This document shows, one piece after another, positions 1-64,000 of a stretch of DNA of 64,000 bases. The translations under genes and the position numbers were made by a program. Location: positions 310,001 to 374,000 of the forward strand of contig NZ_CP021731.1 in assembly GCF_003628555.1 (NCBI RefSeq). Reading direction: 5' to 3'. Every line of letters begins with the position of its first letter. Within the stretch, counting starts at the first letter, position 1. A model generated the notes under the pieces. That model saw only the letters and a program-made list of their open reading frames with translations, was not told the origin of the DNA and searched no databases. Source of the DNA: Azoarcus sp. DN11 (GTDB lineage Bacteria > Pseudomonadota > Gammaproteobacteria > Burkholderiales > Rhodocyclaceae).

Positions 1-309
1 GGCGAGGACCTGGTGAAAGGCGGTCAGCGCGTATTCGTACTGGCGCATGTGGAGCATTGCGACGCCCTGTTCGAACCGCGCCCTCACCGCCTTCCGCGTC
101 GCTGCCAGGGACTCGCCGGGCTTGAGCGTGAATACGTCCGCGAAGGTGAGCCGCGGAGGCGGCTTGAGGTTGCCCCGTTGCGGCCCCAAAGCGAGCAATC
201 CCCCGAGCGCCAGCGTGGCGAGAACCGTGATGGCTATCGCGCGGCGGCGAACGTCGCGGCGGCTGCGGGGGAGTTTTGCGGGGAGATCGGGCTTGAGGCT
301 GCCTGGCAT
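1..309 (-). CDS. TPR-like membrane-anchored protein, C-terminus outside window
   Basis: This is a partial gene: only the first 103 codons lie in the window. From the ATG at 309 the product has a basic, Arg-rich cytoplasmic start, one hydrophobic helix at about residues 25-42, and then a soluble helical part. The last visible segment (...FEQGVAMLHMRQYEYALTAF) reads like the first helix pair of a tetratricopeptide repeat. The ATG lies inside the end of the preceding gene, a 76-nt overlap. That overlap is long, but a later start would lose the membrane helix. As the last visible gene of the cytochrome operon, it may be a scaffold for assembly of the electron-transfer complex. That role is inferred from context only. 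Confidence 0.55.
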   Translation of the reverse strand, partial: MPGSLKPDLPAKLPRSRRDVRRRAIAITVLATLALGGLLALGPQRGNLKPPPRLTFADVFTLKPGESLAATRKAVRARFEQGVAMLHMRQYEYALTAFHQVLA

Positions 310-1550
310 AGATTGACAATCCGGGGTACGGCGATGAATGCGAAGTATGCGACGCCGACGATCGTGATGGTGCCGCCCAAGCCGGTCAGAGCGGCCGCGA
401 TGATCGCGGGAAGTTCGGCCCCGGCCGCGCTGAAGGCCACTTTGCGTGGAGCACCGAGCATGCCGCTCCATGCAAGGCTGCAAATCAGCGTGGTGATGCC
501 GAAGAAGTAGATCGACAACGGCCTGCGGGTCGGTTTAGCGGAGCGTTTTGCGTCCTGGGGCGGCGACAGGCGCGCCAGCACAGCAGCCATTTGCGCCAGC
601 GTGAAGGCGCCGATTGTACCGTGATAATGAGCCGGTATGAGGGTTGTCTGGCTGTCGATGGCGGCGCCGGCAAGAATGCCGATGCAATAGAGCCCGAGCG
701 AGGCGGCAAAGCCATCGGCGCGCCGGGCACCCTTCCGCAGCGCAAGCAACAGGCCGAAGGCGAGCGGCGCAGGCCAGTTCGACCAGCGCATGGCCTGGGT
801 GTGGAGATCGTGCAGGGTGCCGTGATCCACGCCGGCAAGCAGCAGTGTCGGGGCGATGATCGCGGGCAGCGAAGCGAGGGCGAACAGGGGAATTGCAATC
901 GCGGGGGACAGGCCGCCTGCGTCAGCGCGTTCCGACAGCCGCAGCCAGATCGACATCATGAGGGTGACGAATCCGAACTGCAGGATGTGGCCGGCGCCCC
1001 ACAGGGCGTCGATGAGCCGCATCTCCCGATGCCACGCCAGCAGGAGGTAGATCGTCGCCATGAGGAAGGGCAGGCGTGCGATTGCGAAGCCCCATTCGGC
1101 GACATCGCGGGGACGGATCAGCGAAATGCCTGCCGTGCACAGTCCGGCTCCGGCAAAAAGGGCGAGCGATGCGAGAAACAGCGGGTGATCGAGATAAGGG
1201 ACGTAATTCGCGAGGACCGGATTGCCCGGGGCAAGGAGGCCGGCTGCGATGACGCCGAGCGCCCCGGCGGCCCCGACGAGCTGCAGCGTGCCTGCAAGGC
1301 GTTGACGGCGTGCGCCCAGCGTTTCGGTCCACAGCGCCGCCGCCATCGCGAAATACCACAGCAGGGTGGCGAGATTGACGTGCACCACGAGCGCGCGCGG
1401 AAAGCTGTCCGGCGGCACGAGGGACGTCAGGATGGGTGTGCGGGCGAGGACGAGGGCGGTGGCGGCAACCGCGGACAGGCCGAGCGATGATGCGGCGACC
1501 AGCAGCCAGCGGTGAGAGACGGCGGGCAGCGTACGCATTACGTGCGTCAT
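234..1550 (-). CDS. Heme-copper oxidase subunit I-like integral membrane protein
   Basis: The 438-residue product is almost entirely transmembrane helices, about twelve. Histidines sit where heme-copper oxidase subunit I proteins place metal ligands: H57 in an early helix (VVHVNL), H188 (WGAGHIL), and an A-H-Y-H pair at H308/H310 that resembles the AHFH heme-ligand motif of the superfamily. The usual loop signatures of a proton-pumping oxidase are weak, so this is a divergent member and may only carry b-type heme. Its ATG at 1550 overlaps the ccsA-like stop (TGATG), so the two are probably translationally coupled. In this operon it could pass electrons between the quinone pool and the periplasmic cytochromes. 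That is inference. Confidence 0.6.
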   Translation of the reverse strand: MTHVMRTLPAVSHRWLLVAASSLGLSAVAATALVLARTPILTSLVPPDSFPRALVVHVNLATLLWYFAMAAALWTETLGARRQRLAGTLQLVGAAGALGVIAAGLLAPGNPVLANYVPYLDHPLFLASLALFAGAGLCTAGISLIRPRDVAEWGFAIARLPFLMATIYLLLAWHREMRLIDALWGAGHILQFGFVTLMMSIWLRLSERADAGGLSPAIAIPLFALASLPAIIAPTLLLAGVDHGTLHDLHTQAMRWSNWPAPLAFGLLLALRKGARRADGFAASLGLYCIGILAGAAIDSQTTLIPAHYHGTIGAFTLAQMAAVLARLSPPQDAKRSAKPTRRPLSIYFFGITTLICSLAWSGMLGAPRKVAFSAAGAELPAIIAAALTGLGGTITIVGVAYFAFIAVPRIVNLCQAASSPISPQNSPAAAATFAAAR

Positions 1551-2362
1551 CACACGGCCCCCTGGTGCGGGGTGGCGGATATGAACGGGACCCCGAAGAA
1601 GGTCAGGAAGGCCGTGACGAACACCGCGAGCACCAGGCCCGCGTGGACCGGGGGCGACAGGCGGTAGGCGAGGCGGGCGTGGATCGTGAACGCGACCGTC
1701 AGCCACGTGATGAAGGCCCACGTTTCGAGCGGGTCCCAGGCCCAATATCGCCCCCACGCATCCTGAGCCCAGATGGCGCCCGCGATGAGCATCAGGGTAT
1801 GGAAGATCAGCCCGATCGCCATGCAGCGGAAGGCAAGCTCGTCCAGTTGCGCGCTGGCCGGCAACTGGGCAAACCGCTGCAACCCGATTCCTGCGTGTCG
1901 CAGGAGAATCACGCACGACAGGCCAACGGCCACCAGGACTGCGCCGAGAAACACCTTCCCGAGCCCGATGTGGATATACAGCCAAGGGGTGTTGTAGGTC
2001 GGGGGGTAGTGACCTTCCCCGGGGTGGGCGACCATCAGCCAGCCCAGCATGATGAACATCAGCGGCATCACGACGGCAGCGGACGCGCGAATCCGCGGAA
2101 TCCGCCAGTAAGCCAGTGTGTAGGCGGTCATCAGGCTCCACACGTTCGAGCAAAGGATCTCGAACATCGTGATGAAGGGGCCGTGCCCGAGCCGCGCCCA
2201 GCGCAGTCCGATCGACAGGGCCTGGAGTGCCAGCCCCGCAAGCATGAGCGAGAGTACCGTGCGTTCCGGCCGCTTTCCCAGCACCACGCCCACGACGGCG
2301 AAGACACCGGCAAGCACGTAGGCCGTCACGGCGACCCAAAGGACCTGGAGTTCCTGTTCCAT
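1550..2362 (-). CDS. CcsA/ResC-like System II cytochrome c synthase subunit
   Basis: CcsA-type proteins carry heme across the membrane and, with ResB/Ccs1, attach it to CXXCH motifs of apocytochromes in the periplasm. The 270-residue product has about eight transmembrane helices. It has the tryptophan-rich heme-handling motif of the family near residue 205 (WGRYWAWDPLETW) and flanking histidines (H in WLYIHIG, IFHTLM and FTIHARL) at positions typical of family ligands. It is slightly shorter than usual (about 300-350 residues). The ATG at 2362 follows the ResB stop by one base. The pair is presumably dedicated to the many c-type cytochromes encoded next to it. Confidence 0.85.
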   Translation of the reverse strand: MEQELQVLWVAVTAYVLAGVFAVVGVVLGKRPERTVLSLMLAGLALQALSIGLRWARLGHGPFITMFEILCSNVWSLMTAYTLAYWRIPRIRASAAVVMPLMFIMLGWLMVAHPGEGHYPPTYNTPWLYIHIGLGKVFLGAVLVAVGLSCVILLRHAGIGLQRFAQLPASAQLDELAFRCMAIGLIFHTLMLIAGAIWAQDAWGRYWAWDPLETWAFITWLTVAFTIHARLAYRLSPPVHAGLVLAVFVTAFLTFFGVPFISATPHQGAV

Positions 2363-2363
2363 A

Positions 2364-3422
2364 CTATGCGTCCCACGGCCTCGCCGTGAATTTTGTCCAG
2401 AAATGTGCAGCCAGACTCACGACCGCGACCGTACACGCGGCAAGGAGCCAGGGCAGGGTCCAGTCGTAGAACACGCGATAGCCCATCCAGTTGCGCAGGC
2501 CCTCGAATTCGAGCGTGCCATCGGGAGTCTGCAATGAATCGCCCGGATGCATTTCGTGGCGTTCGCGCCCGATCCGGACGACAAGCTTATAGTGTTCCGG
2601 AAGGTGGAACGACGTGTGTTCGGCGGGATCAAGAATGATTTCGTCAATGTCGAGCAGCACCCAGATCGGGAGCGCGCTGCCGGGAGGGCTCCATTCCGCG
2701 GCCTGGCTGTATTCCTTCATTGGGTAGGGAGGAAGCTGCACGGACCCGCGGACCACGTTGCCCTGATTGTCCCGCCACCGGAACGTGGGGGCAAAGCCCT
2801 TGTTGAACGTGGTGTAGAAGCGGTAGCCGGAAACGATCAGGGGCTTCTGGTCGCCGATGATTTCGTCGTGCCAGCGGCCGTCCGGGCCTTGCCAGGCGAC
2901 CTGATTGCGCGTGGCCTCGCGCTGCAGGCCGGGGGCGTAGTCGATGTGGAAACCCTTGTTTACGAAGTGCACGCTCGAAAGCGCACCGGCGTGCAGCGGA
3001 CCCCGGTCGACTCCCGACAGCTCGCCGTTGAAGGGCACGCCCTCGGTAACGCCGACATGGGCATTCAGGTAGGTAAGGCGTCCCGCCGCGACCAGCAAGA
3101 GCAGCACGACCAAGGCGAGGTGAAAGACGAGCAGCGCGGTCTGGCGCCGGAACACGCCGTTGCTCATCACGGCGGCCATCAGGTTGATCGCCAGCAAGAC
3201 GAGCGGCACCACCAGGGGCCAGGTTCGCGCGCCTTCCCGGAGGTAGGCGAACGCGACGCCGCCGCCCAGAAGGACGATCAGTGCGAGGGTCAGCCGGAGC
3301 GAAGCAAGGCGGCGTACCAGTCTCCCGCCCGCGGAGCTTCGTTCGGTCGGATCGCTGCTGTCCGTTCGCGCCTGCCCGGAGGCCGCTTGCGCCAGTCCGT
3401 TCCGCTTCACGGCGCCATCCAT
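2364..3422 (-). CDS. ResB/Ccs1-like cytochrome c biogenesis protein
   Basis: This is the partner of the downstream CcsA-like protein in System II cytochrome c maturation. The product (about 352 residues from the ATG at 3422) has the ResB layout: two N-terminal transmembrane hairpin helices (LRLTLALIVLLGGG, and the PLVVPLVLLAINL region), a third helix with a histidine (TALLVFHLALVVLLLL), a long periplasmic beta-rich domain, and a last helix near the C-terminus (LPWLLAACTVAVVSLAAHFW). The frame stays open to a TTG at 3470 that would overlap the upstream NHL gene. The ATG at 3422 lies 20 nt after that gene's stop, with GGA about 8 nt upstream, and is preferred. It is somewhat short for the family. 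Confidence 0.85.
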   Translation of the reverse strand: MDGAVKRNGLAQAASGQARTDSSDPTERSSAGGRLVRRLASLRLTLALIVLLGGGVAFAYLREGARTWPLVVPLVLLAINLMAAVMSNGVFRRQTALLVFHLALVVLLLLVAAGRLTYLNAHVGVTEGVPFNGELSGVDRGPLHAGALSSVHFVNKGFHIDYAPGLQREATRNQVAWQGPDGRWHDEIIGDQKPLIVSGYRFYTTFNKGFAPTFRWRDNQGNVVRGSVQLPPYPMKEYSQAAEWSPPGSALPIWVLLDIDEIILDPAEHTSFHLPEHYKLVVRIGRERHEMHPGDSLQTPDGTLEFEGLRNWMGYRVFYDWTLPWLLAACTVAVVSLAAHFWTKFTARPWDA

Positions 3423-3441
3423 CGTGCCGTCCGTACTGCCA

Positions 3442-4542
3442 TCATTCCGCGTCGGCCTTCGCTCCACCAAGGTACTGGAAGATCGTCACGCGGCCGTTGA
3501 ACGTATCGGCAACGAACACGCGATCGAAGGAATCGACCCAGACCCCTGCCGGGAGATAAAAGTTGCCCGTCCCCTGACCGACGCCGCCGATAGGCATCAG
3601 GAACTCCCCGGCCTCGTTGAAAACCAGCAAATTATCGTAATAGGACTCGACGATGTAGATGTTGTTTTCGCTATCGACGGCGACGCCCTTGGGTCGAACC
3701 AGGTTGCCGTAATAAAGACCGCGCCGCCCGATGATCTGCGGTTTGGCGTCACCTTCGAGCGGGATCACCTGCACGCGGTTGTTCATCGTGTCCGTCACGT
3801 AAAGCTTGCCGTGCGCGAGTGCGATGTGGGTTGGGAAATTGAACTCGCCGGGCCCCTCCCCGCGTTCGCCGATGACCTTTTCCAGCCGGCCGTCGCTGCC
3901 GAAGACCTTGATGTCGTGGGCGTAGGTGTCGGCGACGTACAGCAGGCCGGTCGCCGGGTCACGTGCGATTCCCGTGGGGCGCTGCAAAACGCCCGCACCA
4001 ATGGGCGTCAGCGGGTTTCCCTGCGCATCGAGATGCGCAACGATCTGCAACTCCGAATCCGTAACCCAGACGCCGCCGCCTTCGGCGAGTGCGACGCCGA
4101 TCGGGGAGACGAAACGCCGCAAGCCCACGGCGAACTCCCAGACCTTGAGTTCTCCGGCAGGTTTGTCAAAGACAAAGACGGCGGCGCGACTCACGTCGGT
4201 GACGAAGATCCGTTCGCGTTCATCCACTACCACGGCCTGAGGCCTCTGCAGGACGTTCGGCTTTTCCTCCTCCATCAGGCCGACCACCCAGGCGAAAAAC
4301 TGCGCGACCCCTTTCGATTCGCCCTCGCGGACGAAATTCTCCTCGCCGGTGAGCTGGCCGGCGAACTGGTAGCGCGGGACGTCCGGTTCGGCCGGCCACA
4401 TGAGCCGCTTGCCCTCGGGGGCATCGAGCAGCCCGTAATGGAGGCGCGCAGGTGTGGACTGCGTCGCGCAGCCCGTCAGCGCGGCGGCAAGCGCAAGAAT
4501 CAGCCATGGGAGAGCGGACGACACGGTGGGTTTCACGCTCAT
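3442..4542 (-). CDS. NHL-repeat beta-propeller lipoprotein
   Basis: The 366-residue product has a lipoprotein signal peptide with a clear lipobox (L-T-G-C, cysteine at about residue 25). It should therefore be lipid-anchored in the periplasm or outer membrane. The rest consists of about six NHL repeats, recognisable by phrases such as RPQAVVVDERERIFVTD, RPTGIARD...LYVADT, FPTHIALAHGKLYVTDT and RPKGVAVDSENNIYIVE. These fold as a beta-propeller and typically act as protein-binding platforms. Its ATG overlaps the stop of the upstream NHL gene (ATGA at 4542-4539). NHL proteins are regular companions of exported multiheme cytochromes, so a role in assembly or tethering is plausible but not shown. 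Confidence 0.85.
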   Translation of the reverse strand: MSVKPTVSSALPWLILALAAALTGCATQSTPARLHYGLLDAPEGKRLMWPAEPDVPRYQFAGQLTGEENFVREGESKGVAQFFAWVVGLMEEEKPNVLQRPQAVVVDERERIFVTDVSRAAVFVFDKPAGELKVWEFAVGLRRFVSPIGVALAEGGGVWVTDSELQIVAHLDAQGNPLTPIGAGVLQRPTGIARDPATGLLYVADTYAHDIKVFGSDGRLEKVIGERGEGPGEFNFPTHIALAHGKLYVTDTMNNRVQVIPLEGDAKPQIIGRRGLYYGNLVRPKGVAVDSENNIYIVESYYDNLLVFNEAGEFLMPIGGVGQGTGNFYLPAGVWVDSFDRVFVADTFNGRVTIFQYLGGAKADAE

Positions 4543-5480
4543 CTCCGTGAGGGCGGGGTGATGCCGAAAATTCCGATCCGGCCGGCCGGGCCATCGGCGA
4601 TGTATGCGGTATGGAGGTCGATCGAGATCGCCGTAACGTCGACGAGACCGAGCTGCGGGGGCTGCAGTGCGGCGACCAGCCTGCCCTGATCGAAGATCTT
4701 GAGACGCCGGTCGCCCCGGTCAACCACCCACGTGCGGCCGGCGGCATCGAGTGCAAGGTCCGCCGGGTTCAGCAGTTCGCCTTCTCCGTACTTGCCGATG
4801 ACCGCGCCCTCGCGGTCGAAATCGATCAGGCAGCGGCAGCGCGGATCGAATCCGGTGACGCGCTCGCGGCTGGCGGCGAGCAGCGTTGCGCCGCCGAACT
4901 CGTCCGAAAAACCGTCGCCGCGTCCTACGAGAGGCTCGCTTTTTCGTCCGGACGGGTGGAAGGCAAAGACGCCTCCCGCCGCATCCGATATCCACGGCCG
5001 GTTGAGCGTGGGTTCGATGACGATGTCGGCGGGCTGAAGGATTTCGAACTTTGCGCTGAAAGTGGCGATCGGGCGCCCGTCGCGCGCGAGGCGAGCCACC
5101 TCTCCACGATCCGGGCGGACCACGTAGACGCTGCCGTCGGCACCAGCCTTGATGCGCACTCCGGGCAAGGGAGGTATTTCGCGCAGCGGCGTGACCGATT
5201 GACTGACCGTATCGAAATGCAGGAGCAAGCGCTGGCCGCTGTCGGCAACGTAGAGGTCGGGACCGTTGGCGGCCAGGGCCGACGGGTGAAGGAGCTTGAG
5301 ATAGGCGCCGGTAGGGGGGCGCCCGGGGACCGGCGAGGCCGGCGCCGAAAAGCCGCCGACAATCATCCCCTGGGGCGAAAGAAAGGCGTTCGCCCGTTCG
5401 AGCGGCTCCGTATCGAGGCCGGCTGCGCCCGCAAGCAGGGCCCACGCGAGGAGCACACAGCCGGCTAGGTTACGCCACAT
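4539..5480 (-). CDS. Secreted NHL-type beta-propeller protein
   Basis: The gene encodes a 313-residue protein from the ATG at 5480. The longer open frame upstream reads into the neighbouring cytochrome gene. A Sec signal peptide (MWRNLAGCVLLAWALLAGAAG) precedes a domain of repeated blades: HPSALAANGPDLYVADSGQ, QPADIVIEPTLNRPWISDA, NPADLALDAAGRTWVVDRG and VTAISIDLHTAYIADGPAG. The repeat pattern matches NHL/SMP-30-like propellers. There is no lipobox, so it is predicted soluble in the periplasm, unlike the lipoprotein encoded next. Spacing is 7 nt from the triheme cytochrome gene and a 4-nt overlap with the next NHL gene. A CRC motif near residue 225 could form a disulfide. Confidence 0.75.
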   Translation of the reverse strand: MWRNLAGCVLLAWALLAGAAGLDTEPLERANAFLSPQGMIVGGFSAPASPVPGRPPTGAYLKLLHPSALAANGPDLYVADSGQRLLLHFDTVSQSVTPLREIPPLPGVRIKAGADGSVYVVRPDRGEVARLARDGRPIATFSAKFEILQPADIVIEPTLNRPWISDAAGGVFAFHPSGRKSEPLVGRGDGFSDEFGGATLLAASRERVTGFDPRCRCLIDFDREGAVIGKYGEGELLNPADLALDAAGRTWVVDRGDRRLKIFDQGRLVAALQPPQLGLVDVTAISIDLHTAYIADGPAGRIGIFGITPPSRR

Positions 5481-5487
5481 GTTGAAT

Positions 5488-5883
5488 TCACCAACGTCCA
5501 GGTCCGAGTGTCTCGTGGCCACCAAAAATACCGGGGGGCAGGCCCGCCTTGCCGGAATGGCACAAGTCGCAGTTCTCGACCGACCACGCAGTTTCTCCGT
5601 CATGACAGGCACCGCAGAAGCGGCCATCGATGATGTCGGTCATCTTGATCTGATTCGCGCCCGCCCGCATCTTGAAACCGAGTTCCGCGTGGCACACCTT
5701 GCAGCGGAACCGGATACGGTGGAACCAGTGGGGAAAGACGACCGGCCGCATGCCGGCCGCTTCCGCCACGCGATTGATGACGACATCAGCATACTCCGCC
5801 ATGGCGTGCGGCGCTGTAAAAAATAGCGACATGCACACCAGTGCAGCATAGGCGATCCGCCGCGAGGTCTGTCGAGCAATCAT
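5488..5883 (-). CDS. Triheme c7-type cytochrome (small)
   Basis: The gene encodes 131 residues from the ATG at 5883, which overlaps the previous stop as ATGA. A signal peptide ending near AMA is followed by three CXXCH heme sites (CKVCH, CGACH, CDLCH). The residues around them (FPHWFH before heme 1, then FKMRAGANQIKM and GRFCGACHDG) fit the c(7)-type triheme cytochrome domain, in which all hemes are bis-histidine ligated. As I recall, the corresponding TIGRFAM model carries the label nanowire_3heme. The protein would be a periplasmic electron carrier feeding the beta-barrel or outer-surface cytochromes. The open frame continues about 75 codons upstream inside its neighbour but has no signal peptide there. 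Confidence 0.85.
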   Translation of the reverse strand: MIARQTSRRIAYAALVCMSLFFTAPHAMAEYADVVINRVAEAAGMRPVVFPHWFHRIRFRCKVCHAELGFKMRAGANQIKMTDIIDGRFCGACHDGETAWSVENCDLCHSGKAGLPPGIFGGHETLGPGRW

Positions 5884-6575
5884 TTGGACTTGCCCCCGGC
5901 CTTGTGGGCAGGCGCGTGCGCTTCTGGCGCCGGAGTCGCCGGGGGCGCCGGCGTCGGTTTTTCCGCGGGAGCGGGAGGCGGTGCGGCGGCTTTGGTGGCG
6001 GCTTTTGCAGCGGCTTCGCGTTCGAGTTCGGCTAGCGCGTCGGCGCGCTTCACGCTGTGACAGCGGGCGCACTCGGTCAGGGGAAAGGCCACGGCCCCGT
6101 GGCACACACCGCATTGCTCACCCTGCAGGATCAGGAACATGCTGATCTTCGACGCACCCCTTTCCTTTTTGAACAACTGGTCGTGGCAATTGGTGCAGTC
6201 CAGCCACTCGTTGTGGATGCTGTGAGGAAAGCGTACGACCGGCATCCCCCCATTGAGGTTCAACAGCACGTCCTTATCGTAACTTTCGCTTTTCAACGGT
6301 TTGCGCAGGCTTGACCGCGGATTGATCTGTCCTTCCCGCAAGGCGCGGACCCAGCGGACCTGGTTTCCCGCGGTATCCGGCTCGAGAGGGGTCAGCGCAT
6401 CCGCAGGTTGCTGCAACACCTTCACGGCCGGGCCGTTGGGATCACGCAGCCCGTCCTTGGCGATCGGGAGCCAGGAACGGTCGTCCGCGATTGCAGGCTG
6501 CATGGCGGCCGCCACGAGGAGCCACAGGCAGCAGGCGAACGGTCCCAGAAAAGTACATCGTAGGCGGAAGGACAT
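5880..6575 (-). CDS. Triheme c7-type cytochrome with Ala/Pro-rich tail
   Basis: The 231-residue product starts at the ATG at 6575, followed by a signal peptide ending near AIADD. Three CXXCH motifs (CTNCH, CGVCH, CARCH) sit in a c7-like domain at about residues 95-160 (FPHSIH, then KISMFLILQGEQCGVCH). It is a paralogue of the smaller triheme protein encoded immediately downstream. The last 60 or so residues are Ala, Pro, Lys and Glu only and look disordered. Such a tail may span the periplasm or contact the cell wall or barrel. About 65 residues between signal and first heme site (e.g. RWVRALREGQINPR) match nothing I recognise. It is the first gene after the outer-membrane barrel, with a 108-nt gap. 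Confidence 0.8.
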   Translation of the reverse strand: MSFRLRCTFLGPFACCLWLLVAAAMQPAIADDRSWLPIAKDGLRDPNGPAVKVLQQPADALTPLEPDTAGNQVRWVRALREGQINPRSSLRKPLKSESYDKDVLLNLNGGMPVVRFPHSIHNEWLDCTNCHDQLFKKERGASKISMFLILQGEQCGVCHGAVAFPLTECARCHSVKRADALAELEREAAAKAATKAAAPPPAPAEKPTPAPPATPAPEAHAPAHKAGGKSK

Positions 6576-6683
6576 AGTTGCAGCGCACCCGGTTCGGGCA
6601 GATTGGTCCGACAGATTATCGGATTTAGTCGGCAGGGTGGGCGGAAGGTTGCATTCGGCCATATAACGTCCGGCCGATCGCTC

Positions 6684-9173
6684 TCAGAACGAGCCGAACT
6701 CCCGGATCACCCGGAAGAAAAGCAACTGGTTGCGCTCGCCCCTGATCTCGGCGATGCGGTACTGCAGTTCGGTATCGAGGCGGCCGATCCGATAGAGCAG
6801 GCGTTGGTCGAGATCCAGGGTTGCGCGGTCCTGCTCGCGCAGGGCGTCGGGGTTGCCGAAGCGCCGCGAGTCATCGCGGTTCGTATTGGCGCGGAAATCG
6901 AGCCGGTAGCGCAGGCCCCGGATACCCGCAAATCGACGGTGGCTGTAGCCCACGCCGCCGGAGAGACTCGTGTTGCCGGTGCGCGACGTGTCGTCACGGA
7001 ACACCGGGCGTCCGAACTGGTCGATGAGGACCACCGGTTGGTTGATCCTGTCGGACTGCTGACGCGACCACTGCCAGGTGAGGTTCGAGTCGAGTTCCGA
7101 GTTCGCGTCGACGCGCCAATTCCCGGTAAGCTGGACATTGAACAACTGGAAGGAGGATGTGGCGTCCCCCCTTGTACGGCTGTCCGAGAAGCTCGTACTG
7201 AGATAGCCGGTGAGCCGGTCTCCTGCATTGGCCTGCATGCTGAGGCTCGCCCCGTGGTTGAGCGTGGTCGTGCTCGCCGATCCCAGGCCGGTCGTGCGGG
7301 AATTCGTGACCGACTGAGTGACACTGCCGCTGAGCAATGACTGGTCACTGATCTGCCAGCTCCGTACCAGGCTATGCCCGAGCGACCCGTTTATCGAACG
7401 GGAGGTAATGCCTTTGGCCGCGGTCGAGTTCGTCGCCGATGCAGAGGTGAACCACGTGTAGTCGTAGCCGCCCAGGTGCCGCGGGTCGCCGCTATAGCTC
7501 ACGCCCAGCGCCTGGTTCGAATTCACCCGTCTGTCGCTGTCGACGTTGATGCCGGCAGTCCCGAAAAAGCTCAGGTTGCGGCTGGCCTGGTAGGTCAGGT
7601 TTGCCGCGCCGCCCAGGGTCCGGCTCTCGAAGGTCGTTCCGGCGATCGTGTTGTTCGTCTCGAAATAGCGAAGATTCGCCGAGCCGCGCCACTTGGAATC
7701 CATCGGGGTCCAGTTCGCATAACTGAAGACCTGGGTGCTTTGGGTCTTCGCAGTGGTGCTGTCTTCACTGCCAATGCCGAACTGCTGGCCGGTAATACTG
7801 GCGTTCGTGTTAAGGGAGAGTTCATCGCTGAAGCTGAACCCGTGTCCACCGCCGAGATAGTAACTTCTCGACGACTGACCGTCCGCGCGGCTCCTCGTGA
7901 AATCTCCGGAAAGGTTGACGGAGTGTTTTCCCAGTACGTTCGAGTAGTTGCCGAAGACGCGGTCCACGGTGTCCGAACCGAACGTTCCGGTGAGTTCACT
8001 GCGATCGTAGCCGGCTGCGGCTGTCCATTGCCCGATCTGTGGGCGGTAGTCCTGCCGCAGCGACAGGCGCCTTTGCTCGATGTTCGAGGTGGAGAACGAG
8101 CCGTTGCTGCGGCTGTCCGACAGGGCCAGCGAAGCCGTGAAGGGAAAACGACTCTGTGGAAACAGATTGAGCGTGCCGCTGCCGGTTACCGAGGTGCCGG
8201 CCAGGTTGCTCGACGCGGCGTCCCCTGAATCCTGGGAACGGATGGCGGTGAGTGCAAAATCGCCTGAAACGAGCGCGATATATGGTTTCCAGATGTAGGA
8301 GTTTGCACGGAGGCGTGCTTCGTAGATCTCGCTTGTCGTGCTGGTCGAGTTTTCCGAGGTGCTGCGCCGGAGGCCCGCCGAGAGTGTTCCTCCCCACCGC
8401 ACCGGCGCCATGCCCCAACGTTTCCGAGGTGTAGTGGCCTGATCCGCCGCCGCGGAACCCTTGTTTCGCGAGGGGACAGGGAGATCTGCCACAGCAGGTT
8501 CGGCGTCCAGTTCGTCGGCGGGCCGGAAATCCCCGTCTCCGACGACTTTGGCATCCGAACCACGGGGCGCCGCCGATTCTGCGGTTTCGGCTGCGGCTAG
8601 CACGGGCGCGGCCGGCGTCCGGGATGTTTCGGTGTCGCGCTTGGTCTTGCCCGATTTATCATCGGCAGGATCCTGTGCGTCCGATTTCACGCTCGTCGAA
8701 CGCCGGGCGGGAATGGGGGCCGCGTCCCCCCTCGACGGTTTATCGCCGGGTTTCGGTTGCTGGGGAGGGCGCGTGCCCTCGGGCGGACCGCCGCTCGAGG
8801 GTGGCACGACAGTCTGGGCCGCCGGTTGTGCGGCGGGCCCTTCGGGTAGCTGGTATGTCCACTCGAGAGCGAGGGGCGCGGGCTCCGTCGCCGGGCTGGC
8901 CATCTCCGCGGTGCCGGCCGTCGCCGGCGGGGCATCGGGGGCCGGCTGGCGCTCCTGTCGCAGGCTTTCGAGAATCGTTGCAAGTCGCAGACGAGGCTGC
9001 GCGGGGGGCTCTGCCGCTTGCGAAACGGATGCGGCGAAAGCCGGAACTGCGGTCAAGCCGAGAAGTACCCCCCCGCAGACAGGCGAAATGCGTCCGCGGC
9101 AGACCGATGACGCCGTGTCAAAGGTGCCGCGGTACGTGGACGCGATGTTCCGGGCGAGTATGAAGCGCAACAT
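6684..9173 (-). CDS. Large outer-membrane beta-barrel protein of the cytochrome locus
   Basis: The gene encodes 829 residues from the ATG at 9173, 11 nt after the PpiC-gene stop. The product has three parts: a long signal region; about 200 residues of Pro/Ala/Ser/Lys-rich, probably disordered sequence; and from about residue 250 to the end, alternating amphipathic strands rich in Ser, Thr, Asn, Tyr and Arg. It ends in phenylalanine (...REFGSF), the usual mark of BamA-dependent barrels. Size and location next to periplasmic triheme cytochromes suggest an MtrB/PioB-like sheath through which cytochromes cross the outer membrane. I do not see the N-terminal CXXC of many MtrB proteins, so this may be a different barrel family. 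Role inferred. Confidence 0.7.
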   Translation of the reverse strand: MLRFILARNIASTYRGTFDTASSVCRGRISPVCGGVLLGLTAVPAFAASVSQAAEPPAQPRLRLATILESLRQERQPAPDAPPATAGTAEMASPATEPAPLALEWTYQLPEGPAAQPAAQTVVPPSSGGPPEGTRPPQQPKPGDKPSRGDAAPIPARRSTSVKSDAQDPADDKSGKTKRDTETSRTPAAPVLAAAETAESAAPRGSDAKVVGDGDFRPADELDAEPAVADLPVPSRNKGSAAADQATTPRKRWGMAPVRWGGTLSAGLRRSTSENSTSTTSEIYEARLRANSYIWKPYIALVSGDFALTAIRSQDSGDAASSNLAGTSVTGSGTLNLFPQSRFPFTASLALSDSRSNGSFSTSNIEQRRLSLRQDYRPQIGQWTAAAGYDRSELTGTFGSDTVDRVFGNYSNVLGKHSVNLSGDFTRSRADGQSSRSYYLGGGHGFSFSDELSLNTNASITGQQFGIGSEDSTTAKTQSTQVFSYANWTPMDSKWRGSANLRYFETNNTIAGTTFESRTLGGAANLTYQASRNLSFFGTAGINVDSDRRVNSNQALGVSYSGDPRHLGGYDYTWFTSASATNSTAAKGITSRSINGSLGHSLVRSWQISDQSLLSGSVTQSVTNSRTTGLGSASTTTLNHGASLSMQANAGDRLTGYLSTSFSDSRTRGDATSSFQLFNVQLTGNWRVDANSELDSNLTWQWSRQQSDRINQPVVLIDQFGRPVFRDDTSRTGNTSLSGGVGYSHRRFAGIRGLRYRLDFRANTNRDDSRRFGNPDALREQDRATLDLDQRLLYRIGRLDTELQYRIAEIRGERNQLLFFRVIREFGSF

Positions 9174-9183
9174 TCCGCCGAGC

Positions 9184-10239
9184 CTATTTCGGGGCCGGAC
9201 TCTTCTTGGCAAGAGCGGGGTAACGCTGCGTGTTCATCTCGAGCTTGGCCTTCTTCCGTAGCTGGTCCTTCAGATTCCGCCAAGCTTCGTCGCCCAGGTC
9301 GCGCATCAGCAGATCGGTGGCCCGCGGTTTCACGGACTCAAAGTCGTGATGCTTGGGCGGCTGCAGCGCTTCGTAGCGGAACAATGCGACCCCTTGCAGC
9401 ACTCGGGTGGGGGGGGACAGATCGCCGGGCTTCATGCCGTCGATCTGCCCCTGGATGCCTTCGGGCAACATGCCCCGGTGCATGTAGCCGAGGTCTCCGC
9501 CGTTGGCCGCCGACTCGTGGTTCGAGCGTTCTCGAGCCAGCTGTGCGAAGTCGGCGCCGCTTTCGTTGAGTTTGAGCCGCAGCGCGCCGGCCTCGGTCTC
9601 CGCGGCATCCCATGCCGACGTGGGTGCCGAAGGATCGACACGAAGCAGAAGAAGCGAAATGCGCATCTTCTCGGGTTCGGTGAACTTCTCCGGGTGCTTC
9701 TTGTAGTACGCAAGCACCTTGTCCTGCGTCGGCTGCGGGACGTTCCGCGTCGTCGCTTCGAGGGTCGCAAGCATGTCGTCCTCTTCCAGGCGCTGACGCA
9801 AGGGGGGGAGAATCTGCGCACGCTCCTGCTGCCAACGCGCACTCGAGGCGTAGCGCTTTTCGTAGCCTGCGAGTTGCTCATCGACCGCTTTCGTGTTGGG
9901 CTTCATGTCCCGCCGCTTCATCTCCTCGACCAGGAGAATGCGGTCGATCATGCTGTTGGCGACATCCCGAACAACTTGTTCGAGTTCCCCTTCGGGAGGT
10001 GTGCCGTGATAGAACTTCTGGCGGATCGCCTCGCGGGTCGCCGTATCGAATTCGGCGGAACTGATCACCTTGCCGTTGACGACCGCGACGTAAGGCGGCA
10101 CCGCATGCGGGTCCGCGGGCTTTTGTGCCGCAACGGGCGTCGGGGATGCCCCCGCTTTGGGCGCATCCGCTGCATTGACGCCGAAGGCAATGAACATCGG
10201 GGCGAGAGCGCCGGTTACGGCGCGTGCGATCGTTTTCAT
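9184..10239 (-). CDS. PpiC-type (parvulin) periplasmic peptidyl-prolyl isomerase
   Basis: A SurA/PrsA-like foldase. After an N-terminal signal there is a SurA-like chaperone segment (VAVVNGKVISSAEFD, then NSMIDRILLVEEMKRR), followed by a parvulin domain at about residues 185-300 with the family signature (ADFAQLARERSNHESAANGGDLGYM) and a basic C-terminus. Length is about 351 residues from the ATG at 10239. An upstream in-frame TTG at 10266 would add MQPSRRDFL and create a perfect twin-arginine motif (SRRDFLMK); both starts are plausible. It sits between a tetraheme cytochrome gene and the outer-membrane barrel and probably folds the exported cytochromes or barrel. Prolyl isomerases of this type also accompany extracellular cytochrome genes in Geobacter. 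Confidence 0.85.
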   Translation of the reverse strand: MKTIARAVTGALAPMFIAFGVNAADAPKAGASPTPVAAQKPADPHAVPPYVAVVNGKVISSAEFDTATREAIRQKFYHGTPPEGELEQVVRDVANSMIDRILLVEEMKRRDMKPNTKAVDEQLAGYEKRYASSARWQQERAQILPPLRQRLEEDDMLATLEATTRNVPQPTQDKVLAYYKKHPEKFTEPEKMRISLLLLRVDPSAPTSAWDAAETEAGALRLKLNESGADFAQLARERSNHESAANGGDLGYMHRGMLPEGIQGQIDGMKPGDLSPPTRVLQGVALFRYEALQPPKHHDFESVKPRATDLLMRDLGDEAWRNLKDQLRKKAKLEMNTQRYPALAKKSPAPK

Positions 10240-10319
10240 CAGGAAATCTCGTCTGCTGGGCTGCAAGTGTCCACTTGGGCCGCAGGTGGCGCAAGCTGGT
10301 GATAATGCCCAATTGTGAC

Positions 10320-10357
10320 AAAAAAAGGGCCAGGCGACTTTGTCGCCCGACCCTTTT
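10320..10357 (-). terminator. Rho-independent terminator after the tetraheme cytochrome gene
   Basis: Read on the minus strand, GGG-CGGGCGAC and GTCGCCTGGCCC arms pair around an AAA loop. The 3' arm is followed by seven T residues, a strong intrinsic terminator. On the plus strand the hairpin ends in four T only. It lies about 65 nt past the stop at 10423. It would uncouple a highly expressed tetraheme cytochrome from the downstream PpiC-barrel operon. Confidence 0.8.
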
Positions 10358-10422
10358 CGCGACCGCGGCTGCGTCGTTCTTGCGGCAATGCGTGAAAAAC
10401 AGGCCCGCGGTCTATGCCCGAT

Positions 10423-11223
10423 TTACTTGACGTGGCAAGACAGGCAGATCTTGCTGCCGGACGTCGTCACGCGCATGAAGTTGACGTCGGAACCCGTAGC
10501 CGCCTTGTCGCTATGCGGGTCGTGGCAGGACGCGCATTCGACGGACGGGCCGGTTTGGGCGCCCGTGAAGGTCCGGGTGTAGAGGATCATGTCGGTCTTC
10601 TCGCGCGTGTTGTTGGCAACGCTGGTATCGACCCAGAAGACCTGCACGCCGTTGATGGTCTTGGTCACCGGCAGCTTGAAGTCCTTGTCGTTACACGTGC
10701 CGTTCACGGTCGTGCCCGTGCCGGTCAGGCCGCCGCCGCAATACTGGATGCCGATCGGGTGGTCGTTGGTCAGGTCCGGCTGCAGGTTTGCCACGCCGGT
10801 GATCTTGTTCGCGCCGGTGGTCCAGGTGTAATTGCGGTTGGAGCCGCCAACCACCAGGCCGCCGGAGCCCGGGGCGTTGACCAGGTTGTCCATCGCCTGG
10901 GTGCCGTCATGGCAGGACAGGCAGGCGGCAGACACCGAGCCGACGGTCAGCACGGCGCCGTCGATCGTGTTCGAGTTGGCCGTCGAGTAGGTTGTGTAGG
11001 TGGTGGGCGGCAGACCCTTGTTCCACAGGGGGGCATTAACGGCCGTGTTCGCGGCGTGCGGCGTATGGCAGAACACGCAGATCTGTTGCGTGGTGCTCTG
11101 CTTGTTCGGGCCCGGCCCGGTTGCCGTCAGGTTGTGCGGCGTGTTCGTGATGCCCGCCGACGCGGTGCCGGCGATCAATGCGATCGATGCGGCTGCGAGC
11201 GACCGGTGGAAGATTTTTTTCAT
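10423..11223 (-). CDS. Tetraheme c-type cytochrome (OmcE-like candidate)
   Basis: The gene encodes 266 residues from the ATG at 11223, preceded by GGGGGTTACC as a ribosome-binding region. A cleavable signal (ends GTASA) leads to a mature N-terminus NTPHNLTATG. Four CXXCH sites follow: CVFCHTPHAAN, CLSCHDG, CASCHDPHS and CLSCHVK (the last four residues but one are heme). Between hemes 2 and 3 there is a DHPIGIQY motif shared with the other two proteins of this type, and two non-heme cysteines that may form a disulfide. Low-charge Thr/Gly/Asn-rich loops dominate. Size, heme number and NHL/PpiC company resemble tetraheme nanowire cytochromes such as OmcE. The terminator behind it suggests separate, strong expression. 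Confidence 0.85.
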   Translation of the reverse strand: MKKIFHRSLAAASIALIAGTASAGITNTPHNLTATGPGPNKQSTTQQICVFCHTPHAANTAVNAPLWNKGLPPTTYTTYSTANSNTIDGAVLTVGSVSAACLSCHDGTQAMDNLVNAPGSGGLVVGGSNRNYTWTTGANKITGVANLQPDLTNDHPIGIQYCGGGLTGTGTTVNGTCNDKDFKLPVTKTINGVQVFWVDTSVANNTREKTDMILYTRTFTGAQTGPSVECASCHDPHSDKAATGSDVNFMRVTTSGSKICLSCHVK

Positions 11224-11416
11224 GGTAACCCCCGATGGATGATTGAACGGTTTGTCAGTCACGCAGGGGGGCTGCCCGTGCTGCCGCCGCCGCCAACGAC
11301 TGCCAAAACAAAGTTCGCTGTTGCAAGCGCTACAAGCATGTTTTGGTCCACTACTGCCAGGGGCGGTTGCGAAACGCTGCCGGATGCGTGGATCGCCTGT
11401 GTGGCGGGGGTTTTGA

Positions 11417-11449
11417 GCACGGCGCAGCAGGGTTTCTGCTGCGCCGTGC
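11417..11449. repeat. Perfect 14-bp inverted repeat between NHL and tetraheme genes
   Basis: Arms GCACGGCGCAGCAG and CTGCTGCGCCGTGC pair perfectly around a GGTTT loop. In the direction of transcription the hairpin follows the NHL lipoprotein stop by about 65 nt and precedes the tetraheme cytochrome start by about 190 nt. It has no U-tract on the minus strand. It may be a Rho-assisted terminator, an mRNA 3'-end stabiliser, or a protein-binding operator. The rest of 11224-11514 shows no gene. Confidence 0.6.
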
Positions 11450-11514
11450 AGGGAGGGCTTAGGGAAAACCCGGAAGTGACGCTGGGATATTCCTGATCTC
11501 GGGAATATCGATTA

Positions 11515-12681
11515 TCAGTGCTTGGAAGCGGCTGCCCGATGGACGAGGAAGCCCTGATCGGCCGGCAGACCGTATGGCCTGAAGACGTCGATCTTGGCGA
11601 ACCACTGGTCGACGAAGTAGACCCGACCGTCTTCATCGACGGCGATGCCCGAAGGCAGGATGTACTGGGCGGGGCCGCCCTGCTCGGAGCGGTTCCCGAC
11701 ATACATCAGCAGCTCGCCCTCGGGGTCGAAGATCTGGAAGTTGCCGAAGGCGGCATCGGCGACGTAGACGTTGCCGTCCTTGTCTGTTGCGATTTCCTTT
11801 GGTCGGGCGAAATTCCCGAGTTGACGACCGACCGAGCCGAAGCTGCCGTGGTAGCTGCCGTCCGCATTGAAGATCTGGACGCGGAAGTTTCCGCCGTCCA
11901 CGACATAGAGGCGCCCGTCCTTGCCGATGGCCATGTCGCGCGGAAGATTGAACTCTCCGGGGCCCGAGCCGCGTTTGCCGATGTCCATGACATGACGGCC
12001 GGTGGCAGTCTCGAAGACGCGGACGCGGTGGTGTTCGGATTTGACGCCGCCGATGTCGACGACGTAGATGCGCTGGCCCGAGGGGTCGACCGTGACGCTG
12101 GAGATACGGTCGAAGAGGTCGTTGCCGCCGATCTTGCGCAGGAACTTCCCGTCGCGGTTGTAGATCATGATCATCTTCAGGGTCGCGTCGGCCACGTACA
12201 GGCGCCCTGCGCGGTCGACGTCGATGCCGAGCGGCTTGACGAGCTGGCCGGGTTCGTCTTCGCCGATCACGAAGTACTTTGCTGCCGCGATGTCGAAGAC
12301 CTTGATGGTCCGGTCTGCCGAGTCGGAAACGAATATCCGGCCGCGATGGACGGCAACGGCATAGGGTTTGGTGAGGAAATAACCTGTGCGCTGGGTTCCG
12401 GTGACGAGGCGCCGGAACGCGTCGTCGCCGGTGTCGATTTCGATGTCCGCCGAACTGGTGATCGTACGTTCGTAGACGAATCGGGGGGTGTCGGGAGGGC
12501 CGGGGAAAACGAGGGGGCCGGTGTTCGCGTGAGTGCTTGGTCCGGTGTCACCCAGCTCGGCGCATCCCGTGACCAAGGCGACGCCGCCTGCGACGACGCA
12601 GGCGAGAAGAAGCGAAATCGCGCGGGAGGCGTGCGAGCCCGTTCGGGGGGCATGGTGGCGAGGGAACAGTTTCATTGGCAT
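11515..12681 (-). CDS. NHL-repeat beta-propeller lipoprotein (second)
   Basis: The 388-residue product has a lipoprotein signal peptide with lipobox V-T-G-C at about residue 40. It is followed by a proline-rich linker and about six NHL blades (TKPYAVAVHRGRIFVSD, VKPLGIDVDRAGRLYVAD, SSVTVDPSGQRIYVVD, NLPRDMAIGKDGRLYVVDGG, RPKEIATDKDGNVYVADA, LPSGIAVDEDGRVYFVD). The blades are closer to textbook NHL repeats than those of the two downstream NHL proteins. The gene lies between two tetraheme cytochrome genes, with 77 nt to the upstream one. Two in-frame ATGs (12681 and 12675) are both usable. A lipid-anchored propeller beside exported cytochromes suggests a secretion or assembly platform. That role is inferred. 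Confidence 0.85.
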   Translation of the reverse strand: MPMKLFPRHHAPRTGSHASRAISLLLACVVAGGVALVTGCAELGDTGPSTHANTGPLVFPGPPDTPRFVYERTITSSADIEIDTGDDAFRRLVTGTQRTGYFLTKPYAVAVHRGRIFVSDSADRTIKVFDIAAAKYFVIGEDEPGQLVKPLGIDVDRAGRLYVADATLKMIMIYNRDGKFLRKIGGNDLFDRISSVTVDPSGQRIYVVDIGGVKSEHHRVRVFETATGRHVMDIGKRGSGPGEFNLPRDMAIGKDGRLYVVDGGNFRVQIFNADGSYHGSFGSVGRQLGNFARPKEIATDKDGNVYVADAAFGNFQIFDPEGELLMYVGNRSEQGGPAQYILPSGIAVDEDGRVYFVDQWFAKIDVFRPYGLPADQGFLVHRAAASKH

Positions 12682-12758
12682 ATCGGGCTGGAAGGGTCGA
12701 AATGGAAATGCTGCGGATGGCTCTCTCTAGCAGCTTCTGTGCACGACGGCGTTGCCGG

Positions 12759-13520
12759 CTACTTGACGTGGCACGTCAGGCAGAGGTCACTCGGGTTGTC
12801 TTCGGCGCGGAGGAACAATGGGCGCACGGTATGTGGATCGTGGCAGCTCGCACACTCCACGAACGGGATTTCCATCTGGTCGGCCTGGTCGACGCGCACG
12901 AAAAGGGGGACATCCAGGCGGCCGCGCTGGGCCGAATCCGGATCCTTCGAGACCCACCAGACAGGGCGGTTGTCGACGACCCCGCGTCTGGCCGCGCGGA
13001 AACCGTCGTCGAACTTGAGCTGCTTGGCCGTGTTGATGAGTTTGCCGGCCCGTTGCAGTTCTTCACGGATTCTCTGGCGCTGCTCGGGAGTCAGGGCGCC
13101 GCGATACGGCACGGCGAAAGGGTGGTCGTAGGCCCCGCCGGTGATCCCGAAGGCCTGGGAGGAGTCGTGGCAGGAGAGGCAGGCGATCGACTGCGAGCCG
13201 ACGGCTTCGCTCCCTTCGTTGCCCATGCGTCCGATGTCGTCGAACATGGGAAAGATGCCGCCACCCGGCACTGCGCTCTGCCACCTCGGTTGCGCCGCGT
13301 CGGCCGGGTTGGCATTGGTCGGCGTGTGGCAGAAGACGCAGATCTGGCGGGGGTCGACGCTGCCCTTGCCGTCGGACGGCTGCGTGAGGTTGTGCTTGGT
13401 GTTGCGCATGTCGATCCGCTCCGCGGCCGCCTGATCGCCCCAGAAGAGTGAGCAGGCCACCAGCAGCGTGCCGATCGCTGCGATCAGGCGGGAAGGAGGT
13501 ACGGTGAGCACGCTACGCAA
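12759..13520 (-). CDS. Tetraheme c-type cytochrome (second)
   Basis: The product is about 253 residues. It starts near a signal peptide (hydrophobic LIAAIGTLLVACSLF) that ends before AERID. The mature protein begins with NTKHNLTQ and carries CVFCHTPTNAN, CLSCHDSS, CASCHDPHT and a C-terminal CLTCHVK. It keeps the YDHPFAVPY version of the DHP motif, so it is a clear paralogue of the tetraheme cytochrome at 10423-11223. It has a Lys/Arg-rich insert before heme 3 (EQRQRIREELQRAGK) absent from the other copy. No ATG fits: TTG at 13520 has GCGAG upstream, while TTG 13550 and GTG 13511 are alternatives. Hemes are expected to be bis-His, with a periplasmic or surface location. Confidence 0.8.
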   Translation of the reverse strand: MRSVLTVPPSRLIAAIGTLLVACSLFWGDQAAAERIDMRNTKHNLTQPSDGKGSVDPRQICVFCHTPTNANPADAAQPRWQSAVPGGGIFPMFDDIGRMGNEGSEAVGSQSIACLSCHDSSQAFGITGGAYDHPFAVPYRGALTPEQRQRIREELQRAGKLINTAKQLKFDDGFRAARRGVVDNRPVWWVSKDPDSAQRGRLDVPLFVRVDQADQMEIPFVECASCHDPHTVRPLFLRAEDNPSDLCLTCHVK

Positions 13521-13595
13521 TTGTCGCTCGCAATATCGCCGGATTTCCAAACCGTGGAACGCGTTCTCAAGTTCGGGAGCCGGTCCGCGCCGTGT

Positions 13596-13898
13596 TTATC
13601 GAGACTGCGAAACCATGTATTCGACGGCCGCCTTCACCTGGCTGTCGGAAAGACCTGGGTTGCCCCCCTTCGGTGGCATCCCACCCCTGCCCCGAAGCGC
13701 CGATTGCTGTAACGCGTCGAGCCCTGTGGGCAGGCGTGGCGCCCACGCTTCCCGGTTGCCGAGGATCGGGGCGCCGGCCACGCCCGTCGCATGACAGGCA
13801 CGGCAAATTTGAGTATAAACCGCCTTGCCGTCAGCCGCTGAAACATTGGTTGTCGCGACGAGGAGTACCAAGCCGGCCGTTGCAAGGATAGGTTTCAT
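13596..13898 (-). CDS. Monoheme class-I cytochrome c (c5-like)
   Basis: The 100-residue product has a signal peptide (MKPILATAGLVLLVATTNVSA) and one heme site (CRACH). A methionine sixth ligand sits in the GRGGMPPKGG loop typical of cytochrome c5/c-552-like proteins, and the protein ends in the standard C-terminal helix (DSQVKAAVEYMVSQ). A small soluble His/Met cytochrome of higher potential, it is likely a periplasmic shuttle between inner-membrane donors and the multiheme proteins. It is the first gene of the minus-strand series and is divergent from the diheme cytochrome gene at 14044. Confidence 0.85.
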   Translation of the reverse strand: MKPILATAGLVLLVATTNVSAADGKAVYTQICRACHATGVAGAPILGNREAWAPRLPTGLDALQQSALRGRGGMPPKGGNPGLSDSQVKAAVEYMVSQSR

Positions 13899-13993
13899 TC
13901 TGGTCCCGTCGATGAATCGCAATGCTGATCCGAGGCGTCGCGCGCGGTCGGATCGGTATCCAAGCAATGCACGTGCCACTATCCGGAGCAGGT

Positions 13994-14008
13994 CGGTTCG
14001 GTTCTTGC
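13994..14008 (+). promoter_or_regulatory. Possible sigma-54 (-24/-12) element before the diheme cytochrome
   Basis: In the 145-nt divergent spacer, CGGTTCGGTTCTTGC has GG and GC separated by exactly ten bases and a TTGCAT -12 box. The -24 half is weak (CGGT instead of TGGC). A start about 12 nt downstream would leave a leader of about 25 nt before GTG 14044. Confidence 0.3.
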
Positions 14009-14043
14009 ATCAAGGCTGAAGTTTTTCGACCCAGAGGTATCTT

Positions 14044-14910
14044 GTGAATCAGAACAAGCAATTCACGCAGCTCCTGCGCGCGTGTGTCCTGCGCGCGTGT
14101 GCAATGGGTGTCGGTGCGGCGCTGAGCTTCGGCGCGAGCGGCAGCACGATCAAGGCCGACGTGCTCTATCACGAATATTGTTCGGTGTGTCATGGGGACC
14201 GGGGCGACGGCCATTCGCGGGCGATGAAGAGCCTCAACCCGCCGCCTAGGGACCTGACGAAGGCCGGTCCGTCGCTGCCGCGTGACTACATCTTCCACGT
14301 CATCTCCGAAGGGAAGCCGGGTACGGCAATGGTGGGATTCAAGACCCGCCTGAATGATGAGCAGCGCGGGGCATTGGCCGATTATGTGCACACCGAAATC
14401 GTCAATCGCGGCGCGGCCATTTCGGCCGGCCTCGTGAAGGGCATTTCCGGGACTTCGGGGACGACCGGCGGATCGGACTCGCCGACGCCGGCTCCTGCGG
14501 GCAGCGCGGCGCCGGTGCCGCCGATCGCTGCGCCGCTTCCGCCGATCAAGCCGGTGGGGCCTGACGAGCGGGCCGACATGGGAGCGCCGTTCCCGTCCGG
14601 ACTGAAGGGCGATGCGGCCAAGGGGCGGGCGTTCTACGATAAGAATTGCGCGGAATGCCACGGAGCGAAGGGGGACGGCCAGGGGCGGCGTGCCTATTTC
14701 ATTCGCCCGGTGCCGCGGGATTTCCTGCAGGAGCGTTCGCGCCTGACGCTGAACCGCCCGGCGATCTACGCGGCGGTCTTCTTCGGGCGCAACGGGACCG
14801 AGATGCCGGCATGGAGCAAGGTTCTGAGCGAACAGGAAATCGCCAACGTCTCGGAATACGTGTTCCAGAATTTCATCCGTTCCGGTGAGAAGGCTGCCAA
14901 GGCGAAATGA
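14044..14910 (+). CDS. Diheme class-I cytochrome c
   Basis: The 288-residue product starts at GTG 14044, with AGAGG about 9 nt upstream. A signal region (AMGVGAALSFGASG) precedes two cytochrome c domains. Domain 1 has CSVCHGDRGDGHS with Met in KPGTAMVGF. Domain 2 has CAECHGAKGDGQG with Met in GTEMPAW. A Pro/Ser/Gly-rich hinge of about 45 residues joins them. The PPPRDLT and PVPRDFL phrases after each heme recur in the next protein, showing shared ancestry. The gene overlaps the next by 4 nt (ATGA). The pair presumably forms a periplasmic electron-transfer unit; the redox partner is not evident. Confidence 0.85.
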   Translation: MNQNKQFTQLLRACVLRACAMGVGAALSFGASGSTIKADVLYHEYCSVCHGDRGDGHSRAMKSLNPPPRDLTKAGPSLPRDYIFHVISEGKPGTAMVGFKTRLNDEQRGALADYVHTEIVNRGAAISAGLVKGISGTSGTTGGSDSPTPAPAGSAAPVPPIAAPLPPIKPVGPDERADMGAPFPSGLKGDAAKGRAFYDKNCAECHGAKGDGQGRRAYFIRPVPRDFLQERSRLTLNRPAIYAAVFFGRNGTEMPAWSKVLSEQEIANVSEYVFQNFIRSGEKAAKAK

Positions 14911-15908
14911 TCGGACGTATCTGGCTGGGCGGGTTTGCCGCGGCATTGGCCGCGGCCTCGTTCACGGCGCCGGCGTTTGCCGACGCCGGCAGGGACGCCC
15001 GGCACGAGGCCGGGCGCAAGATCTACAACTTTCGTTGCTACTTTTGCCACGGCTATTCCGGGGATGCGAAAACGCTGGCAGCGACGTATCTCGCTCCCAA
15101 GCCGCGCGACTTCACGAAGGACGACGAGAAGTCGATCAGCCGCGAGCGGATGATCACCGCGGTGCGTGACGGAAAGCCGGGCACGGCGATGAAAGGCTTC
15201 AAGGGCATCATCTCCGAGCAGGACATGGAGTCCGTCGTGGATTTCGTGCGTGCCGAGTTCATTCGCGCCAAGGCGGTGAACACGCACTACCACACGCCCG
15301 AGAACGGTTGGTTCAACCACGAGCGGAACAAAGTGGCGTTTCCCTTCGCAACGGGGGCGATTCCGCTCGATCGTCCGTGGGAGAAACTCAGCCCGACCGA
15401 ACAAAAGGGCAAGCGGCTATTCCTGACAACGTGCATTTCCTGCCATGACCACTCGCGGACCGAGGATCCGGGGCCGGCGTGGGGCGGGCGGCCGCTGTCC
15501 TACCCGCGCAACCATTTCGATCCGGGCGATTTCAACGCGCCGCCGCCGACCAAGACCGATGCGATCGCGAGCGCCAGTCCGTATGCTCTGCATGACGTGG
15601 TGCCGCAGGTGTCGGGCCTGACGTCTGGCGAAAAACGCGGGGAGACCCTGTTCCAGGCGAACTGCGCCTTCTGCCACGGCGCGACCGGCACGGGGCGGAA
15701 CTGGATCGGCAGCTTCATGGAGCCGCATCCTCGCGATCTGACCGATCCGAAGTTCATGAAGGACATGACGCGTGGGCGCCTGGCGCATACGATCCGGGAA
15801 GGGCTGCCGAATACGTCGATGCCTGCGTGGAAATCGGTGCTGAAGGACGATGAGATCGACGCGATCGTTTCGTATGTTTCGCGTGTTTTCCATCCGGTGA
15901 AGCCGTAA
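14907..15908 (+). CDS. Triheme class-I cytochrome c
   Basis: The 333-residue product has a Sec signal (ends AFADA) and three CXXCH sites. CYFCHGYSGDAKT lies in domain 1, with KPGTAMKGF as Met loop. CISCHDHS is the central site. CAFCHGATGTGRN lies in domain 3, with LPNTSMPAW as Met loop. Domains 1 and 3 match the two domains of the diheme protein encoded just upstream, including the KPRDFT and HPRDLT phrases. The middle domain is an insertion in which CISCHD follows a long His/Asn-rich linker. Translationally coupled to the diheme gene, it is probably a larger partner in the same complex. Confidence 0.85.
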   Translation: MIGRIWLGGFAAALAAASFTAPAFADAGRDARHEAGRKIYNFRCYFCHGYSGDAKTLAATYLAPKPRDFTKDDEKSISRERMITAVRDGKPGTAMKGFKGIISEQDMESVVDFVRAEFIRAKAVNTHYHTPENGWFNHERNKVAFPFATGAIPLDRPWEKLSPTEQKGKRLFLTTCISCHDHSRTEDPGPAWGGRPLSYPRNHFDPGDFNAPPPTKTDAIASASPYALHDVVPQVSGLTSGEKRGETLFQANCAFCHGATGTGRNWIGSFMEPHPRDLTDPKFMKDMTRGRLAHTIREGLPNTSMPAWKSVLKDDEIDAIVSYVSRVFHPVKP

Positions 15909-15925
15909 GCCGGCAGGCCGCGGTC

Positions 15926-15954
15926 GGCGCCGGGCGCGTGCGCTGCCCGGCGCC
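15926..15954. terminator. Bidirectional hairpin between convergent genes
   Basis: Perfect 10-bp arms GGCGCCGGGC and GCCCGGCGCC flank a 9-nt loop in the 53-nt gap between the plus-strand cytochrome operon and the minus-strand glycosyltransferase. There is no T-tract, but the position and strength suggest it stops transcription from both sides. Confidence 0.6.
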
Positions 15955-15961
15955 TCCCAGG

Positions 15962-18040
15962 CTAGGGCTGCTGCGTGGTGCCGAGCTCGCCGATGAGGCG
16001 GGTTGCGCGCTCATCGGTGGGGTCGAGGATCAGTGACCGCTGCGCCGCTTCGAGTGCTTCGCGCCGGCGGCCGAATTGCGCCAGGGCCGCGGCGCGGCCG
16101 TAGTGGGCACGCGCGCTGTCGGAGGATTGCGCGATCACCGCGTCGAAATCTGCGAGCGCTGCCCCCGGCTTGTTGCTTCGCAGGTACGCGTAACCTCGAT
16201 TGAGGCGCGTTCCGTCCTGGGCGGGATCGAGCTGCAGTGCGCGGTCGAATGCGCGGATCGCTTCGTCGAAGCGGCCGAGGCGACCGAAAGCCGCGCCGAG
16301 CAACGCGAAGTAGGGCGCGTCGGCCATTGCGGCGTCGCGGGCGCGGGCCTGTTCGAGGGCCTGGACCGTGGCGTCGGGGCGGCCGATGGCGAAATAGACG
16401 TCTGCAAGCTCGCGTGCGGGGAGTGCGGAGCGTCCGTCGAGCCGGCCGGCAAGGTCGAGCCAGCGGATTGCATCGTCGTATCGTCCGGTTGCGGCATACA
16501 GGCTGCCGAGCGCGTAGGGGCCGCGGTAGTCGCCACCTTCGAGGCGGACGAAGCGCTGGTAGTCGGCTTCGGCGGCGGCGAGGTCGCCACGCTTGCGGTA
16601 GCTCGAACCGCGGTTGAGATAGGCAATCGTGCGGCCCGGGTCGATCTCCAGGGCTTTCGTGTAGGCGGCGATCGCGTCCGTGGTCCTGTCTTCGCCTTCA
16701 TAGGCCGTCGCGAGGTTGGTCCATGCGCGGGCCGCGCCGGGTGCGACGCGCACCGCATGCTCGTAAAGGGTGACGGGCGTCCGCCAGGTCGGGACGCGGG
16801 CGATCGTCGCGGCCATGAAGCCGAGCACGGACAGGATGGCCAGCGCGAACGCCGCCGGGCGGAGGCGGGTGCGGGCAAGGCGGTGAAGGCCGAGGCCGGC
16901 GAGACCGGCCAGCCCGACCGACGGCAGGTACATGCGGTGCTCGAAGACCATTTCGAGCGGGACGATGCTGCTTTCCACGGCCAAAGTTGCCGGGACCCAG
17001 AGAACCAGGAAGCCGGCAACGGGGAAATTGCTGCGCAGGGCGAGCCAGATGCCGCCGACGATCCAGGCGCCGATGCCGGCGATCGCGACGGCCGTGGTCC
17101 ACGGCTGCCAGAGGCCTGTCGAATTCGGGAAGGCGTGTTCGATGGAGAAGCGGTCGGGCAGCGGGAGCAGTATCTGGCCGAGGTGGAAGAAGATCACGCG
17201 GGGTTGGGTGAGCAGGCGCTCGGTCGGGGTGAAGTCGCGATGTGCGTAGCCCGGCATCACATAGTCCGACAGGGGGCCATGCAGGATCGCGAGGTCTGCC
17301 ACGGCATATAGGCCCGCGGCGACGGGCAGCGCGAGGACGAGGCAGTCGAGGCGCGAGGTGATGCGCTCGCCGGGTTTGCGGCACAGCGTGTATTCGGTGA
17401 GCAGGATCAGTGCCGGAAGGATGTAGGCCGTCTCCTTGGACAGGCAGGCGGCGACGCCGGCGAGGGCGGTGACGGCATACCAGGGCCGGTGGCGGGGAGC
17501 GTTTCTGGCATGGAGGTAGGCGATGAGCGCGACGAGCATGAACAGCGCCGCCATCGACGCCATGCGCTGGACGATGTAGGTGACTGCCTGGACCTGGATG
17601 GGGTGGGTTGCCCACAGCGTGGTTGCGGTCGCAGCGGTGATCCAGGCGCTTCGTTCGGGCATGCCGGCGCGCCGGAATGCCGCGAGGAGGAGGCCGAGCA
17701 CGGCCAGGGCGGTGGCGGCGTGGATCAGGATGTTGGTGAGCTGGAATGGCGCCGGGGAGCCGTTGCCGCGCCACCAGTCGACTGCCAGGCTGAGGTTGGG
17801 CAGGACGCGTTGCGGCAGTACCGCCTGGGTGACGGCCCGTTTGAGTGACGCGATATCCAGTTCGGCGACGTGCATGGGGCCGTGACGCACGACGTTCACG
17901 GCGTCGTCGAAATGGAATCCGTTTTGCGGCGCGGCGTGGTAAGCGATCGCAATCGTCAGGAGCAGCAGTGCGATCAGGCACAGCCGCAGCAGGGCGAAAG
18001 GGACTCGTTGCACTTCGGCGCGGCTGGGGGTGTCGGACAT
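15962..18040 (-). CDS. TMTC/O-mannosyltransferase-like GT-C membrane protein with TPR tail (copy 3)
   Basis: The 692-residue product starts at the ATG at 18040. The N-terminal half holds about ten transmembrane helices. It has the acidic first-loop motif F-D-D (NGFHFDDAVNV) expected of GT-C catalytic sites, a HPIQVQAVTYIVQRM segment and an EHRMYLPSVG segment, both typical of the TMTC family of O-mannosyltransferases. The C-terminal 270 residues are TPRs (e.g. TNLATAYEGEDRTTDAIAAYTKALEIDP). Such enzymes use a lipid-linked sugar to glycosylate proteins on the outer face of the membrane. It is the most divergent and TPR-richest of three tandem paralogues, 14 nt after the previous gene, and lacks the C-terminal Cys pair of the other two. 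Confidence 0.8.
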   Translation of the reverse strand: MSDTPSRAEVQRVPFALLRLCLIALLLLTIAIAYHAAPQNGFHFDDAVNVVRHGPMHVAELDIASLKRAVTQAVLPQRVLPNLSLAVDWWRGNGSPAPFQLTNILIHAATALAVLGLLLAAFRRAGMPERSAWITAATATTLWATHPIQVQAVTYIVQRMASMAALFMLVALIAYLHARNAPRHRPWYAVTALAGVAACLSKETAYILPALILLTEYTLCRKPGERITSRLDCLVLALPVAAGLYAVADLAILHGPLSDYVMPGYAHRDFTPTERLLTQPRVIFFHLGQILLPLPDRFSIEHAFPNSTGLWQPWTTAVAIAGIGAWIVGGIWLALRSNFPVAGFLVLWVPATLAVESSIVPLEMVFEHRMYLPSVGLAGLAGLGLHRLARTRLRPAAFALAILSVLGFMAATIARVPTWRTPVTLYEHAVRVAPGAARAWTNLATAYEGEDRTTDAIAAYTKALEIDPGRTIAYLNRGSSYRKRGDLAAAEADYQRFVRLEGGDYRGPYALGSLYAATGRYDDAIRWLDLAGRLDGRSALPARELADVYFAIGRPDATVQALEQARARDAAMADAPYFALLGAAFGRLGRFDEAIRAFDRALQLDPAQDGTRLNRGYAYLRSNKPGAALADFDAVIAQSSDSARAHYGRAAALAQFGRRREALEAAQRSLILDPTDERATRLIGELGTTQQP

Positions 18041-18054
18041 GGGAAGAGGTGTTT

Positions 18055-19728
18055 TCAGCGGCCGCAGTCGATGCTTACGCCGAGCGCGCATGCCCGACGG
18101 CGGGCGATTTGCGCTTCGTCGAAGCGGCCTGCCTGCTGGTAGATTTCACCGAGATAGTGCTGGGCTGCGGCCTCGCGCGGCGAGACGGCGATCGCCTTTT
18201 CGAGGTCCGACTGCGCGCCGAGGGTGTCGCCCTGAACGTAGCGGGCGACGCCGCGATTGGTGAGCGGCGCGGCGTATTGCGCATCGAGCGCGATGGCGCG
18301 GTCGAAGGCTTCGAGGGCGCGCAGGTAGTGGTCGCGGCTGACGGTTTCGCCACGCCGCTGGGCGAGGTTGGCGATGCCGAGCTGGTTCCAGGCGCGCGCC
18401 GAACGCGGCGCACGCTGCACCGCCCGTTCGTACAGGCTCGCCTCCGAGCGCCACTGCGGGACCTGTTCGCTGGTCGCCCACCAGGCGAGGGTCGTGGCGG
18501 CGGCGAATACGAGGGTGGCGGTGGGCAGGGCCTTGCCACCGTGTCGTATCGCGCGCCGGAATGCGAGCGCGACCAGCCCGGCGAGGCCGACCGCGGGCAG
18601 GTACATGCGGTGCTCGAACACCATTTCCAGCGGGACCAGCGAGCTCTCGATCAGCAGCGTGACGGGAAGCCATAGCACGAAGAAGCCGGCGATACGGCTG
18701 CCCTGCCGTGCGGCGAGCGCGACGCCGGCTGCGCACCAGGCGAGGATCGCTGCGAGCGGCGCCCAGAAATCGGGAGACGCTGCGGAGCGCACGACGTCGA
18801 TATCGTGCTCGAGCGAAAAGCGCTGCGGAAGCGGCCAGGCGATCTGGGACAGGTGGAAGAGGACGACCTTGGGCTGGGTAAGGAGGCGCTCTGTCATCGT
18901 GAAGCCGCGCATCGCGTAGCCCGAGAGCGCCCATTGGCTGACAGGCCCCCTGAAAGCGAGGTCGGCGAGCAGGGCAATTGCGGCGCATGCCGGGATGACG
19001 AGCAGCAGCGCGTCGCGCCGGTTGCGGATGAGCTTTGCGTCGTTGCGCGCGACCAGGAGCTCGGCCATCAGCAGCAGGACGGGCGTGATCCAGGCGTTTT
19101 CCTTCGAGAGCGCGGCAAGTGCGAAGCTGACTGCTGACAGCGCCCACCACGACCACCTGGCACGGCTTGCCGTGCGGCCTTTCAGGTAAGCCCAGACGCT
19201 CAGGACCGCGAACAGCGCCGCCATCTCGGTCATGCGCTGGACGACGTAGCTCACGGCCTGAACGTGGATGGGCTGGACGGCCCACCACAGGGCTGCCGCG
19301 CCGCTGGCGATGACCGCGGGGGCCGCTGGCGGCGTGTTCTTCGCGAGGATGTGCAGCAGCAGGGCGAAGACGGCCCACGCCGTCAGGATGTGGAAGACGA
19401 GGTTGGTGATGAGGAAGGTTGCGGGGTCGCCGCTGCCGCGCCACCAGTCGATGGCGAAAGTGATCGACGGAATGGGGCGCAGCGGCAGGAAGGCGCCGCG
19501 GGCGGCGTCGACGAGCGCCCCGACGCTGACATGTGCCATGTGCAGCGCGGCGTTGTCGAGGATGTTGGGCCAGTCGTCGAAATGGAAGCTGTTCCGCTCG
19601 ATGCCTTGGTAGGCAAGGGACACGAGGAGAGCCAGCGCGAGCATCACAAGCAGGTGTTGCCCGCGGGTTGTGGTCCGGTTCGGTCGGACAAGGGGTGCGT
19701 CCGATGGCATGGCGGCGTGCTCGATCAT
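18055..19728 (-). CDS. TMTC/O-mannosyltransferase-like GT-C membrane protein (copy 2)
   Basis: The 557-residue product starts at ATG 19728, 7 nt after the previous stop with AAGG in between. The longer open frame upstream only shadows that gene. Layout: a short cytoplasmic start; about ten transmembrane helices with first-loop SFHFDDWPNI; QPIHVQAVSYVVQRMTEM; SLVPLEMVFEHRMYLPAVG; and three TPR-like units (PLTNRGVARYVQGDTLGAQSDLEKAIAV). It ends with a Cys pair (CALGVSIDCGR). It is close to copy 1 throughout, with the same FTMTERLLTQPKVVLFH stretch. It is a predicted glycosyltransferase using polyprenyl-phosphate sugar in the periplasm. The acceptor is unknown. Confidence 0.8.
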   Translation of the reverse strand: MIEHAAMPSDAPLVRPNRTTTRGQHLLVMLALALLVSLAYQGIERNSFHFDDWPNILDNAALHMAHVSVGALVDAARGAFLPLRPIPSITFAIDWWRGSGDPATFLITNLVFHILTAWAVFALLLHILAKNTPPAAPAVIASGAAALWWAVQPIHVQAVSYVVQRMTEMAALFAVLSVWAYLKGRTASRARWSWWALSAVSFALAALSKENAWITPVLLLMAELLVARNDAKLIRNRRDALLLVIPACAAIALLADLAFRGPVSQWALSGYAMRGFTMTERLLTQPKVVLFHLSQIAWPLPQRFSLEHDIDVVRSAASPDFWAPLAAILAWCAAGVALAARQGSRIAGFFVLWLPVTLLIESSLVPLEMVFEHRMYLPAVGLAGLVALAFRRAIRHGGKALPTATLVFAAATTLAWWATSEQVPQWRSEASLYERAVQRAPRSARAWNQLGIANLAQRRGETVSRDHYLRALEAFDRAIALDAQYAAPLTNRGVARYVQGDTLGAQSDLEKAIAVSPREAAAQHYLGEIYQQAGRFDEAQIARRRACALGVSIDCGR

Positions 19729-19735
19729 GGTGGCC

Positions 19736-21574
19736 TTAGTGCGAGCAGTCCTTGGCGATCCCGAGACGGCACGCATGCAACCGCGCATCGGTGGCTTCGA
19801 TCCCGCGGCCTTGTGCCGTGTAGATATTTGCGAGGTAGTGCCAGGCGATGGACTCGCGCGGAGAGAGCCGGACGGCTTTTTCGAGGTCGGGAAGCGCCGC
19901 CTGAGTGTCGCCGCGCAGCGCCTGTGCGGTGCCGCGGTTGGTCCAGGCAGGCGCGTAAGCGGGATCGGTATCGATCGCGCGGTTGAAATCCTGGATGGCG
20001 AGTTCGAACTCGCCAGCACGCAGGCGCATCAGCCCCCGGTTGTTGTATCCCAGCACTTGGCGCGGGAACAGGCGAATCGTCTCCTCGTACACGGCCAGGG
20101 CCTTGTCGGGCTGGCCCATGGCTTCCAGAAGCACGCCGCGATTGACGAAGGGGTAGCCGTCGCCCCAGCGGGGTTCGATTTCGTTGGCGCGGTTGATGGC
20201 GCGCCGTGCGCGATCGAGGTTCCCGATTTCGAGGTATTTCAGGCCGAGCTCGTTCCAGACCCGCACCGAGTGCGGCGCGTGCCGCGTCGAATTCTCCAGA
20301 AGGGTGATCTCGGTGCGCCATTGCGGCAGGCGCTGCTGGGTCGACCAGATGCCGAACGCAGCGGCGAGCGCGATCGCGGCCCATGCGAAGGGCGCAAGCC
20401 GGGCGGCGCGGCGCGGCGCCCGTGCGAGCCCGAGTGCAATCAGGCCCGCGACGCCGACCGACGGGAGGTACATGCGGTGTTCGAACACGAGTTCCAGCGG
20501 AATCACGGTGCTTTCGATCAGCAGCGTGACGGGAACCCACAGGACGAAGAAAGCCGCCGGCCGGGTGTCGCGCCGCCGTGCCAGCCACAAGCCACCGAGC
20601 GTCCAGGCGAGAATGGCGACCATGGGCAGCCAGAACTGGGGTGAGGCGGCGGAACGGACGACTTCGACGTCGTGTTCGAGCGAAAAACGGTCCGGTAGCG
20701 GCCACAGCAGTTGCGAGACGTGGAACAGCACGACCTTGGGTTGGGTGAGCAGGCGCTCGGCGAGCGTGAAGTCACGCCATTCGTAGCCGCGCAGGACCCA
20801 CTGACTGACGGGGCCGTCGATGAGCAGGGCGGCGAGGCCCAGTGTTCCGATGATCGCCGGGAGGGCGAGCAAGGCGGCGTCCAGCCTCTTCCCGCTGAGC
20901 CTGTCTTGGCGGTGCACGATCAGGAACTCGGCCATCAGGACAAGCGCGGGCGTGATCCAGGCATTCTGCTTCGACAGCGCACCGAGCGCGAGACTCAGCA
21001 GTGACAGCGCCCACCACGCGGCGCGTCCGCGCGCGGCGGTGCGCCCCCGCACGTAGGCCCAGAGGCACAGGACGGAGAACAGCGCGGCGAGCTCCGTCAT
21101 GCGCTGCACGACATAGCTCACGGCCTGGACGTGGATCGGTTGCGCGAGCCACCAGGCGGCGGCGAGACCGGCCGCGGCGATCGTCCGCAAGGCAGGAGGG
21201 CTGCCCGGTTCGCCCCGGCCCAGCGCCTGGACGAGGAATGCAAACACGGCGATGCCCGTGGCGACGTGCAGCGCCAGGTTCGTCGCGAGAAAGGAGGCTG
21301 CGTGCTCTCCGCCGCCGCGCCACCAGTCGAGTGCAAACGTGATCGAAGCGAAGGGGCGGTGGGGGAGCGATGCGCCGCGGGCCGCGTCGATGAGGCCGCC
21401 CAGGGTCAGGCGTTCGAGATGGACGGCAGGGTTCAGGAGGATGTTGTGCCAGTCGTCGAAGTGGAAGCCGTTCAATTCGATGCCGTGGTAGGCGAGGAGC
21501 GCCACCGCGACCAGCAGGGCGGCGGCGAGCGCGCGGGCAACGAAGGACGGGTGGGAGGGCGTCAGCGGGGGCAC
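19736..21574 (-). CDS. TMTC/O-mannosyltransferase-like GT-C membrane protein (copy 1)
   Basis: The 612-residue product starts at GTG 21574. It has the same architecture as the next two genes: about ten transmembrane helices with NGFHFDDWHNI in the first loop, QPIHVQAVSYVVQRMTEL, VIPLELVFEHRMYLPSVG, then about five TPR units (NRGVLLEAMGQPDKALAVYEETIRLFP) and a final CRLGIAKDC Cys pair. Together these match TMTC-type GT-C transferases. It is the first gene of the minus-strand run and is divergent from the polyprenyl-phosphate sugar synthase at 21769, which could make its donor. Whether the sugar is mannose or another hexose cannot be read from sequence. Confidence 0.8.
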   Translation of the reverse strand: MPPLTPSHPSFVARALAAALLVAVALLAYHGIELNGFHFDDWHNILLNPAVHLERLTLGGLIDAARGASLPHRPFASITFALDWWRGGGEHAASFLATNLALHVATGIAVFAFLVQALGRGEPGSPPALRTIAAAGLAAAWWLAQPIHVQAVSYVVQRMTELAALFSVLCLWAYVRGRTAARGRAAWWALSLLSLALGALSKQNAWITPALVLMAEFLIVHRQDRLSGKRLDAALLALPAIIGTLGLAALLIDGPVSQWVLRGYEWRDFTLAERLLTQPKVVLFHVSQLLWPLPDRFSLEHDVEVVRSAASPQFWLPMVAILAWTLGGLWLARRRDTRPAAFFVLWVPVTLLIESTVIPLELVFEHRMYLPSVGVAGLIALGLARAPRRAARLAPFAWAAIALAAAFGIWSTQQRLPQWRTEITLLENSTRHAPHSVRVWNELGLKYLEIGNLDRARRAINRANEIEPRWGDGYPFVNRGVLLEAMGQPDKALAVYEETIRLFPRQVLGYNNRGLMRLRAGEFELAIQDFNRAIDTDPAYAPAWTNRGTAQALRGDTQAALPDLEKAVRLSPRESIAWHYLANIYTAQGRGIEATDARLHACRLGIAKDCSH

Positions 21575-21768
21575 GGGTATCGGGGTGCGGATGCAGTGGT
21601 TCGGCTGCTGGTCTGGTGATTGTTCGAGTGGTCGAGGCTAAAAGCAAGCATCGTTCCCGCTTGGCGTGTACGAGCATGAATCGTGCTTGCAGTGTCAGGG
21701 GACGCTATCATTGTCGCCCCAATGACGAGGTAATGGCCGCGCGGCTGCCCGTTTCCACCGGAAGAAAC

Positions 21769-22704
21769 ATGAACAGACTCAGTGTCATCCTGCCCGCGAA
21801 GAACGAGGGGGCCGTAATCGGACGGGTCGTGGAGGGGGTCAGGACGCTTCTGCCCGATGCCGAAGTGCTCGTGGTCAACGACGGCTCCACCGACGCCACG
21901 CGCGACGAGGCGGAGCGCGCGGGCGCGACGGTCGTCACCCACCCCTACAGCATGGGCAACGGTGCGGCGATCAAGAGCGGCGCGCGGGCGGCGACGGGCG
22001 ATATCCTCGTGTTCATGGATGCCGACGGACAGCATGACCCGGCCGACATCCCGCGCCTGCTCGCGCAACTGGACGACGGTTTCGACATGGTGGTCGGCGC
22101 GCGCGACGGCGGCTCGCAGGCGAGCCTCGGGCGCGGGCTGGCGAACCGGTTCTACAATCGCCTGGCGAGCTACATGACCGGCCACCGGATCGATGATCTC
22201 ACTTCAGGGATGCGTGCGGCGCGTGCGCACCGCTTCCGCGAGTTCCTGCACCTGCTGCCGAACGGCTTCTCCTATCCGACCACGAGTACGATGGCGTTCT
22301 TTCGCGCCGGCTATCCGGTGTCCTACATCCCGATCAAGGCCGCGAAACGGGTCGGCAAGAGCCACGTGCGGATTCTCAAGGACGGGGCACGCTTCCTGCT
22401 GATCATTTTCAAGATCGGGACGCTGTATTCGCCGCTGAAGCTGTTTGCGCCGGTGGGGCTGGTGCAGGCACTGCTGGGGCTGGGTTACTACGCGTACACG
22501 TTCATCCTGCACGGACGCCTGTCGCTCGCGACCATCTTCCTGCTGACCTCGGCGGTGACGACCTTCCTGATCGGGCTGGTGTCAGAGCAGATTACGCAGT
22601 TGATGTATCGCTCACCCGGTGCGAGCGAGGTGATGAGCGGTATCGCGGCCGGATCGGCCGGTGTGCGGCCCAGCGTATCCGTCGGGATGTCGGACCGGGA
22701 ATGA
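21769..22704 (+). CDS. Polyprenyl-phosphate glycosyltransferase (DPM1/GtrB-like GT2)
   Basis: The 311-residue product starts at ATG 21769, with GAAG just upstream. The open frame begins earlier but those codons look non-coding. A GT2 fold at residues 4-230 has the opening SVILPAKNEGAVIGRVV, the nucleotide-binding VVNDGSTDAT and the metal-binding DADGQHDP. Two C-terminal transmembrane helices (about residues 228-285) match GtrB/DPM-like enzymes. These move a hexose from a nucleotide sugar to undecaprenyl phosphate on the cytoplasmic face, making the donor used by GT-C transferases. It is adjacent to and divergent from three such transferases and overlaps the flippase gene (22701-22704, ATGA). 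Confidence 0.85.
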   Translation: MNRLSVILPAKNEGAVIGRVVEGVRTLLPDAEVLVVNDGSTDATRDEAERAGATVVTHPYSMGNGAAIKSGARAATGDILVFMDADGQHDPADIPRLLAQLDDGFDMVVGARDGGSQASLGRGLANRFYNRLASYMTGHRIDDLTSGMRAARAHRFREFLHLLPNGFSYPTTSTMAFFRAGYPVSYIPIKAAKRVGKSHVRILKDGARFLLIIFKIGTLYSPLKLFAPVGLVQALLGLGYYAYTFILHGRLSLATIFLLTSAVTTFLIGLVSEQITQLMYRSPGASEVMSGIAAGSAGVRPSVSVGMSDRE

Positions 22705-24170
22705 GATCGCCGGTCGGGCGTAACGCGGTCTGGAATATCGTCGGAATCGTCGTCCCCTCGGTGGCCGGGGTGTTGGCGGTCCCGATGCTGCTCCATGGGC
22801 TCGGTGCCGCGCGCCTGGGCGTGTTCACGCTCGCAATCGGATTGATCGGTTTTTCGGGCATCTTCGATCTGGGGCTCGGTCGGGCGCTGACCCAGGTCGT
22901 TGCGAGTGAGCACGGACGCGGGGCTGCGCCGTTCGAACTGGCCGCGCTGGCCCGCAAGGCGCTGGGCATGCTGCTGGCCCTCGGGGTGTTCTGGGCGGCG
23001 GTGTTGTGGTTCGGGGCGCCGCTGCTGGTCGTCAAGGCGTTCGGATTCGAGCGACTCCTGGGCGACGAGGCGGTGGATGGCCTGCGTTGGGTGGCCGCGT
23101 CCCTGCCGTTCACACTGGTGTCGACGGGCCTCGTCGGTTGCCTCGAGGGTTTCCAGCGCTTTGCCGTCGTCAATGTCGTCCGTCTCGCATTCGGCACCGC
23201 GACCTTTCTGGTGCCTGGCGTGACGGCCATGCTGACTCAGCGTCTCGATCTCACGCTCGCGTCGCTGGCGGCCGTAAGAATCGTCGCGATGCTGCCCTGG
23301 CTGTGGCTGGTACGCGCGGAACTCGACTTCGGTCGCGGGCACCGGGCCGCGGACGGCGCGATCCGGCGGCTCGTGAGTTTTGGCGCGTGGCTGTCGGTCT
23401 CGAGCGTGATCGGCCCGCTGATGGTTTTTGCCGATCGTTTCTATCTGGCCAGCATCCTGCCGCCGGCGGTAGTGGCGTTGTACACGGTACCGCTCGATGC
23501 GGTATCGCGATTCGGTGCGCTTCCGATGGGGGCGGTCAATGCCGCATTTCCGGAACTCGCGAAGCGGTCCGGGGCGCGGATGCAGAGTGCCGAACTGGTG
23601 CGCGGTGCCGTGACGGCGATGACGGTGCTCTGGTTTCCGCTGGTGGCCATTCCGATGCTGCTTGCCGATGAATTGCTGACCGTCTGGCTGAACGCATCGA
23701 TGGCCAGCGAAGGGGCGGGAATCGCCCGCTGGCTGTTGTCGGGCGTGTTCCTGAACGGGTTCGCACACATCCCGTACGCGATGCTCCAGTCGGCAGGTCG
23801 TTCGGATGTGACTGCGAAGCTGCACCTGCTGGAGTTTCCGGTCTATGCGCTGCTGCTCGTGGCCGCAGTGGCGCAGTTCGGCGTACTGGGCGCCGCGCTG
23901 GCCTGGTGTGCGCGGATTGCGATCGACACGAGCCTGCTGTTCGTCGCGGCTGCGCATTTCGAGCCGGATTGCAGGGCCGTTCTGCGGCAAGCGGGAATAC
24001 GCATTACGGGTGGCATGACGCTGCTGGCAGCCAGCATGATGGTGACGGCTCCGGTCTTGCGCTGGGCGCTTGCCGCGGTCGTCGCGCTGGCCTTTGCCGG
24101 AATGCTGTGGCGCTTCGGCCGTCAGCGACTGTTTGCCAAACCCCAGGAGGCCGATCATCGCCGCAGTTGA
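22701..24170 (+). CDS. Wzx-like polysaccharide flippase
   Basis: The 489-residue product has about 12-14 transmembrane helices with the MATE/MOP-fold pattern of O-antigen and lipid-linked oligosaccharide flippases. These include an N-terminal RNAVWNIVGIVVPSVAGVLAVP helix and LGVFTLAIGLIGFSGIFDLGLGRALTQ, which is characteristic of the family. It would turn undecaprenyl-linked sugars to the periplasmic face, between the cytoplasmic GTs and the periplasmic GT-C enzymes. It is translationally coupled to the sugar-lipid synthase upstream by an ATGA overlap. Its 3' end contains an AGGAGG ribosome-binding site for the next gene. Confidence 0.8.
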   Translation: MRSPVGRNAVWNIVGIVVPSVAGVLAVPMLLHGLGAARLGVFTLAIGLIGFSGIFDLGLGRALTQVVASEHGRGAAPFELAALARKALGMLLALGVFWAAVLWFGAPLLVVKAFGFERLLGDEAVDGLRWVAASLPFTLVSTGLVGCLEGFQRFAVVNVVRLAFGTATFLVPGVTAMLTQRLDLTLASLAAVRIVAMLPWLWLVRAELDFGRGHRAADGAIRRLVSFGAWLSVSSVIGPLMVFADRFYLASILPPAVVALYTVPLDAVSRFGALPMGAVNAAFPELAKRSGARMQSAELVRGAVTAMTVLWFPLVAIPMLLADELLTVWLNASMASEGAGIARWLLSGVFLNGFAHIPYAMLQSAGRSDVTAKLHLLEFPVYALLLVAAVAQFGVLGAALAWCARIAIDTSLLFVAAAHFEPDCRAVLRQAGIRITGGMTLLAASMMVTAPVLRWALAAVVALAFAGMLWRFGRQRLFAKPQEADHRRS

Positions 24171-25218
24171 CCCTTCCGATGTCGCCGAGTGGCCGGAGTC
24201 CGAGTGCGAGGCGGTCGAGCGTTGTCCGGTTTGCGGATTCGGGCAACGGGCGCTGCTGCACGCCGGACTGACCGACCGCATCTTTCGCGTTGCGCCCGGG
24301 CGCTGGAACATGTATCGCTGCGGGGGGTGTGGCGCGGCCTATCTGGCTCCGCGCCCGGATCGTGCGACGATCGGGCGCGCGTATTCGAACTACTACACGC
24401 ATTGTGCCCAGAACGTGCCGACGGTCCGGCGGATCGGCGCGATCAGGACGCTGCTGCACGACTGGCTCAACGGCTACCTGAACAGCCGTTACGGGCTTGC
24501 GCGCCATCCCGCGCGAGCGGCGGGCCGTCTGCTCATTCCGCTGCTGCCGCCGCTGCGTGCGGCGGCGGACGCCGAATGCCGCCATCTGGCCCGTCCGCCG
24601 GCGGGTGGGGGCGCGCTGCTCGACGTGGGATGCGGCAACGGCCGCTTCCTCGCGGTGGCGCGTGAGATGGGGTGGCGTGCGGAGGGGATCGATTTCGACG
24701 AGCAGGCGGTTCGCGCCGCCCGCGCCGAGGGTTTGCAGGTCCGCCACGGCGGCATCGAGCTGTTCGACGACGTGCGCGAACGCTACGACGTGATTACCGC
24801 GAGCCATGTCATCGAGCATGTTCATGATCCCGTCGACATGCTCGTGCGCATCCACCGTCTCCTGAAGCCCGGCGGGCGCCTGTGGCTCGAAACGCCCAAT
24901 CTCGCGAGCCTCGGGCATCGCCTGTACGGACCGAACTGGCGCGGGCTGGAGCCGCCGCGGCATCTCGTGCTGTTCACACCCGATTCGTTGCGCGCCGCCT
25001 TGCGCAAGGCCGGTTTTTCGCGTATTTCGCAGGAGCTCCGTGGGCTGGTGCTGTACTCCATCTTTGCCGCGAGCGAGGCGATCGGGCGTGACGAGGACGT
25101 TCTGACGGCATCGCGGAAAGGCAGACCGAAGATGTCGGATGTGCTGGCGGAGGCTTGCGAGATGCTCGCTCCCGGGCAGCGCGAATTCCTGACTTTTCGG
25201 GCGGTGAAGGAAAAGTGA
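24157..25218 (+). CDS. Class I SAM-dependent methyltransferase with zinc-ribbon N-terminus
   Basis: The product is about 353 residues. An N-terminal zinc-ribbon-like Cys set (RCPVCGFG and YRCGGCGAAY) precedes a Rossmann methyltransferase domain: motif I LLDVGCGNGRFLAVA, the acidic GIDFDEQAVRAA, motif IV YDVITASHVIEHVHDP and post-motif LKPGGRLWLETPN. This layout is common in sugar or lipid-head-group methyltransferases of polysaccharide clusters. The start is odd. A perfect AGGAGG at 24145-24150 is followed, 6 nt later, by ATC (24157), and no ATG, GTG or TTG exists at suitable spacing. The nearest conventional start is TTG 24133, upstream of the SD. It overlaps the flippase 3' end slightly. 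Confidence 0.8.
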   Translation: MAAVDPSDVAEWPESECEAVERCPVCGFGQRALLHAGLTDRIFRVAPGRWNMYRCGGCGAAYLAPRPDRATIGRAYSNYYTHCAQNVPTVRRIGAIRTLLHDWLNGYLNSRYGLARHPARAAGRLLIPLLPPLRAAADAECRHLARPPAGGGALLDVGCGNGRFLAVAREMGWRAEGIDFDEQAVRAARAEGLQVRHGGIELFDDVRERYDVITASHVIEHVHDPVDMLVRIHRLLKPGGRLWLETPNLASLGHRLYGPNWRGLEPPRHLVLFTPDSLRAALRKAGFSRISQELRGLVLYSIFAASEAIGRDEDVLTASRKGRPKMSDVLAEACEMLAPGQREFLTFRAVKEK

Positions 25219-25308
25219 GCGGCCTGTCGTTCTGGTCGGCAGTCGGGGCGTCGTGCCGGCGGGTTCCGGTTTCCACGCTCGTGGGATCTACGTGGTGCAG
25301 GCGAAGAA

Positions 25309-27072
25309 ATGGCTGAAGAGCGCGATGTTTCAATCGGCGTCGTGATCGTCGCTTACAAGCCGGACCTCCAGTCCCTGCAGGAACTGGTGCGCACCTCGCT
25401 CCGCGAGCTGGACGCCGTCCGGGAGGTTCAGGTTTTCGTGTGGGACAACTCGCCGCTGGGCGGGGCGGAGTCGACGGAGGGCGTGGAGGGCGTGGAGGGC
25501 GGGCAGGTCGTCGTGATGGGGGGCGACGGCAACAACCTCGGTTTCGGGGCGGCCATCAACAAGGTGATCGAGGGCACGGACAAGGACTGGTACGTCGTGC
25601 TCAACCAGGATCTGCGGATCGGCGAAGGCGCGCTGACGCGGGCAGCACAGGCGATTCGGCGCGCGGGGCCCGTCACGGCGGTGCTGGAACTGGCGCATCG
25701 GCCGTATGAGCACCCGAAGGAATACGACCCGGTTTCGCGCGAGACGCCGTGGTTCTCGGGTGCGGCTTTCTGCGTGTCGCGCGAGGCATTCCTTGACGTC
25801 GGGGGTTTCGACAGCCGGCTCTTCATGTACGGCGAGGATGTCGACCTGTCGATCCGGCTGCGCAGCAAGGGGTGGGGGATCCGCTATCTCCCCGACTGCA
25901 TCGTGTTTCATGACGACCTCGTCGGGATGCACGGGCAGAAGCCGCTGCAGGAAGCGTACGACCGGGCGAACAACATCCTCCTGCGTCTCAAGCATGGTTC
26001 GGCGCTCGTTGCCGTGCGCGGATTACTCTGGTTGTTGGGCGAGAGCCTGTATTTCTTCCTCAAGGGCAGGCGGATCGCCGTTCACCGTGTGCTGTCTCTG
26101 GTTGTCCGGCGCGCTGCAGCCTTCCGGGCCGACTGCGCGGCGGACGCGTCGCGGGCTTCCCGTCCGCAATTTGACCGCTGGCGATACTGCCGGCATCGGC
26201 TCGGCGGACGTTATGCGATCGAGGCGGTTGCGGCGAAGCCCAAGGTTTCGATCGTGATTCGAACCATGAACCGCCCGGCGATGTTGGTGGAGGCGATAGG
26301 GACTGCCTGGAACCAGACCTACGGCAATGTCGAGCTTGTCGTGGTCGACGACGGCGAGGGGCAGGGCAGGCAGATCGTGGAAAACCTTCCCGCAGCTGCC
26401 GGACGGGAGGCCGTGTACGTCAAGACCGGCGGATCCGTTGGTCGGGCGGCGGCAGGGAACCTGGGCCTTGCCCATTGCAGTGGCGAGTTCATCTGTTTTC
26501 TGGACGAGGATGACCAGCTGTACGCGGACCATGTCGAGGTGCTGGTCGCTCACGCGGGCAATAACGGCCTGAAAGTGAGCTATGCGCTCGCGGAGGAGAT
26601 TACCGCCGAGTACGCGGCCGATGGCAGCTGGACCGACGGGGCGGTGGCCGTACCGTACCGGCAGGAATTCTCCCGCGTGCTCCTGTGGTACAAGAACTTT
26701 CTTCCGATCCAGTCGGTGTTGTTCGCGCGCTCCCTGTACGAGGAGCTGGGCGGCTTCGACGAGGCGCTCGATCTCTATGAAGACTGGTCCCTGTGGGTCA
26801 AGTACTCGACGAAATGTGATTTCGGTTTCGTTCCGAAGGTGACCTCGCGCTACAGGATCTTCACCGGCAGAGCGACGCGCAGTGCGGTCTTCGGCGATTC
26901 GTATGCGCGTGTTGCAAGCACGCACGATTACCCGGGCTTCGTGGTGTCGCCGGTGGAGTTCAGGCGCATGATCGCCGAATACATGCGATACCGTGGCCTC
27001 CTGTGCCTGACGCGCGAGCAGCTCATTGCGGCGCAGGCAAGGTTGCGCGCCCTGTTTCGCGGGCGGGCCTAG
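25309..27072 (+). CDS. Two-domain GT2 glycosyltransferase (fusion)
   Basis: The 587-residue product starts at ATG 25309 with GAAG just upstream. It contains two full family-2 modules. The first (about 8-250) is rhamnosyltransferase-like: VVIVAYKPDLQ, NNLGFGAAINKVIEG, VVLNQDLRI, PWFSGAAFCVSREAFLDVGGFD and GEDVDLSIRLRSKGW. The second (about 305-560) has VSIVIRTMNRP, VVVDDGEG, CFLDEDDQLY and LYEDWSLWVKYS. A helical linker joins them. Domain 1 carries a Gly/Glu/Val insert (GVEGVEGG) after its first acidic motif, from a short 9-bp duplication. Such fusions usually add two successive sugars of a glycan chain. It converges with the minus-strand GT2 gene, only 6 nt away. Confidence 0.85.
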   Translation: MAEERDVSIGVVIVAYKPDLQSLQELVRTSLRELDAVREVQVFVWDNSPLGGAESTEGVEGVEGGQVVVMGGDGNNLGFGAAINKVIEGTDKDWYVVLNQDLRIGEGALTRAAQAIRRAGPVTAVLELAHRPYEHPKEYDPVSRETPWFSGAAFCVSREAFLDVGGFDSRLFMYGEDVDLSIRLRSKGWGIRYLPDCIVFHDDLVGMHGQKPLQEAYDRANNILLRLKHGSALVAVRGLLWLLGESLYFFLKGRRIAVHRVLSLVVRRAAAFRADCAADASRASRPQFDRWRYCRHRLGGRYAIEAVAAKPKVSIVIRTMNRPAMLVEAIGTAWNQTYGNVELVVVDDGEGQGRQIVENLPAAAGREAVYVKTGGSVGRAAAGNLGLAHCSGEFICFLDEDDQLYADHVEVLVAHAGNNGLKVSYALAEEITAEYAADGSWTDGAVAVPYRQEFSRVLLWYKNFLPIQSVLFARSLYEELGGFDEALDLYEDWSLWVKYSTKCDFGFVPKVTSRYRIFTGRATRSAVFGDSYARVASTHDYPGFVVSPVEFRRMIAEYMRYRGLLCLTREQLIAAQARLRALFRGRA

Positions 27073-27078
27073 GCGCCT

Positions 27079-28095
27079 CTAGCGCAGCGCCGGGATCCCG
27101 TACTTCAGGAGCATCTGCAGCTTGCGCGGCAGCAGCGTGAAAGCGCTCCGATAGGCAGGCGTGCCGCGCCGGCGGGTGGCCTGCGCCGCCGTGCGGCTGC
27201 GCTTGAGGCGGTCGAATTCGCATCGCAGGCTTCGGTAGGTGCTCGCATACACTTCGCGCCACACGCGCAGGTCGCGCTTGAGCAGGACAAGTACGGCGCC
27301 TTCGGCGGCGAGCGCGAGCAGGTGCAGCGTGAGCAGAAGCCACATCCACGGTCCCGGCGTGCAGATCGCCAGCACGAAGGTCTTGTTGCGCTCGCTCAGG
27401 CGGCGGCGGCGGTAGGTGCTGGCGAGGCGTCCCGTGGTGGCGCGATTGCCGCCGAAGCTCTGGCCCTGGCGATGGCGATAGCCGCTCTTGTCGGTGACCT
27501 GCACCGGGTGGCCGGCCAGGCGTGCGCGGCAGCACAGGTACATGTCTTCCGCGATCGACTCGAACCATTCCGGGAAACCGCCCAGCACGTGCCACAGCTC
27601 GCGCCGGATCCACAGGCAGGCGCCGATCACCATCGCGACGTCGCGCCGGGCCGGGTCGAGGTTCGGGACCGGGTTGTAGAAGGGGTCGAGGAGGCAGCCG
27701 CGGTCGACGAGTTCGCCCGTTTCCCAGTCGTATTGCGGCAGGGTGAGGATGCCAGCCGGTTGCTGGCGGCGGGCGTGGGCGAACAGGGTGCGCAGGGCGT
27801 CCGGGGCGAGGGCGGCGTCGTTGTTCAGGAGCAGCAGGTAGCCGCCGCGCGCGCGCTGGGCCAGGCGGTTGTTGGCGATGCAGAAGCCGACGTTGGTGGT
27901 GCTGGCGATGACTTCGACCTGGGGGTAGCGTTCGCGCAGCAGTTCGAGCGAGCGGTCGGTGGAGGCGTCGTCATGGACGAGGATCTCGACGGGGAAGTCG
28001 CAGTCCTGCGCGAGAATCGAGTCGATGCAGTCGGTGAGGAGGGCTTCGCCGTTGTAGTTGGCAACGCAGACCGAGCAGACGGGGCGGGGAGTCAT
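27079..28095 (-). CDS. GT2 glycosyltransferase with C-terminal membrane helix
   Basis: The 338-residue product starts at ATG 28095 and overlaps the epimerase stop by 4 nt. The GT2 domain shows CVANYNGEALLTDCIDSIL, VHDDASTDRSLELL, NNRLAQRARGGYLLLLNNDAAL and GGFPEWFESIAEDMYLCCRA. A hydrophobic helix follows (PWMWLLLTLHLLALAAEGAVLVLL), then a basic tail, which suggests attachment to the cytoplasmic face. It is the last gene of the minus-strand GT87-GT4-epimerase-GT2 operon. Donor and acceptor cannot be told from sequence. Confidence 0.85.
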   Translation of the reverse strand: MTPRPVCSVCVANYNGEALLTDCIDSILAQDCDFPVEILVHDDASTDRSLELLRERYPQVEVIASTTNVGFCIANNRLAQRARGGYLLLLNNDAALAPDALRTLFAHARRQQPAGILTLPQYDWETGELVDRGCLLDPFYNPVPNLDPARRDVAMVIGACLWIRRELWHVLGGFPEWFESIAEDMYLCCRARLAGHPVQVTDKSGYRHRQGQSFGGNRATTGRLASTYRRRRLSERNKTFVLAICTPGPWMWLLLTLHLLALAAEGAVLVLLKRDLRVWREVYASTYRSLRCEFDRLKRSRTAAQATRRRGTPAYRSAFTLLPRKLQMLLKYGIPALR

Positions 28096-29015
28096 GTCGC
28101 GGCCATGTGCCACTGCCATGCGGCGGCGAGGCCCGCTTCGATCGTCGTGCCGGCGAGCCAGTCGTAGTGGTGCTGTGCGCGGCCGGGGTCGAGGACGATG
28201 CGCGAGACGTCGACGCTGCGGCCGGGGACGTAGTGGCGCTGCAGGGGGCGGCCGGTGACGTTCTCGATATGCGCGAAGAGTTCGTTGAGGCTGAGGCCCG
28301 TGCCGCTGGCGGCGTTCAGGACCTGGGTGCCGGCGGGCATCGGGCGGGCGAGGATGGCCAGGCAGAGGGCGACGAAGTCGTCGATGTAGAGGTAGTCGCG
28401 CACGGCGCAGCCGTCGCCCCAGACGGTGAGCGGGGTGCTGCCGCGCAGCGCGTCGAAGGCGGTGGGGATGATGCCGAAGCCCTGGCGCGTGCTCTGGCCG
28501 GGACCGTACAGGTTGGACGGGCGCAGGATCGTCGCGTGGCCGCCGAACTGGGCGCTCCAGGCGGTGATGAAGTGCTCCGCAGCGGCCTTGCCGGCGCCGT
28601 AGTAGGACTTGGGGCGGATGACGTCGCGCTCGGTCGCGGGGCTGATCTCGGCGTCGCCGTACAGCGTGCCGCCCGAGGATAGGTAGAGCAGTTCGCACTG
28701 CGGATGGGCCTGCAATGCGTCGAGCAGGGCGAAGGTGGGGCGGAGGTTGCGGTCGAGTTCGAACAGCGGTTTGCCGGCGCTGCTGCCCGGTGTCGAGGCG
28801 GACGCGAGATGCACGACGGCGCGGCAGCGCGGCAGCCATTCGGCGAATTGTTCCGGTTCGCTGAAGGCCGCGGGGACCGTCGTGATTCCCGGAACGGGAG
28901 CGTCGCCCGGATGGCGACCGACAGCGATGACGGCAGCGCCGGCGGCCGCCAGTGCGCGGGTCAGCGCGGTGCCGACGAAGCCGTGTGCGCCGAGGAGCAG
29001 GATCGCGTCGTTCAT
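28092..29015 (-). CDS. NAD-dependent sugar epimerase/dehydratase
   Basis: The 307-residue product is an extended SDR. Its Rossmann start is LLLGAHGFVGTALTRAL (G-x-x-G-x-x-G). The serine region is LYLSSGGTLYG, the catalytic YxxxK is YYGAGKAAAEHF, and it has RPSNLYGPGQ and VRDYLYIDDF as in UDP-glucose 4-epimerase relatives. It most likely converts one nucleotide sugar into another for the surrounding glycosyltransferases. The ATG at 29015 overlaps the GT4 stop and its own stop overlaps the GT2 start, both as ATGA. The operon is therefore tightly coupled. Confidence 0.85.
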   Translation of the reverse strand: MNDAILLLGAHGFVGTALTRALAAAGAAVIAVGRHPGDAPVPGITTVPAAFSEPEQFAEWLPRCRAVVHLASASTPGSSAGKPLFELDRNLRPTFALLDALQAHPQCELLYLSSGGTLYGDAEISPATERDVIRPKSYYGAGKAAAEHFITAWSAQFGGHATILRPSNLYGPGQSTRQGFGIIPTAFDALRGSTPLTVWGDGCAVRDYLYIDDFVALCLAILARPMPAGTQVLNAASGTGLSLNELFAHIENVTGRPLQRHYVPGRSVDVSRIVLDPGRAQHHYDWLAGTTIEAGLAAAWQWHMAAT

Positions 29016-30193
29016 GCCTGGCCGTTGTCGAGGAGTTGGCGATAGAGCGCAGTGTAGCGGGCGGCGCAGTCGTCCCAGGTGCCGATTTCGCGCGCGGCCC
29101 AGGCGCGTGCGGCGGCGCCGGCCCGGAGGTTGGCGTCGGGGGCATCGAGGCGTTCGAGCGCCGTCGCGACGTCTTGCGGGCGGTCGCACAGCGCGCCGGT
29201 TTCATCGTGGAAGACGATGTTTTCGTGGGCCGGCAGGCGCGACGCGATGATCGGCAGGCCGGCGGCCATTGCTTCGAGCATGACCTGCGGGCGACCTTCG
29301 GCGTGCTGGCTGAGGGTGATGAGGCCGCGGGCGCGCGGGAACCACTCGCCCATCAGCTGGGCGGGCGTGGCGGGGCCGTGGTAATGCACCCAGTCGGGCA
29401 GCGCGATCTCTTCCTGCATCGGCCCGAAGAGATGCAGCTCGCGCGCGCCGTCGCGAAAGTGCGCTTCGCTCCACTCGAACAGGGACCCCAGCTTGCCGCG
29501 CGTGAGCCGCGTGACCGCGAGCCATCGGGCGGGGGCGTCGGCTGCGAAAGTTCGTTCGATCGCATACCAGCCCGGGTCGATGCCGAAGGGGACGAAGCGT
29601 ACCGTCGCGAGGTCGCCGAATCGTTCCGCGAGTTCGGGGACCATCCATTCGGCGTTGGGGCAGATCGCCACGGCACGGCCGCGCATCGCGCGCCGGAGCA
29701 GCGTTGCCATCAGCGGCAGCTTCAGCAGCTGCATGTCGGTACCCAGAACGGTGATCAGCGCGGGGCGTCCGTTGGCGGGCAGCGGCAGGGCGTTTTGCAG
29801 CCAGTTGACGTGATAGACGTCGACTTGGCGGCTGCGCGCGTAAGTGCTGCGCAGGAATTGCAGCAGACGCAGTGCGCGGGCCAGCCCCTGCAGGGGGCTG
29901 TTGCGCAGCAGGTGGGCGATGCCGCCTTGCTGCATCAGCGCGGCGAGCCAGGCCGACTCGGCAGGCGTCGCGGCGGCGTGTACGGCAGGGTGCGAATCGC
30001 CCGGCGGCGCCCACAGTTGCAGGGCGAGGTCGCGGCGTCGGGCGAGCGCGTCGGAGAGGTGGCGGATGAAGAGGCCGCGCCAGTCGGTGAGCGTCGAAGG
30101 GTAGGAGGTGCTGACCATCAGCACGTCGAGGGAGGAGGCGTGATCGATCGCTGCTGGCATCACAGTGTTGAACGATGGGGGCGTGCCCGTCAT
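29012..30193 (-). CDS. GT4-type glycosyltransferase
   Basis: The 393-residue product (ATG 30193, 10 nt after the previous stop; ATG 30160 is an alternative) has the GT-B fold. It includes an N-terminal acceptor domain with VLMVSTSYPSTLTDWRGLFIRHL and a C-terminal nucleotide-sugar domain with WLAVTRLTRGKLGSLFEW, VHYHGPATPAQLMGEW and the retaining-GT E-x7-E-like stretch QHAEGRPQVMLEAMAAGLPIIAS. It is cytoplasmic and probably adds an internal sugar to the lipid-linked glycan. The sugar specificity is unknown. Confidence 0.8.
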   Translation of the reverse strand: MTGTPPSFNTVMPAAIDHASSLDVLMVSTSYPSTLTDWRGLFIRHLSDALARRRDLALQLWAPPGDSHPAVHAAATPAESAWLAALMQQGGIAHLLRNSPLQGLARALRLLQFLRSTYARSRQVDVYHVNWLQNALPLPANGRPALITVLGTDMQLLKLPLMATLLRRAMRGRAVAICPNAEWMVPELAERFGDLATVRFVPFGIDPGWYAIERTFAADAPARWLAVTRLTRGKLGSLFEWSEAHFRDGARELHLFGPMQEEIALPDWVHYHGPATPAQLMGEWFPRARGLITLSQHAEGRPQVMLEAMAAGLPIIASRLPAHENIVFHDETGALCDRPQDVATALERLDAPDANLRAGAAARAWAAREIGTWDDCAARYTALYRQLLDNGQA

Positions 30194-30203
30194 GCAATTC
30201 GGC

Positions 30204-31418
30204 TTATGCCGGGTGCTTCGCGCCGACGGCGGCGCGAAACCGCCTGGCGGCCAGGAAGAGCAGTGTGGCAACGAGCAGCGGCCCCGTTTGTACGCCGGCG
30301 GCGGCCGCCACGTACTTGACACCCAGCAGTGCAGCGACGGCGGTGAAGAGGACCGTCTGCTCGCCGCGGCCGGCGTTGCGTCGCGTCGCCATGTCGGCCC
30401 AGATCCAGGCGGCGGCCGGCACCAACAGCACGAGATCGTAGAGATAAGTCATCGGGATCGTGAGCGGCGTCGCGGTGCAGAGAATGGCCGACTGCAGGCC
30501 GAGCGTGTCCGGGTGCCGGCGTCCGCGCCACCACGCCCAGGCCACAAGCGCAGCCATCAGCGCGGCCGTGGCGTACTGGGCAGTCCAGGCAGTGGCGAGC
30601 GGCAGGCCGGCCATTTTCAGGGCCGCCAGCACGGTCGCCATCGGGACGAGGTTGTAGGCGCCGGCCGCAAAGCCTTCCAGATGGAACAGGGCGGTGCCGA
30701 TGAAGGCAAACCACGGGTCGTCGCCGTAGGCGACGACGCTCGCGGCGATCGTGGCGAGGACCGTTACCGACGCCGCGGCAAAGGTTCGCCAGTAGCCGCC
30801 TGCGGCCAGGGCGATCGGGATGAGGATGCCGAAGTGGGGCTTGAAGCTTGCGAGGCCGATCAGGGTGCCGGCGACAAGCGGATGGGTCGCGAGCAGGGCG
30901 AGGCCCAGCCCGATCAGCCCGCCGGTGAGAAAACCAGTCTGGCCGTAGATGACGTTGAAGAACACCGGCGGCGCGGCCAGCGCGGACGGCCAGGCGAGGG
31001 GCGCGGGCAGGATCCGGCGCATCGCCGCGAGGTAGGGTACGGCGGTGAGGCCGATCCATACGAACCACGACAGCAGGTAAGGCATGCCGGCGAGCGGGGC
31101 GATCAGGAGGATGAAGGTCGGCGGGTACATCCACGGCGCGAAACCGACGCCGCGCGCTTGCTCGGCCGTGATGCCGGGATAGGCGGCGACGGCGGCACGC
31201 CGTCCGGCTTCGGCCATGTATTTCGGGCGATACAGGTTCTCCGCAGGTATTTCGCGGACCAGTATCGACGCGGCGTAGGTCGGGGTGTAGTCCGTGTAGG
31301 TCGGCATTTTGCCGTCCGCGGCCGAACGGTAACCGTCGGCCAGTGTCCAGCCGACGAAGGCGGCATAGCTTCCCGCAAGCAGCCACATCGCTGCGATGGC
31401 GAGCCTGGCCCTCGTCAT
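30204..31418 (-). CDS. GT87-family (DUF2029) membrane glycosyltransferase
   Basis: The product is about 404 residues from ATG 31418. The frame is open to 31529, directly after the cytochrome stop, so a longer start is possible. It is polytopic, with about ten helices. The first extracytoplasmic loop carries KMPTYTDYTPTYAASILV, and later GFAPWMYPPTFILL and VFFNVIYGQTGFLTGGLIGLGL match the alpha-mannosyltransferase-like DUF2029/GT87 family, which uses polyprenyl-phosphate mannose outside the membrane. It therefore belongs to the same donor economy as the TMTC-like enzymes. It lies 114 nt downstream of the eleven-heme cytochrome gene on the same strand. Confidence 0.8.
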   Translation of the reverse strand: MTRARLAIAAMWLLAGSYAAFVGWTLADGYRSAADGKMPTYTDYTPTYAASILVREIPAENLYRPKYMAEAGRRAAVAAYPGITAEQARGVGFAPWMYPPTFILLIAPLAGMPYLLSWFVWIGLTAVPYLAAMRRILPAPLAWPSALAAPPVFFNVIYGQTGFLTGGLIGLGLALLATHPLVAGTLIGLASFKPHFGILIPIALAAGGYWRTFAAASVTVLATIAASVVAYGDDPWFAFIGTALFHLEGFAAGAYNLVPMATVLAALKMAGLPLATAWTAQYATAALMAALVAWAWWRGRRHPDTLGLQSAILCTATPLTIPMTYLYDLVLLVPAAAWIWADMATRRNAGRGEQTVLFTAVAALLGVKYVAAAAGVQTGPLLVATLLFLAARRFRAAVGAKHPA

Positions 31419-31532
31419 GACCGAATCGTTGCCGGGAGGGCGCGTCGCGTGCTGAATCGTCGGAGGGCGACCATCAACACGAACGCAAAGGCGCCGCAAC
31501 CGCCCGGCAGGGTTTGCAAGGCCGGTCATCAA

Positions 31533-34106
31533 TCATGGCGGGCTGGCGCACGTGCTCGTCATCCAGTTCTTGCCCGATCCCGGGTTGGTGAGGTTGGTTG
31601 TGCCGCCCTGGCTGTTCGCGATGAGGCTGGTGCCGCTTTTCAGGGAAGACCCGCAGTCGGTGTCCGCCCAACTGGTGTTCTCCCTGAAATTGATGATCTT
31701 GGCCTTCGCGTTGCGGTAGTAGGGACCCACGCTATAGGTGTCGGTGCTGGCGTTGATGGCGACTTCCTGGCTGCCGCTTTGCCCTGCCTCGGCACCGATG
31801 TCATTGAGATTCACCAGGAAGGACTTGTTCTTCCAGCCGTGTGGAATCGCGACATGGCACCAGTTGCAGCGCATGCGCCCGATCCGGGTGAAATGGATGG
31901 CGTGGCCGTCCTTGCCTATCGTCGTCGAAAACCCGGTCTGGCCAAGGTTGTCGCTGGAGGGAGTCGCATAGCGGGCCGCGTCATGACAGCGGAAACAGAG
32001 ACCGGTGCTGTCGCTGCCGGTGTTCTGGTCATAGGGACGTTTCAGCAGGAAGTTGTTCTGTGAGCCGTGCGGACCCCACACGCCGGAGTCCGGTGTGATC
32101 AGCGGCGCCGTGATGCCGCTGGCATTGGAGCCATGACAGTCGGTGCAGTACATGGTCTGGTTGCCGACGTTGGCGTTCCACGGCGCCAGGAACGCGTTGG
32201 GGTCCATGTTGTTGCGCTGCGCGACGGGGCGGCCGGTGACGGCGATCACCGGGTGCCAGGAGCGGTGGTTGCCGGCCTGGTAGCTGGCACCGGCGCCGGT
32301 GTTGGTGAGTGCGTTGTTGGGCTGGAACTCGCGCGCCTGGTTGGTGTAGCTGGTGTAATTGGTGCGGACGCCGTCGGGGTTGGACGGAGTCAGGTTGGTC
32401 GTGGTCCCCAGTTGCGGGCGCCTGGTGCTGCTGGGATAGACGTTGTCATCCTGATAGGCATAGTCCGAATGGCATTTCAGGCAGATCTGGTATTCGCGCG
32501 TCACCCAGGGGCTGCTGACGGCGGTGGAGGCGCCCGTGCCGCCGTCCCCTTTCTTGTCCGTGTAGCTGTTGGGAAGGGAGAAGAAGCTGGTGCCGCTATA
32601 GACCGGTTCGACGCCAAAGGTGCCGCGCAGCACGCCCGAGGCGATGTTGCCGTTGCCGGTGGACGATGGCGTGCCATCGAGGCCGCCTGGCACGTGGGTG
32701 CGCTTGGCGTTGTCACCCAGGGTGGTGAACAGGTTGTTGCGCGTCAGGCGGTGCGGGTTGTGGCAATCCGTGCATTCGGCATGGCGGTTGGTGTTGCTGA
32801 GCTGGCCGAGCGTCGTGCGGTCCTCGACGAAGTCGCTGTTCTTGATGTCGTGCGTTTCGACGCCCGACGCCTGTTCGCTCGTGACGATCGGCATGTGCCG
32901 GAGCAGGCTGAATTCGGTCTTGATGTCGGGGACTGCGCCGGTGGCGGTATTCACGACGCTGTTGGCCGAGGTCGTGTGGCACTGGTAGCAGGTTTCCTCG
33001 ATGGCCGAGACGCTGTTGGGATTCGAGGTCGAAGCCCAGCCGAGCTTGTAGGTACCCGTGCCGACGCCGCCGCTGCTGCCGAGCACGCCTTCGCGCAGCA
33101 GCCGCCGGGAGCCCTGCACGGTGTGGGTGTCGTGGCAGTTGAGGCAGCCGGCCTCCCACACCTGGATGCTCGCTTTCCCGCCTGCGAGGAATTCGCGCAC
33201 GTTCGCGGCATCGGTCTTGTAGGTTTCGTCGCCAATGGTCTGCGACGCGTGCGAGGACTGAGCCCAGGCCGTGCCGAGTTTGTTGTGGCAGCCAAGGCAG
33301 ATCTGGTCTGCCGACGCGTTGAATTCGCCGCCCGCCGGGTTGCTGACCTGGAGCCGGTTCAGACGCAGGAATTTCGGCACGTTCAGATGCGGGTCGTGGC
33401 ACGTCGTGCATTGGACCTGGCCGGCGCCGGCCGTGCCCGTCGGCTGCAAGGGCAGGAGCGGCTTGTAGCCCGCTTTGCGGACGCCGATGACGGTGCCGGT
33501 GCCGGCCGGGTAGCGCTGTTGCGCATCCATGCGCCGCAATTCGCCGTCGGTGGCCGCGAGCGTGTCGTTGTACGTGAAGGAGATCGGGTGGTCGTTGCGC
33601 AGGTCGATGCCCAGATTTCGCGTGAAGCCGGTCGTCGCGCCCAGCCCGGTGGGCATCGTCCCGCCCGTGCCGGTACCCGTCATCGTGATCGAGACATTGG
33701 CCTTGCCGCCGAGCACGCCGACCGTCCCGATCGCCATCGTGCCATCGTGGCAGGACAGGCACAGCTTGGAACTGCCGCCCGGCTGCGACAGCGCGCCGAA
33801 GATCGTCTGGGCGTCGAGCGAGTTGGAGGTGTAGGGCGTGTAGGTGGCGGTGGAGAGCGTGCGGTTCCACAAGGGGGCCGGAGCGCTGGCGTTGGCCGCG
33901 TGCGGCGTGTGGCAGAAGACGCAGATCTGGCTTTCCGAAGTCGACTTGACGGTGCCGGTGCCGGATGTGGACAGGTTGTGTTTTGTCTGGGCGATGTTCG
34001 CCTGCTGTGCCCCGGCCGGTGCCATGCCGCCCACGACGGACAGCATGCACACGACGAACGTCAGTGCGTGCCGGAAACCGCTTGCGAGGAGACTGTTCAT
34101 GTCCAT
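31533..34106 (-). CDS. Eleven-heme c-type cytochrome
   Basis: The 857-residue product starts at ATG 34106 (ATG 34100 also possible). A signal peptide (VVCMLSVVGGMAPAGA) is followed by eleven CXXCH sites: CVFCH, CLSCH, CTTCH, CLGCH, CLNCH, CYQCH, CTDCH, CLKCH, CTDCH, CFRCH and CNWCH. The first 270 mature residues reproduce the tetraheme cytochromes of this window (QTKHNLSTSG, ICVFCHTPHAAN, NDHPISFTY, TTCHDPH), followed by seven further hemes with wide spacing. Long Thr/Ser/Gly/Asn stretches (e.g. around TMTGTGTGGTMPTG) could be glycosylated. A C-terminal Cys pair outside the heme sites may form a disulfide. It is probably a surface-exposed electron conduit. No lipobox or membrane anchor is visible. 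Confidence 0.9.
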   Translation of the reverse strand: MDMNSLLASGFRHALTFVVCMLSVVGGMAPAGAQQANIAQTKHNLSTSGTGTVKSTSESQICVFCHTPHAANASAPAPLWNRTLSTATYTPYTSNSLDAQTIFGALSQPGGSSKLCLSCHDGTMAIGTVGVLGGKANVSITMTGTGTGGTMPTGLGATTGFTRNLGIDLRNDHPISFTYNDTLAATDGELRRMDAQQRYPAGTGTVIGVRKAGYKPLLPLQPTGTAGAGQVQCTTCHDPHLNVPKFLRLNRLQVSNPAGGEFNASADQICLGCHNKLGTAWAQSSHASQTIGDETYKTDAANVREFLAGGKASIQVWEAGCLNCHDTHTVQGSRRLLREGVLGSSGGVGTGTYKLGWASTSNPNSVSAIEETCYQCHTTSANSVVNTATGAVPDIKTEFSLLRHMPIVTSEQASGVETHDIKNSDFVEDRTTLGQLSNTNRHAECTDCHNPHRLTRNNLFTTLGDNAKRTHVPGGLDGTPSSTGNGNIASGVLRGTFGVEPVYSGTSFFSLPNSYTDKKGDGGTGASTAVSSPWVTREYQICLKCHSDYAYQDDNVYPSSTRRPQLGTTTNLTPSNPDGVRTNYTSYTNQAREFQPNNALTNTGAGASYQAGNHRSWHPVIAVTGRPVAQRNNMDPNAFLAPWNANVGNQTMYCTDCHGSNASGITAPLITPDSGVWGPHGSQNNFLLKRPYDQNTGSDSTGLCFRCHDAARYATPSSDNLGQTGFSTTIGKDGHAIHFTRIGRMRCNWCHVAIPHGWKNKSFLVNLNDIGAEAGQSGSQEVAINASTDTYSVGPYYRNAKAKIINFRENTSWADTDCGSSLKSGTSLIANSQGGTTNLTNPGSGKNWMTSTCASPP

Positions 34107-34369
34107 TCGAGTGATATGGTCTTGCGCGCGCACAGATTTCAGCAACGCGTTAACTCGCGTCGCACCCTGGATGCCACCTGCGAACTGCTTCCCGGAGCGG
34201 CAGCGCGAAACGCTTGCGTGCGCCGGGAATCGTTCGCGGATTCCGGTTCGGCGGCCCGTCGGATAGCCGAACGTCATGACGCCGACAGCGGCGTCCCACC
34301 ATTATCAGCCAGTGCGTGACGAATGGAAAGCGTGACGGTGCGTGCTTCGGTCCCCTTTGCGGGAAACTT

Positions 34370-35752
34370 TCAGAGGTACGGGAAATACTGTCGGTCGGCG
34401 CCGACGAGGTGCTGCGCGATGACGTCGTAGGCAAGAAACTGGAAGACGTCCGCCACCGGGATCTCGGCATTGTCCCGGGCGTGCCGGAACAGCCGGCCGG
34501 CACGGTCGAGCAGCCGTCCGTGTTCGGCCGCGTGCGCGTCGCGTGCGGGGAAGCCGATGCTTTCGTGCAGGCGCTCCTCGTCCTCGAAGTGTGTGCCGAT
34601 ATCTTCGATCAGGACTTTCATCGCTTCGAGGATTTCGTCGCGCGCGGCATGCGAGACGACGGCATGCAGCAGCCGGTTGGCGTGTTCGAAGAGCTGCTGG
34701 TGCTGGCGGTCGACGCGCTCGCTGCCGCAGCAGTAGCTGTCGCGCCAGATCAGCTGCACCGGCGAGCAGGCCTGGCGCGTGCCGTCTTCCGCCAGGGCGG
34801 TGAACGGGTCGAGGACGACGCGATTGCGCCCCGCATTCTTGGCCCGGTACATCGCGCGGTCGGCGCGTGCCAGCCAGTGATCCAGGCCTTCGCCGCAGCG
34901 GTATTCGGCGACCCCGATGCTGACGGTGATCGGCCGGGCGCTCGACAATTGCGCCTCGGCGACGCATGTGCACAGCTTGTGTGCGAGTTGTTCGGCTTCG
35001 CGCAGCGGCGTGTCGGGAGCGAGCACGATGAATTCTTCACCGCCCCAACGCGTGACCGTATCGGCGCGGCGGATGACCCCGCGGATGCGGCGCACGAGTT
35101 CGATGAGCACGTAGTCGCCTGCGGTGTGACCGAACTGGTCGTTGATCTCCTTGAAGTGGTCGACATCGAGCACGAGCAGCGACGCCGCATGGCCGTGGCG
35201 TACGGCACGGGACATTTCCAGCAGTGCGGCGTCTTCCAGGTGGCGGCGGTTCCACGCGCCGGTCAGCCGGTCGGTGTAAGCGAGGCGCTCCATTCGTTCG
35301 AGGGCGTGCAGCAGTTCGGCGTGACGCGCCTCGGCATGCCCGGCAGGGTTGGCGGCGGTCCCCGTGCGGCTGCCGATCGCGGTGGCGATCATCCCCGCGG
35401 CGATCGTCTCGCCGTCGGTGGCGCGCAGCGGGAAACGCGTGACGAGGAAGCGGCCCGACCGCTCCCCGACGGTGGCGTCCTCCTCGCCGCGTGTGACGCT
35501 GGTGGCGGCGTCGCCGCCGATGCGCAGGGCCGTGCGATTGCCGGCCGTGTTGAGGACATCGTCTTCGTGGCGGCCCGGCAGGGATTCGGCGGGCAGGCCC
35601 AGCATCTGCGCGAAAGCGTCGTTCGCGTAGAGGTAGCAGCCGTCGTTGCCGCGAATGGCGATCAGCGCCGGCGACTGGGCAACGAGCGAATACACGAGGG
35701 ACGCTTGAGCATTCCCGACCGGGATGTCGGTTTGGGTCAGGGATTCACTCAT
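34370..35752 (-). CDS. PAS-GGDEF-bacteriohemerythrin diguanylate cyclase
   Basis: The 460-residue protein has no membrane segment. It contains a PAS domain (about 18-130), a GGDEF cyclase domain (about 155-315) with intact active site GGEEF and LDVDHFKEINDQFGH, and a C-terminal bacteriohemerythrin (about 325-450). The hemerythrin has the di-iron ligand set: H in VDRQHQQLF, H-x3-E in HFEDEERL, H-x3-H in HAAEHGRLL and H-x4-D in HLVGAD. It should make c-di-GMP according to oxygen or redox state sensed by the di-iron site. It is transcribed towards the eleven-heme cytochrome with a 263-nt gap in which I see no gene. Control of cytochrome display by O2 through c-di-GMP is a reasonable guess. Confidence 0.9.
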   Translation of the reverse strand: MSESLTQTDIPVGNAQASLVYSLVAQSPALIAIRGNDGCYLYANDAFAQMLGLPAESLPGRHEDDVLNTAGNRTALRIGGDAATSVTRGEEDATVGERSGRFLVTRFPLRATDGETIAAGMIATAIGSRTGTAANPAGHAEARHAELLHALERMERLAYTDRLTGAWNRRHLEDAALLEMSRAVRHGHAASLLVLDVDHFKEINDQFGHTAGDYVLIELVRRIRGVIRRADTVTRWGGEEFIVLAPDTPLREAEQLAHKLCTCVAEAQLSSARPITVSIGVAEYRCGEGLDHWLARADRAMYRAKNAGRNRVVLDPFTALAEDGTRQACSPVQLIWRDSYCCGSERVDRQHQQLFEHANRLLHAVVSHAARDEILEAMKVLIEDIGTHFEDEERLHESIGFPARDAHAAEHGRLLDRAGRLFRHARDNAEIPVADVFQFLAYDVIAQHLVGADRQYFPYL

Positions 35753-35906
35753 TCAAACCGTTTCCCGTGTGCGTGACGACGAAACCGCACACCGCTCAGC
35801 GGCTTGCGATTGAGCCGGATTTTAGCGGTATCGGGGGGCGGCGCCGCGTGATGCCTTTCACGCGCCCGGCTCGGCAGGCGCGGGCCACCGCCGGCGCAAA
35901 GCGCGG

Positions 35907-35912
35907 TATAGT
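35907..35912 (+). promoter_or_regulatory. Possible -10 element before the GT9 operon
   Basis: TATAGT in the context gcggTATAGTccgc resembles a sigma-70 -10 hexamer, 136 nt before the GT9 start. No convincing -35 is present, so it would be weak or activated. The remaining 295-nt spacer (35753-36047) shows no gene. Confidence 0.3.
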
Positions 35913-36047
35913 CCGCTCCGTCCAGAACCCCCGGGATTGCCAGTTTGCACGCCGTTTCCAACCGATTTCGAGTGTATGCGGTCGACATGGCCGGCAGGTG
36001 TGCGCGAGTGATCCGGCGGCAGGGAGGCTTCCACCGCAGGAGTGGCC

Positions 36048-37316
36048 ATGGTCGGCCCTGAGGCGATGCGTCGCATCGACCGCTGGCTCGGCGTGCCGGT
36101 GTGCGCCGCGCTGTCCGGCGTGCGGCGGATCGTGCGGCGGTGGCGGAAGGGGGCGCCCGGGGGCGAGCAGGCGGTGCGGCGCGTGCTGTTCGTGCAGCTT
36201 GCCGAATCGGGGAGCATGGTCCTCGCCGATCCGGCGATGCGTGCGCTGACGGCGCGCAGCGGCGCGCAGGCGTACTGCCTGACCTTTGCCCACAACCGCG
36301 GCAGCCTGGCGATCGCCGGCACGGTGCCGCCCGAGCGCGTGTTCGCGATCCGGACCGCCTCGCCCGGCGCGCTGATCGCGGATACCTGGCGATTCCTGCG
36401 CGAGGTGCGGCGGGCGCGCATCGACGCGATCGTCGATCTCGAACTGTTCTCGCGCCTGACGGCGGCGCTGTGCCTGCTGACCGGCGTGCGCCGCCGTGCC
36501 GGGTTCCACCGCTTCGGCGGGGTCGGCCTGTATCGCGGCGATCTGTACACGCATCCGCTCGCGTTCAACCCGCAGCTGCACATGGCGCAAAACTACCTGA
36601 TGCTGGTCGAGGTGCTGTTCGCCGACGGTGCGCCGCCCGCGCCGCGCGTGCCGGCGGCGATGCTGGTGCCGCGCGTCCGGCGGCGCGAGGTCGGTGCCGC
36701 GGAGCTGTCGGCCGTGAAGAGGCGTCTGGCGCAGCTTGCCGGTGCCGAAATCGGCCGCAGGCGCCTGATCCTGGTGAATGCCAACGCGAGCGCGATGCTG
36801 CCGCAGCGGCGCTGGCCGCAGGCGCATTTCGTGGCGCTGGTGCGCGCGGCGCTCGGGCGTCATGCCGACGTGCGCGTGCTGCTGATCGGGGGCGAGGACG
36901 ACCGGGCGACGACCGCGGCGATCGCGGCGCAGGTCGCGGATCCGCGCTGCGTGGATGTCGCCGGGCGGTTCGCGCTCGGCGAGCTGCCGGCGCTCTTCAC
37001 GCTGGGGACGGTGCTGGTCAGCAACGACTCGGGGCCGGCGCATTTCGCGGCGGTCACGGCGCTGCCGGTGATCGCGCTGTTCGGCCCGGAGACGCCGGTC
37101 CTGTTCCGCCCGCTGGGGGATGCGACCGTGATCAGCGCGGGGCTGGCCTGCTCGCCGTGCGTGCATGCGGGCAATCAGCGGCGCACGCGCTGCACGGACA
37201 ACCAGTGCATGCAGCGCATCCCGGTCGCCGAGGTGTTCGGCGCGCTGTGTCGCGTGCTCGACGCGCGCGAGGCGGCGACGGCGCGAAGCGGCACGCTCGC
37301 GGAGGTCGGGGCGTGA
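36048..37316 (+). CDS. GT9 heptosyltransferase-like glycosyltransferase
   Basis: The 422-residue product starts at ATG 36048, 5 nt after AGGAG; a GTG at 36042 overlaps the SD and is less likely. The GT-B fold of lipopolysaccharide heptosyltransferases is indicated by RRVLFVQLAESGSMVLADP near the start, LILVNANASAMLPQRRWP, VLLIGGEDDRATTAAI and the family signature VLVSNDSGPAHFAAVTALPVIALFGPETP. The C-terminus is Cys-rich (CSPCVHAGNQRRTRCTDNQC), as in the variant of this family found next to radical SAM proteins. It overlaps the next start as GTGA, beginning a three-gene operon. Confidence 0.85.
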   Translation: MVGPEAMRRIDRWLGVPVCAALSGVRRIVRRWRKGAPGGEQAVRRVLFVQLAESGSMVLADPAMRALTARSGAQAYCLTFAHNRGSLAIAGTVPPERVFAIRTASPGALIADTWRFLREVRRARIDAIVDLELFSRLTAALCLLTGVRRRAGFHRFGGVGLYRGDLYTHPLAFNPQLHMAQNYLMLVEVLFADGAPPAPRVPAAMLVPRVRRREVGAAELSAVKRRLAQLAGAEIGRRRLILVNANASAMLPQRRWPQAHFVALVRAALGRHADVRVLLIGGEDDRATTAAIAAQVADPRCVDVAGRFALGELPALFTLGTVLVSNDSGPAHFAAVTALPVIALFGPETPVLFRPLGDATVISAGLACSPCVHAGNQRRTRCTDNQCMQRIPVAEVFGALCRVLDAREAATARSGTLAEVGA

Positions 37317-38518
37317 TCCCGCGGCGGCGCATTCCGCTGGAGTGGGCGGATCTCGCGGACGCGCTGCGCGCGCTCCGGGATTCGTCCGATGCCGCCGCGG
37401 TGCGGGTCGCGGCCTTCGAGCATGCCTTCGCGGTCGAAGTCGGCGTGCCGCACGCGGTCGCCACGGCGAGCGGCCGCGACGCGCTCGGCCTGATCCTCGA
37501 CGGCATGGGACTGGGCGCGGGCGACGAACTGGTGATCCCCGCCTACACGCTGGGCGAACTGGTGCCGCTGGTGCAGGCGCGCGGCATCGTGCCGGTGCCG
37601 GCGGACGTCGATCCCGACACCTTCAACATGACCGCCGACAGCGTCGCGGCACGCATCGGAGCGCGCACGCGGGCGATCTTCGTCGTGCATCTGCTCGGCG
37701 CGCCGTGCGACATCCGCGGCATCTGCGCGCTGGCCGAAGCGCGCGGCATCCCGGTGATCGAGGACTGCGCGCACGCGTTCGGCGCGCGCGTCGATGGCCG
37801 CCCGGTCGGCAGCTTCGGCCGCGCGGCGCTCTTCAGCCTGGAGGCGACGAAGGCGGTCGCGGCCTTCGGCGGCGGGATCCTGGCGACGGCGGACGACGGT
37901 CTGGCCGCGGCGGTGCGGTCGCGGGTCGCGGGCCGTGCGCGGCGCGAATGGCCGCCGGTGCGCAAGATGCTCCTGAAGCTCGTCGAGGAGCTCGCGGTGC
38001 GCAGTCCGGCGTATGCGGTCGCGGCGCGCCTGATGTTCTCGCCGCACAGCGCGGGCGGTTTCGACCGCCTGTATCGCCGGGCGCACGACCGGGTACGCGG
38101 CCGCGCGGCGGCGTTCAGCGGTTTCCAGGCGCGGCTGGGGTTGCGCCGGCTCGCCCGCTCGGCCGCGCGCCGGCAGCACCTCAACGCGCAATGGGAGGCG
38201 CTTGCGCGCAGCCTGCCGGCACGCTTCCGTGTGCAGCGCCGCAGTGAATGCGGCGAGCCGGCCTTCTATAATTTCGTTGCGCGCTTCGACGGCGACATTG
38301 CCGCCTTGCGCGCCGCGGCGCAGCGCCGCGGACTCGATCTGGGCATCGGCGGCGAGGTGATGGACGATACGGCGGCGATGCTGGGTTTTACCGACTGCCC
38401 CGGCGCAGCGGCCGCGGCGGCGCAGGCGGTGCTGATCCCGTTGTACGACGGGCTGTCGGCGCGGCGGCTGCGGCGCACGGCCGACATCCTCGACCGGCTC
38501 GCGAAGGAACTCGAATGA
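37313..38518 (+). CDS. DegT/DnrJ/EryC1-type PLP aminotransferase-like protein
   Basis: The 401-residue product starts at GTG 37313, with GGAGG 7 nt upstream, and overlaps the GT9 stop. The fold-type I signature of sugar aminotransferases is present: AVATASGRDALGLIL, GDELVIPAYTLGELVPLVQARGIVPV, VHLLGAPCDIRGICALAEARGIPVIEDCAHAFGA and the PLP-lysine region FSLEATKAVAAFGGGIL. Members transfer an amino group to a keto-sugar nucleotide. The long Arg-rich helical insert at about residues 200-285 differs from canonical WecE/ArnB enzymes. It probably supplies a modified sugar for the glycan encoded around it. Confidence 0.85.
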   Translation: MIPRRRIPLEWADLADALRALRDSSDAAAVRVAAFEHAFAVEVGVPHAVATASGRDALGLILDGMGLGAGDELVIPAYTLGELVPLVQARGIVPVPADVDPDTFNMTADSVAARIGARTRAIFVVHLLGAPCDIRGICALAEARGIPVIEDCAHAFGARVDGRPVGSFGRAALFSLEATKAVAAFGGGILATADDGLAAAVRSRVAGRARREWPPVRKMLLKLVEELAVRSPAYAVAARLMFSPHSAGGFDRLYRRAHDRVRGRAAAFSGFQARLGLRRLARSAARRQHLNAQWEALARSLPARFRVQRRSECGEPAFYNFVARFDGDIAALRAAAQRRGLDLGIGGEVMDDTAAMLGFTDCPGAAAAAAQAVLIPLYDGLSARRLRRTADILDRLAKELE

Positions 38519-39936
38519 ACGGTGACGTGCATCCTGTCGTCGTACTGCGCATCGACCGCGAGGCGAGGCGCCATACCGGCCATCCGCGCCACCTGCATCC
38601 GGCGCTAGACCTGAAATACGTGCAGGCCCGGCTGGAGTCGGCGCTGAAGGTCCCGGTGCCGCTGTTCGACGGCTGGCTGGCGGACTTCTCCGTTGCGGCC
38701 TTCGTCGCGCAGGTGTTGGCGCTGCGCCCGCGCGTCGCGGTGATCCGCGCCGTGACCTGGTGCCTGGATGAGTCGGTACAGGTGGCGGCGGCGCTGCGTG
38801 CCGCCGGCATCGTCACGATCGCGGTCGGCCAGCAGGTGCAGCACGTCGCGCGCACGGGCTTCGCCGGCTGGGACGATGCCTACGACCTCGCCGTCGCGGG
38901 CGAACCGGAGGAGGCGGCGCCCCGCCTCGTGCTGCGGGTGCTGGCCGGCGCAGACGTGGCGGCCCTGCGGGACGAGTCCCGGCAGCGCATCGCGAGCGGC
39001 GCAATCGCGCTCGTCGCGGCGCCGGACGTGCTGCCGTGGCCGCAGGTCGCGCGCGACGAGCTGACGGCCTACGCCTTTCCGTTCCCGGTGCGCGGGCGCC
39101 CGGTGTCGCGCTGGGCTTACGTGCTGACGGCGTGGGGATGCCCGCGTCCCTGCCGTCACTGCACGGCGATCGTGCGCAAGAGCGTCGGGCGGGATCTGCG
39201 CGTGCGGACCGTCGATGCGGTCGTCGACGAGGTGCTCGCGCTGAAGGACGCGGGCGCGCAGGCGATCGCCTTCGAGGACGATTCGCTGCTGGTGCATCGC
39301 GCGCGCTTCCTGCAGCTGGCCGATGCGCTGGTGCGGCGCGGGGTCGGACTGCCGTGGATGGCGAATGCGCGTCCCGACGAACTCGACGCCGATCGCGTCG
39401 CGGCGGCGTCCGAGTCGGGGGCGGTGTTGCTCAAGGTGGGCGTCGACAGCGGTTCGGCACGCCTGATCGAGCGTCTGGGCAAGACCGCCGATGGGGCGGG
39501 CTGGATTACGGCGACCGAGTCGGCGTTCGAACGCCTCGACCGCGCGGGCATCGGCTCGGTGGCGCTGTTCATGGTGGGCATGCCGGACGAGACCGAGGAG
39601 GACGCGGAGGACACGCTCGCGCTGGCGCGGCGCATCCGCCCCGATTACCTGCAGATGCAGATCTACCGTCCGTATCCGGACGTGCCCCTGTGGGGCGAGC
39701 TGCCCCGGCAGGTGCGCACGCATGGCGCGGACTACCATTACCTCACACCGGCGAGCAGCTGCAGCCGCATCCCGCCGGCGGCGCTCGCCGCCTTGCAGCG
39801 GCGCTTCTACCGCACTTTCTATCTGCGCCCGGGCTTCGTCGCGCGGCATCTCGCGCGCCACTGGCGGCATTACCTGTCGAGCGCCGGGCTGGCGCGCGCG
39901 CCCGGCGCGCTCGCCTACCTGCTGCGCGGCGCCTGA
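38515..39936 (+). CDS. B12-binding-domain-like radical SAM protein
   Basis: The 473-residue product starts at ATG 38515 (ATGA overlap). An N-terminal Rossmann-like domain (about 1-160: RPRVAVIRAVTWCLDESVQVAAALRAAGIVTIAVG) looks like the cobalamin-binding part of BchE-type enzymes, but no clear DxHxxG is visible. The radical SAM core carries the CxxxCxxC cluster motif at about residue 204 (GCPRPCRHC), AIAFEDDSLLVHRARF and LFMVGMPDETEEDAEDTL. A helical C-terminus follows. Substrate unknown. Its place behind a GT9 and an aminotransferase suggests modification of a lipid or sugar. Confidence 0.8.
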   Translation: MNGDVHPVVVLRIDREARRHTGHPRHLHPALDLKYVQARLESALKVPVPLFDGWLADFSVAAFVAQVLALRPRVAVIRAVTWCLDESVQVAAALRAAGIVTIAVGQQVQHVARTGFAGWDDAYDLAVAGEPEEAAPRLVLRVLAGADVAALRDESRQRIASGAIALVAAPDVLPWPQVARDELTAYAFPFPVRGRPVSRWAYVLTAWGCPRPCRHCTAIVRKSVGRDLRVRTVDAVVDEVLALKDAGAQAIAFEDDSLLVHRARFLQLADALVRRGVGLPWMANARPDELDADRVAAASESGAVLLKVGVDSGSARLIERLGKTADGAGWITATESAFERLDRAGIGSVALFMVGMPDETEEDAEDTLALARRIRPDYLQMQIYRPYPDVPLWGELPRQVRTHGADYHYLTPASSCSRIPPAALAALQRRFYRTFYLRPGFVARHLARHWRHYLSSAGLARAPGALAYLLRGA

Positions 39937-39967
39937 GCCCGGCGCGCGGCCGGGCCCGGCCGGGGGA

Positions 39968-40324
39968 TCAGTGGCCCGAGCAGCCGCAGCCGCCGCCACC
40001 GCCGCCGCAGCCACCGCCCTGGCGGGCCGGTGCCTGGGCCTGCGCCGGCGTCGATTCGGCGTCGCGCGGCTGCAGCTGGATGCGGAAGTCGATGACGATG
40101 TTGCCCGGTTCGCGCGCGACGTACTCGATTGTGACCTGCGAGCCGTAGCGCTGCTGGATCTGGCCGAGCAGCGGCAGGGGGTCGTGATCGTTCACGAAGC
40201 GCATCGTCTCGCCGTCCTCGAGCGACTCGAGGGCGCCGAAGATCGCCGCGTGGCGGAAGCGTTTGGCGACGCCGCGGGCGTCGAAGGGAAAGATCGCGTT
40301 GTCGAACATGGGAAGGTCGCTCAT
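39968..40324 (-). CDS. DUF2249 domain protein with Cys/Gly-rich tail
   Basis: The 118-residue protein starts at ATG 40324. The open frame upstream is not conserved-looking. A DUF2249 domain (about 15-90) shows FRHAAIFGALESLEDGETM and NDHDPLPLLGQIQQRYG, typical of small proteins near denitrification or hemerythrin genes. The last 16 residues consist of Gly and Cys with a final Ser-Gly-His (G3-C-G6-C-G-C-S-G-H), a likely metal-binding tail. The function of DUF2249 is unknown. It is convergent with the radical SAM operon and divergent from the GGDEF-EAL gene. Confidence 0.75.
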   Translation of the reverse strand: MSDLPMFDNAIFPFDARGVAKRFRHAAIFGALESLEDGETMRFVNDHDPLPLLGQIQQRYGSQVTIEYVAREPGNIVIDFRIQLQPRDAESTPAQAQAPARQGGGCGGGGGGCGCSGH

Positions 40325-40658
40325 GGCTGGGGTCTCCGGGTGGGCGGTCAAATTGGGGACCGCAGGGTGCCGATCGTAGGCGGCGCACATGCCCCGCGCC
40401 TTGAGCCAGAACAAGAATCGGACCGGGGTGCACGAACCTATGGGAGTAATTTGTTTCTTTCGGTTATATGACAATGTGCAGGCTGCGGCCGCCTGTGCTA
40501 TCTTCCGATAAAACAAGAAGATATTCGGGATATGAGGATGATGCTGCTTGGGCACCGTTCCATCGGGGACTGCAGCCGGGGCGCGGTCGTGACAGTCGCC
40601 GTGCGGGGACGCGTGGCGCGGAGCGGCCTTGCCGGGGCGGGCAGGAGTCGGGCGGTCG
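40325..40658. other. Divergent intergenic region
   Basis: This 334-nt spacer separates the DUF2249 gene and the GGDEF-EAL gene. The segment 40440-40545 is clearly A+T-richer than the surroundings and presumably holds both promoters. I find no convincing FNR/Anr dyad, no sigma-54 element and no coding potential. Confidence 0.5.
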
Positions 40659-43600
40659 ATGCGCGCTGACCCGCTTCCGGCAGCCCGCGAGCCCGGCGAG
40701 GCACCGCCCGCGCGGAAAGGCATGCGGCTCGGGCTGCGCGGGCGCTACACGCTGTACGGCGCGGCACTGACGACGCTCGTCGTCGTGGTGATGACCGCCT
40801 CGTCGTACTTCAACGCGCGCACGCTCGCGCACGGCATCGCCGAGGGGCACCTCGCGCAGATCGCCGCCTCCGTGTCGGAACGCATCGAACGGACCCTGGA
40901 TCTCGCGCATCGCGAGCTGGCAGCCCTGGCGGAACAGCCGCTGCTGTCGAATGCCCTGCTCGATTCGCAGGGCCGCGACACCTACCTGCGACCTTTCCTC
41001 GCCCGGCATACCTTGCCGGTCTCCATCGACTACAACCTGGTCCTGACCGACTACCGCGGCGAACCCGTCGCCGCCCGCAAGGGGCCGCGCAGCTACCGTG
41101 GCGAGGCGTGGCTGTCGGACCGGGTGCTGCGCGGCGAGACGTATGCGGCCATCGACCGGCGCGGCACCGACGCGATCCTGCGCATCGCGGTGCCGATCCT
41201 GTTCAGCGCCACCGGCACGTTCGAGGGCGCGCTGGTGTTCGAGGCCAATCTCAGCCAGTGGCTGCTCGGCGCCGGCTCGCCCTTCGATCTGCAGGACGAC
41301 GGCGTGATCGGCGTGGAGTTGGCCGCCGGGGGCGAGCCGCTGGTGAAACGCGCCTTTTCCGGCGAATCCGCGCGGCTGGTGACGAGTTCGCGCACCGTGA
41401 AATCCGGGCCGCCGCTGTCCGCGCCGCTGCAGGTGAAGGTCAGCATGGACGCCGAGGTGTTCGAGCAGCCGATCGAGTCGCTGCTGATCGAGCATGTGGG
41501 GTGGGGCCTGATCGCGATCCTGCTGGTCGGGGCCGCGAACAGCGTGCTGGCGCGCGCGCAGACGCGCCGCATCGAGGAGCTGGCGAGGGAAGCCGGGGTG
41601 GTCGCGCTGACCGGGCAGGCGCGGCCGGGGTTCAGCCCGGGGCGCTTCGGCAACGACGAGGTCGGCGATCTGGCGGCCAGCATCGTGAGCCTGCTCGAGG
41701 AGCTGAAGGCGCACGAGAGCGAGCTGGAGTCGCTGGTCGAGGAGCGCACCGCCGACCTCAACCGCGCGCAGGCGATCGCGCACGTCGGCAGCTGGGTGTA
41801 CCTGCCGCGCACGCGCAAGCTGGAACTGTCGGCCGAGACGCGCCGCCTCTTCGCGCTCGCCGCCGGCCGGCCGCTGTCGTGGCCGATCCTGCTCGAGGCC
41901 GTGCACGTCGAAGACCGTGCCGCAGTGCGGCGGGCGTGGAGGCGGGTGATCGCGGGCGAGGCTTTCGACATCGAGCATCGCGTGGTGCTGGACGGCGAGG
42001 TCCGCTGGGTGCGCGAGATCGCCGAACGCATCGTGCTGCCGGGCGAGCCGCCGCGCTGCGTCGGCACGGTCGAGGACATCACCGTGCGCCGCCTGACCGA
42101 GGCGCGCATGCGCGAGGCGATGGTCGTGTTCTCGGCGTCGAGCCAGGGGATCATGACGATGGATGCCGAAGGCACGATCACGTCGGTGAATCCTGCCTTC
42201 TGCCGTATCACCGGGTACGCGGCCGAGGAAGTCATCGGTCGCCCGTCCGCCGTGTTCCGCTCCGGGCGCCAGGACGACGCCTTCCATGACGCGATGTGGG
42301 CAGCGCTGAAGACTGCTGGCGAGTGGGAGGGCGAGATCTGGAACCGGCGCCGCAGCGGCGAGAGCTACCCGCAGTGGCTGACGATGTCGGCGGTGCGCGG
42401 CGAGGGGGACGGCATCATCGAATACGTCGCGCTGTTCAGCGACATCACCGAGCGCAAGCAGCACGAGGACGAGATCTGGCGGCAGGCGAACTTCGATGCG
42501 CTGACCGGGCTCGCGAACCGCAGCCTGCTGTACGACCGCCTCGACCGTGCGCTGGCGCACGCGCGCCGCAAGGGCTGCAAGGCAGGACTGCTGTTCCTCG
42601 ATCTCGATGGCTTCAAGTGGGTGAACGACACGCTCGGTCACGATGTCGGTGACGAGCTGCTGGTCGAGGTCGCGTGCCGCCTGCAAAAGTGCGTGCGCGA
42701 GCAGGACACGGTGGCGCGCCTGGGCGGCGACGAGTTCACGATCGTCGTCGGCGACCTGCGGGACACCGAGGACCTGCGCACGGTGGGCGACAAGGTGCTG
42801 GGGGTGCTGGCCGAGCCGATCGCGCTGGGTGACACGCGCCACCAGATCTCGGGGAGCATGGGCATCACGGTGTACCCGGACGACGGCGAGGACGTGAAGA
42901 TCCTGCTGCGCAACGCCGACATCGCGATGTACAAGTCCAAGCAGAACGGCAAGAACCGCTTCCAGTTCTACGCGCGCGAGATGCAGTCCGACGCGATCAG
43001 GCGCATGCAGATCGAGGCGGACCTGCGCGCGGCGCTCGCGCAGCACGAGTTCACCCTCGAATACCAGCCCATCGTCGCGGCCGGCAGCGGCGAGCTGTTC
43101 GGCGCCGAGGCGTTGATCCGCTGGTCGCATCCCGAGCGGGGAGCGGTGGCGCCCGCGGATTTCGTGCCGGTGGCCGAGGATAGCGGCCTGATCGTGCCGA
43201 TCGGGACCTGGGTGCTGCGCGAGGCGGTGCGCCAGATGCGCGAATGGAACCAGCGCGGCCATGTCCTGCCGCATCTGGCCGTGAACGTGTCGGGCGTGCA
43301 GTTCCGCGATCCGGCACTGCCGGCGCTGATCGCGGACGTGCTGGACGATCATGCCGTGGCGTCGGGCGCGCTGACGCTGGAAATCTGCGAATCGGTGATG
43401 GTCGATGCGAACAGCGCCACCGAGATGCGCATGCGCGCGCTGAAGGAGCTGGGCGTCGACTATTCGCTGGACGACTTCGGCACGGGCTTCTCGTCGCTGT
43501 CCTACCTGAAGCGCTTCCCGGTCGACATCGTGAAGATCGACCGCAGCTTCGTGCGCGACTGTCCCGACGACCGCAGCGACGCGCACCTGGTCGAGGCGAT

Positions 43601-43808
43601 CATCAACATGGCGCACAGCCTCGACCTCAAGGTCGTCGCCGAGGGCGTCGAGACGCAGGCGCAGGCGGATTTCCTGCGCGAACGCGACTGTGACTACCTG
43701 CAGGGCTACCTGATCTCGCGGCCGCTGCGCGCCGAGGCCTTCGAGGCGCTGCTGGCGCCGGGCGGGCGCGGCGGCAGCTTCCGGGGCGAGCTCGCGATGG
43801 CGGGGTGA
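40659..43808 (+). CDS. Membrane PAS-PAS-GGDEF-EAL c-di-GMP protein
   Basis: The 1049-residue product starts at ATG 40659 (ATG 40722 also possible). An N-terminal transmembrane helix (about 28-50), a periplasmic Cache-like sensor (about 50-280), a second helix (about 285-305), a short coiled coil and two PAS domains (about 398-485 and 490-610) lead into GGDEF and EAL modules. The cyclase site is intact (LGGDEF, LDLDGFKWVND). The phosphodiesterase site is also intact: EAL in [38 protein letters not shown] and EGVET. It may therefore switch between synthesis and breakdown of c-di-GMP. It is monocistronic. Confidence 0.9.
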   Translation: MRADPLPAAREPGEAPPARKGMRLGLRGRYTLYGAALTTLVVVVMTASSYFNARTLAHGIAEGHLAQIAASVSERIERTLDLAHRELAALAEQPLLSNALLDSQGRDTYLRPFLARHTLPVSIDYNLVLTDYRGEPVAARKGPRSYRGEAWLSDRVLRGETYAAIDRRGTDAILRIAVPILFSATGTFEGALVFEANLSQWLLGAGSPFDLQDDGVIGVELAAGGEPLVKRAFSGESARLVTSSRTVKSGPPLSAPLQVKVSMDAEVFEQPIESLLIEHVGWGLIAILLVGAANSVLARAQTRRIEELAREAGVVALTGQARPGFSPGRFGNDEVGDLAASIVSLLEELKAHESELESLVEERTADLNRAQAIAHVGSWVYLPRTRKLELSAETRRLFALAAGRPLSWPILLEAVHVEDRAAVRRAWRRVIAGEAFDIEHRVVLDGEVRWVREIAERIVLPGEPPRCVGTVEDITVRRLTEARMREAMVVFSASSQGIMTMDAEGTITSVNPAFCRITGYAAEEVIGRPSAVFRSGRQDDAFHDAMWAALKTAGEWEGEIWNRRRSGESYPQWLTMSAVRGEGDGIIEYVALFSDITERKQHEDEIWRQANFDALTGLANRSLLYDRLDRALAHARRKGCKAGLLFLDLDGFKWVNDTLGHDVGDELLVEVACRLQKCVREQDTVARLGGDEFTIVVGDLRDTEDLRTVGDKVLGVLAEPIALGDTRHQISGSMGITVYPDDGEDVKILLRNADIAMYKSKQNGKNRFQFYAREMQSDAIRRMQIEADLRAALAQHEFTLEYQPIVAAGSGELFGAEALIRWSHPERGAVAPADFVPVAEDSGLIVPIGTWVLREAVRQMREWNQRGHVLPHLAVNVSGVQFRDPALPALIADVLDDHAVASGALTLEICESVMVDANSATEMRMRALKELGVDYSLDDFGTGFSSLSYLKRFPVDIVKIDRSFVRDCPDDRSDAHLVEAIINMAHSLDLKVVAEGVETQAQADFLRERDCDYLQGYLISRPLRAEAFEALLAPGGRGGSFRGELAMAG

Positions 43809-43841
43809 GGGGGCGGCGAGAGGACGCCCGAGAGAGCAGGA

Positions 43842-44903
43842 TCAGCCGGTGTATTCGAAGCGCACGCGCTTGACGTTGCACAGCAGCTCGTAGGCGATCG
43901 TGTGCGCGCCCTCGGCGATGCGATTGACCGGGACGTTGTTGCCCCACAGTTCGACGCGGCTGCCCAGCCGCGCCTCGGGCAGGTCGGTGATGTCGACGGT
44001 GAGCATGTCCATCGACACGCGGCCGATCAGGCGCGTGCGGATGCCGTCGACGGCGACCGGCGTGCCGTTGGGCGCCGTGCGCGGGTAACCGTCGGCGTAG
44101 CCCATCGCGACGAGGCCGACGCGCGTCGGGCGCTCGGCGTGGAAGCGTGCGCCGTAGCCGAGCGGTGCGCCGGCGGGAATCTCGCGGATCGCCATGATCG
44201 CGCTTTCGAGCGTCATCACCGGGCGCAGCCCGTTCGGTTCGCCCGGCATGGGATCGGCGCCGTACAGCAGGATGCCCGGGCGCGCCCAGTCGCGGTGCGC
44301 ATCGGGCCAGCCGAGGATCGCGCCCGAGTTGGCGAGGCTGCGGGGGCCCGGCAGGTCGCGCGTCGCGGCGTCGAAGGCGGCGACCTGCTCGGAGGTCGCG
44401 AGCACGTGCGGTTCGTCGGCGCGCGCGAAGTGGGTCATCAGCGTGATGCTGCCGACGCGGCCGTTGTCCTTGAGGCGCTGCCACGCGGCGCGCAACTCGT
44501 GCGGCAGGAAGCCGGCGCGGTTCATGCCGCTGTTGACCTTGAGCCACACGTCGAGCGGCAGCGCCGGCTTCGCGTGGTCGATGATGCGGATCTGCTCGGC
44601 GTGGTGCACGACCATCCACAGGTCGTGGCGCACGACGGCGTCGAGTTCGTCGGCGTCGAAGATGCCTTCGAGCAGCAGGATGGGCTGCTCGATGCCGGCC
44701 TCGCGCAGTTCCAGCGCTTCCTCGAGGAAGGCAACGGCGAAACCGTCGACTTCGGGGGCGAGGGCGCGTGCGCATTCGACGGCGCCGTGGCCGTAGGCGT
44801 TGGCCTTGACGACGGCGAGGGCCCGGCCGCCGTGGCGGCCGCGTGCGAGGTGGTAGTTGTGACGCAGGGCGTCGAGATCGATCAGGGCGCGGGCGGGTCT
44901 CAT
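43842..44903 (-). CDS. alr: Alanine racemase
   Basis: The 353-residue PLP enzyme interconverts L- and D-alanine. The PLP-lysine motif is [10 protein letters not shown] (Lys about 33). The second catalytic tyrosine is in [13 protein letters not shown] near residue 250, with MGYADGYPR and [11 protein letters not shown] following as in the family. It overlaps dadA (ATGA at 44903). In the dad operon the racemase turns L-Ala into D-Ala, which DadA then oxidises, so this copy is probably catabolic (dadX-like). It may also serve cell-wall synthesis if it is the only copy. Confidence 0.95.
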
Positions 44904-46201
44904 GCGACGGGAGAGAGATTAAGGCCTTGGGAGCGGGAAGCCGCTACTTTGCCATAACGCGCGAGTCCCAGATCGCGATGACGGATCGCCGGCTGTTTGC
45001 CGGTGACCAGATCGGCGACGAGCTGCCCCGAACCGCAGGCCATCGTCCAGCCCAGGGTGCCGTGGCCGGTGTTGAGGTAGAGCTGCGGATAGGCGGTTTC
45101 GCCGACGATCGGGGTGCCGTCCGGCGTCATCGGGCGCAGGCCGGTCCAGAATTCCGCGGCGGGCAGGTCGCCGCCGCCGGGGAAGAGGTCGCCGACGACC
45201 ATTTCCAGCGTCGCGCGGCGGCGCGGGTTGAGCGAGAGGTCGAAGCCGGCGAGCTCGGCCATGCCGCCGACGCGGATGCGGTCGTCGAAGCGGGTGATCG
45301 CGATCTTGTAGGTCTCGTCGAGCACGGTCGACACCGGCGCCTTCGCGGCGTCGACGAGCGGCACCGTGAGCGAGTAGCCCTTCAGCGGATACACGGGCAG
45401 GTCGAGGCCCAGCGGCTTCAGCATCTGGCGCGAATAGCTGCCGAGCGCGAGCACGTAGTGGTCGGCTGCGAGCACTTCGTCGCCGACCTGCACGCCGATG
45501 ACGTCGCCGCCGCCCGTCAGCACTTCGCGGATGTCCTGACCGAAGCGGAACTCAACGCCCAGTTCGCGCGCCTTCGCGGCGAGCCGCGTGGTGAACAGCT
45601 GGCAGTCGCCGGTCTCGTCGTTGGGCAGGCGCAATCCCCCGGCGAGCTTGTCGCGCACTGCGGCGAGCGCCGGCTCGGCGCCGGCGAGCGCGTCGCGGTC
45701 GAGCACTTCGAAGGGCACGCCGCATTCCTGCAGCACCTCGATGTCGCGCGCCGCGGCGTCGACCTGGGCCTGGCTGCGGAAGAGCTGCAGCGTGCCGCGC
45801 GTGCGTTCCTCGTAGCGGATGCCGGTGTCGGCGCGCAGCTCGCGCAGCACGTCGCGGCTGTACTCGGACAGGCGCATCATGCGTTCCTTGTTCACGGCGT
45901 AGCGGCTCGCGGTGCAGTTCCTCAGCATCTCGGCCATCCAGCGCAGCTGGTAGAGGCTGCCGTCGGCGCGGAGCGCGAGCGGCGCGTGGCGCTGGAACAG
46001 CCACTTGATCGCCTTCAGCGGGATGCCCGGCGCGGCCCACGGGGTCGAGTAGCCGGGCGAGACCTGGCCGGCGTTGGCGTAGCTGGTCTCGAGCGCCGGG
46101 GCGGGCTGGCGGTCGATGACCGTGACCTCGGCGCCGCTGCGGGCGAGGTAGTAGGCGGTGGTGGTGCCGACGACGCCGCTGCCGAGGACGAGAACGCGCA
46201 T
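44900..46201 (-). CDS. dadA: D-amino-acid dehydrogenase small subunit
   Basis: The 433-residue FAD protein oxidises D-alanine and other D-amino acids to keto acids and passes electrons to the respiratory chain. The FAD-binding start is [23 protein letters not shown], with the family's [24 protein letters not shown] immediately after. The C-terminal [14 protein letters not shown] and [17 protein letters not shown] are diagnostic. ATG 46201 is chosen because GGAGA lies 8 nt upstream and it matches the known DadA N-terminus; the frame is open further. It is divergent from lrp and coupled to alr. Confidence 0.95.
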
Positions 46202-46257
46202 GACTGTCTCCATGACTTTCGATTCATTGAATATCTCCAGTCTAGTGATCATTTCTC

Positions 46258-46296
46258 AGTGAAATTCACTTAAGTTGATGCGCTTGTAAGTGAATT
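46258..46296. promoter_or_regulatory. Probable Lrp/DadR operator region
   Basis: The 134-nt dadA-lrp spacer is A+T-rich. It contains a palindrome AGTGAA-A-TTCACT (46258-46270) and a repeat half-site AAGTGAATT (46288-46296), 30 nt on, about three helical turns. Lrp-type regulators bind several phased degenerate palindromes, so this is the likely site for autoregulation and dad control. Confidence 0.5.
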
Positions 46297-46335
46297 TATG
46301 TATGTTTGGGCAGTGATTTCCTTCGGGACAGTGAA

Positions 46336-46800
46336 ATGCGCGAACTCGACCGCATCGACCGCAAGATCCTCGATCTGCTGCAGAAGGACGGCCGGATTTC
46401 GATGACCGATCTGGCGGCGAAGATCGGCCTGTCGGCGACCCCGTGCACGGAGCGCGTGCGGCGGCTGGAGCGCGAGGGGGTCATCACCGGCTACCACGCG
46501 CACGTGAATCCGCACGCGCTGGGCAAGAACCTGCTGGTGTTCGTCGAGATCAAGCTGTCGGCGAAGTCCGGCGAGGTCTTCGACCGGGTGAAAAGGGAGC
46601 TGAGCTTCGTGCCCGAGGTGATGGAGTGCCACCTCGTGTCGGGCGACTTCGACTATCTCGTGAAGGCGCGCATCACCGAGATGGGCGAGTACCGGCGCCT
46701 GCTCGGCAACATCCTGCTCAAGCTGCCGTCGGCGGCGGAGTCGCGCAGCTACGTCGTGATGGAGGAGCTGAAGGAGACGCTGTACATCCCCGCCGAATGA
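46336..46800 (+). CDS. lrp: Leucine-responsive regulatory protein (Lrp/DadR type)
   Basis: The 154-residue AsnC/Lrp-family regulator starts at ATG 46336. The N-terminal helix-turn-helix (LDRIDRKILDLLQKDGRISM, then LSATPCTERVRRLEREGVITGY) and the C-terminal RAM ligand domain (ECHLVSGDFDYLVKARI, SYVVMEELKET) are very close to E. coli Lrp. Divergent orientation to dadA-alr indicates it senses alanine or leucine and controls their catabolism. Whether it is a global Lrp or the local DadR cannot be told from sequence. Confidence 0.9.
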   Translation: MRELDRIDRKILDLLQKDGRISMTDLAAKIGLSATPCTERVRRLEREGVITGYHAHVNPHALGKNLLVFVEIKLSAKSGEVFDRVKRELSFVPEVMECHLVSGDFDYLVKARITEMGEYRRLLGNILLKLPSAAESRSYVVMEELKETLYIPAE

Positions 46801-46803
46801 GCC

Positions 46804-47529
46804 TCAGATGAGGCCGGGGATGTCGGGGCGGAACAGCGAGTCGGCGAGCGGGGTGTCGAACTCGACCGTCTCGATCTCCGAGCGGCCGATGTAGCGGCCC
46901 ATCGCGTAGTGGTGCTCGACGGCGGGGTAGAGCCGGCCGTCGACGCTGCGGAAATCCTCGTAGACGGTGCCGAACACCATCTCGCCGCCGCCCGGGTGGG
47001 TGAGGATGCCGTGCGAACGCAGGATGCGTCCGGACTCCGGTTCGACTTCGGCGACGACGCGCAGGGTGTCGCCGAGCGGCATTTCGATGAAATGCAGGCG
47101 CATGTCGCCGATGAGGTGCTCGCCGCCGTCGCGCAGCCGGTCGCGCGCCGCGAACAGGTTCCACGGTAGCGCGATGCGTGCCGCCTGCAGGATCAGCGCG
47201 CCGCGAAAGGCCTCGCCCATCGGCTTGCTGCGCTGCCACGCGACGGGGCCGTCGACGATGCGGGTCTCGACACCCGTGGCGTAACGGATCTCGATGCGGA
47301 AGCGCTCGGCGCCGCGATAGGCACGCAGCAGGGAGCCTTCGCCGCGGCTGAACGAGATCGTCCGCCCGCGCTGCAGGATCGAACTCGGCAGCGTCGTCGT
47401 GCCGTAGGCGCGTTCGATGCGCTCGAGCAGCGGCCCGAGGTCGGCCGCCCCCGCCGCACCGGCGCAGGCGAGCAGCGCCGCGGCGAGCAACAGGCGCAGC
47501 CAGCGTGGCGGGGCGGGCGTGCCGCGCAT
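46804..47529 (-). CDS. Periplasmic protein of unknown function, possibly LolA-like
   Basis: The 241-residue product has a Sec signal (LLLAAALLACAGAAGA). The mature part is beta-rich (GRTISFSRGEGSLLRAYRG, FRIEIRYATGVETRIVDG, LRVVAEVEPESGRILRSHG, YPAVEHHYAMGRYIGRSEIETVEFD), suggesting an incomplete barrel like LolA/LolB or outer-membrane lipoprotein-sorting proteins. I do not recognise the family with certainty. It is transcribed together with the EF-hand gene upstream (4-nt gap) and ends 3 nt from the lrp stop on the other strand. Confidence 0.6.
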   Translation of the reverse strand: MRGTPAPPRWLRLLLAAALLACAGAAGAADLGPLLERIERAYGTTTLPSSILQRGRTISFSRGEGSLLRAYRGAERFRIEIRYATGVETRIVDGPVAWQRSKPMGEAFRGALILQAARIALPWNLFAARDRLRDGGEHLIGDMRLHFIEMPLGDTLRVVAEVEPESGRILRSHGILTHPGGGEMVFGTVYEDFRSVDGRLYPAVEHHYAMGRYIGRSEIETVEFDTPLADSLFRPDIPGLI

Positions 47530-47533
47530 CGCG

Positions 47534-47849
47534 CTATTCCTTTTTCCAGCGGTCGTGGCCGATGAATTCCTCCCAGTCGATGAAGCCGTCGTGGTTCTTG
47601 TCGAGCCGGTCGAAATTCTCGCTCAGGTAGGGGTGGCTGCTGACCTCCTCGCGCGAAAGTTTTCCGTCCTTGTTCGTGTCGATGCTGTCGAAGCGTTCGA
47701 TGGCCTTCTGGCGTGCGGCGCGACCGACTTCGCCGAGGTGGTCTTCGCGGTCGAGCGAGGGGATGCGCGACTGGGCCGTCGCGGCCAGGGGAGTCGCTAG
47801 CGCGAGCACGAGCAGGGTGGCGGCGAGGGAGTGTGCTGGGGAATTCATG
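47534..47849 (-). CDS. Small periplasmic EF-hand calcium-binding protein
   Basis: The 104-residue product starts at ATG 47849. Upstream frame extension is non-coding in character. A signal peptide ending ATAQ is followed by an acidic helix and two canonical EF-hand loops: DTNKDGKLSREE and DKNHDGFIDWEE, each with Asp/Asn at positions 1, 3 and 5, Gly at 6 and Glu at 12. It therefore probably binds two Ca2+ ions in the periplasm, as calerythrin-like proteins do. It may be functionally linked to the unknown periplasmic protein encoded 4 nt downstream. Confidence 0.8.
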
Positions 47850-48248
47850 GTTGCCTTGATGCTGGAGCGGAAACGCCGGTGCGCTGCGGATGCCGGGTGT
47901 CGAAAGGGATATTCCGCCAAATCCCGGGCGCTGGCAAATCGCAAACGGGCGAATCTCCCCGTCCACGCGGATCCGGGTGTTCCAGCCTGTAGCAACTGTG
48001 CCGCCGGGTGTTTGCCCGCTGTGTCAAAGCGGATCACTTCTGTGCGTCGATCTGTGAGTAATGCGCAGAGAAAATCGCTAAAACTGGCGTCAACGTGCAG
48101 TAATCCGGACTTGGCCCGGAGTTTGCGAAACCCGCCCGGGCACGCCGCCTGGCGTGGCTGCGCGCACCACATGCCGCCCTTCGGGGCAGGGACACGGGTG
48201 CGGAACGCAAACAAACAGGCATCAAAACCAAAGGCCAAGGAGGAAAAA
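47850..48248. other. Divergent intergenic region before the porin gene
   Basis: This 399-nt spacer separates the EF-hand gene and the porin gene. It holds the sigma-54-like promoter listed separately and the AAGGAGG ribosome-binding site of the porin. The open frames crossing it are arginine-rich shadows. I see no small gene. Confidence 0.5.
48112..48126 (+). promoter_or_regulatory. Sigma-54 (-24/-12) promoter of the porin gene
   Basis: TGGCCCG-GAGT-TTGC matches the RpoN consensus TGGCACG-N4-TTGC in 14 of 15 aligned or free positions, with correct GG-N10-GC spacing. The predicted start is near 48138, giving a leader of about 110 nt before ATG 48249. Control by nitrogen or another enhancer-binding protein is implied, but I could not identify an enhancer site. 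Confidence 0.55.
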
Positions 48249-49427
48249 ATGAGGATTCGTGCGAAATCGGCGGTGTTGGGGCGAGCCGTGCTCGCCGGTG
48301 CGCTGTGCGCGCTCGGGCTGGGGCAGGCGCAGGCGGTGAGCTTCACGCAGGGCGACTCGACGGTCGACATCAACGGCACGATCAACGGCTTCTACTCGAA
48401 CCGCACGGCCGAGGTCGGCGGCGTGAAGACGACGAACTCGGCGCTGACCAATGGCCTGCTGCCGGGCTGGATCAACTTCGTGTTCACGACCAAGGTCGAG
48501 GGTCTGGACATCAAGGCGCACGTCGGCTTCGCGCCGGGCATCAACGACAAGTCGAGCGTCGTCGGCCTGCCGACCAACCCGGGCTGCGGCGGCGCGACCG
48601 GCTGCGACAGCCCGTTCTCGCAGATCGACACGCGCAACCTGTACTTCCAGTTCGGCGCGCCCGACTGGGGCACGATCAAGCTCGGCCGCGATATCGGTCT
48701 CTTCGGCCAGAAGATCATCCTCTCGGACATGACGCTGCTGGGTCTGGGCGGCAACACCTTCGCCGCGACGCCGTTCAACACCACCTTCGGCATGATCGGC
48801 CACGGCTACATGTACACGGGTTTCCAGCCGCAGATCACCTACACGACGCCGACGCTGGGCGGCTTTTCGGCGTCGGCCGGCATCTTCGATCCGAACAGGT
48901 TTGCCGGCAGGGAGACCAAGGATCCGGGCGTCCAGGCGATGCTGAACTATGACTGGAAGGCGGGTGCGAGCACGAGCGGTTCGCTGTGGGCGGGCCTCAT
49001 CAGCCAGGGCACGAGCGGCGCGGGCAGCTTCGACGCGCGCGGCTACGAGCTCGGCGGGAAGGTCGGCTTCGGCAACTTCGAGGCGGTGGCCTATGGCTTC
49101 GACGCGAGGGGGCTGGGCCTGTCGACGGTCGGCGCGCTGTTCTTCTCGCCCTTCGAGAAGACCAAGGGCAAGGGCTACTTCGTGCAGGGCACGTACAAGT
49201 TCGGCAAGACCAAGGTGGGCCTGAACTACGGCGAGAACCGCGACAGCGACGGCCTGCTGACCGACACGAACAAGTTCCGCTCCGCGACCCTGGGCGTGTA
49301 TCACAGCCTGAACAAGTACATCACGCTGGTGGCCGAGTACAACCGCGAGAAGGGCACGGGCGCGGATGTGTTCCCGGGCGACCTGAAGACCCGCACGATC
49401 TCGCTGGGCGGCATCCTGTTCTTCTGA
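48249..49427 (+). CDS. Gram-negative general porin
   Basis: The 392-residue product starts at ATG 48249, behind a strong AGGAGGAAAAA site. The signal peptide ends AQA. The mature protein begins with a strand (VSFTQGDSTVDINGTINGFY) and runs as a 16-strand beta-barrel, with NLYFQFGAPDWGTIKLGRDIGLFG as the typical early region, a probable disulfide in the CGGATGC loop, and a terminal Phe (GGILFF). Length and pattern fit trimeric betaproteobacterial porins. Substrate unknown. Monocistronic, apparently sigma-54 dependent. Confidence 0.9.
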   Translation: MRIRAKSAVLGRAVLAGALCALGLGQAQAVSFTQGDSTVDINGTINGFYSNRTAEVGGVKTTNSALTNGLLPGWINFVFTTKVEGLDIKAHVGFAPGINDKSSVVGLPTNPGCGGATGCDSPFSQIDTRNLYFQFGAPDWGTIKLGRDIGLFGQKIILSDMTLLGLGGNTFAATPFNTTFGMIGHGYMYTGFQPQITYTTPTLGGFSASAGIFDPNRFAGRETKDPGVQAMLNYDWKAGASTSGSLWAGLISQGTSGAGSFDARGYELGGKVGFGNFEAVAYGFDARGLGLSTVGALFFSPFEKTKGKGYFVQGTYKFGKTKVGLNYGENRDSDGLLTDTNKFRSATLGVYHSLNKYITLVAEYNREKGTGADVFPGDLKTRTISLGGILFF

Positions 49428-49640
49428 TTGGCGTTGCGACATCGCCGGCGGCCCGTGGCAGGGGTCGCCGGCGCCGGCACCGCGGGAAATGATTCGTTGC
49501 AGCCACAGGCCTGAGCCGCTTGCGGCGACTGCGCAAAACTCGGGGCGGACCGCTCAGTCTACTCTGCTGACGTTGCGGTAAGATTGCGCACCTTCCGGTG
49601 CGATGCCGCCGTCCGGAAGCCCGCCGGAGTTGTCCTGTCA

Positions 49641-51275
49641 ATGCGCGTTAGAAAACTGCTCAAACCTCTGGCGATCCTCGTCGGCTGCCTGCTGTATGCC
49701 GTCCCCGACTGGCTGACCGACGAGTTCGGTTCGGTGACGATCGATCAGGTGCTCTATCACCTGCGTTTCGGCACCGAAGGCCTGATGACCAGCGATCCCG
49801 AGCTGACGCGCCGCTTCCTGTGGCGTGCGGTGGCCTTGCCCGTCGTGCTGGCGCTGGTGCTGTGGGGGCTGGACGAGTGGGTGAACCACCTGCGCGCGCA
49901 TCCCGACAAGTGGCCGGTGCCCTGGCTGCGGCGCGGCTGGTACTGGCTGCGCGTGGGCATGCGCCGCGTCGGGCGCGTGCTGGTGCGCATGACGCGGCAC
50001 GGGGCGTCGCGCGCGATCCCGCTGATCGTGCTCGGGGCCGGCGTCGCCTATTTCATCGACAGCTTCTCGCTGGCGCGCTACGTGCGGGCCTACTTCGGCG
50101 AGGACTATTTCGCGGGTTCCTACGTCGATCCGGTGCGCGTGTCGATCAAACGCGGCAAGGAGCAGCCAAAGAACCTCGTGCTGATCTACGTCGAGAGCCT
50201 CGAGAACACCTATTCCGACCCCGCCCTGTTCGGGCACGACCTGCTGCACCGGCTCAACGCCTACAAGGGCAAGCCGCGCGTGGTGTCGTTCGACAACTAC
50301 CACGAGATGCGCGGCGCGCACTTCACGATCGCCGGCATCGTGTCGACGCAGTGCGGGCTGCCGCTGAAGTCGGTGGCGCTGTTCGGCGGCAATGCGCAGG
50401 GCGAGCAGATCGAAAGCTACCTGCCGCGCGCGCGCTGCCTCGGTGACATCCTCGCGAGCAACGGCTACACCAACGTCTTCCTCAACGGCTCCAGCCTCGC
50501 CTTCGCCGGGGTCGGCAAGTTCTTCAAGGATCACCATTACAACAAGGTGATGGGGCGCGAGGAGTGGGTGAACGAGGGTGCGCGGCCCGAGCTGATGAGC
50601 GGATGGGGGCTGTACGACGACGACCTCTTCCGCAATGCGCGCGGCGAGCTCGACCGGCTGATGAAGACGAAGAAGCCCTTCAACCTGACGATCCTGACGA
50701 TCGACACGCACCACCCCTACGGCCACCTGTCGGCGACCTGCGAGCGGCAGGGCTATGCGGATTTCGAGGGCATCGTCGAATGCACCGCCGGGCAGGTCGC
50801 GGACTTCATCGAGTACATCAACGCCAAGGGCTGGTCGGACCGCATCGCGATCCTCGTGCAGGGCGACCATCTCGCGATGGGCAACACCTCGTACGACAAG
50901 CTCGTGAAGAATCCGAACCGGCGCGTGTACAACCTGCTGATCGGCGCCGACAAGAAGCTCGTGAAGAACACCGACGAGGTCACGCACTTCGACATGCTGC
51001 CGACGATGCTGCGAGCGCTCGGCTTCGACGTCGAGGGCGAGCGGGCCGGGCTCGGCTACGCGGCGATCGGTCCGGCCGTCGTGCCGCGGCCGGCGGACCG
51101 CATCGCCCGGATGACCGAGCAGCTGATGAACTACAGCGCGACCTACCGGGCGCTGTGGGAGCTGCCCACCACGCAGCCCGCTCAGGCCGGCGGGACGCCC
51201 GAAGGCGTCGTGGTGACGCCGGTGCCGGTGCCGCCGCGCGCGGCGGTGCAGCGCGACATCGTGCGCGAGCGCTGA
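49641..51275 (+). CDS. LTA synthase/OpgB-like phosphoglycerol transferase
   Basis: The 544-residue product starts at ATG 49641. Three to four transmembrane helices (up to about residue 145) are followed by a periplasmic alkaline-phosphatase/sulfatase-fold domain. The metal-binding start is NLVLIYVESLENTYSD. The nucleophile region HFTIAGIVSTQCGLPLKS resembles that of OpgB. TIDTHHPYGH and VQGDHLAM supply further ligands. It would transfer phosphoglycerol to periplasmic glucans or to an outer-envelope polysaccharide. It is shorter than E. coli OpgB. A proline/valine-rich tail closes the protein. A possible -10 (TAAGAT near 49577) precedes it. Confidence 0.85.
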   Translation: MRVRKLLKPLAILVGCLLYAVPDWLTDEFGSVTIDQVLYHLRFGTEGLMTSDPELTRRFLWRAVALPVVLALVLWGLDEWVNHLRAHPDKWPVPWLRRGWYWLRVGMRRVGRVLVRMTRHGASRAIPLIVLGAGVAYFIDSFSLARYVRAYFGEDYFAGSYVDPVRVSIKRGKEQPKNLVLIYVESLENTYSDPALFGHDLLHRLNAYKGKPRVVSFDNYHEMRGAHFTIAGIVSTQCGLPLKSVALFGGNAQGEQIESYLPRARCLGDILASNGYTNVFLNGSSLAFAGVGKFFKDHHYNKVMGREEWVNEGARPELMSGWGLYDDDLFRNARGELDRLMKTKKPFNLTILTIDTHHPYGHLSATCERQGYADFEGIVECTAGQVADFIEYINAKGWSDRIAILVQGDHLAMGNTSYDKLVKNPNRRVYNLLIGADKKLVKNTDEVTHFDMLPTMLRALGFDVEGERAGLGYAAIGPAVVPRPADRIARMTEQLMNYSATYRALWELPTTQPAQAGGTPEGVVVTPVPVPPRAAVQRDIVRER

Positions 51276-51309
51276 GGCGCCCGGGGGCAGCGCGCGTCCT
51301 GCGGGCGGT

Positions 51310-51633
51310 TCACCTCGAGTCCACGTGCACCGCGAGCCAGATGGTCGCCGGCCCGGTCGATTCGACGCGGTGGCGGCGATGCGGCGCGATCGTCGTCCAG
51401 TCGCCCGCTGACAGCGCCCGGCGCTCGCCGTCTTCGAACGCGAGTGTCGCCTCGCCCTGGATGACGATCACCCATTCCGTCTGCGCCTGGTCGTGCCAGA
51501 AGCCCGCGGGGCTCGCGTGGCCGTGCGAGACGATGCGCTCGATGCGCGTGCCGGGGCGTTCGAGCAGCGTATCGAAGGCTTCGTCGCCGCCGGGCGGCGG
51601 CAGGTCGGCGAACAGGTTCCCTTGCGTGGGCAT
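51310..51633 (-). CDS. Single-domain cupin protein
   Basis: The 107-residue protein starts at ATG 51633. The two cupin motifs are visible: H-containing strand SHGHASPAGFWHDQAQTEWVIVIQGEA and later LSAGDWTTIAPHRRHRVEST. Potential metal ligands are His and Glu in the first and His in the second. Such small cupins are often metal-dependent sensors or minor isomerases. There is no informative neighbour: it is convergent with the OpgB-like gene. Confidence 0.75.
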   Translation of the reverse strand: MPTQGNLFADLPPPGGDEAFDTLLERPGTRIERIVSHGHASPAGFWHDQAQTEWVIVIQGEATLAFEDGERRALSAGDWTTIAPHRRHRVESTGPATIWLAVHVDSR

Positions 51634-51959
51634 GGCGGCGGCTCCGTGGGCGTGGGGGCCAGCATAGCGGTGATCGGGACGAATGGGGCCGGAGTGGGGC
51701 AAACGCCCGACTTGGGTGGGTGAAGACACCCTGCCGGCTCGAACGGTGCAACGGCGGTACGCCGGCGTCCACCTTTAAATCGATGAAACATGTTGAAAAT
51801 CAATTCGTTGCACATTTCCGTGCAACACCTGCGGCATTGGCATCGGATGTGCTACATGCTGTCCAGGCGGGAAAATTTCCCACTGACCCATCAAGGACAC
51901 CCTCAACCCCTTGCTCGGCAGTGCCGCGGATGACGCGCCGAATTGCTCAGGAGACGAAA
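51634..51959. other. Intergenic region with a GTTGCAC/GTGCAAC dyad
   Basis: This 326-nt spacer precedes the repeat-protein gene. A perfect 7-bp inverted repeat, GTTGCAC-6 nt-GTGCAAC, lies at 51807-51826 in an A+T-rich stretch and looks like a regulator-binding site. The AGGAGA ribosome-binding site is at 51949-51954. No gene is seen. Confidence 0.5.
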
Positions 51960-52832
51960 ATGGAAAGCAATCTGAAAAAGCTGCGACTGCACGTGCTGGT
52001 CCTCGCCGTTCTCGGCAGTGTCGCCGCAGGAGGCGCAGTTGCCCAGGTCGTGAGCGACGATCTCACCGCTGACGGGGTCAAGCTGCGTGGCGACGGCACG
52101 ATGGACGACATGCAACCGGCCGGCGCCGTCGGCGGAGTCGATCTGCGTGGTGACGGCACCGTCGATGATACCCAGCCGGCGGGCGTTGCAGCGGGTGTGA
52201 AACTGCGCGGTGACGGTTCCGTCGATGACACGCAGCCGGGCGCGGCGGGCGCGGGTGTGAAGCTGCGGGGCAATGGCACCGTGGACGACCACCAGCCGCC
52301 GGGCGTTGCACTCGGCGTGAAGCTGCGCGGCGACGGCAGCGTCGATGACAATTTCGGATCGGTTGTCCGCGAGGTGGCGCGTGAGATGCGGGGGGGCCGG
52401 ACGGATCGCCCGGAAAGAGCCGAGCGCGCCGAACGCCCGGAACGGGTCGAGCGTCCCGAAAAAGTCGAGCGCGCGGAGCGCCCGGAACGGGTCGAGCGTC
52501 CCGAAAAAGTCGAGCGCGCGGAGCGCCCGGAACGGGTCGAGCGTCCTGAAAAAATCGAGCGTGCGGAACGCCCGGAACGGGTCGAGCGTCCCGAAAAAGT
52601 CGAGCGCGCGGAGCGCCCGGAACGGGTCGAGCGCGCGGAGCGGGTCGAACGCGTCGAACGGCCCGAGCGGCCCGAGCGGGTCGAGCGGGTCGAGCGGGTC
52701 GAGCGGGTCGAGCGGGTCGAGCGGCCCGAGCGCGTGGAACGGGTTGAACGCGTGGAGCGCCCTGAGCGGGCGGAACGCGTCGAACGTCCGGAACGCATCG
52801 AACGTCCGGAGAGCGGCGAGCGTCGCGGCTGA
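51960..52832 (+). CDS. Exported protein of two tandem-repeat types (RGDGTVDD and ERPERVERPEKV)
   Basis: The 290-residue protein starts at ATG 51960, 6 nt after AGGAGA, with a Sec signal peptide ending VAQ. Residues 39-134 are five 20-residue repeats with core G-V-K-L-R-G-D-G-T-V-D-D-x-Q-P. The acidic D-G-x-x-D-D core recalls calcium-binding loops. From about 145 to the end the sequence is almost only Glu, Arg, Pro, Val, Ala and a few Lys, in 15-residue units (ERAERPERVERPEKV) that collapse into ERV triplets. Expected structure is an extended, highly charged helix or polyampholyte. No family recognised. Possible roles are a periplasm-spanning rod, a wall ligand or a matrix protein; these are guesses. 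Confidence 0.75.
   Translation: MESNLKKLRLHVLVLAVLGSVAAGGAVAQVVSDDLTADGVKLRGDGTMDDMQPAGAVGGVDLRGDGTVDDTQPAGVAAGVKLRGDGSVDDTQPGAAGAGVKLRGNGTVDDHQPPGVALGVKLRGDGSVDDNFGSVVREVAREMRGGRTDRPERAERAERPERVERPEKVERAERPERVERPEKVERAERPERVERPEKIERAERPERVERPEKVERAERPERVERAERVERVERPERPERVERVERVERVERVERPERVERVERVERPERAERVERPERIERPESGERRG
52074..52361 (+). repeat. Five 60-bp coding repeats
   Basis: Each unit encodes 20 residues beginning GVKLRGDG or GVDLRGDG. Units differ by several synonymous and non-synonymous changes, so they are older than the 45-bp repeats downstream. The fifth unit is truncated (GVKLRGDGSVDDNFGS). Confidence 0.85.
52422..52601 (+). repeat. Four 45-bp tandem coding repeats
   Basis: Four nearly identical units (52422, 52467, 52512, 52557) encode ERAERPERVERPEKV or its EKI variant. 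A fifth starts at 52602 and diverges after 30 bp. Sequence homogeneity indicates recent expansion, so copy number may vary between strains. All six frames stay open here as a result of the period. Confidence 0.9.
52674..52718 (+). repeat. Five perfect copies of a 9-bp repeat
   Basis: GAGCGGGTC repeats five times without a mismatch, encoding Glu-Arg-Val. Since the unit is a multiple of three, gain or loss keeps the frame. Confidence 0.95.
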
Positions 52833-52849
52833 GTTTGCGCAAGTCCCCG

Positions 52850-52875
52850 GCGCCGGCGGCACGCACCGCCGGCGC
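52850..52875 (+). terminator. Stem-loop after the repeat-protein gene
   Basis: Perfect 10-bp arms GCGCCGGCGG and CCGCCGGCGC enclose a CACGCA loop, 17 nt after the stop. No T-tract follows, so it may be Rho-assisted or stabilise the mRNA 3' end. Confidence 0.55.
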
Positions 52876-53000
52876 TGCGTGCAGAGGCTCCGCTTCGGCT
52901 CGCGCCTGTTGTTGGCACCCCGCGCGCCCTGAGCGAATTCTCGCAGTCCCGCGCTTCGCCGTGAGCGGGCCGCTGCGGTCGTCTATGTGGCTTTACGCGG

Positions 53001-53225
53001 GTGACCGCGAGTTCCCGCGAATTTCCCGGTGTGTCGAACCGGCGCCTCCCGTTCGAGGCGACACGCCTCGAGTTCGTCGTCGTGCGCGCTTCCGCGGGAG
53101 TCATCGTCAGGCTCGTCGATGTCGAATCCCGCCAGATCATCCGGCAGTATTCGCTTTCCCAGTTGTCCGACTACGTTGTTTCGGGTAGTGCCGGCTCCGG
53201 GAGGCTACTTTATGATACGGCGTGA
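53001..53225 (+). CDS. Small FlaG-like protein (tentative)
   Basis: A 74-codon frame opens with GTG 53001. The last 45 residues (FVVVRASAGVIVRLVDVESR, then IIRQY) resemble the conserved C-terminal part of FlaG, where a beta-hairpin is followed by 'd-x-t-G-e-v-I-R-q-I-P'. The N-terminus is short compared with FlaG (about 120 residues) and no clear ribosome-binding site is visible, so it may be a remnant or a mis-placed start. Flagellar genes are not otherwise present in the window. The rest of 52876-53333 shows no other gene. Confidence 0.4.
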   Translation: MTASSREFPGVSNRRLPFEATRLEFVVVRASAGVIVRLVDVESRQIIRQYSLSQLSDYVVSGSAGSGRLLYDTA

Positions 53226-53333
53226 CCGTAAAAGAATGTAACTGCGTCGCCTCGCGGAGGCATGCCCGGGAGAGGCTTGCCAAAACACGGCCGCGGCCAT
53301 GCAGGACGCCACAACAATGAGAATGAGTCCGAC

Positions 53334-56300
53334 ATGAATTCGAGGCCGGTTGCCCGGATGCACGTCCGTCTGCTGCTGCTGGTCCTCGCGGCGGTCCTGC
53401 CTTCGATTGCGATCATCGTCGATATGGGCGTGGAGCAGCGCCGCGGGGCGATGGCGGCCTCGGAACGGCTCGCACTGTCCACGGCGCGCCAACTGGCGAC
53501 GCGCCAGCGGGACATGATTTCCTATGCGCACGAGGCGCTGCAGGGGCTGGCAGACGCACCCGAAATCCGGGGCCTGCACTCGACGCGCGACTGCAGCCGC
53601 TGGCTTGCGCGCGTGGCGACGCTGGGCAAACTCTATTCCGATCTCTTCGTCTTCGATCGCGGCGGGGACGTCCTTTGCAGTGCCAAGCCTTACGGTGACC
53701 GCATCAACGTGGCGGATCGCGCCTACTTTCGCCGCGCGGTCGAGCGGCGCGACTTCGCCATCGGCGACTTCAACCTCAGCCGGGCGAGCGGTAAGCCGAT
53801 CGTGGTGTTCGCGAACCCGGTGTTCGACGAGCGCAACGAAATCTCCGCGGTCGTGGCGCTCGCGGCGGAGCCGCCGGCATTCGGGGCGCTGCTGCGCGAA
53901 TTGCTGCTGCCGGACGATTCGGTGGTGACGGTCCTCGACAGCCAGGGCGTGATCCTCGCCCGCCTGCCGGATCCGGATGCGCTGGTGGGGCGCACGATCC
54001 CGGAACTGACCGCGTTCAAGGCCGCCACGGTCGATGCCAGCGAAGTGGTGACCGAAGCCGTTTGGCTCGACCGGATCCCGCGCGTGACGGCCATCGTGCC
54101 GGTACTCAGCACCTACGGTGACCTGTACGTGCGTGTGGGCATTCCCACCGCGATGGCGCAGGCGAACGCCGCGGCGGTCGCCCGGCACAATCTGCTGCTT
54201 GTCGCGGCGGCGGCGGGACTGTTGCTGGTGGTCGGCTGGGCCGCGGCGCAGCGCCTGGTGCTGCGGCGGGTGCGCGATCTCGCGGACACGGCCCGACGCA
54301 TCGGCACGGGGGACCTTCAGGCCCGCTGCACCCTGCCGCCGGACGGCGGCGAGCTGGGAGAACTCGCGCGGGCGCAGAACGACATGGCGGAGCGCATCGA
54401 GCATGCGATGACGCGACTGCAAACGGCCGCGGAGGAAATCCGGCTGCGCAACCGCGCCATCGATGCGAGCCGCAACGGCCTGGTGATCTACCGCTATGCT
54501 TCCCCGGCCGGTATCGTCAGTGCAAATCCGGCGCTGCTCGCACTGCTCGCGATCACGCCCGCGGAGCTCGGCGCGGCCGATCTGGCCGCTCTCGGGCAGC
54601 GGGGTTTCGATGCCGGCGGCTGGGAACAGCTGGAGGCGCTGCTGGTGGCGCGGCGCGAGGGCGAGGTCGGGCTGCGCCTGACGCGCGCGGCGGAGGACGT
54701 CGTGTGGCTCGACGCCGGCGTGACCCTGGTTGTGAGTGCGGGCGGGGAGGCCGATCACGCAGTCGTCGAATTCCGCGACGTCACGGAGCGCCACCGCTAT
54801 GAAGAGCAGCTCGCCCATCAGGCCAATTACGATACGCTGACCGGCCTGCCCAACCGCAACCTGCTGGTGGACCGCCTGCAGCAGGTGCTTTCCCCTGCGC
54901 CGCGCACTGGCGGCGGCTTTGTCCTGTGGCTCGACATCGACCGCTTCAAGGTCGTGCATGACAGCGTTGGCCGCCGGGCTGCGGACGCGGCGCTGGTTGA
55001 CCTCGCCCGCCGCGTGGCCGACGCGGCGCCGGAGGGCGCGACCGTCGCGCGCGTGGCGGGGGACGAGTTCGTGCTGATCGCCGACGAGCTGCCGGGCCTG
55101 CAGGCGCTGGTGTCGCTCGCCAATCGCCTGCTCGAGGCCGTGCGACAGCCGCTCGTGGTCGGCGGCGAAGTGCAGCGGTTCACTGCCAGCATCGGCGTGG
55201 CCGAGCGTGGCGCAGCCGGCCAGGCGGCGGATGCGTTGCTGCGCAACGCCCGCGTGGCGATGAACCGCGCCAAGGAGATGGGGCGCGATACCTTCTGCTT
55301 CTACGATGCGGACATGAACGCCCGGGCGGCGCCGAGACTGCGGCTCGAACTCGAGCTGCGGCGCGCGATCGAGCGGCAGGAACTCCATCTGGTGTACCAG
55401 CCCGAGGTCGACCTCCTGACCGGCGCGGTGGTCGGCTGCGAAGCCTTGTGCCGCTGGCACCACGGGGAACTCGGGCTGGTGCCGCCGGCGGAGTTCATTC
55501 CCGTCGCCGAGGACAGCGGGCTGATCCTGCCGATCGGGCGCTGGGTGCTCGAGACTGCGTGTGCGCAGATGCGCGCCTGGGTCGATGCCGGGATCACGTG
55601 CCCGCGCGTGGCGGTCAATGTGGCGCCGCTGCAGTTTCTGCGCGATGACCTGGTGGCCGAAGTGCTGGCCCTGCTGTCGCGCTATCGCCTCGACGCGAAT
55701 GCGCTGATGCTGGAGATCACCGAAAGCACGTTGATGCGCGACCCCGGGCGTGCCGTCGCGGTGATGAAGGGGCTCAAGGCCATCGGCGTGCGGCTGGCCA
55801 TCGACGACTTCGGTACGGGCTTTTCGTCGCTCAGTGCGCTCAAGCACTTCCCGATCGATTACCTGAAGATCGATCGCGCCTTCATCACCGATCTGACGAC
55901 CAACGCGAGCGATGCCGCGATCGCGGTCTCCATCATCGCGCTCGCGCGCAGCCTCAACCTGCGCGTGATCGCCGAAGGGGTCGAGAACGAAGGGCAGCTG
56001 CTGTACCTGCGCGGCCGCGGCTGCGACGAGATGCAGGGCTGCCACTTCTCGCCGCCGATCGCCCCCGAGGCCTTCGCGGACATGCTGTCCGGCGGGAAGA
56101 GGCTGGTGCTGCCGGTTCAGAAGGACCTTCCCGCGCGCACCCTGCTGCTCGTCGACGACGAGCCGTCGATCCAGTCGGCCGTGCGCCGCATCCTGCGCCG
56201 GGAAGGGTACACGCTGCTGTTTGCCGGCAGTGCCGCCGAGGCGCTGGATCTGCTCGCGCGGCATGCGGTGGGTGTGGTGATCTCCGACTTCCGCATGCCG

Positions 56301-56525
56301 GGCATGGACGGCGTACAGTTTCTCGACAAGGTGCGGGCGCTCTATCCGCAGACCACCCGCATGATCCTGTCGGGTTATGCCGATATCGCCATGATCACCA
56401 GCGCGATCAATCGCGGGGCGATTTTCCGCTTCCTGCACAAGCCGTGGGACGACCGCGAACTGTTGGAGGCGGTGCGCGACGCGTTCGAGCATTTCGAGCT
56501 CCAGGTGCTTGCAGCGGCGGCCTGA
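53334..56525 (+). CDS. Membrane Cache-HAMP-PAS-GGDEF-EAL-REC protein
   Basis: The 1063-residue product starts at ATG 53334. A first transmembrane helix (about 10-30), a periplasmic double-Cache-like sensor (about 35-280), a second helix (about 285-308), HAMP, a PAS domain, GGDEF (about 500-660) and EAL (about 665-920) follow in order. A C-terminal receiver domain ends the protein (about 935-1055: [34 protein letters not shown]). The cyclase motif reads AGDEF instead of GGDEF. The EAL site is complete ([41 protein letters not shown]). So phosphodiesterase activity is likely, and cyclase activity is possible. The output-side REC is unusual and suggests control by the kinase of the adjacent Wsp-like operon. 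Confidence 0.9.
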
Positions 56526-56605
56526 GGCTTGGCTGGGGGAAAATCCCCTTCGGTTTGGCAAGCTGCTGTTAAAATCCCGTTGTCCTGACTTGGGAGGGTT
56601 CATCC

Positions 56606-58072
56606 GTGATGTGCGGGCAAGATGCTGGCAACCTCGACGGGGCCGTCGCGGCGGGCCTGGGGACAGCGTCACCCGGAGCCGCAGGGGACGACCCGAGCGG
56701 GCGCATCTTCGATGCGATCGGCCTGCGCCGGCGCGCGGGCGACGAGGCACGGTTGAGCGGCTGGCTGCAGCCGCGGCTGCGTGAGCTGCGCCTGTCCTCC
56801 GCCGGGGGCTATGCGGACCTCATAGAAACGGCAGGCGCCGCGAGCCGGCGCGAGCGCGAACGGCTGATGGAGCACTTTTCCACCGGCGAAACCTATTTCT
56901 TCCGCGACCAGGGCCTGTTCGGGCTGCTTGCGGCCCGTGTCCTGCCCGAACTCGTCGCGCGCCGTTCGGCGCAGCGCACGCTGCGGCTGTGGAGTGCGGG
57001 CTGCGCGAGCGGGGAGGAGGCCTATACGCTGGCGATGCTGATCGACGAGATGGCGCCGGAACTGGCCGACTGGGACGTGCGGATCCGCGGAACCGACATC
57101 AATGGCGACGCGATTGCCCGTGCGCATCGCGGGCGGTACGGCGAATGGTCCTTCCGTGCGCTGGATGGGCTGCGCAGGGCACGCTATTTCCACCGACGCG
57201 GGCGCGAATGGCAGATTGACGCGCGCCTGCAGGCGATGGTCGATTTCGAGCGAAGCGACCTGCTGCAGGACGACGCCGGCGAGGCCGGCGGGTTCGACCT
57301 GATCCTGTGCCGAAACGTGTTCATCTATCTGACTTCGCCCGCGGTGACGCGCATCGCGGATAAGCTGGCGGCGGCCCTGTCGGAGGGCGGCTATTTCGTT
57401 CCGGGGCACGGCGAACTGCTGGGCTGCGTCCCGCCCGGGCTGGAGGCGCTCACCTATCCCGACGCGACCGCGTATCGCAGGGCGGCGGCGCCCGAACGGC
57501 CGCTGCCGCCCGGGTCGCCATCGGTGCCATCTTCCGCGCCCACCGGCTTGCCACGAACGCTGCCGGCGGCGAGCCTGGGCGGCCGGCGCTCCGCCCGGCA
57601 GCGCAAAGTCGAGCCCAGACCGAAACCCGAGGCGATGCCGGCGGCCGGGGCGGACGAGATGCTGGCGCAGGCCTGGCGTGCCGCCGACCGCGGCTCGGCG
57701 CAGACGGCGCTGGCTGCCTGCGAGCAAGTGCTTGCCGTTTCACCCCTCGATCCGCGCCCGTATTTCCTGCTCGCGAAGCTGGCCGAGGAGCGGCGCGCGA
57801 GCGACGAGGCGCAGACCCTGCTGCGCAAGGTGCTCTACCTCGATCCGGGTTTCGTCGCCGCACATCTCGAACTGGCCGATCTGTGCACACGCTCGGGCGA
57901 CGTCCGGCGCGCGCGGCAACTGCGTGCGCAGGCGCTGCGCGAACTGGAAAAGATGCCGTCGGAGGCGCTCCTGCCCGTGCCGCCGCATGCCACCGTCGGC
58001 AGCCTGCTGCGCGAGCTCAGGGCCGTCACGGGTGGCGCGCCTGGTGGGCCGGAGGAGGCGCTGGATGGCTAG
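56606..58072 (+). CDS. cheR: CheR methyltransferase with C-terminal TPR (WspC-like)
   Basis: The 488-residue protein (GTG 56606, 8 nt after GGGAGG; ATG 56609 next codon) methylates chemoreceptor glutamates with SAM. The CheR core spans about 30-275: HFSTGETYFFRDQGLF, LRLWSAGCASGEEAYTLAM, IRGTDINGDAIARA, FDLILCRNVFIYL and GYFVPGHGE. A Pro/Arg-rich linker is followed by two to three TPR units (about 355-450: LAACEQVLAVSPLDPRPYFLLAKLAEE). TPR-bearing CheR proteins belong to alternative-function (Wsp-type) systems. Its stop overlaps the start of the CheW gene by 8 nt. Confidence 0.9.
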   Translation: MMCGQDAGNLDGAVAAGLGTASPGAAGDDPSGRIFDAIGLRRRAGDEARLSGWLQPRLRELRLSSAGGYADLIETAGAASRRERERLMEHFSTGETYFFRDQGLFGLLAARVLPELVARRSAQRTLRLWSAGCASGEEAYTLAMLIDEMAPELADWDVRIRGTDINGDAIARAHRGRYGEWSFRALDGLRRARYFHRRGREWQIDARLQAMVDFERSDLLQDDAGEAGGFDLILCRNVFIYLTSPAVTRIADKLAAALSEGGYFVPGHGELLGCVPPGLEALTYPDATAYRRAAAPERPLPPGSPSVPSSAPTGLPRTLPAASLGGRRSARQRKVEPRPKPEAMPAAGADEMLAQAWRAADRGSAQTALAACEQVLAVSPLDPRPYFLLAKLAEERRASDEAQTLLRKVLYLDPGFVAAHLELADLCTRSGDVRRARQLRAQALRELEKMPSEALLPVPPHATVGSLLRELRAVTGGAPGGPEEALDG

Positions 58073-59108
58073 CCTGCATCTCATCTTCTCGCACCGGGGG
58101 GTGCGCTACGCGCTGGATGCCGCGCTGGTGCAGGAGATCGTGTGGCTGCCCGGACTGTCTTCGGTGGCCGAGGCGTCGACGCGGGTGATCGGGGCATTCA
58201 ACCTGCGCGGGCACGTGATTCCCGTAATCGACCTGGCCCTGTGTTTCGGACGGGGGCGGTCGGCTCTGCAGGTCGGCGACGCGGTGGTCGTGCTGGCTGT
58301 CGATGGCGAGCGCTTCGGGATTCTTGCCGGCGCGGTGCTCGATGCGGTGACGATCGCTGCCGACGACGTCGAGGACGTGCGCGACCACGACCACCTGCTG
58401 GGCAACGCGGCGCCACTGCTGTCCGGTGTCGCCATGAGCGGCGCGGACCTCGCGATGGTGCTCGACGCCCGTGCGTTGCTTGCCGACGCCGCGACGGCCG
58501 CAGCGCTGGAACCGCCTTCCGCCGGCGCTGCGCCGGACGGCATGGCGTGCGCGGATCCGGCCGCCGGGATCTTTCGCACGCGTGCCGACAGGATGGCCCG
58601 TCCGCCGGACGCGCCGGACGCTGCCGGCAGTGCGCCGTTCGTGCTGGTCGGCCTCGATGGCGGGCTCTTCGGCATTCCGGCGGGGGTGGTGCGCGAGATC
58701 GTGCACCTGCGCGGCGTCAGGCCGGTGCCATGCTGTCCGGCGCACATTCTCGGCAGCATGAATCTGCGGAGCGAAATCTTGACCGTGGTCGACCTGCGCC
58801 CGGCTCTCGGTCTGCCGGCGCGGCAGCCGCTCGCGGCGGTCGTCGTCGTTCGGGTCGGCGCCCTGGTGGTCGGGCTCGCCGTCGGCGAGGTGCATGATGT
58901 CGTCGCGGCCGGCGCGCAGGCGGCGCCAGCGCAGGGCGAATACGACCTGCCATTCTGCCGCGGCCCCATGCGCGCGGACGAACGGATTTTCAGCATGATG
59001 GATATCGAGGCCATGCTTGCGTCGCGCGTGCTCCACGTCGCGGACGGGCCCGGCCGGGACAGACCGGAGCCACGCAACGCGGCTCCAGACGCAGGGGAGC
59101 AATCATGA
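58065..59108 (+). CDS. cheW: Double-CheW coupling protein
   Basis: The 347-residue protein starts at ATG 58065 with GGAGG upstream. It contains two CheW domains in one chain. The first (about 1-150) has [35 protein letters not shown] and [19 protein letters not shown]. The second (about 185-325) has [37 protein letters not shown] and [14 protein letters not shown]. An Ala/Pro-rich linker separates them. Wsp systems encode two separate CheW proteins (WspB, WspD); here they appear fused. Such a bivalent adaptor could bridge receptor and CheA or crosslink arrays. Stop overlaps the MCP start (ATGA). Confidence 0.85.
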
Positions 59109-60556
59109 TCGGCACAATGAATCTGCGGCAACGCATCCTGGCGGGCTATGTGGCGCCGCTCCTCCTGATGATCGGCGTCGCGCTCGCCGTGTTCCTGCAG
59201 ACCCAGCGCCTGCAGGCCCTGTCGGCGGACGCGGTCGAGGCGGGCCATGTCGTCGCGCTCGCGCAGGAGGTGCATGTGGGGCTGGCGCAATACCAGCGCG
59301 ACATGCGCGGCTTCCTGCTCGGACTGGACCGCGCCCTGCTGGAGTCTGCGGCCAGGAACATCGCACGCACGAACGGGAACCTCGAATCGCTGACGACGCT
59401 CGTGAGGGGCGAGGAACAGCGTGTGCTGCTGGCCAGCCTGTCGAAGACCGTCGCGGAGATCGCCCGCGTCGGCGGCAAGTACCGCGAACTGACCGAGGGC
59501 GGCGGTGCGGCGAAGGCGGTGGAGTTCTACCGCCAGTCGAATCTCAACGATCTCGGCGCCCGCGTCGATGGCCTGATCGACCAGATCGAGGCGCACGAAC
59601 GGGAAATACTGACGCAGCGGGACGCCGAGCGCACCAGTGCCGCGAACAGCCTGGTCTCGGTCGCGCTGGGCGCCACGCTGGCCGCGATCCTGCTGGCAGT
59701 CGGCATCGGTCGCGCGCTGGCGGCGCGCAGCACGCGCACGATCAGCGAATCGGTGGCACGGATGGGCACCGCGTCGACCGAGATGGCGGCGACCGTGGAC
59801 GAGCATGAACGCACGGTCACGCAGCAGGTGGCGGCGGTCAGCGAGGTGTCTGCGACGGTGGAGGAACTGGGGATGTCGGCCCGCCAGTCGGCGAGTCAGG
59901 CCGAATCGTCCGCCGCGGCCGCGCTGGAGGCGCTGGAACTCGCCCGCCACGGCACCCGTGCGGCGGACGAGGCCGCCCAGAGCACTGCGGGCATGAAGGA
60001 GAAGATCGACTCGCTGGCCCATCGCATCCTCCGCCTGTCGGAGCAGGCGGGGCAGATCGGCGGCATCGCCAAACTGGTCGGCGAGCTCGCGAGCGAGACG
60101 AACATGCTGGCGCTCAACGCGGCGGTGGAGGCCGCGCGCGCAGGCGAGCAGGGCAAGGGCTTTGCCGTGGTCGCCAGCGAGATCCGCAAGCTCGCGGTAC
60201 AGAGCAAGAAATCCGCCGAGCGCGCCGATGCGCTGGTCACCGAGATCCAGAATGCGACCAACAGCGCGGTGATGGTGACCGAGGACGGCTCGCGCAGCGC
60301 CGACGAGGTCATGGCGGCGGGCAGCCGTGTCGCGGAGGCCTTCGATGCGATCGCCGGAGCGGCCAACAACGTCTCGGAGAATGCGCAGCAGGTGATGCTC
60401 AACAGCAAGCAGCAGGCGGCTGCCCTGAGCCAGGTGACCGACGCGATGCAGAGCCTCGCTGCCGGCTCGCGCCAGATGGCGGCGGGCACCGAGCAGACGA
60501 AGGCGGGCATCGAGAACCTGAAGCTGGCCGCGCACGGGCTGCAGGCGATGGTGTGA
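59105..60556 (+). CDS. Methyl-accepting chemotaxis protein (CHASE3-like sensor, no HAMP)
   Basis: The 483-residue receptor has TM1 at about 10-30 and a helical periplasmic domain resembling CHASE3 (about 35-180: [18 protein letters not shown]). TM2 lies at about 183-203. The cytoplasmic signalling hairpin has the conserved tip [39 protein letters not shown] (about 320-360, quoted in part). The helices follow TM2 directly with no recognisable HAMP, and there is no C-terminal CheR-docking pentapeptide. In the operon position of WspA it probably senses surface contact or envelope stress, not a nutrient. Confidence 0.9.
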
Positions 60557-60584
60557 CGGTGGCGACGACGCGGAGCCGCGCGCC

Positions 60585-62636
60585 ATGATTGCGGACGAAC
60601 GCCTGCAGGATCTGTTCAGGCAGGAAAGCGGCGACTACCTGCAGCGGCTCGACGACGGGCTCTTGCGGCTGGAGCACGACGCCGGCGAGGACGCGGCCGT
60701 CGAGGCGCTGTTCCGCGACGCCCATAGCCTCAAGGGGGCGGCGCACATGCTCGGTCTGCACGCGGTCGAACTGCTCGCGCACAGCCTGGAGGACATGCTC
60801 AACGCCGCGCGCCATGATGCCGAGGCGCGTGGCCCCGAGCACGTCCGGGAAATGCTGCGGCAGCTCGGCGACATCCGCGTTGCGGTGGGCGATGCGCTCG
60901 GAGCGCAGGCGGGCGCGGCCGTGACGGCCGCGTCGCCCGGCGGGTTGCCCGCGCTCGACGCGGTGCGGGTCGACGCCCGCCGGCTCGACGCCCTGTTGAA
61001 CGCATCCGGCGAGCTGGCGGCCGGATGCACGCGCACGTTGCGCAGGCTGGCCGACGTCGACGCCATCGTCGACCGGTGCGAGGACCTGCGGCGCGCGGTC
61101 GCGGGCGGACCGGGTTCTGCCGCGCCGGGCACGCTGGCGCTGCTCGAGCGCCTGGCGCCGGTCGAGGCGCTGCTCACGCGCCTGCGCGCCGCGATGGACG
61201 ACGACCATGCGCAGCTGCAGCGCGTCAGCAGCGAACTCGGCGAAGGCGTCCGGGCAATCCGCCTGCTGCCGCTGGCGAACATCTTCCGCCAGTTTCCGCG
61301 CATGGTGCAGGAACTCGCGCGCAGCCAGGGCAAGGCGGTCGAACTGGTGATCGAAGGGGACGACGTCGGTGCCGACCGCCGCATCCTCGAGGAGATCCGC
61401 GACCCGCTGATGCACCTGCTGCGCAACGCGATCGACCACGGCATCGAGCCGGCGGCGGAGCGCGTGCGGGCGGGGAAACCGGTTGTCGGCCGCATCGGCC
61501 TGCGGGCGCGGCGGGGCGAGAGCACCGTCGAGATCGTCGTGGACGACGACGGGCGCGGCCTCGACGAGGAGGCAATCCGGCGGGCGGCGCTGGCGTGCGG
61601 GCTGGAGAGCGCCGCGACCCTCGCCGCGATGACGCCGGCGCAGCGGCGCGCGCTGGTGCTGCGTGCGGGCCTGACGACGGCGCACGACGTGACCGATGTC
61701 TCGGGACGCGGCATCGGACTCGATGTCGTGCGTGACGCGGTCGAACGCCTGAAAGGCTCGCTCGCGCTCGACTCGTCGCCCGGGCGTGGCCTGGTGTTCA
61801 CGCTGCATCTCCCGGTGACGCTGGTCACCGCACGCATCCTGATCGTCGAGGTCGACGGCTACCCGTATGGCCTTCCGGTCGAGCACGTGCGGGGCATGCG
61901 CCGGCTTGCCGCGGCCGACGTCCTCCGGCTCGACGGGCGCGATGCGATCCTGTTCAACGAGCAGCCGGTCACGCTCGCGAAGCTCGCGGAACTGCTGGAA
62001 CGGCCCGTCGCGCCGGTCGTTGCGGACGGCCGCACGGTCGTGATCCTGGAGGCGGCGGGCGGGTGCTTCGCGCTTGCGGTCGAGGCCCTGCTCGACGAGC
62101 AGGAAGTGGTGCTGAAGGCGCCGGGGAGCCTGCTCGAGCGCGTGCGCAACGTGGCCGGTGCCACGATCCTCGACAGCGGGGAGATCTGCGTCGTGCTCGA
62201 TCCCCAGGATCTGTTTTTCGCGCTCCGGCATGCGGCTCCGGCCGCGCCGACGCCCGCCGCGGCGCCACAGCGGCGCAAGCGGGTGCTGCTGGCCGAGGAC
62301 AGCATCACCACGCGCACGCAGGAGTGCCGCATCCTGGAGTCCGCAGGCTACGAGGTCGTCACCGCGGTCGATGGCCTCGATGCGCTGCGCAAGCTCGTGC
62401 GGGGCGAATTCGATGCGGTCGTCACCGACGTCAACATGCCCACGCTCGACGGCCTTGAACTGGCCCGGCGCATCCGCTGCGAGGCCCGGCACGCCCACCT
62501 GCCGGTCATCCTCGTGACCTCGCTCGCGTCGGATGCGGATCGGGTGCGGGGGCTGGAGGCCGGCGCGAACGCGTACATCACCAAACCCGGTTTCGACCAG
62601 AGGGAGCTCATCGAATGCCTGGAACGCCTGATCTGA
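60585..62636 (+). CDS. cheA: Hybrid CheA histidine kinase with receiver domain (WspE-like)
   Basis: The 683-residue product starts at ATG 60585, 28 nt after the MCP stop. The Hpt domain has the phospho-histidine in DAHSLKGAAHMLG (His about 47). The P3/P4 kinase region shows LMHLLRNAIDHGIE, DDDGRGLD and SGRGIGLDVVRDAVE. A CheW-like P5 domain follows, and then a receiver (about 565-683: LLAEDSITTRTQE, VVTDVNMPTLDGLEL, TSLASD, TKPGFDQ). The P2 CheY-binding domain is missing, as in Wsp-type CheA-REC hybrids. It should phosphorylate CheB and the receiver protein encoded downstream. Confidence 0.9.
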   Translation: MIADERLQDLFRQESGDYLQRLDDGLLRLEHDAGEDAAVEALFRDAHSLKGAAHMLGLHAVELLAHSLEDMLNAARHDAEARGPEHVREMLRQLGDIRVAVGDALGAQAGAAVTAASPGGLPALDAVRVDARRLDALLNASGELAAGCTRTLRRLADVDAIVDRCEDLRRAVAGGPGSAAPGTLALLERLAPVEALLTRLRAAMDDDHAQLQRVSSELGEGVRAIRLLPLANIFRQFPRMVQELARSQGKAVELVIEGDDVGADRRILEEIRDPLMHLLRNAIDHGIEPAAERVRAGKPVVGRIGLRARRGESTVEIVVDDDGRGLDEEAIRRAALACGLESAATLAAMTPAQRRALVLRAGLTTAHDVTDVSGRGIGLDVVRDAVERLKGSLALDSSPGRGLVFTLHLPVTLVTARILIVEVDGYPYGLPVEHVRGMRRLAAADVLRLDGRDAILFNEQPVTLAKLAELLERPVAPVVADGRTVVILEAAGGCFALAVEALLDEQEVVLKAPGSLLERVRNVAGATILDSGEICVVLDPQDLFFALRHAAPAAPTPAAAPQRRKRVLLAEDSITTRTQECRILESAGYEVVTAVDGLDALRKLVRGEFDAVVTDVNMPTLDGLELARRIRCEARHAHLPVILVTSLASDADRVRGLEAGANAYITKPGFDQRELIECLERLI

Positions 62637-62658
62637 GATCGTTGCCGAGGTTTCGGCC

Positions 62659-63750
62659 GTGAGCGGCGTCTGGCGGCCGCCGATCCGCGTGCTGCTGGTC
62701 GACGACTCGGCGGTCGCACTCGAGGTCGTCCGGCGCATGCTCGCCCCGGAACCGGCGATCCGCGTCTGCGGTACGGCGCGCGACGGCCGCGAGGCGCTGG
62801 CGCTGATCCCGCGGCTCAAGCCCGACGTCGTCTGCACCGACCTGTACATGCCGGGCATGGGCGGCCTCGAATTCACCCGCGAGCTGATGGCGGCTCATCC
62901 GCTGCCCATCCTCGTGCTGAGCGTCGCGGTGCAGCGCGAGCAGGCCCACACCATCTTCGAGATGCTCGAGGCCGGTGCCGTGGATATCGTCGCCAAGCCG
63001 CGCGACGGCCTGTCCGAAGCGTCGGCCGGGCTCGCCGCCGAGCTGGTGCGCAAGATCCGGGTGGCGGCCGGTGTCGTCGCGTTGCGCCGCCGCAACCGCG
63101 TGGCGCTCCCGGCTGCGGTCCCGCCCCGCCCGGCCGGACCGACCGGCGAACGCCCGCGCATCGTCGGCATCGCCGCGTCGACCGGCGGGCCGCAGGCGTT
63201 CGAGACCGTCCTGCGCCAGCTCCCGCGCGACTTCCCGCTGCCGGTGCTGTGCATCCAGCACATCGCCGAGGGCTTCATGGAAGGCCTGGTCCGGTGGCTG
63301 GCCAGTTCGGCGCCGATCGCGGTGCGTACCGCGCAGGACGGCAGCCTGCCGCAGCCCGCGACGGCCTATTTCGCGCCCGACGGCATGCACCTCGAGGTCG
63401 ACGCGCACGGGCGCCTGCGCTGCTCGCCGCAGCTGCGCGGCCAGCCGCATCGCCCATCGGCGGATCTCGCACTCGCATCGCTCGCGCGCGTGCATGGCGG
63501 CGATGCCATCGGCGTGGTGCTCACCGGCATGGGGCGCGACGGCGCCGCCGGCCTCGCCGAGATCGCCGCGGCGGGCGGCGCGACGATCGCCCAGGACGAG
63601 GAGACCAGCGTCGTCTTCGGTATGCCCGGCGCGGCGATCCGCGACGGTGCCGCCGGGCTCGTGCTGCCGCTGGGGCAGATCGCCCCGGCATTGGTGCAGC
63701 TCGCGAGGGGCGAGGCGCCGGCCGGGGCTGGCGGAGGGTTCGTGCGATGA
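62659..63750 (+). CDS. cheB: CheB methylesterase (WspF-like)
   Basis: The 363-residue product starts at GTG 62659. An N-terminal receiver (about 8-125: LLVDDSAVALEVV, CTDLYMPGMGGLEF, LSVAVQ, AKPRD) regulates a C-terminal esterase (about 170-350). The catalytic triad is visible: Ser in GIAASTGGPQAF, His in CIQHIAEGFMEG and Asp in LTGMGRDGAAGL. It removes receptor methyl groups made by the CheR of the same operon. It overlaps the next gene by ATGA at 63747. Confidence 0.95.
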   Translation: MSGVWRPPIRVLLVDDSAVALEVVRRMLAPEPAIRVCGTARDGREALALIPRLKPDVVCTDLYMPGMGGLEFTRELMAAHPLPILVLSVAVQREQAHTIFEMLEAGAVDIVAKPRDGLSEASAGLAAELVRKIRVAAGVVALRRRNRVALPAAVPPRPAGPTGERPRIVGIAASTGGPQAFETVLRQLPRDFPLPVLCIQHIAEGFMEGLVRWLASSAPIAVRTAQDGSLPQPATAYFAPDGMHLEVDAHGRLRCSPQLRGQPHRPSADLALASLARVHGGDAIGVVLTGMGRDGAAGLAEIAAAGGATIAQDEETSVVFGMPGAAIRDGAAGLVLPLGQIAPALVQLARGEAPAGAGGGFVR

Positions 63751-64000
63751 CGGCGAACGCACCTGCCGCTCTCGGAGCGGTGCTGATCGTCGAGGACAGC
63801 CCGGTGCAGGCGGAAATGCTGCGGCGTGTCGTCGAAGGCGCCGGCTATGCGGTGCTGAGCGCCGGCGACGGTGCGACGGCGTTGACGCTGGCGCGCCAGC
63901 ACCGCCCTGCGGCGGTCGTGAGCGACGTCAGCATGCCGGTCATGGACGGTTACGAGCTGTGCCGGCGCCTGCACGACGAGGAAGGGCTCGCGGGCATTCC
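63747..64000 (+). CDS. Receiver-domain protein, C-terminus outside window
   Basis: Only the first 84 codons from ATG 63747 are present. They form most of a receiver domain: VLIVEDSPVQAEMLRRVVEGAGY, the phospho-acceptor in VVSDVSMPVMDGYELCRRL. In Wsp operons this position is held by WspR, a REC-GGDEF diguanylate cyclase. A hybrid histidine kinase would look the same here. Which one it is cannot be decided without the sequence to the right. Confidence 0.8.
   Translation, partial: MTANAPAALGAVLIVEDSPVQAEMLRRVVEGAGYAVLSAGDGATALTLARQHRPAAVVSDVSMPVMDGYELCRRLHDEEGLAGI

Follow-up and report, generated by a model that had tools for sequence, protein, structure and literature searches.

An OmcE-family tetraheme cytochrome, most likely a nanowire subunit, in a Uet-type extracellular electron transfer locus

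The locus lies in a window of 64,000 nucleotides (the whole stretch of DNA analysed), in which the CXXCH-type codon pattern occurs 31 times against 3.1 expected, a count that none of 100 shuffles reached. The gene set listed in the initial annotation is present, all of it on the minus strand, and the locus extends further than had been noted, with the gene row running about 13 kb past the window start, where two more triheme c7 cytochromes are found among other genes, bringing the total to four (two inside the window and two outside). At the window edge lies a truncated reading frame (1..309, minus strand; stop at genome position 309680), whose TPR label and start at about 309 were assigned by reading only. 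Next to it is a membrane protein (234..1550, minus strand) that was labelled heme-copper-oxidase-I-like by a resemblance of its histidine pattern to the family motif. The residues H57, H188 and H308-Y309-H310 are invariant in all seven aligned sequences (its own and six relatives), whereas no Pfam or NCBIfam family was matched at E up to 0.01 and a PDB search with its profile was empty up to E=1. After these empty searches the heme-copper oxidase subunit I label is kept as a resemblance in motif only. The following two minus-strand genes, for a CcsA/ResC-type heme-attachment protein (1550..2362; PF01578, Cytochrom_C_asm, E=1e-28) and ResB (2364..3422; PF05140, E=4.5e-12), stand side by side and confirm the locus's own System II maturation pair.

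The minus-strand row continues with NHL propeller a (UetH/I-like, 3442..4542; PF01436, E=1.6e-29), the divergent propeller b (4539..5474; a weak PF01436 match, E=1.2e-4) and two triheme c7 cytochromes of the UetD/E/G-like kind (5488..5865, TIGR04257, E=1.7e-19; 5880..6572, TIGR04257, E=7.6e-17). These are followed by a UetC-like outer-membrane beta-barrel candidate (6684..9155), a PpiC-type peptidyl-prolyl isomerase (UetB-like, 9184..10239; PF00639, E=1.9e-13), the OmcE-family tetraheme cytochrome UetA1 (10423..11223), NHL propeller c (11515..12681; PF01436, E=5.7e-28) and the tetraheme paralogue UetA2 (12759..13511). The operon's first gene encodes a c5-like monoheme cytochrome (13596..13898, minus strand; PF13442, E=1e-16) and is preceded by a sigma-54 type promoter motif, TGGCAC-N5-TTGC (13964..13978, minus strand), the sole exact match in the window, which recurs at the same place with one mismatch in all eight same-genus relatives read. 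The barrel claim draws on the place of the gene in the conserved order, its composition (a low-complexity N-terminus and an S/T-rich C-terminal part of 573 aa) and a C-terminal Phe; against it, no Pfam or NCBIfam family was matched at E up to 0.01. A crude count of amphipathic strands gave too many overlapping peaks for a strand number and is set aside. Because of the missing family matches, the barrel and heme-copper-oxidase-like labels, drawn from sequence features and gene position, are weaker than the c7, tetraheme, c5-like, NHL, PpiC and System II assignments, which hold; the kinase and regulator mentioned below were likewise identified by features or reading. Absent from the initial annotation were two divergently oriented plus-strand genes, both kept in 9/9 relatives read, for a diheme cytochrome c (14044..14910; PF13442, E=6.2e-25) and a triheme cytochrome c with cbb3-III-type domains (14907..15908; PF13442, E=4.2e-30), as well as an undecaheme cytochrome (31533..34100, minus strand) with 11 CXXCH motifs, the UetJ candidate.

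In content and order these genes match the undecaheme electron transfer (Uet) system, for which the accessible part of the source prints UetJ, UetA, UetDEG, UetB, UetHI and UetC (PMC10734462). The undecaheme UetJ, the tetraheme UetA, at least three triheme c7 cytochromes, PpiC (UetB), NHL propellers (UetHI) and the barrel candidate are shared with the Uet of Tenderiales, Gallionella and the Leptothrix group, and the gene set thus belongs to an already described kind of extracellular electron transfer system, the likeness being one of gene content and order. The Uet definition asks for a single gene cluster that includes UetJ, whereas in this genus, unlike Uet elsewhere, some 18 kb separate UetJ from the operon; the locus also differs in its additional, ligand-deficient tetraheme UetA2 and in a linked block of TMTC-like and glycosyltransferase genes. 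Helpers next to a filament-type cytochrome recall the OmcS companion (Osc) operon of Geobacter, described in the accessible text as holding dedicated folding and secretion helpers beside the filament cytochrome (PMC13194489), to which the present locus adds the barrel candidate, the c7 set and the undecaheme; OmcS itself is a hexaheme protomer, described in the available portion of the source as unlike OmcE in sequence (PMC9473688). The pairing of a barrel candidate with periplasmic multiheme proteins is shared with MtrCAB/MtoAB and other porin-cytochrome conduits, from which the locus differs in that no decaheme (MtrA-type) family exceeded the cut-off among the ten locus proteins searched, a set without UetJ, and in that its barrel candidate has no Pfam match. 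The combination of a nanowire cytochrome with a porin-type conduit, initially taken as special to this locus, is the usual Uet layout.

The search for OmcE homologues proposed in the initial annotation was positive. UetA1 matches OmcE of Geobacter sulfurreducens (7tfs_A) at E=7.7e-31, and a profile built from 71 UetA1 relatives does so at E=2.5e-41; besides 7tfs, one other distinct PDB sequence, 9yuq, matches UetA1 at E<0.01. The alignment is collinear in two stretches that cover 224 of 266 residues, with the four CXXCH motifs and the four distal His in corresponding positions, and the eight His-ligand columns are kept across the UetA1 rows (n=42; one row lacks the N-terminal column). Compared with OmcE, UetA1 has a longer segment from the DHP motif to heme 3, as well as C162 and C177, which are invariant in 43 closer relatives and not among the wider 71. 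The nanowire interpretation is thereby upheld as far as homology goes, and what falls away is that the combination is particular to this locus; from its sequence, UetA1 most likely polymerises into a nanowire. No statement of UetA as an OmcE homologue was found in the literature searched, and the original Uet or OmcE papers may hold one.

UetJ joins an OmcE-type tetraheme domain of about the first 270 aa to seven further hemes. Residues 47-291, counted in the frame opened at 34157, match 7tfs_A at E=2.3e-25 (the start is taken as 34100). The protein is 33% identical to UetA1 and keeps the eight heme-ligating His of the OmcE-type domain in 32/32 UetJ sequences; for this domain too, no statement was found in the literature searched, and the original Uet or OmcE papers may contain it. 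UetJ is likely to be the junction of membrane conduit and filament. Anchoring of a UetA filament by UetJ would account for the joint occurrence of the two in the class. Among 274 genomes, UetA is present in 27/27 that have UetJ. In the reverse direction UetJ is found in 27/28 UetA genomes at E<=1e-70, a limit chosen after the list was seen, and in 27/33 at the search's own limit of E<=1e-30. OmcE-type proteins without this UetJ do exist, given that 6/33 matching genomes have none: G388, with a match at 1.8e-94 near a contig start, and G423, G430, G457, G461 and G547, at 4e-44 to 3e-31. The looser limit leaves the dependence of UetJ on UetA untouched, since all 27 UetJ genomes have UetA; in G071, UetJ is present with just a weaker OmcE-type relative. 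The order sample for UetA and UetJ gave 8/8, and in 21/23 same-contig genomes of the class sample the two genes are 8.6-11.7 kb apart.

The wider neighbourhood was followed in 79 named UetJ loci, whose UetJ relatives are 45-72% identical over the best segment and none of which is titled Tenderia. Somewhere in these loci ResB was matched in 71 and CcsA in 61, and 69 UetJ-ResB neighbour pairs lie less than 300 bases apart. Upstream of UetJ, in the 60 named loci with at least 8.5 kb on that side, PpiC was counted in 47, the barrel in 44, at least three c7 types in 47, NHL propeller a in 50 and UetA, which falls near the flank limit, in 39. Two of them, L045 (a Gallionellaceae MAG, partial) and L047 (Sphaerotilus mobilis), show the same gene order.

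From gene identities and order, OmcE homology, the domain make-up of UetJ, co-occurrence and the promoter motif, all of which are read from sequence, we infer polymerisation, surface location, docking, electron-flow direction, helper functions and sigma-54 control. In the model that results, which we consider probable, the locus is a Uet-type system of a betaproteobacterium of an Aromatoleum/Azoarcus-type genus, whose respiratory-chain electrons would be carried through the periplasm by the c5, diheme and triheme cytochromes and the four triheme c7 cytochromes. They would cross the outer membrane via the UetC barrel together with UetJ and pass on, outside the cell, along UetA1 as a most likely polymerised nanowire. 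PpiC and the NHL propellers would act as folding or secretion helpers and ResB/CcsA would attach the hemes, while the operon would be switched on by the sigma-54 promoter and the locus's own kinase/NtrC pair. This model would link the Uet route, known from iron oxidisers and from bacteria on biocathodes, with the OmcE nanowire family.

A rather less probable reading dispenses with the filament, so that UetA1 and UetJ would be monomeric surface cytochromes of a porin-cytochrome conduit and the resemblance to OmcE would reflect shared ancestry and heme packing. Uet is described as a porin-multiheme complex in the accessible part of its source (PMC10734462), the co-occurrence of UetA and UetJ is equally expected from a two-protein complex, and the structure models are weak, since the AF2 model of UetJ failed as a structure (pLDDT 39), that of UetA1 is of low confidence (pLDDT 58), and a Foldseek search with the latter was empty up to E=0.001. 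This reading has to accommodate the collinearity with OmcE and the retention of all eight His columns: in OmcE an adjacent subunit supplies a His ligand to one of the hemes, according to the portions available of two sources (PMC12203936, PMC9473688), and such a donated His would be needless in a monomer. The S+T content of UetA1 (22%) and UetJ (20-21%), against 5-8% in the three c7 proteins counted, fits a secreted, glycosylated surface protein, a monomeric one equally well. As for filaments in general, physiological current through them is disputed in the accessible text of two papers (PMC11077965, PMC13194489).

The direction of flow is a separate matter, and an inward one, in which electron uptake from iron or cathode oxidation feeds nitrate or oxygen respiration, has somewhat less than an even chance and is compatible with the same parts. 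In the accessible literature Uet is described in cathode-oxidising Tenderiales and iron-oxidising Gallionella, and UetJ is discussed for Leptothrix. Genes that were identified as Nap-like and ccm-like by reading are found some 13-27 kb past the start of the window. The genus is noted for anaerobic degradation of aromatics, with which an outward route for excess electrons would be as plausible.

The second tetraheme had been taken as a like-for-like filament subunit, and this is unsupported since a heme ligand is lost. UetA2 (7tfs_A, E=3.4e-14; 30% identical to UetA1) lacks the distal His after heme 1 (CHTPH to CHTPT) in 15/15 sequences, its own and 14 orthologues, and its mean S+T content of 12% (10-17%, n=15) is low next to the 21% (15-26%, n=71) of UetA1 relatives, so that it looks periplasmic in composition; on the His-ligand table and the S+T count it was downgraded from an identical second subunit. 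That UetA2 should instead be a co-polymer subunit or a filament cap is improbable on the same two counts, even though it is an OmcE homologue within the same gene row that keeps three of four distal His, including the N-terminal one.

A more detailed version of the preferred filament model is offered tentatively, being itself rather doubtful. In it the N-terminal domain of UetJ would be the first protomer of the UetA1 chain and its seven-heme part would connect to UetC and the periplasmic c7 cytochromes, the filament surface would in this genus be O-glycosylated by the linked TMTC-like and GT2 proteins, and UetA2 would load the conduit from the periplasm; UetA2 as a relative of OmcE in which one heme is opened or re-ligated is part of this joint reading and just as tentative. 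Anchoring and secretion of nanowires, with regard to OmcS, are called speculative in the accessible part of a 2025 review (PMC12307469); a filament-type protomer and a multiheme conduit in one protein, within the same genomes as a filament-type cytochrome, would make anchoring testable.

The genes invoked for glycosylation lie beyond the divergent cytochromes. Three minus-strand genes encode multi-pass membrane proteins with TPR family matches (15962..18040; 18055..19644; 19736..21574, the third with an FHFDDW loop), all three being assigned also on their conserved neighbourhood; we call them TMTC-like and presume a putative O-glycosyltransferase role. They are followed on the plus strand by a GT2 polyisoprenyl-phosphate glycosyltransferase of the ArnC/DPM-synthase type (21769..22704; 9hwj_A, E=1.2e-19), which also matches dolichol monophosphate mannose synthase (5mlz_A, E=8.3e-11). 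TMTC-like genes adjoin Uet in 8/8 same-genus relatives read, out of 11 with UetA2 (G003, G011 and G013 were left out), whereas the link is absent from the sole other-genus relative read, G025, and TMTC queries match 2/79 UetJ loci (TMTC3 in L045 and L084, TMTC1 in L084). A broad TMTC-Uet link was rejected on these grounds and, because its taxonomic reach is narrow, direct glycosylation of UetA1 by this block is a genus-level guess. With distance to Uet disregarded, 17 of 29 named Uet genomes have some TMTC3 match, nine of them in the membrane part.

The source genome, a single contig of 4.96 Mb from which the window takes C1:310001-374000, carries a dense row of minus-strand genes that runs from the c5-like cytochrome (13596-13898) past the start of the window to about genome position 297134 and is broken by two plus-strand genes at 303712-305194. 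Across the window, the codon pattern of heme sites is found at tenfold its chance frequency (31 against 3.1 expected). The initial annotation had named triheme c7, tetraheme and c5-like cytochromes, NHL propellers, a PpiC foldase and a System II maturation pair here, which family searches bore out, whereas the outer-membrane barrel and the heme-copper-oxidase-like (HCO-like) protein that it had also named match no curated family. Beyond the window start, the row adds a TPR protein and two further triheme c7 cytochromes (TIGR04257; four of the genome's five matches lie within this locus), as well as, by family search, a CcmC-like gene (PF01578) and two regulator-propeller proteins (PF07494), and, named by reading only, genes for a TlpA-like protein, a histidine kinase and an NtrC-type regulator. 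Directly beyond the locus, at about 283-297 kb of the same contig (fetched loci L008 and L006), nap-like and ccm-like genes were named by reading, so that both cytochrome c maturation systems appear near one another.

The proposed kinship of the tetrahemes with the Geobacter nanowire cytochrome OmcE held up in a sequence search of the PDB, where UetA1 (10423-11223, minus strand) matched chain 7tfs_A of the OmcE filament at E=7.7e-31; an excerpt of PMC12954529 names PDB 7TFS as OmcE. The second match was the multiheme chain 9yuq (E=7.8e-22) and the third and last an antibody chain (E=0.16), meaning that the search picked up no other multiheme protein of the PDB with an E-value of 1 or below. 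UetA2 (12759-13511, minus), which is 30% identical to UetA1, has the same two chains as its top matches (3.4e-14 and 1e-10, respectively).

On the same strand as the operon, at 31533-34100, lies a protein with 11 hemes, the N-terminal part of which matches OmcE at E=2.3e-25 and is 33% identical to UetA1, with seven more hemes following C-terminally. We take this protein, by its heme count and neighborhood rather than by direct comparison with the published protein, for the UetJ that gives the undecaheme electron transfer (Uet) system its name. The Uet set, as printed in an excerpt of PMC10734462, comprises UetJ (undecaheme), UetA (extracellular tetraheme), UetDEG (trihemes), UetB (PpiC), UetHI (NHL) and UetC (barrel), and the excerpted part of a review gives the cluster name as uetABCDEFGHIJ (PMC12575090). 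Judged by its gene content, with UetB at 9184-10239, the barrel candidate UetC at 6684-9155 and the propellers NHL a, b and c at 3442-4542, 4539-5474 and 11515-12681 (all minus), the locus is of the Uet kind; it is a variant in that UetJ is relocated, a ligand-deficient paralogue is present and a glycosylation-type block is linked to it. The OmcE-type domain inside UetJ is a structural clue beyond gene content, and no statement that UetJ carries such a domain was found in those parts of the literature covered by the search. Relatives of UetJ are plentiful: of 7993 candidates that were scored, 4055 proteins match at E up to 0.001, and the 120 that were listed have 787-932 residues. A PAS-GGDEF-hemerythrin protein adjoins UetJ at 34370-35752, as it does in loci L020-L025, L027 and L093 of other genomes, and oxygen- or redox-sensing c-di-GMP control is possible. 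L024, L025, L026, L027 and L093 each carry a second UetJ (43-51% identical), followed by ResB, about 6 kb downstream of the first copy.

The genome holds two further sets. Locus B (L017, C1:728596-735279), a second and shorter Uet-like set, encodes an 11-heme protein of 574 aa with an OmcE-type N-domain, two NHL proteins, an OmcE-type tetraheme and a barrel-like protein of 681 aa labelled by position, and thus repeats the pairing of an OmcE-domain undecaheme with an OmcE-type tetraheme; beyond it, on the other strand, lies an 18-heme protein. At locus C (L019, C1:3343818-3345725) an NHL protein adjoins a five-heme OmcE-type cytochrome, and no other Uet-like gene was seen within the 20 kb examined.

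Co-occurrence of UetJ and UetA was counted in a class sample of 274 genomes, drawn evenly and searched at E up to 1e-60 for UetJ and up to 1e-70 for UetA. UetJ was present in 27 of the 274, all 27 with a separate full-length UetA; UetA was present in 28, the one genome lacking UetJ (G388) having its UetA near a contig start. The association (Fisher p=1.7e-36) ignores relatedness, and the 1e-70 limit was picked after the list had been seen; with the limit that the search itself applied, 1e-30, an OmcE-type match is found in 33 genomes, six of them without UetJ. In three of these six (G430, G457 and G461), the match falls within a frame of 570-588 residues, near the length of the locus B undecaheme. 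Where UetA and UetJ share a contig (23 genomes, the window's included), their starts are 8.6-11.7 kb apart in 21, 21 kb apart in the window's genome and 47 kb apart in one. UetJ was found in eight of the 250 genomes of an order sample, and the same eight carry a separate OmcE-type protein at E up to 1e-30; G071 has only a weaker OmcE-type relative besides UetJ, and 1.76 Mb separates the two genes in G303.

In OmcE and OmcS, one heme is ligated by a histidine of the adjacent subunit, according to a passage of PMC9473688, and an excerpt of PMC12203936 gives heme 2 as the one so ligated in OmcE. Ligands were compared in an alignment of 93 OmcE-type domains, made up of 42 UetA1 (all 28 loci and 14 of the 43 proteins in a 71-row alignment of UetA1 relatives), 32 UetJ N-domains, 15 UetA2, two from locus B, one from locus C and the OmcE fragment. 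All four CXXCH histidines and all four distal histidines are kept in all 42 UetA1 (one row being without the N-terminal column), in 32 of 32 UetJ domains, in loci B and C and in OmcE. UetA2 retains seven of the eight, the histidine three residues after heme 1 being replaced in 15 of 15 by T (10), S (3), A (1) or M (1). Since the UetJ domain retains all four distal histidines, these include whichever one OmcE donates to its neighbor, and because this equivalent is retained we infer that the domain may engage in a filament-type contact. In a FastTree phylogeny, the UetJ domains form a group (support 0.91), as does UetA2 (1.0), and UetA1 and UetA2 are joined weakly (0.52).

A scan of named genomes with the UetJ alignment confirmed 560 places, the best 80 of which gave 79 loci; most are in beta- and gammaproteobacteria, and Magnetococcales and one Rhodospirillales MAG are also represented. 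In tblastn searches with the window proteins (E up to 1e-6), the genes were usually ordered NHL c, UetA1, UetB, UetC, c7, c5 (some loci), c7, TPR, c7, c7, NHL b (some loci), NHL a, UetJ, ResB and CcsA, followed in some loci by the HCO-like protein, histidine kinase, NtrC, a monoheme cytochrome c and regulator propellers. ResB matched somewhere in 71 of the 79 loci and CcsA in 61, and in 69 cases UetJ and ResB are neighbors with a gap below 300 bases. The System II pair therefore belongs regularly to Uet and is not peculiar to the Azoarcus sp. DN11 genome. The HCO-like protein, found downstream in 13 of the 61 loci with enough sequence, is not a regular part. Upstream of UetJ, 60 loci extend for 8.5 kb or more, and that flank held PpiC in 47, the barrel in 44, at least three c7 types in 47, NHL a in 50, NHL b in 23, c5 in 28 and UetA1, which lies near the flank limit, in 39. 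Nine of the 60 were without c7 upstream, seven of these being L020-L025 and L027 (Aromatoleum/Azoarcus records and one MAG).

UetA2 (E up to 1e-30) occurs in 15 of 101 relatives, 12 of the 15 belonging to the same genus (own genome included in both counts). In the nine UetA2 relatives whose surroundings were read, eight of the same genus and one of another (G025), ResB directly follows NHL a, so UetJ is gone from the operon; in three of them (G004, G006 and G016) it lies about 20 kb beyond UetA2, within the DNA fetched. The order UetA2, c5, diheme, triheme, TMTC1-3 (multi-pass membrane proteins with TPR, 15962-21574, minus) and the glycosyltransferase GT2 (21769-22704, plus) is kept in all eight same-genus relatives, and the TMTC block is absent from the region read in G025.

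An exact sigma-54-type site, TGGCAC-N5-TTGC, has its single window match at 13964-13978 (minus), 80 bases upstream of the c5 start. When one mismatch is allowed, the motif shows no window-wide enrichment (3 found against 5.2 expected), and none of these three sites lies by UetJ; a one-mismatch site at the same distance is present in 8/8 same-genus relatives read, and in G025 the site lies 297 bases upstream of UetA2. Of the 79 UetJ loci listed, 20 have a match to the locus's own NtrC-type regulator and 19 to its kinase. A second exact site (L006, 10670-10684, minus) falls in the 3' portion of the NtrC-like gene and precedes the gene that comes next in the row.

An excerpt of PMC9473688 describes extensive glycosylation of OmcE. 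Serine and threonine make up 22% of UetA1, 20-21% of UetJ and 24% of the C-terminal region of UetC; their share is lower in UetA2 (10%), in the three c7 proteins that were counted (5-8%) and in the diheme, triheme, PpiC and NHL c proteins (9-13%). The GT2 enzyme is of the ArnC/DPM-synthase type and adjoins the three membrane-TPR proteins, which we presume to be TMTC-like; family and PDB searches found TPR alone in them. Together they would be fitting as an O-glycosylation module, and it might be guessed that this putative module acts on UetA1. The conserved GT2 gene is separated from UetJ by a variable stretch (22701-31388) of flippase, methyltransferase and glycosyltransferase genes, the content of which differs among same-genus relatives.
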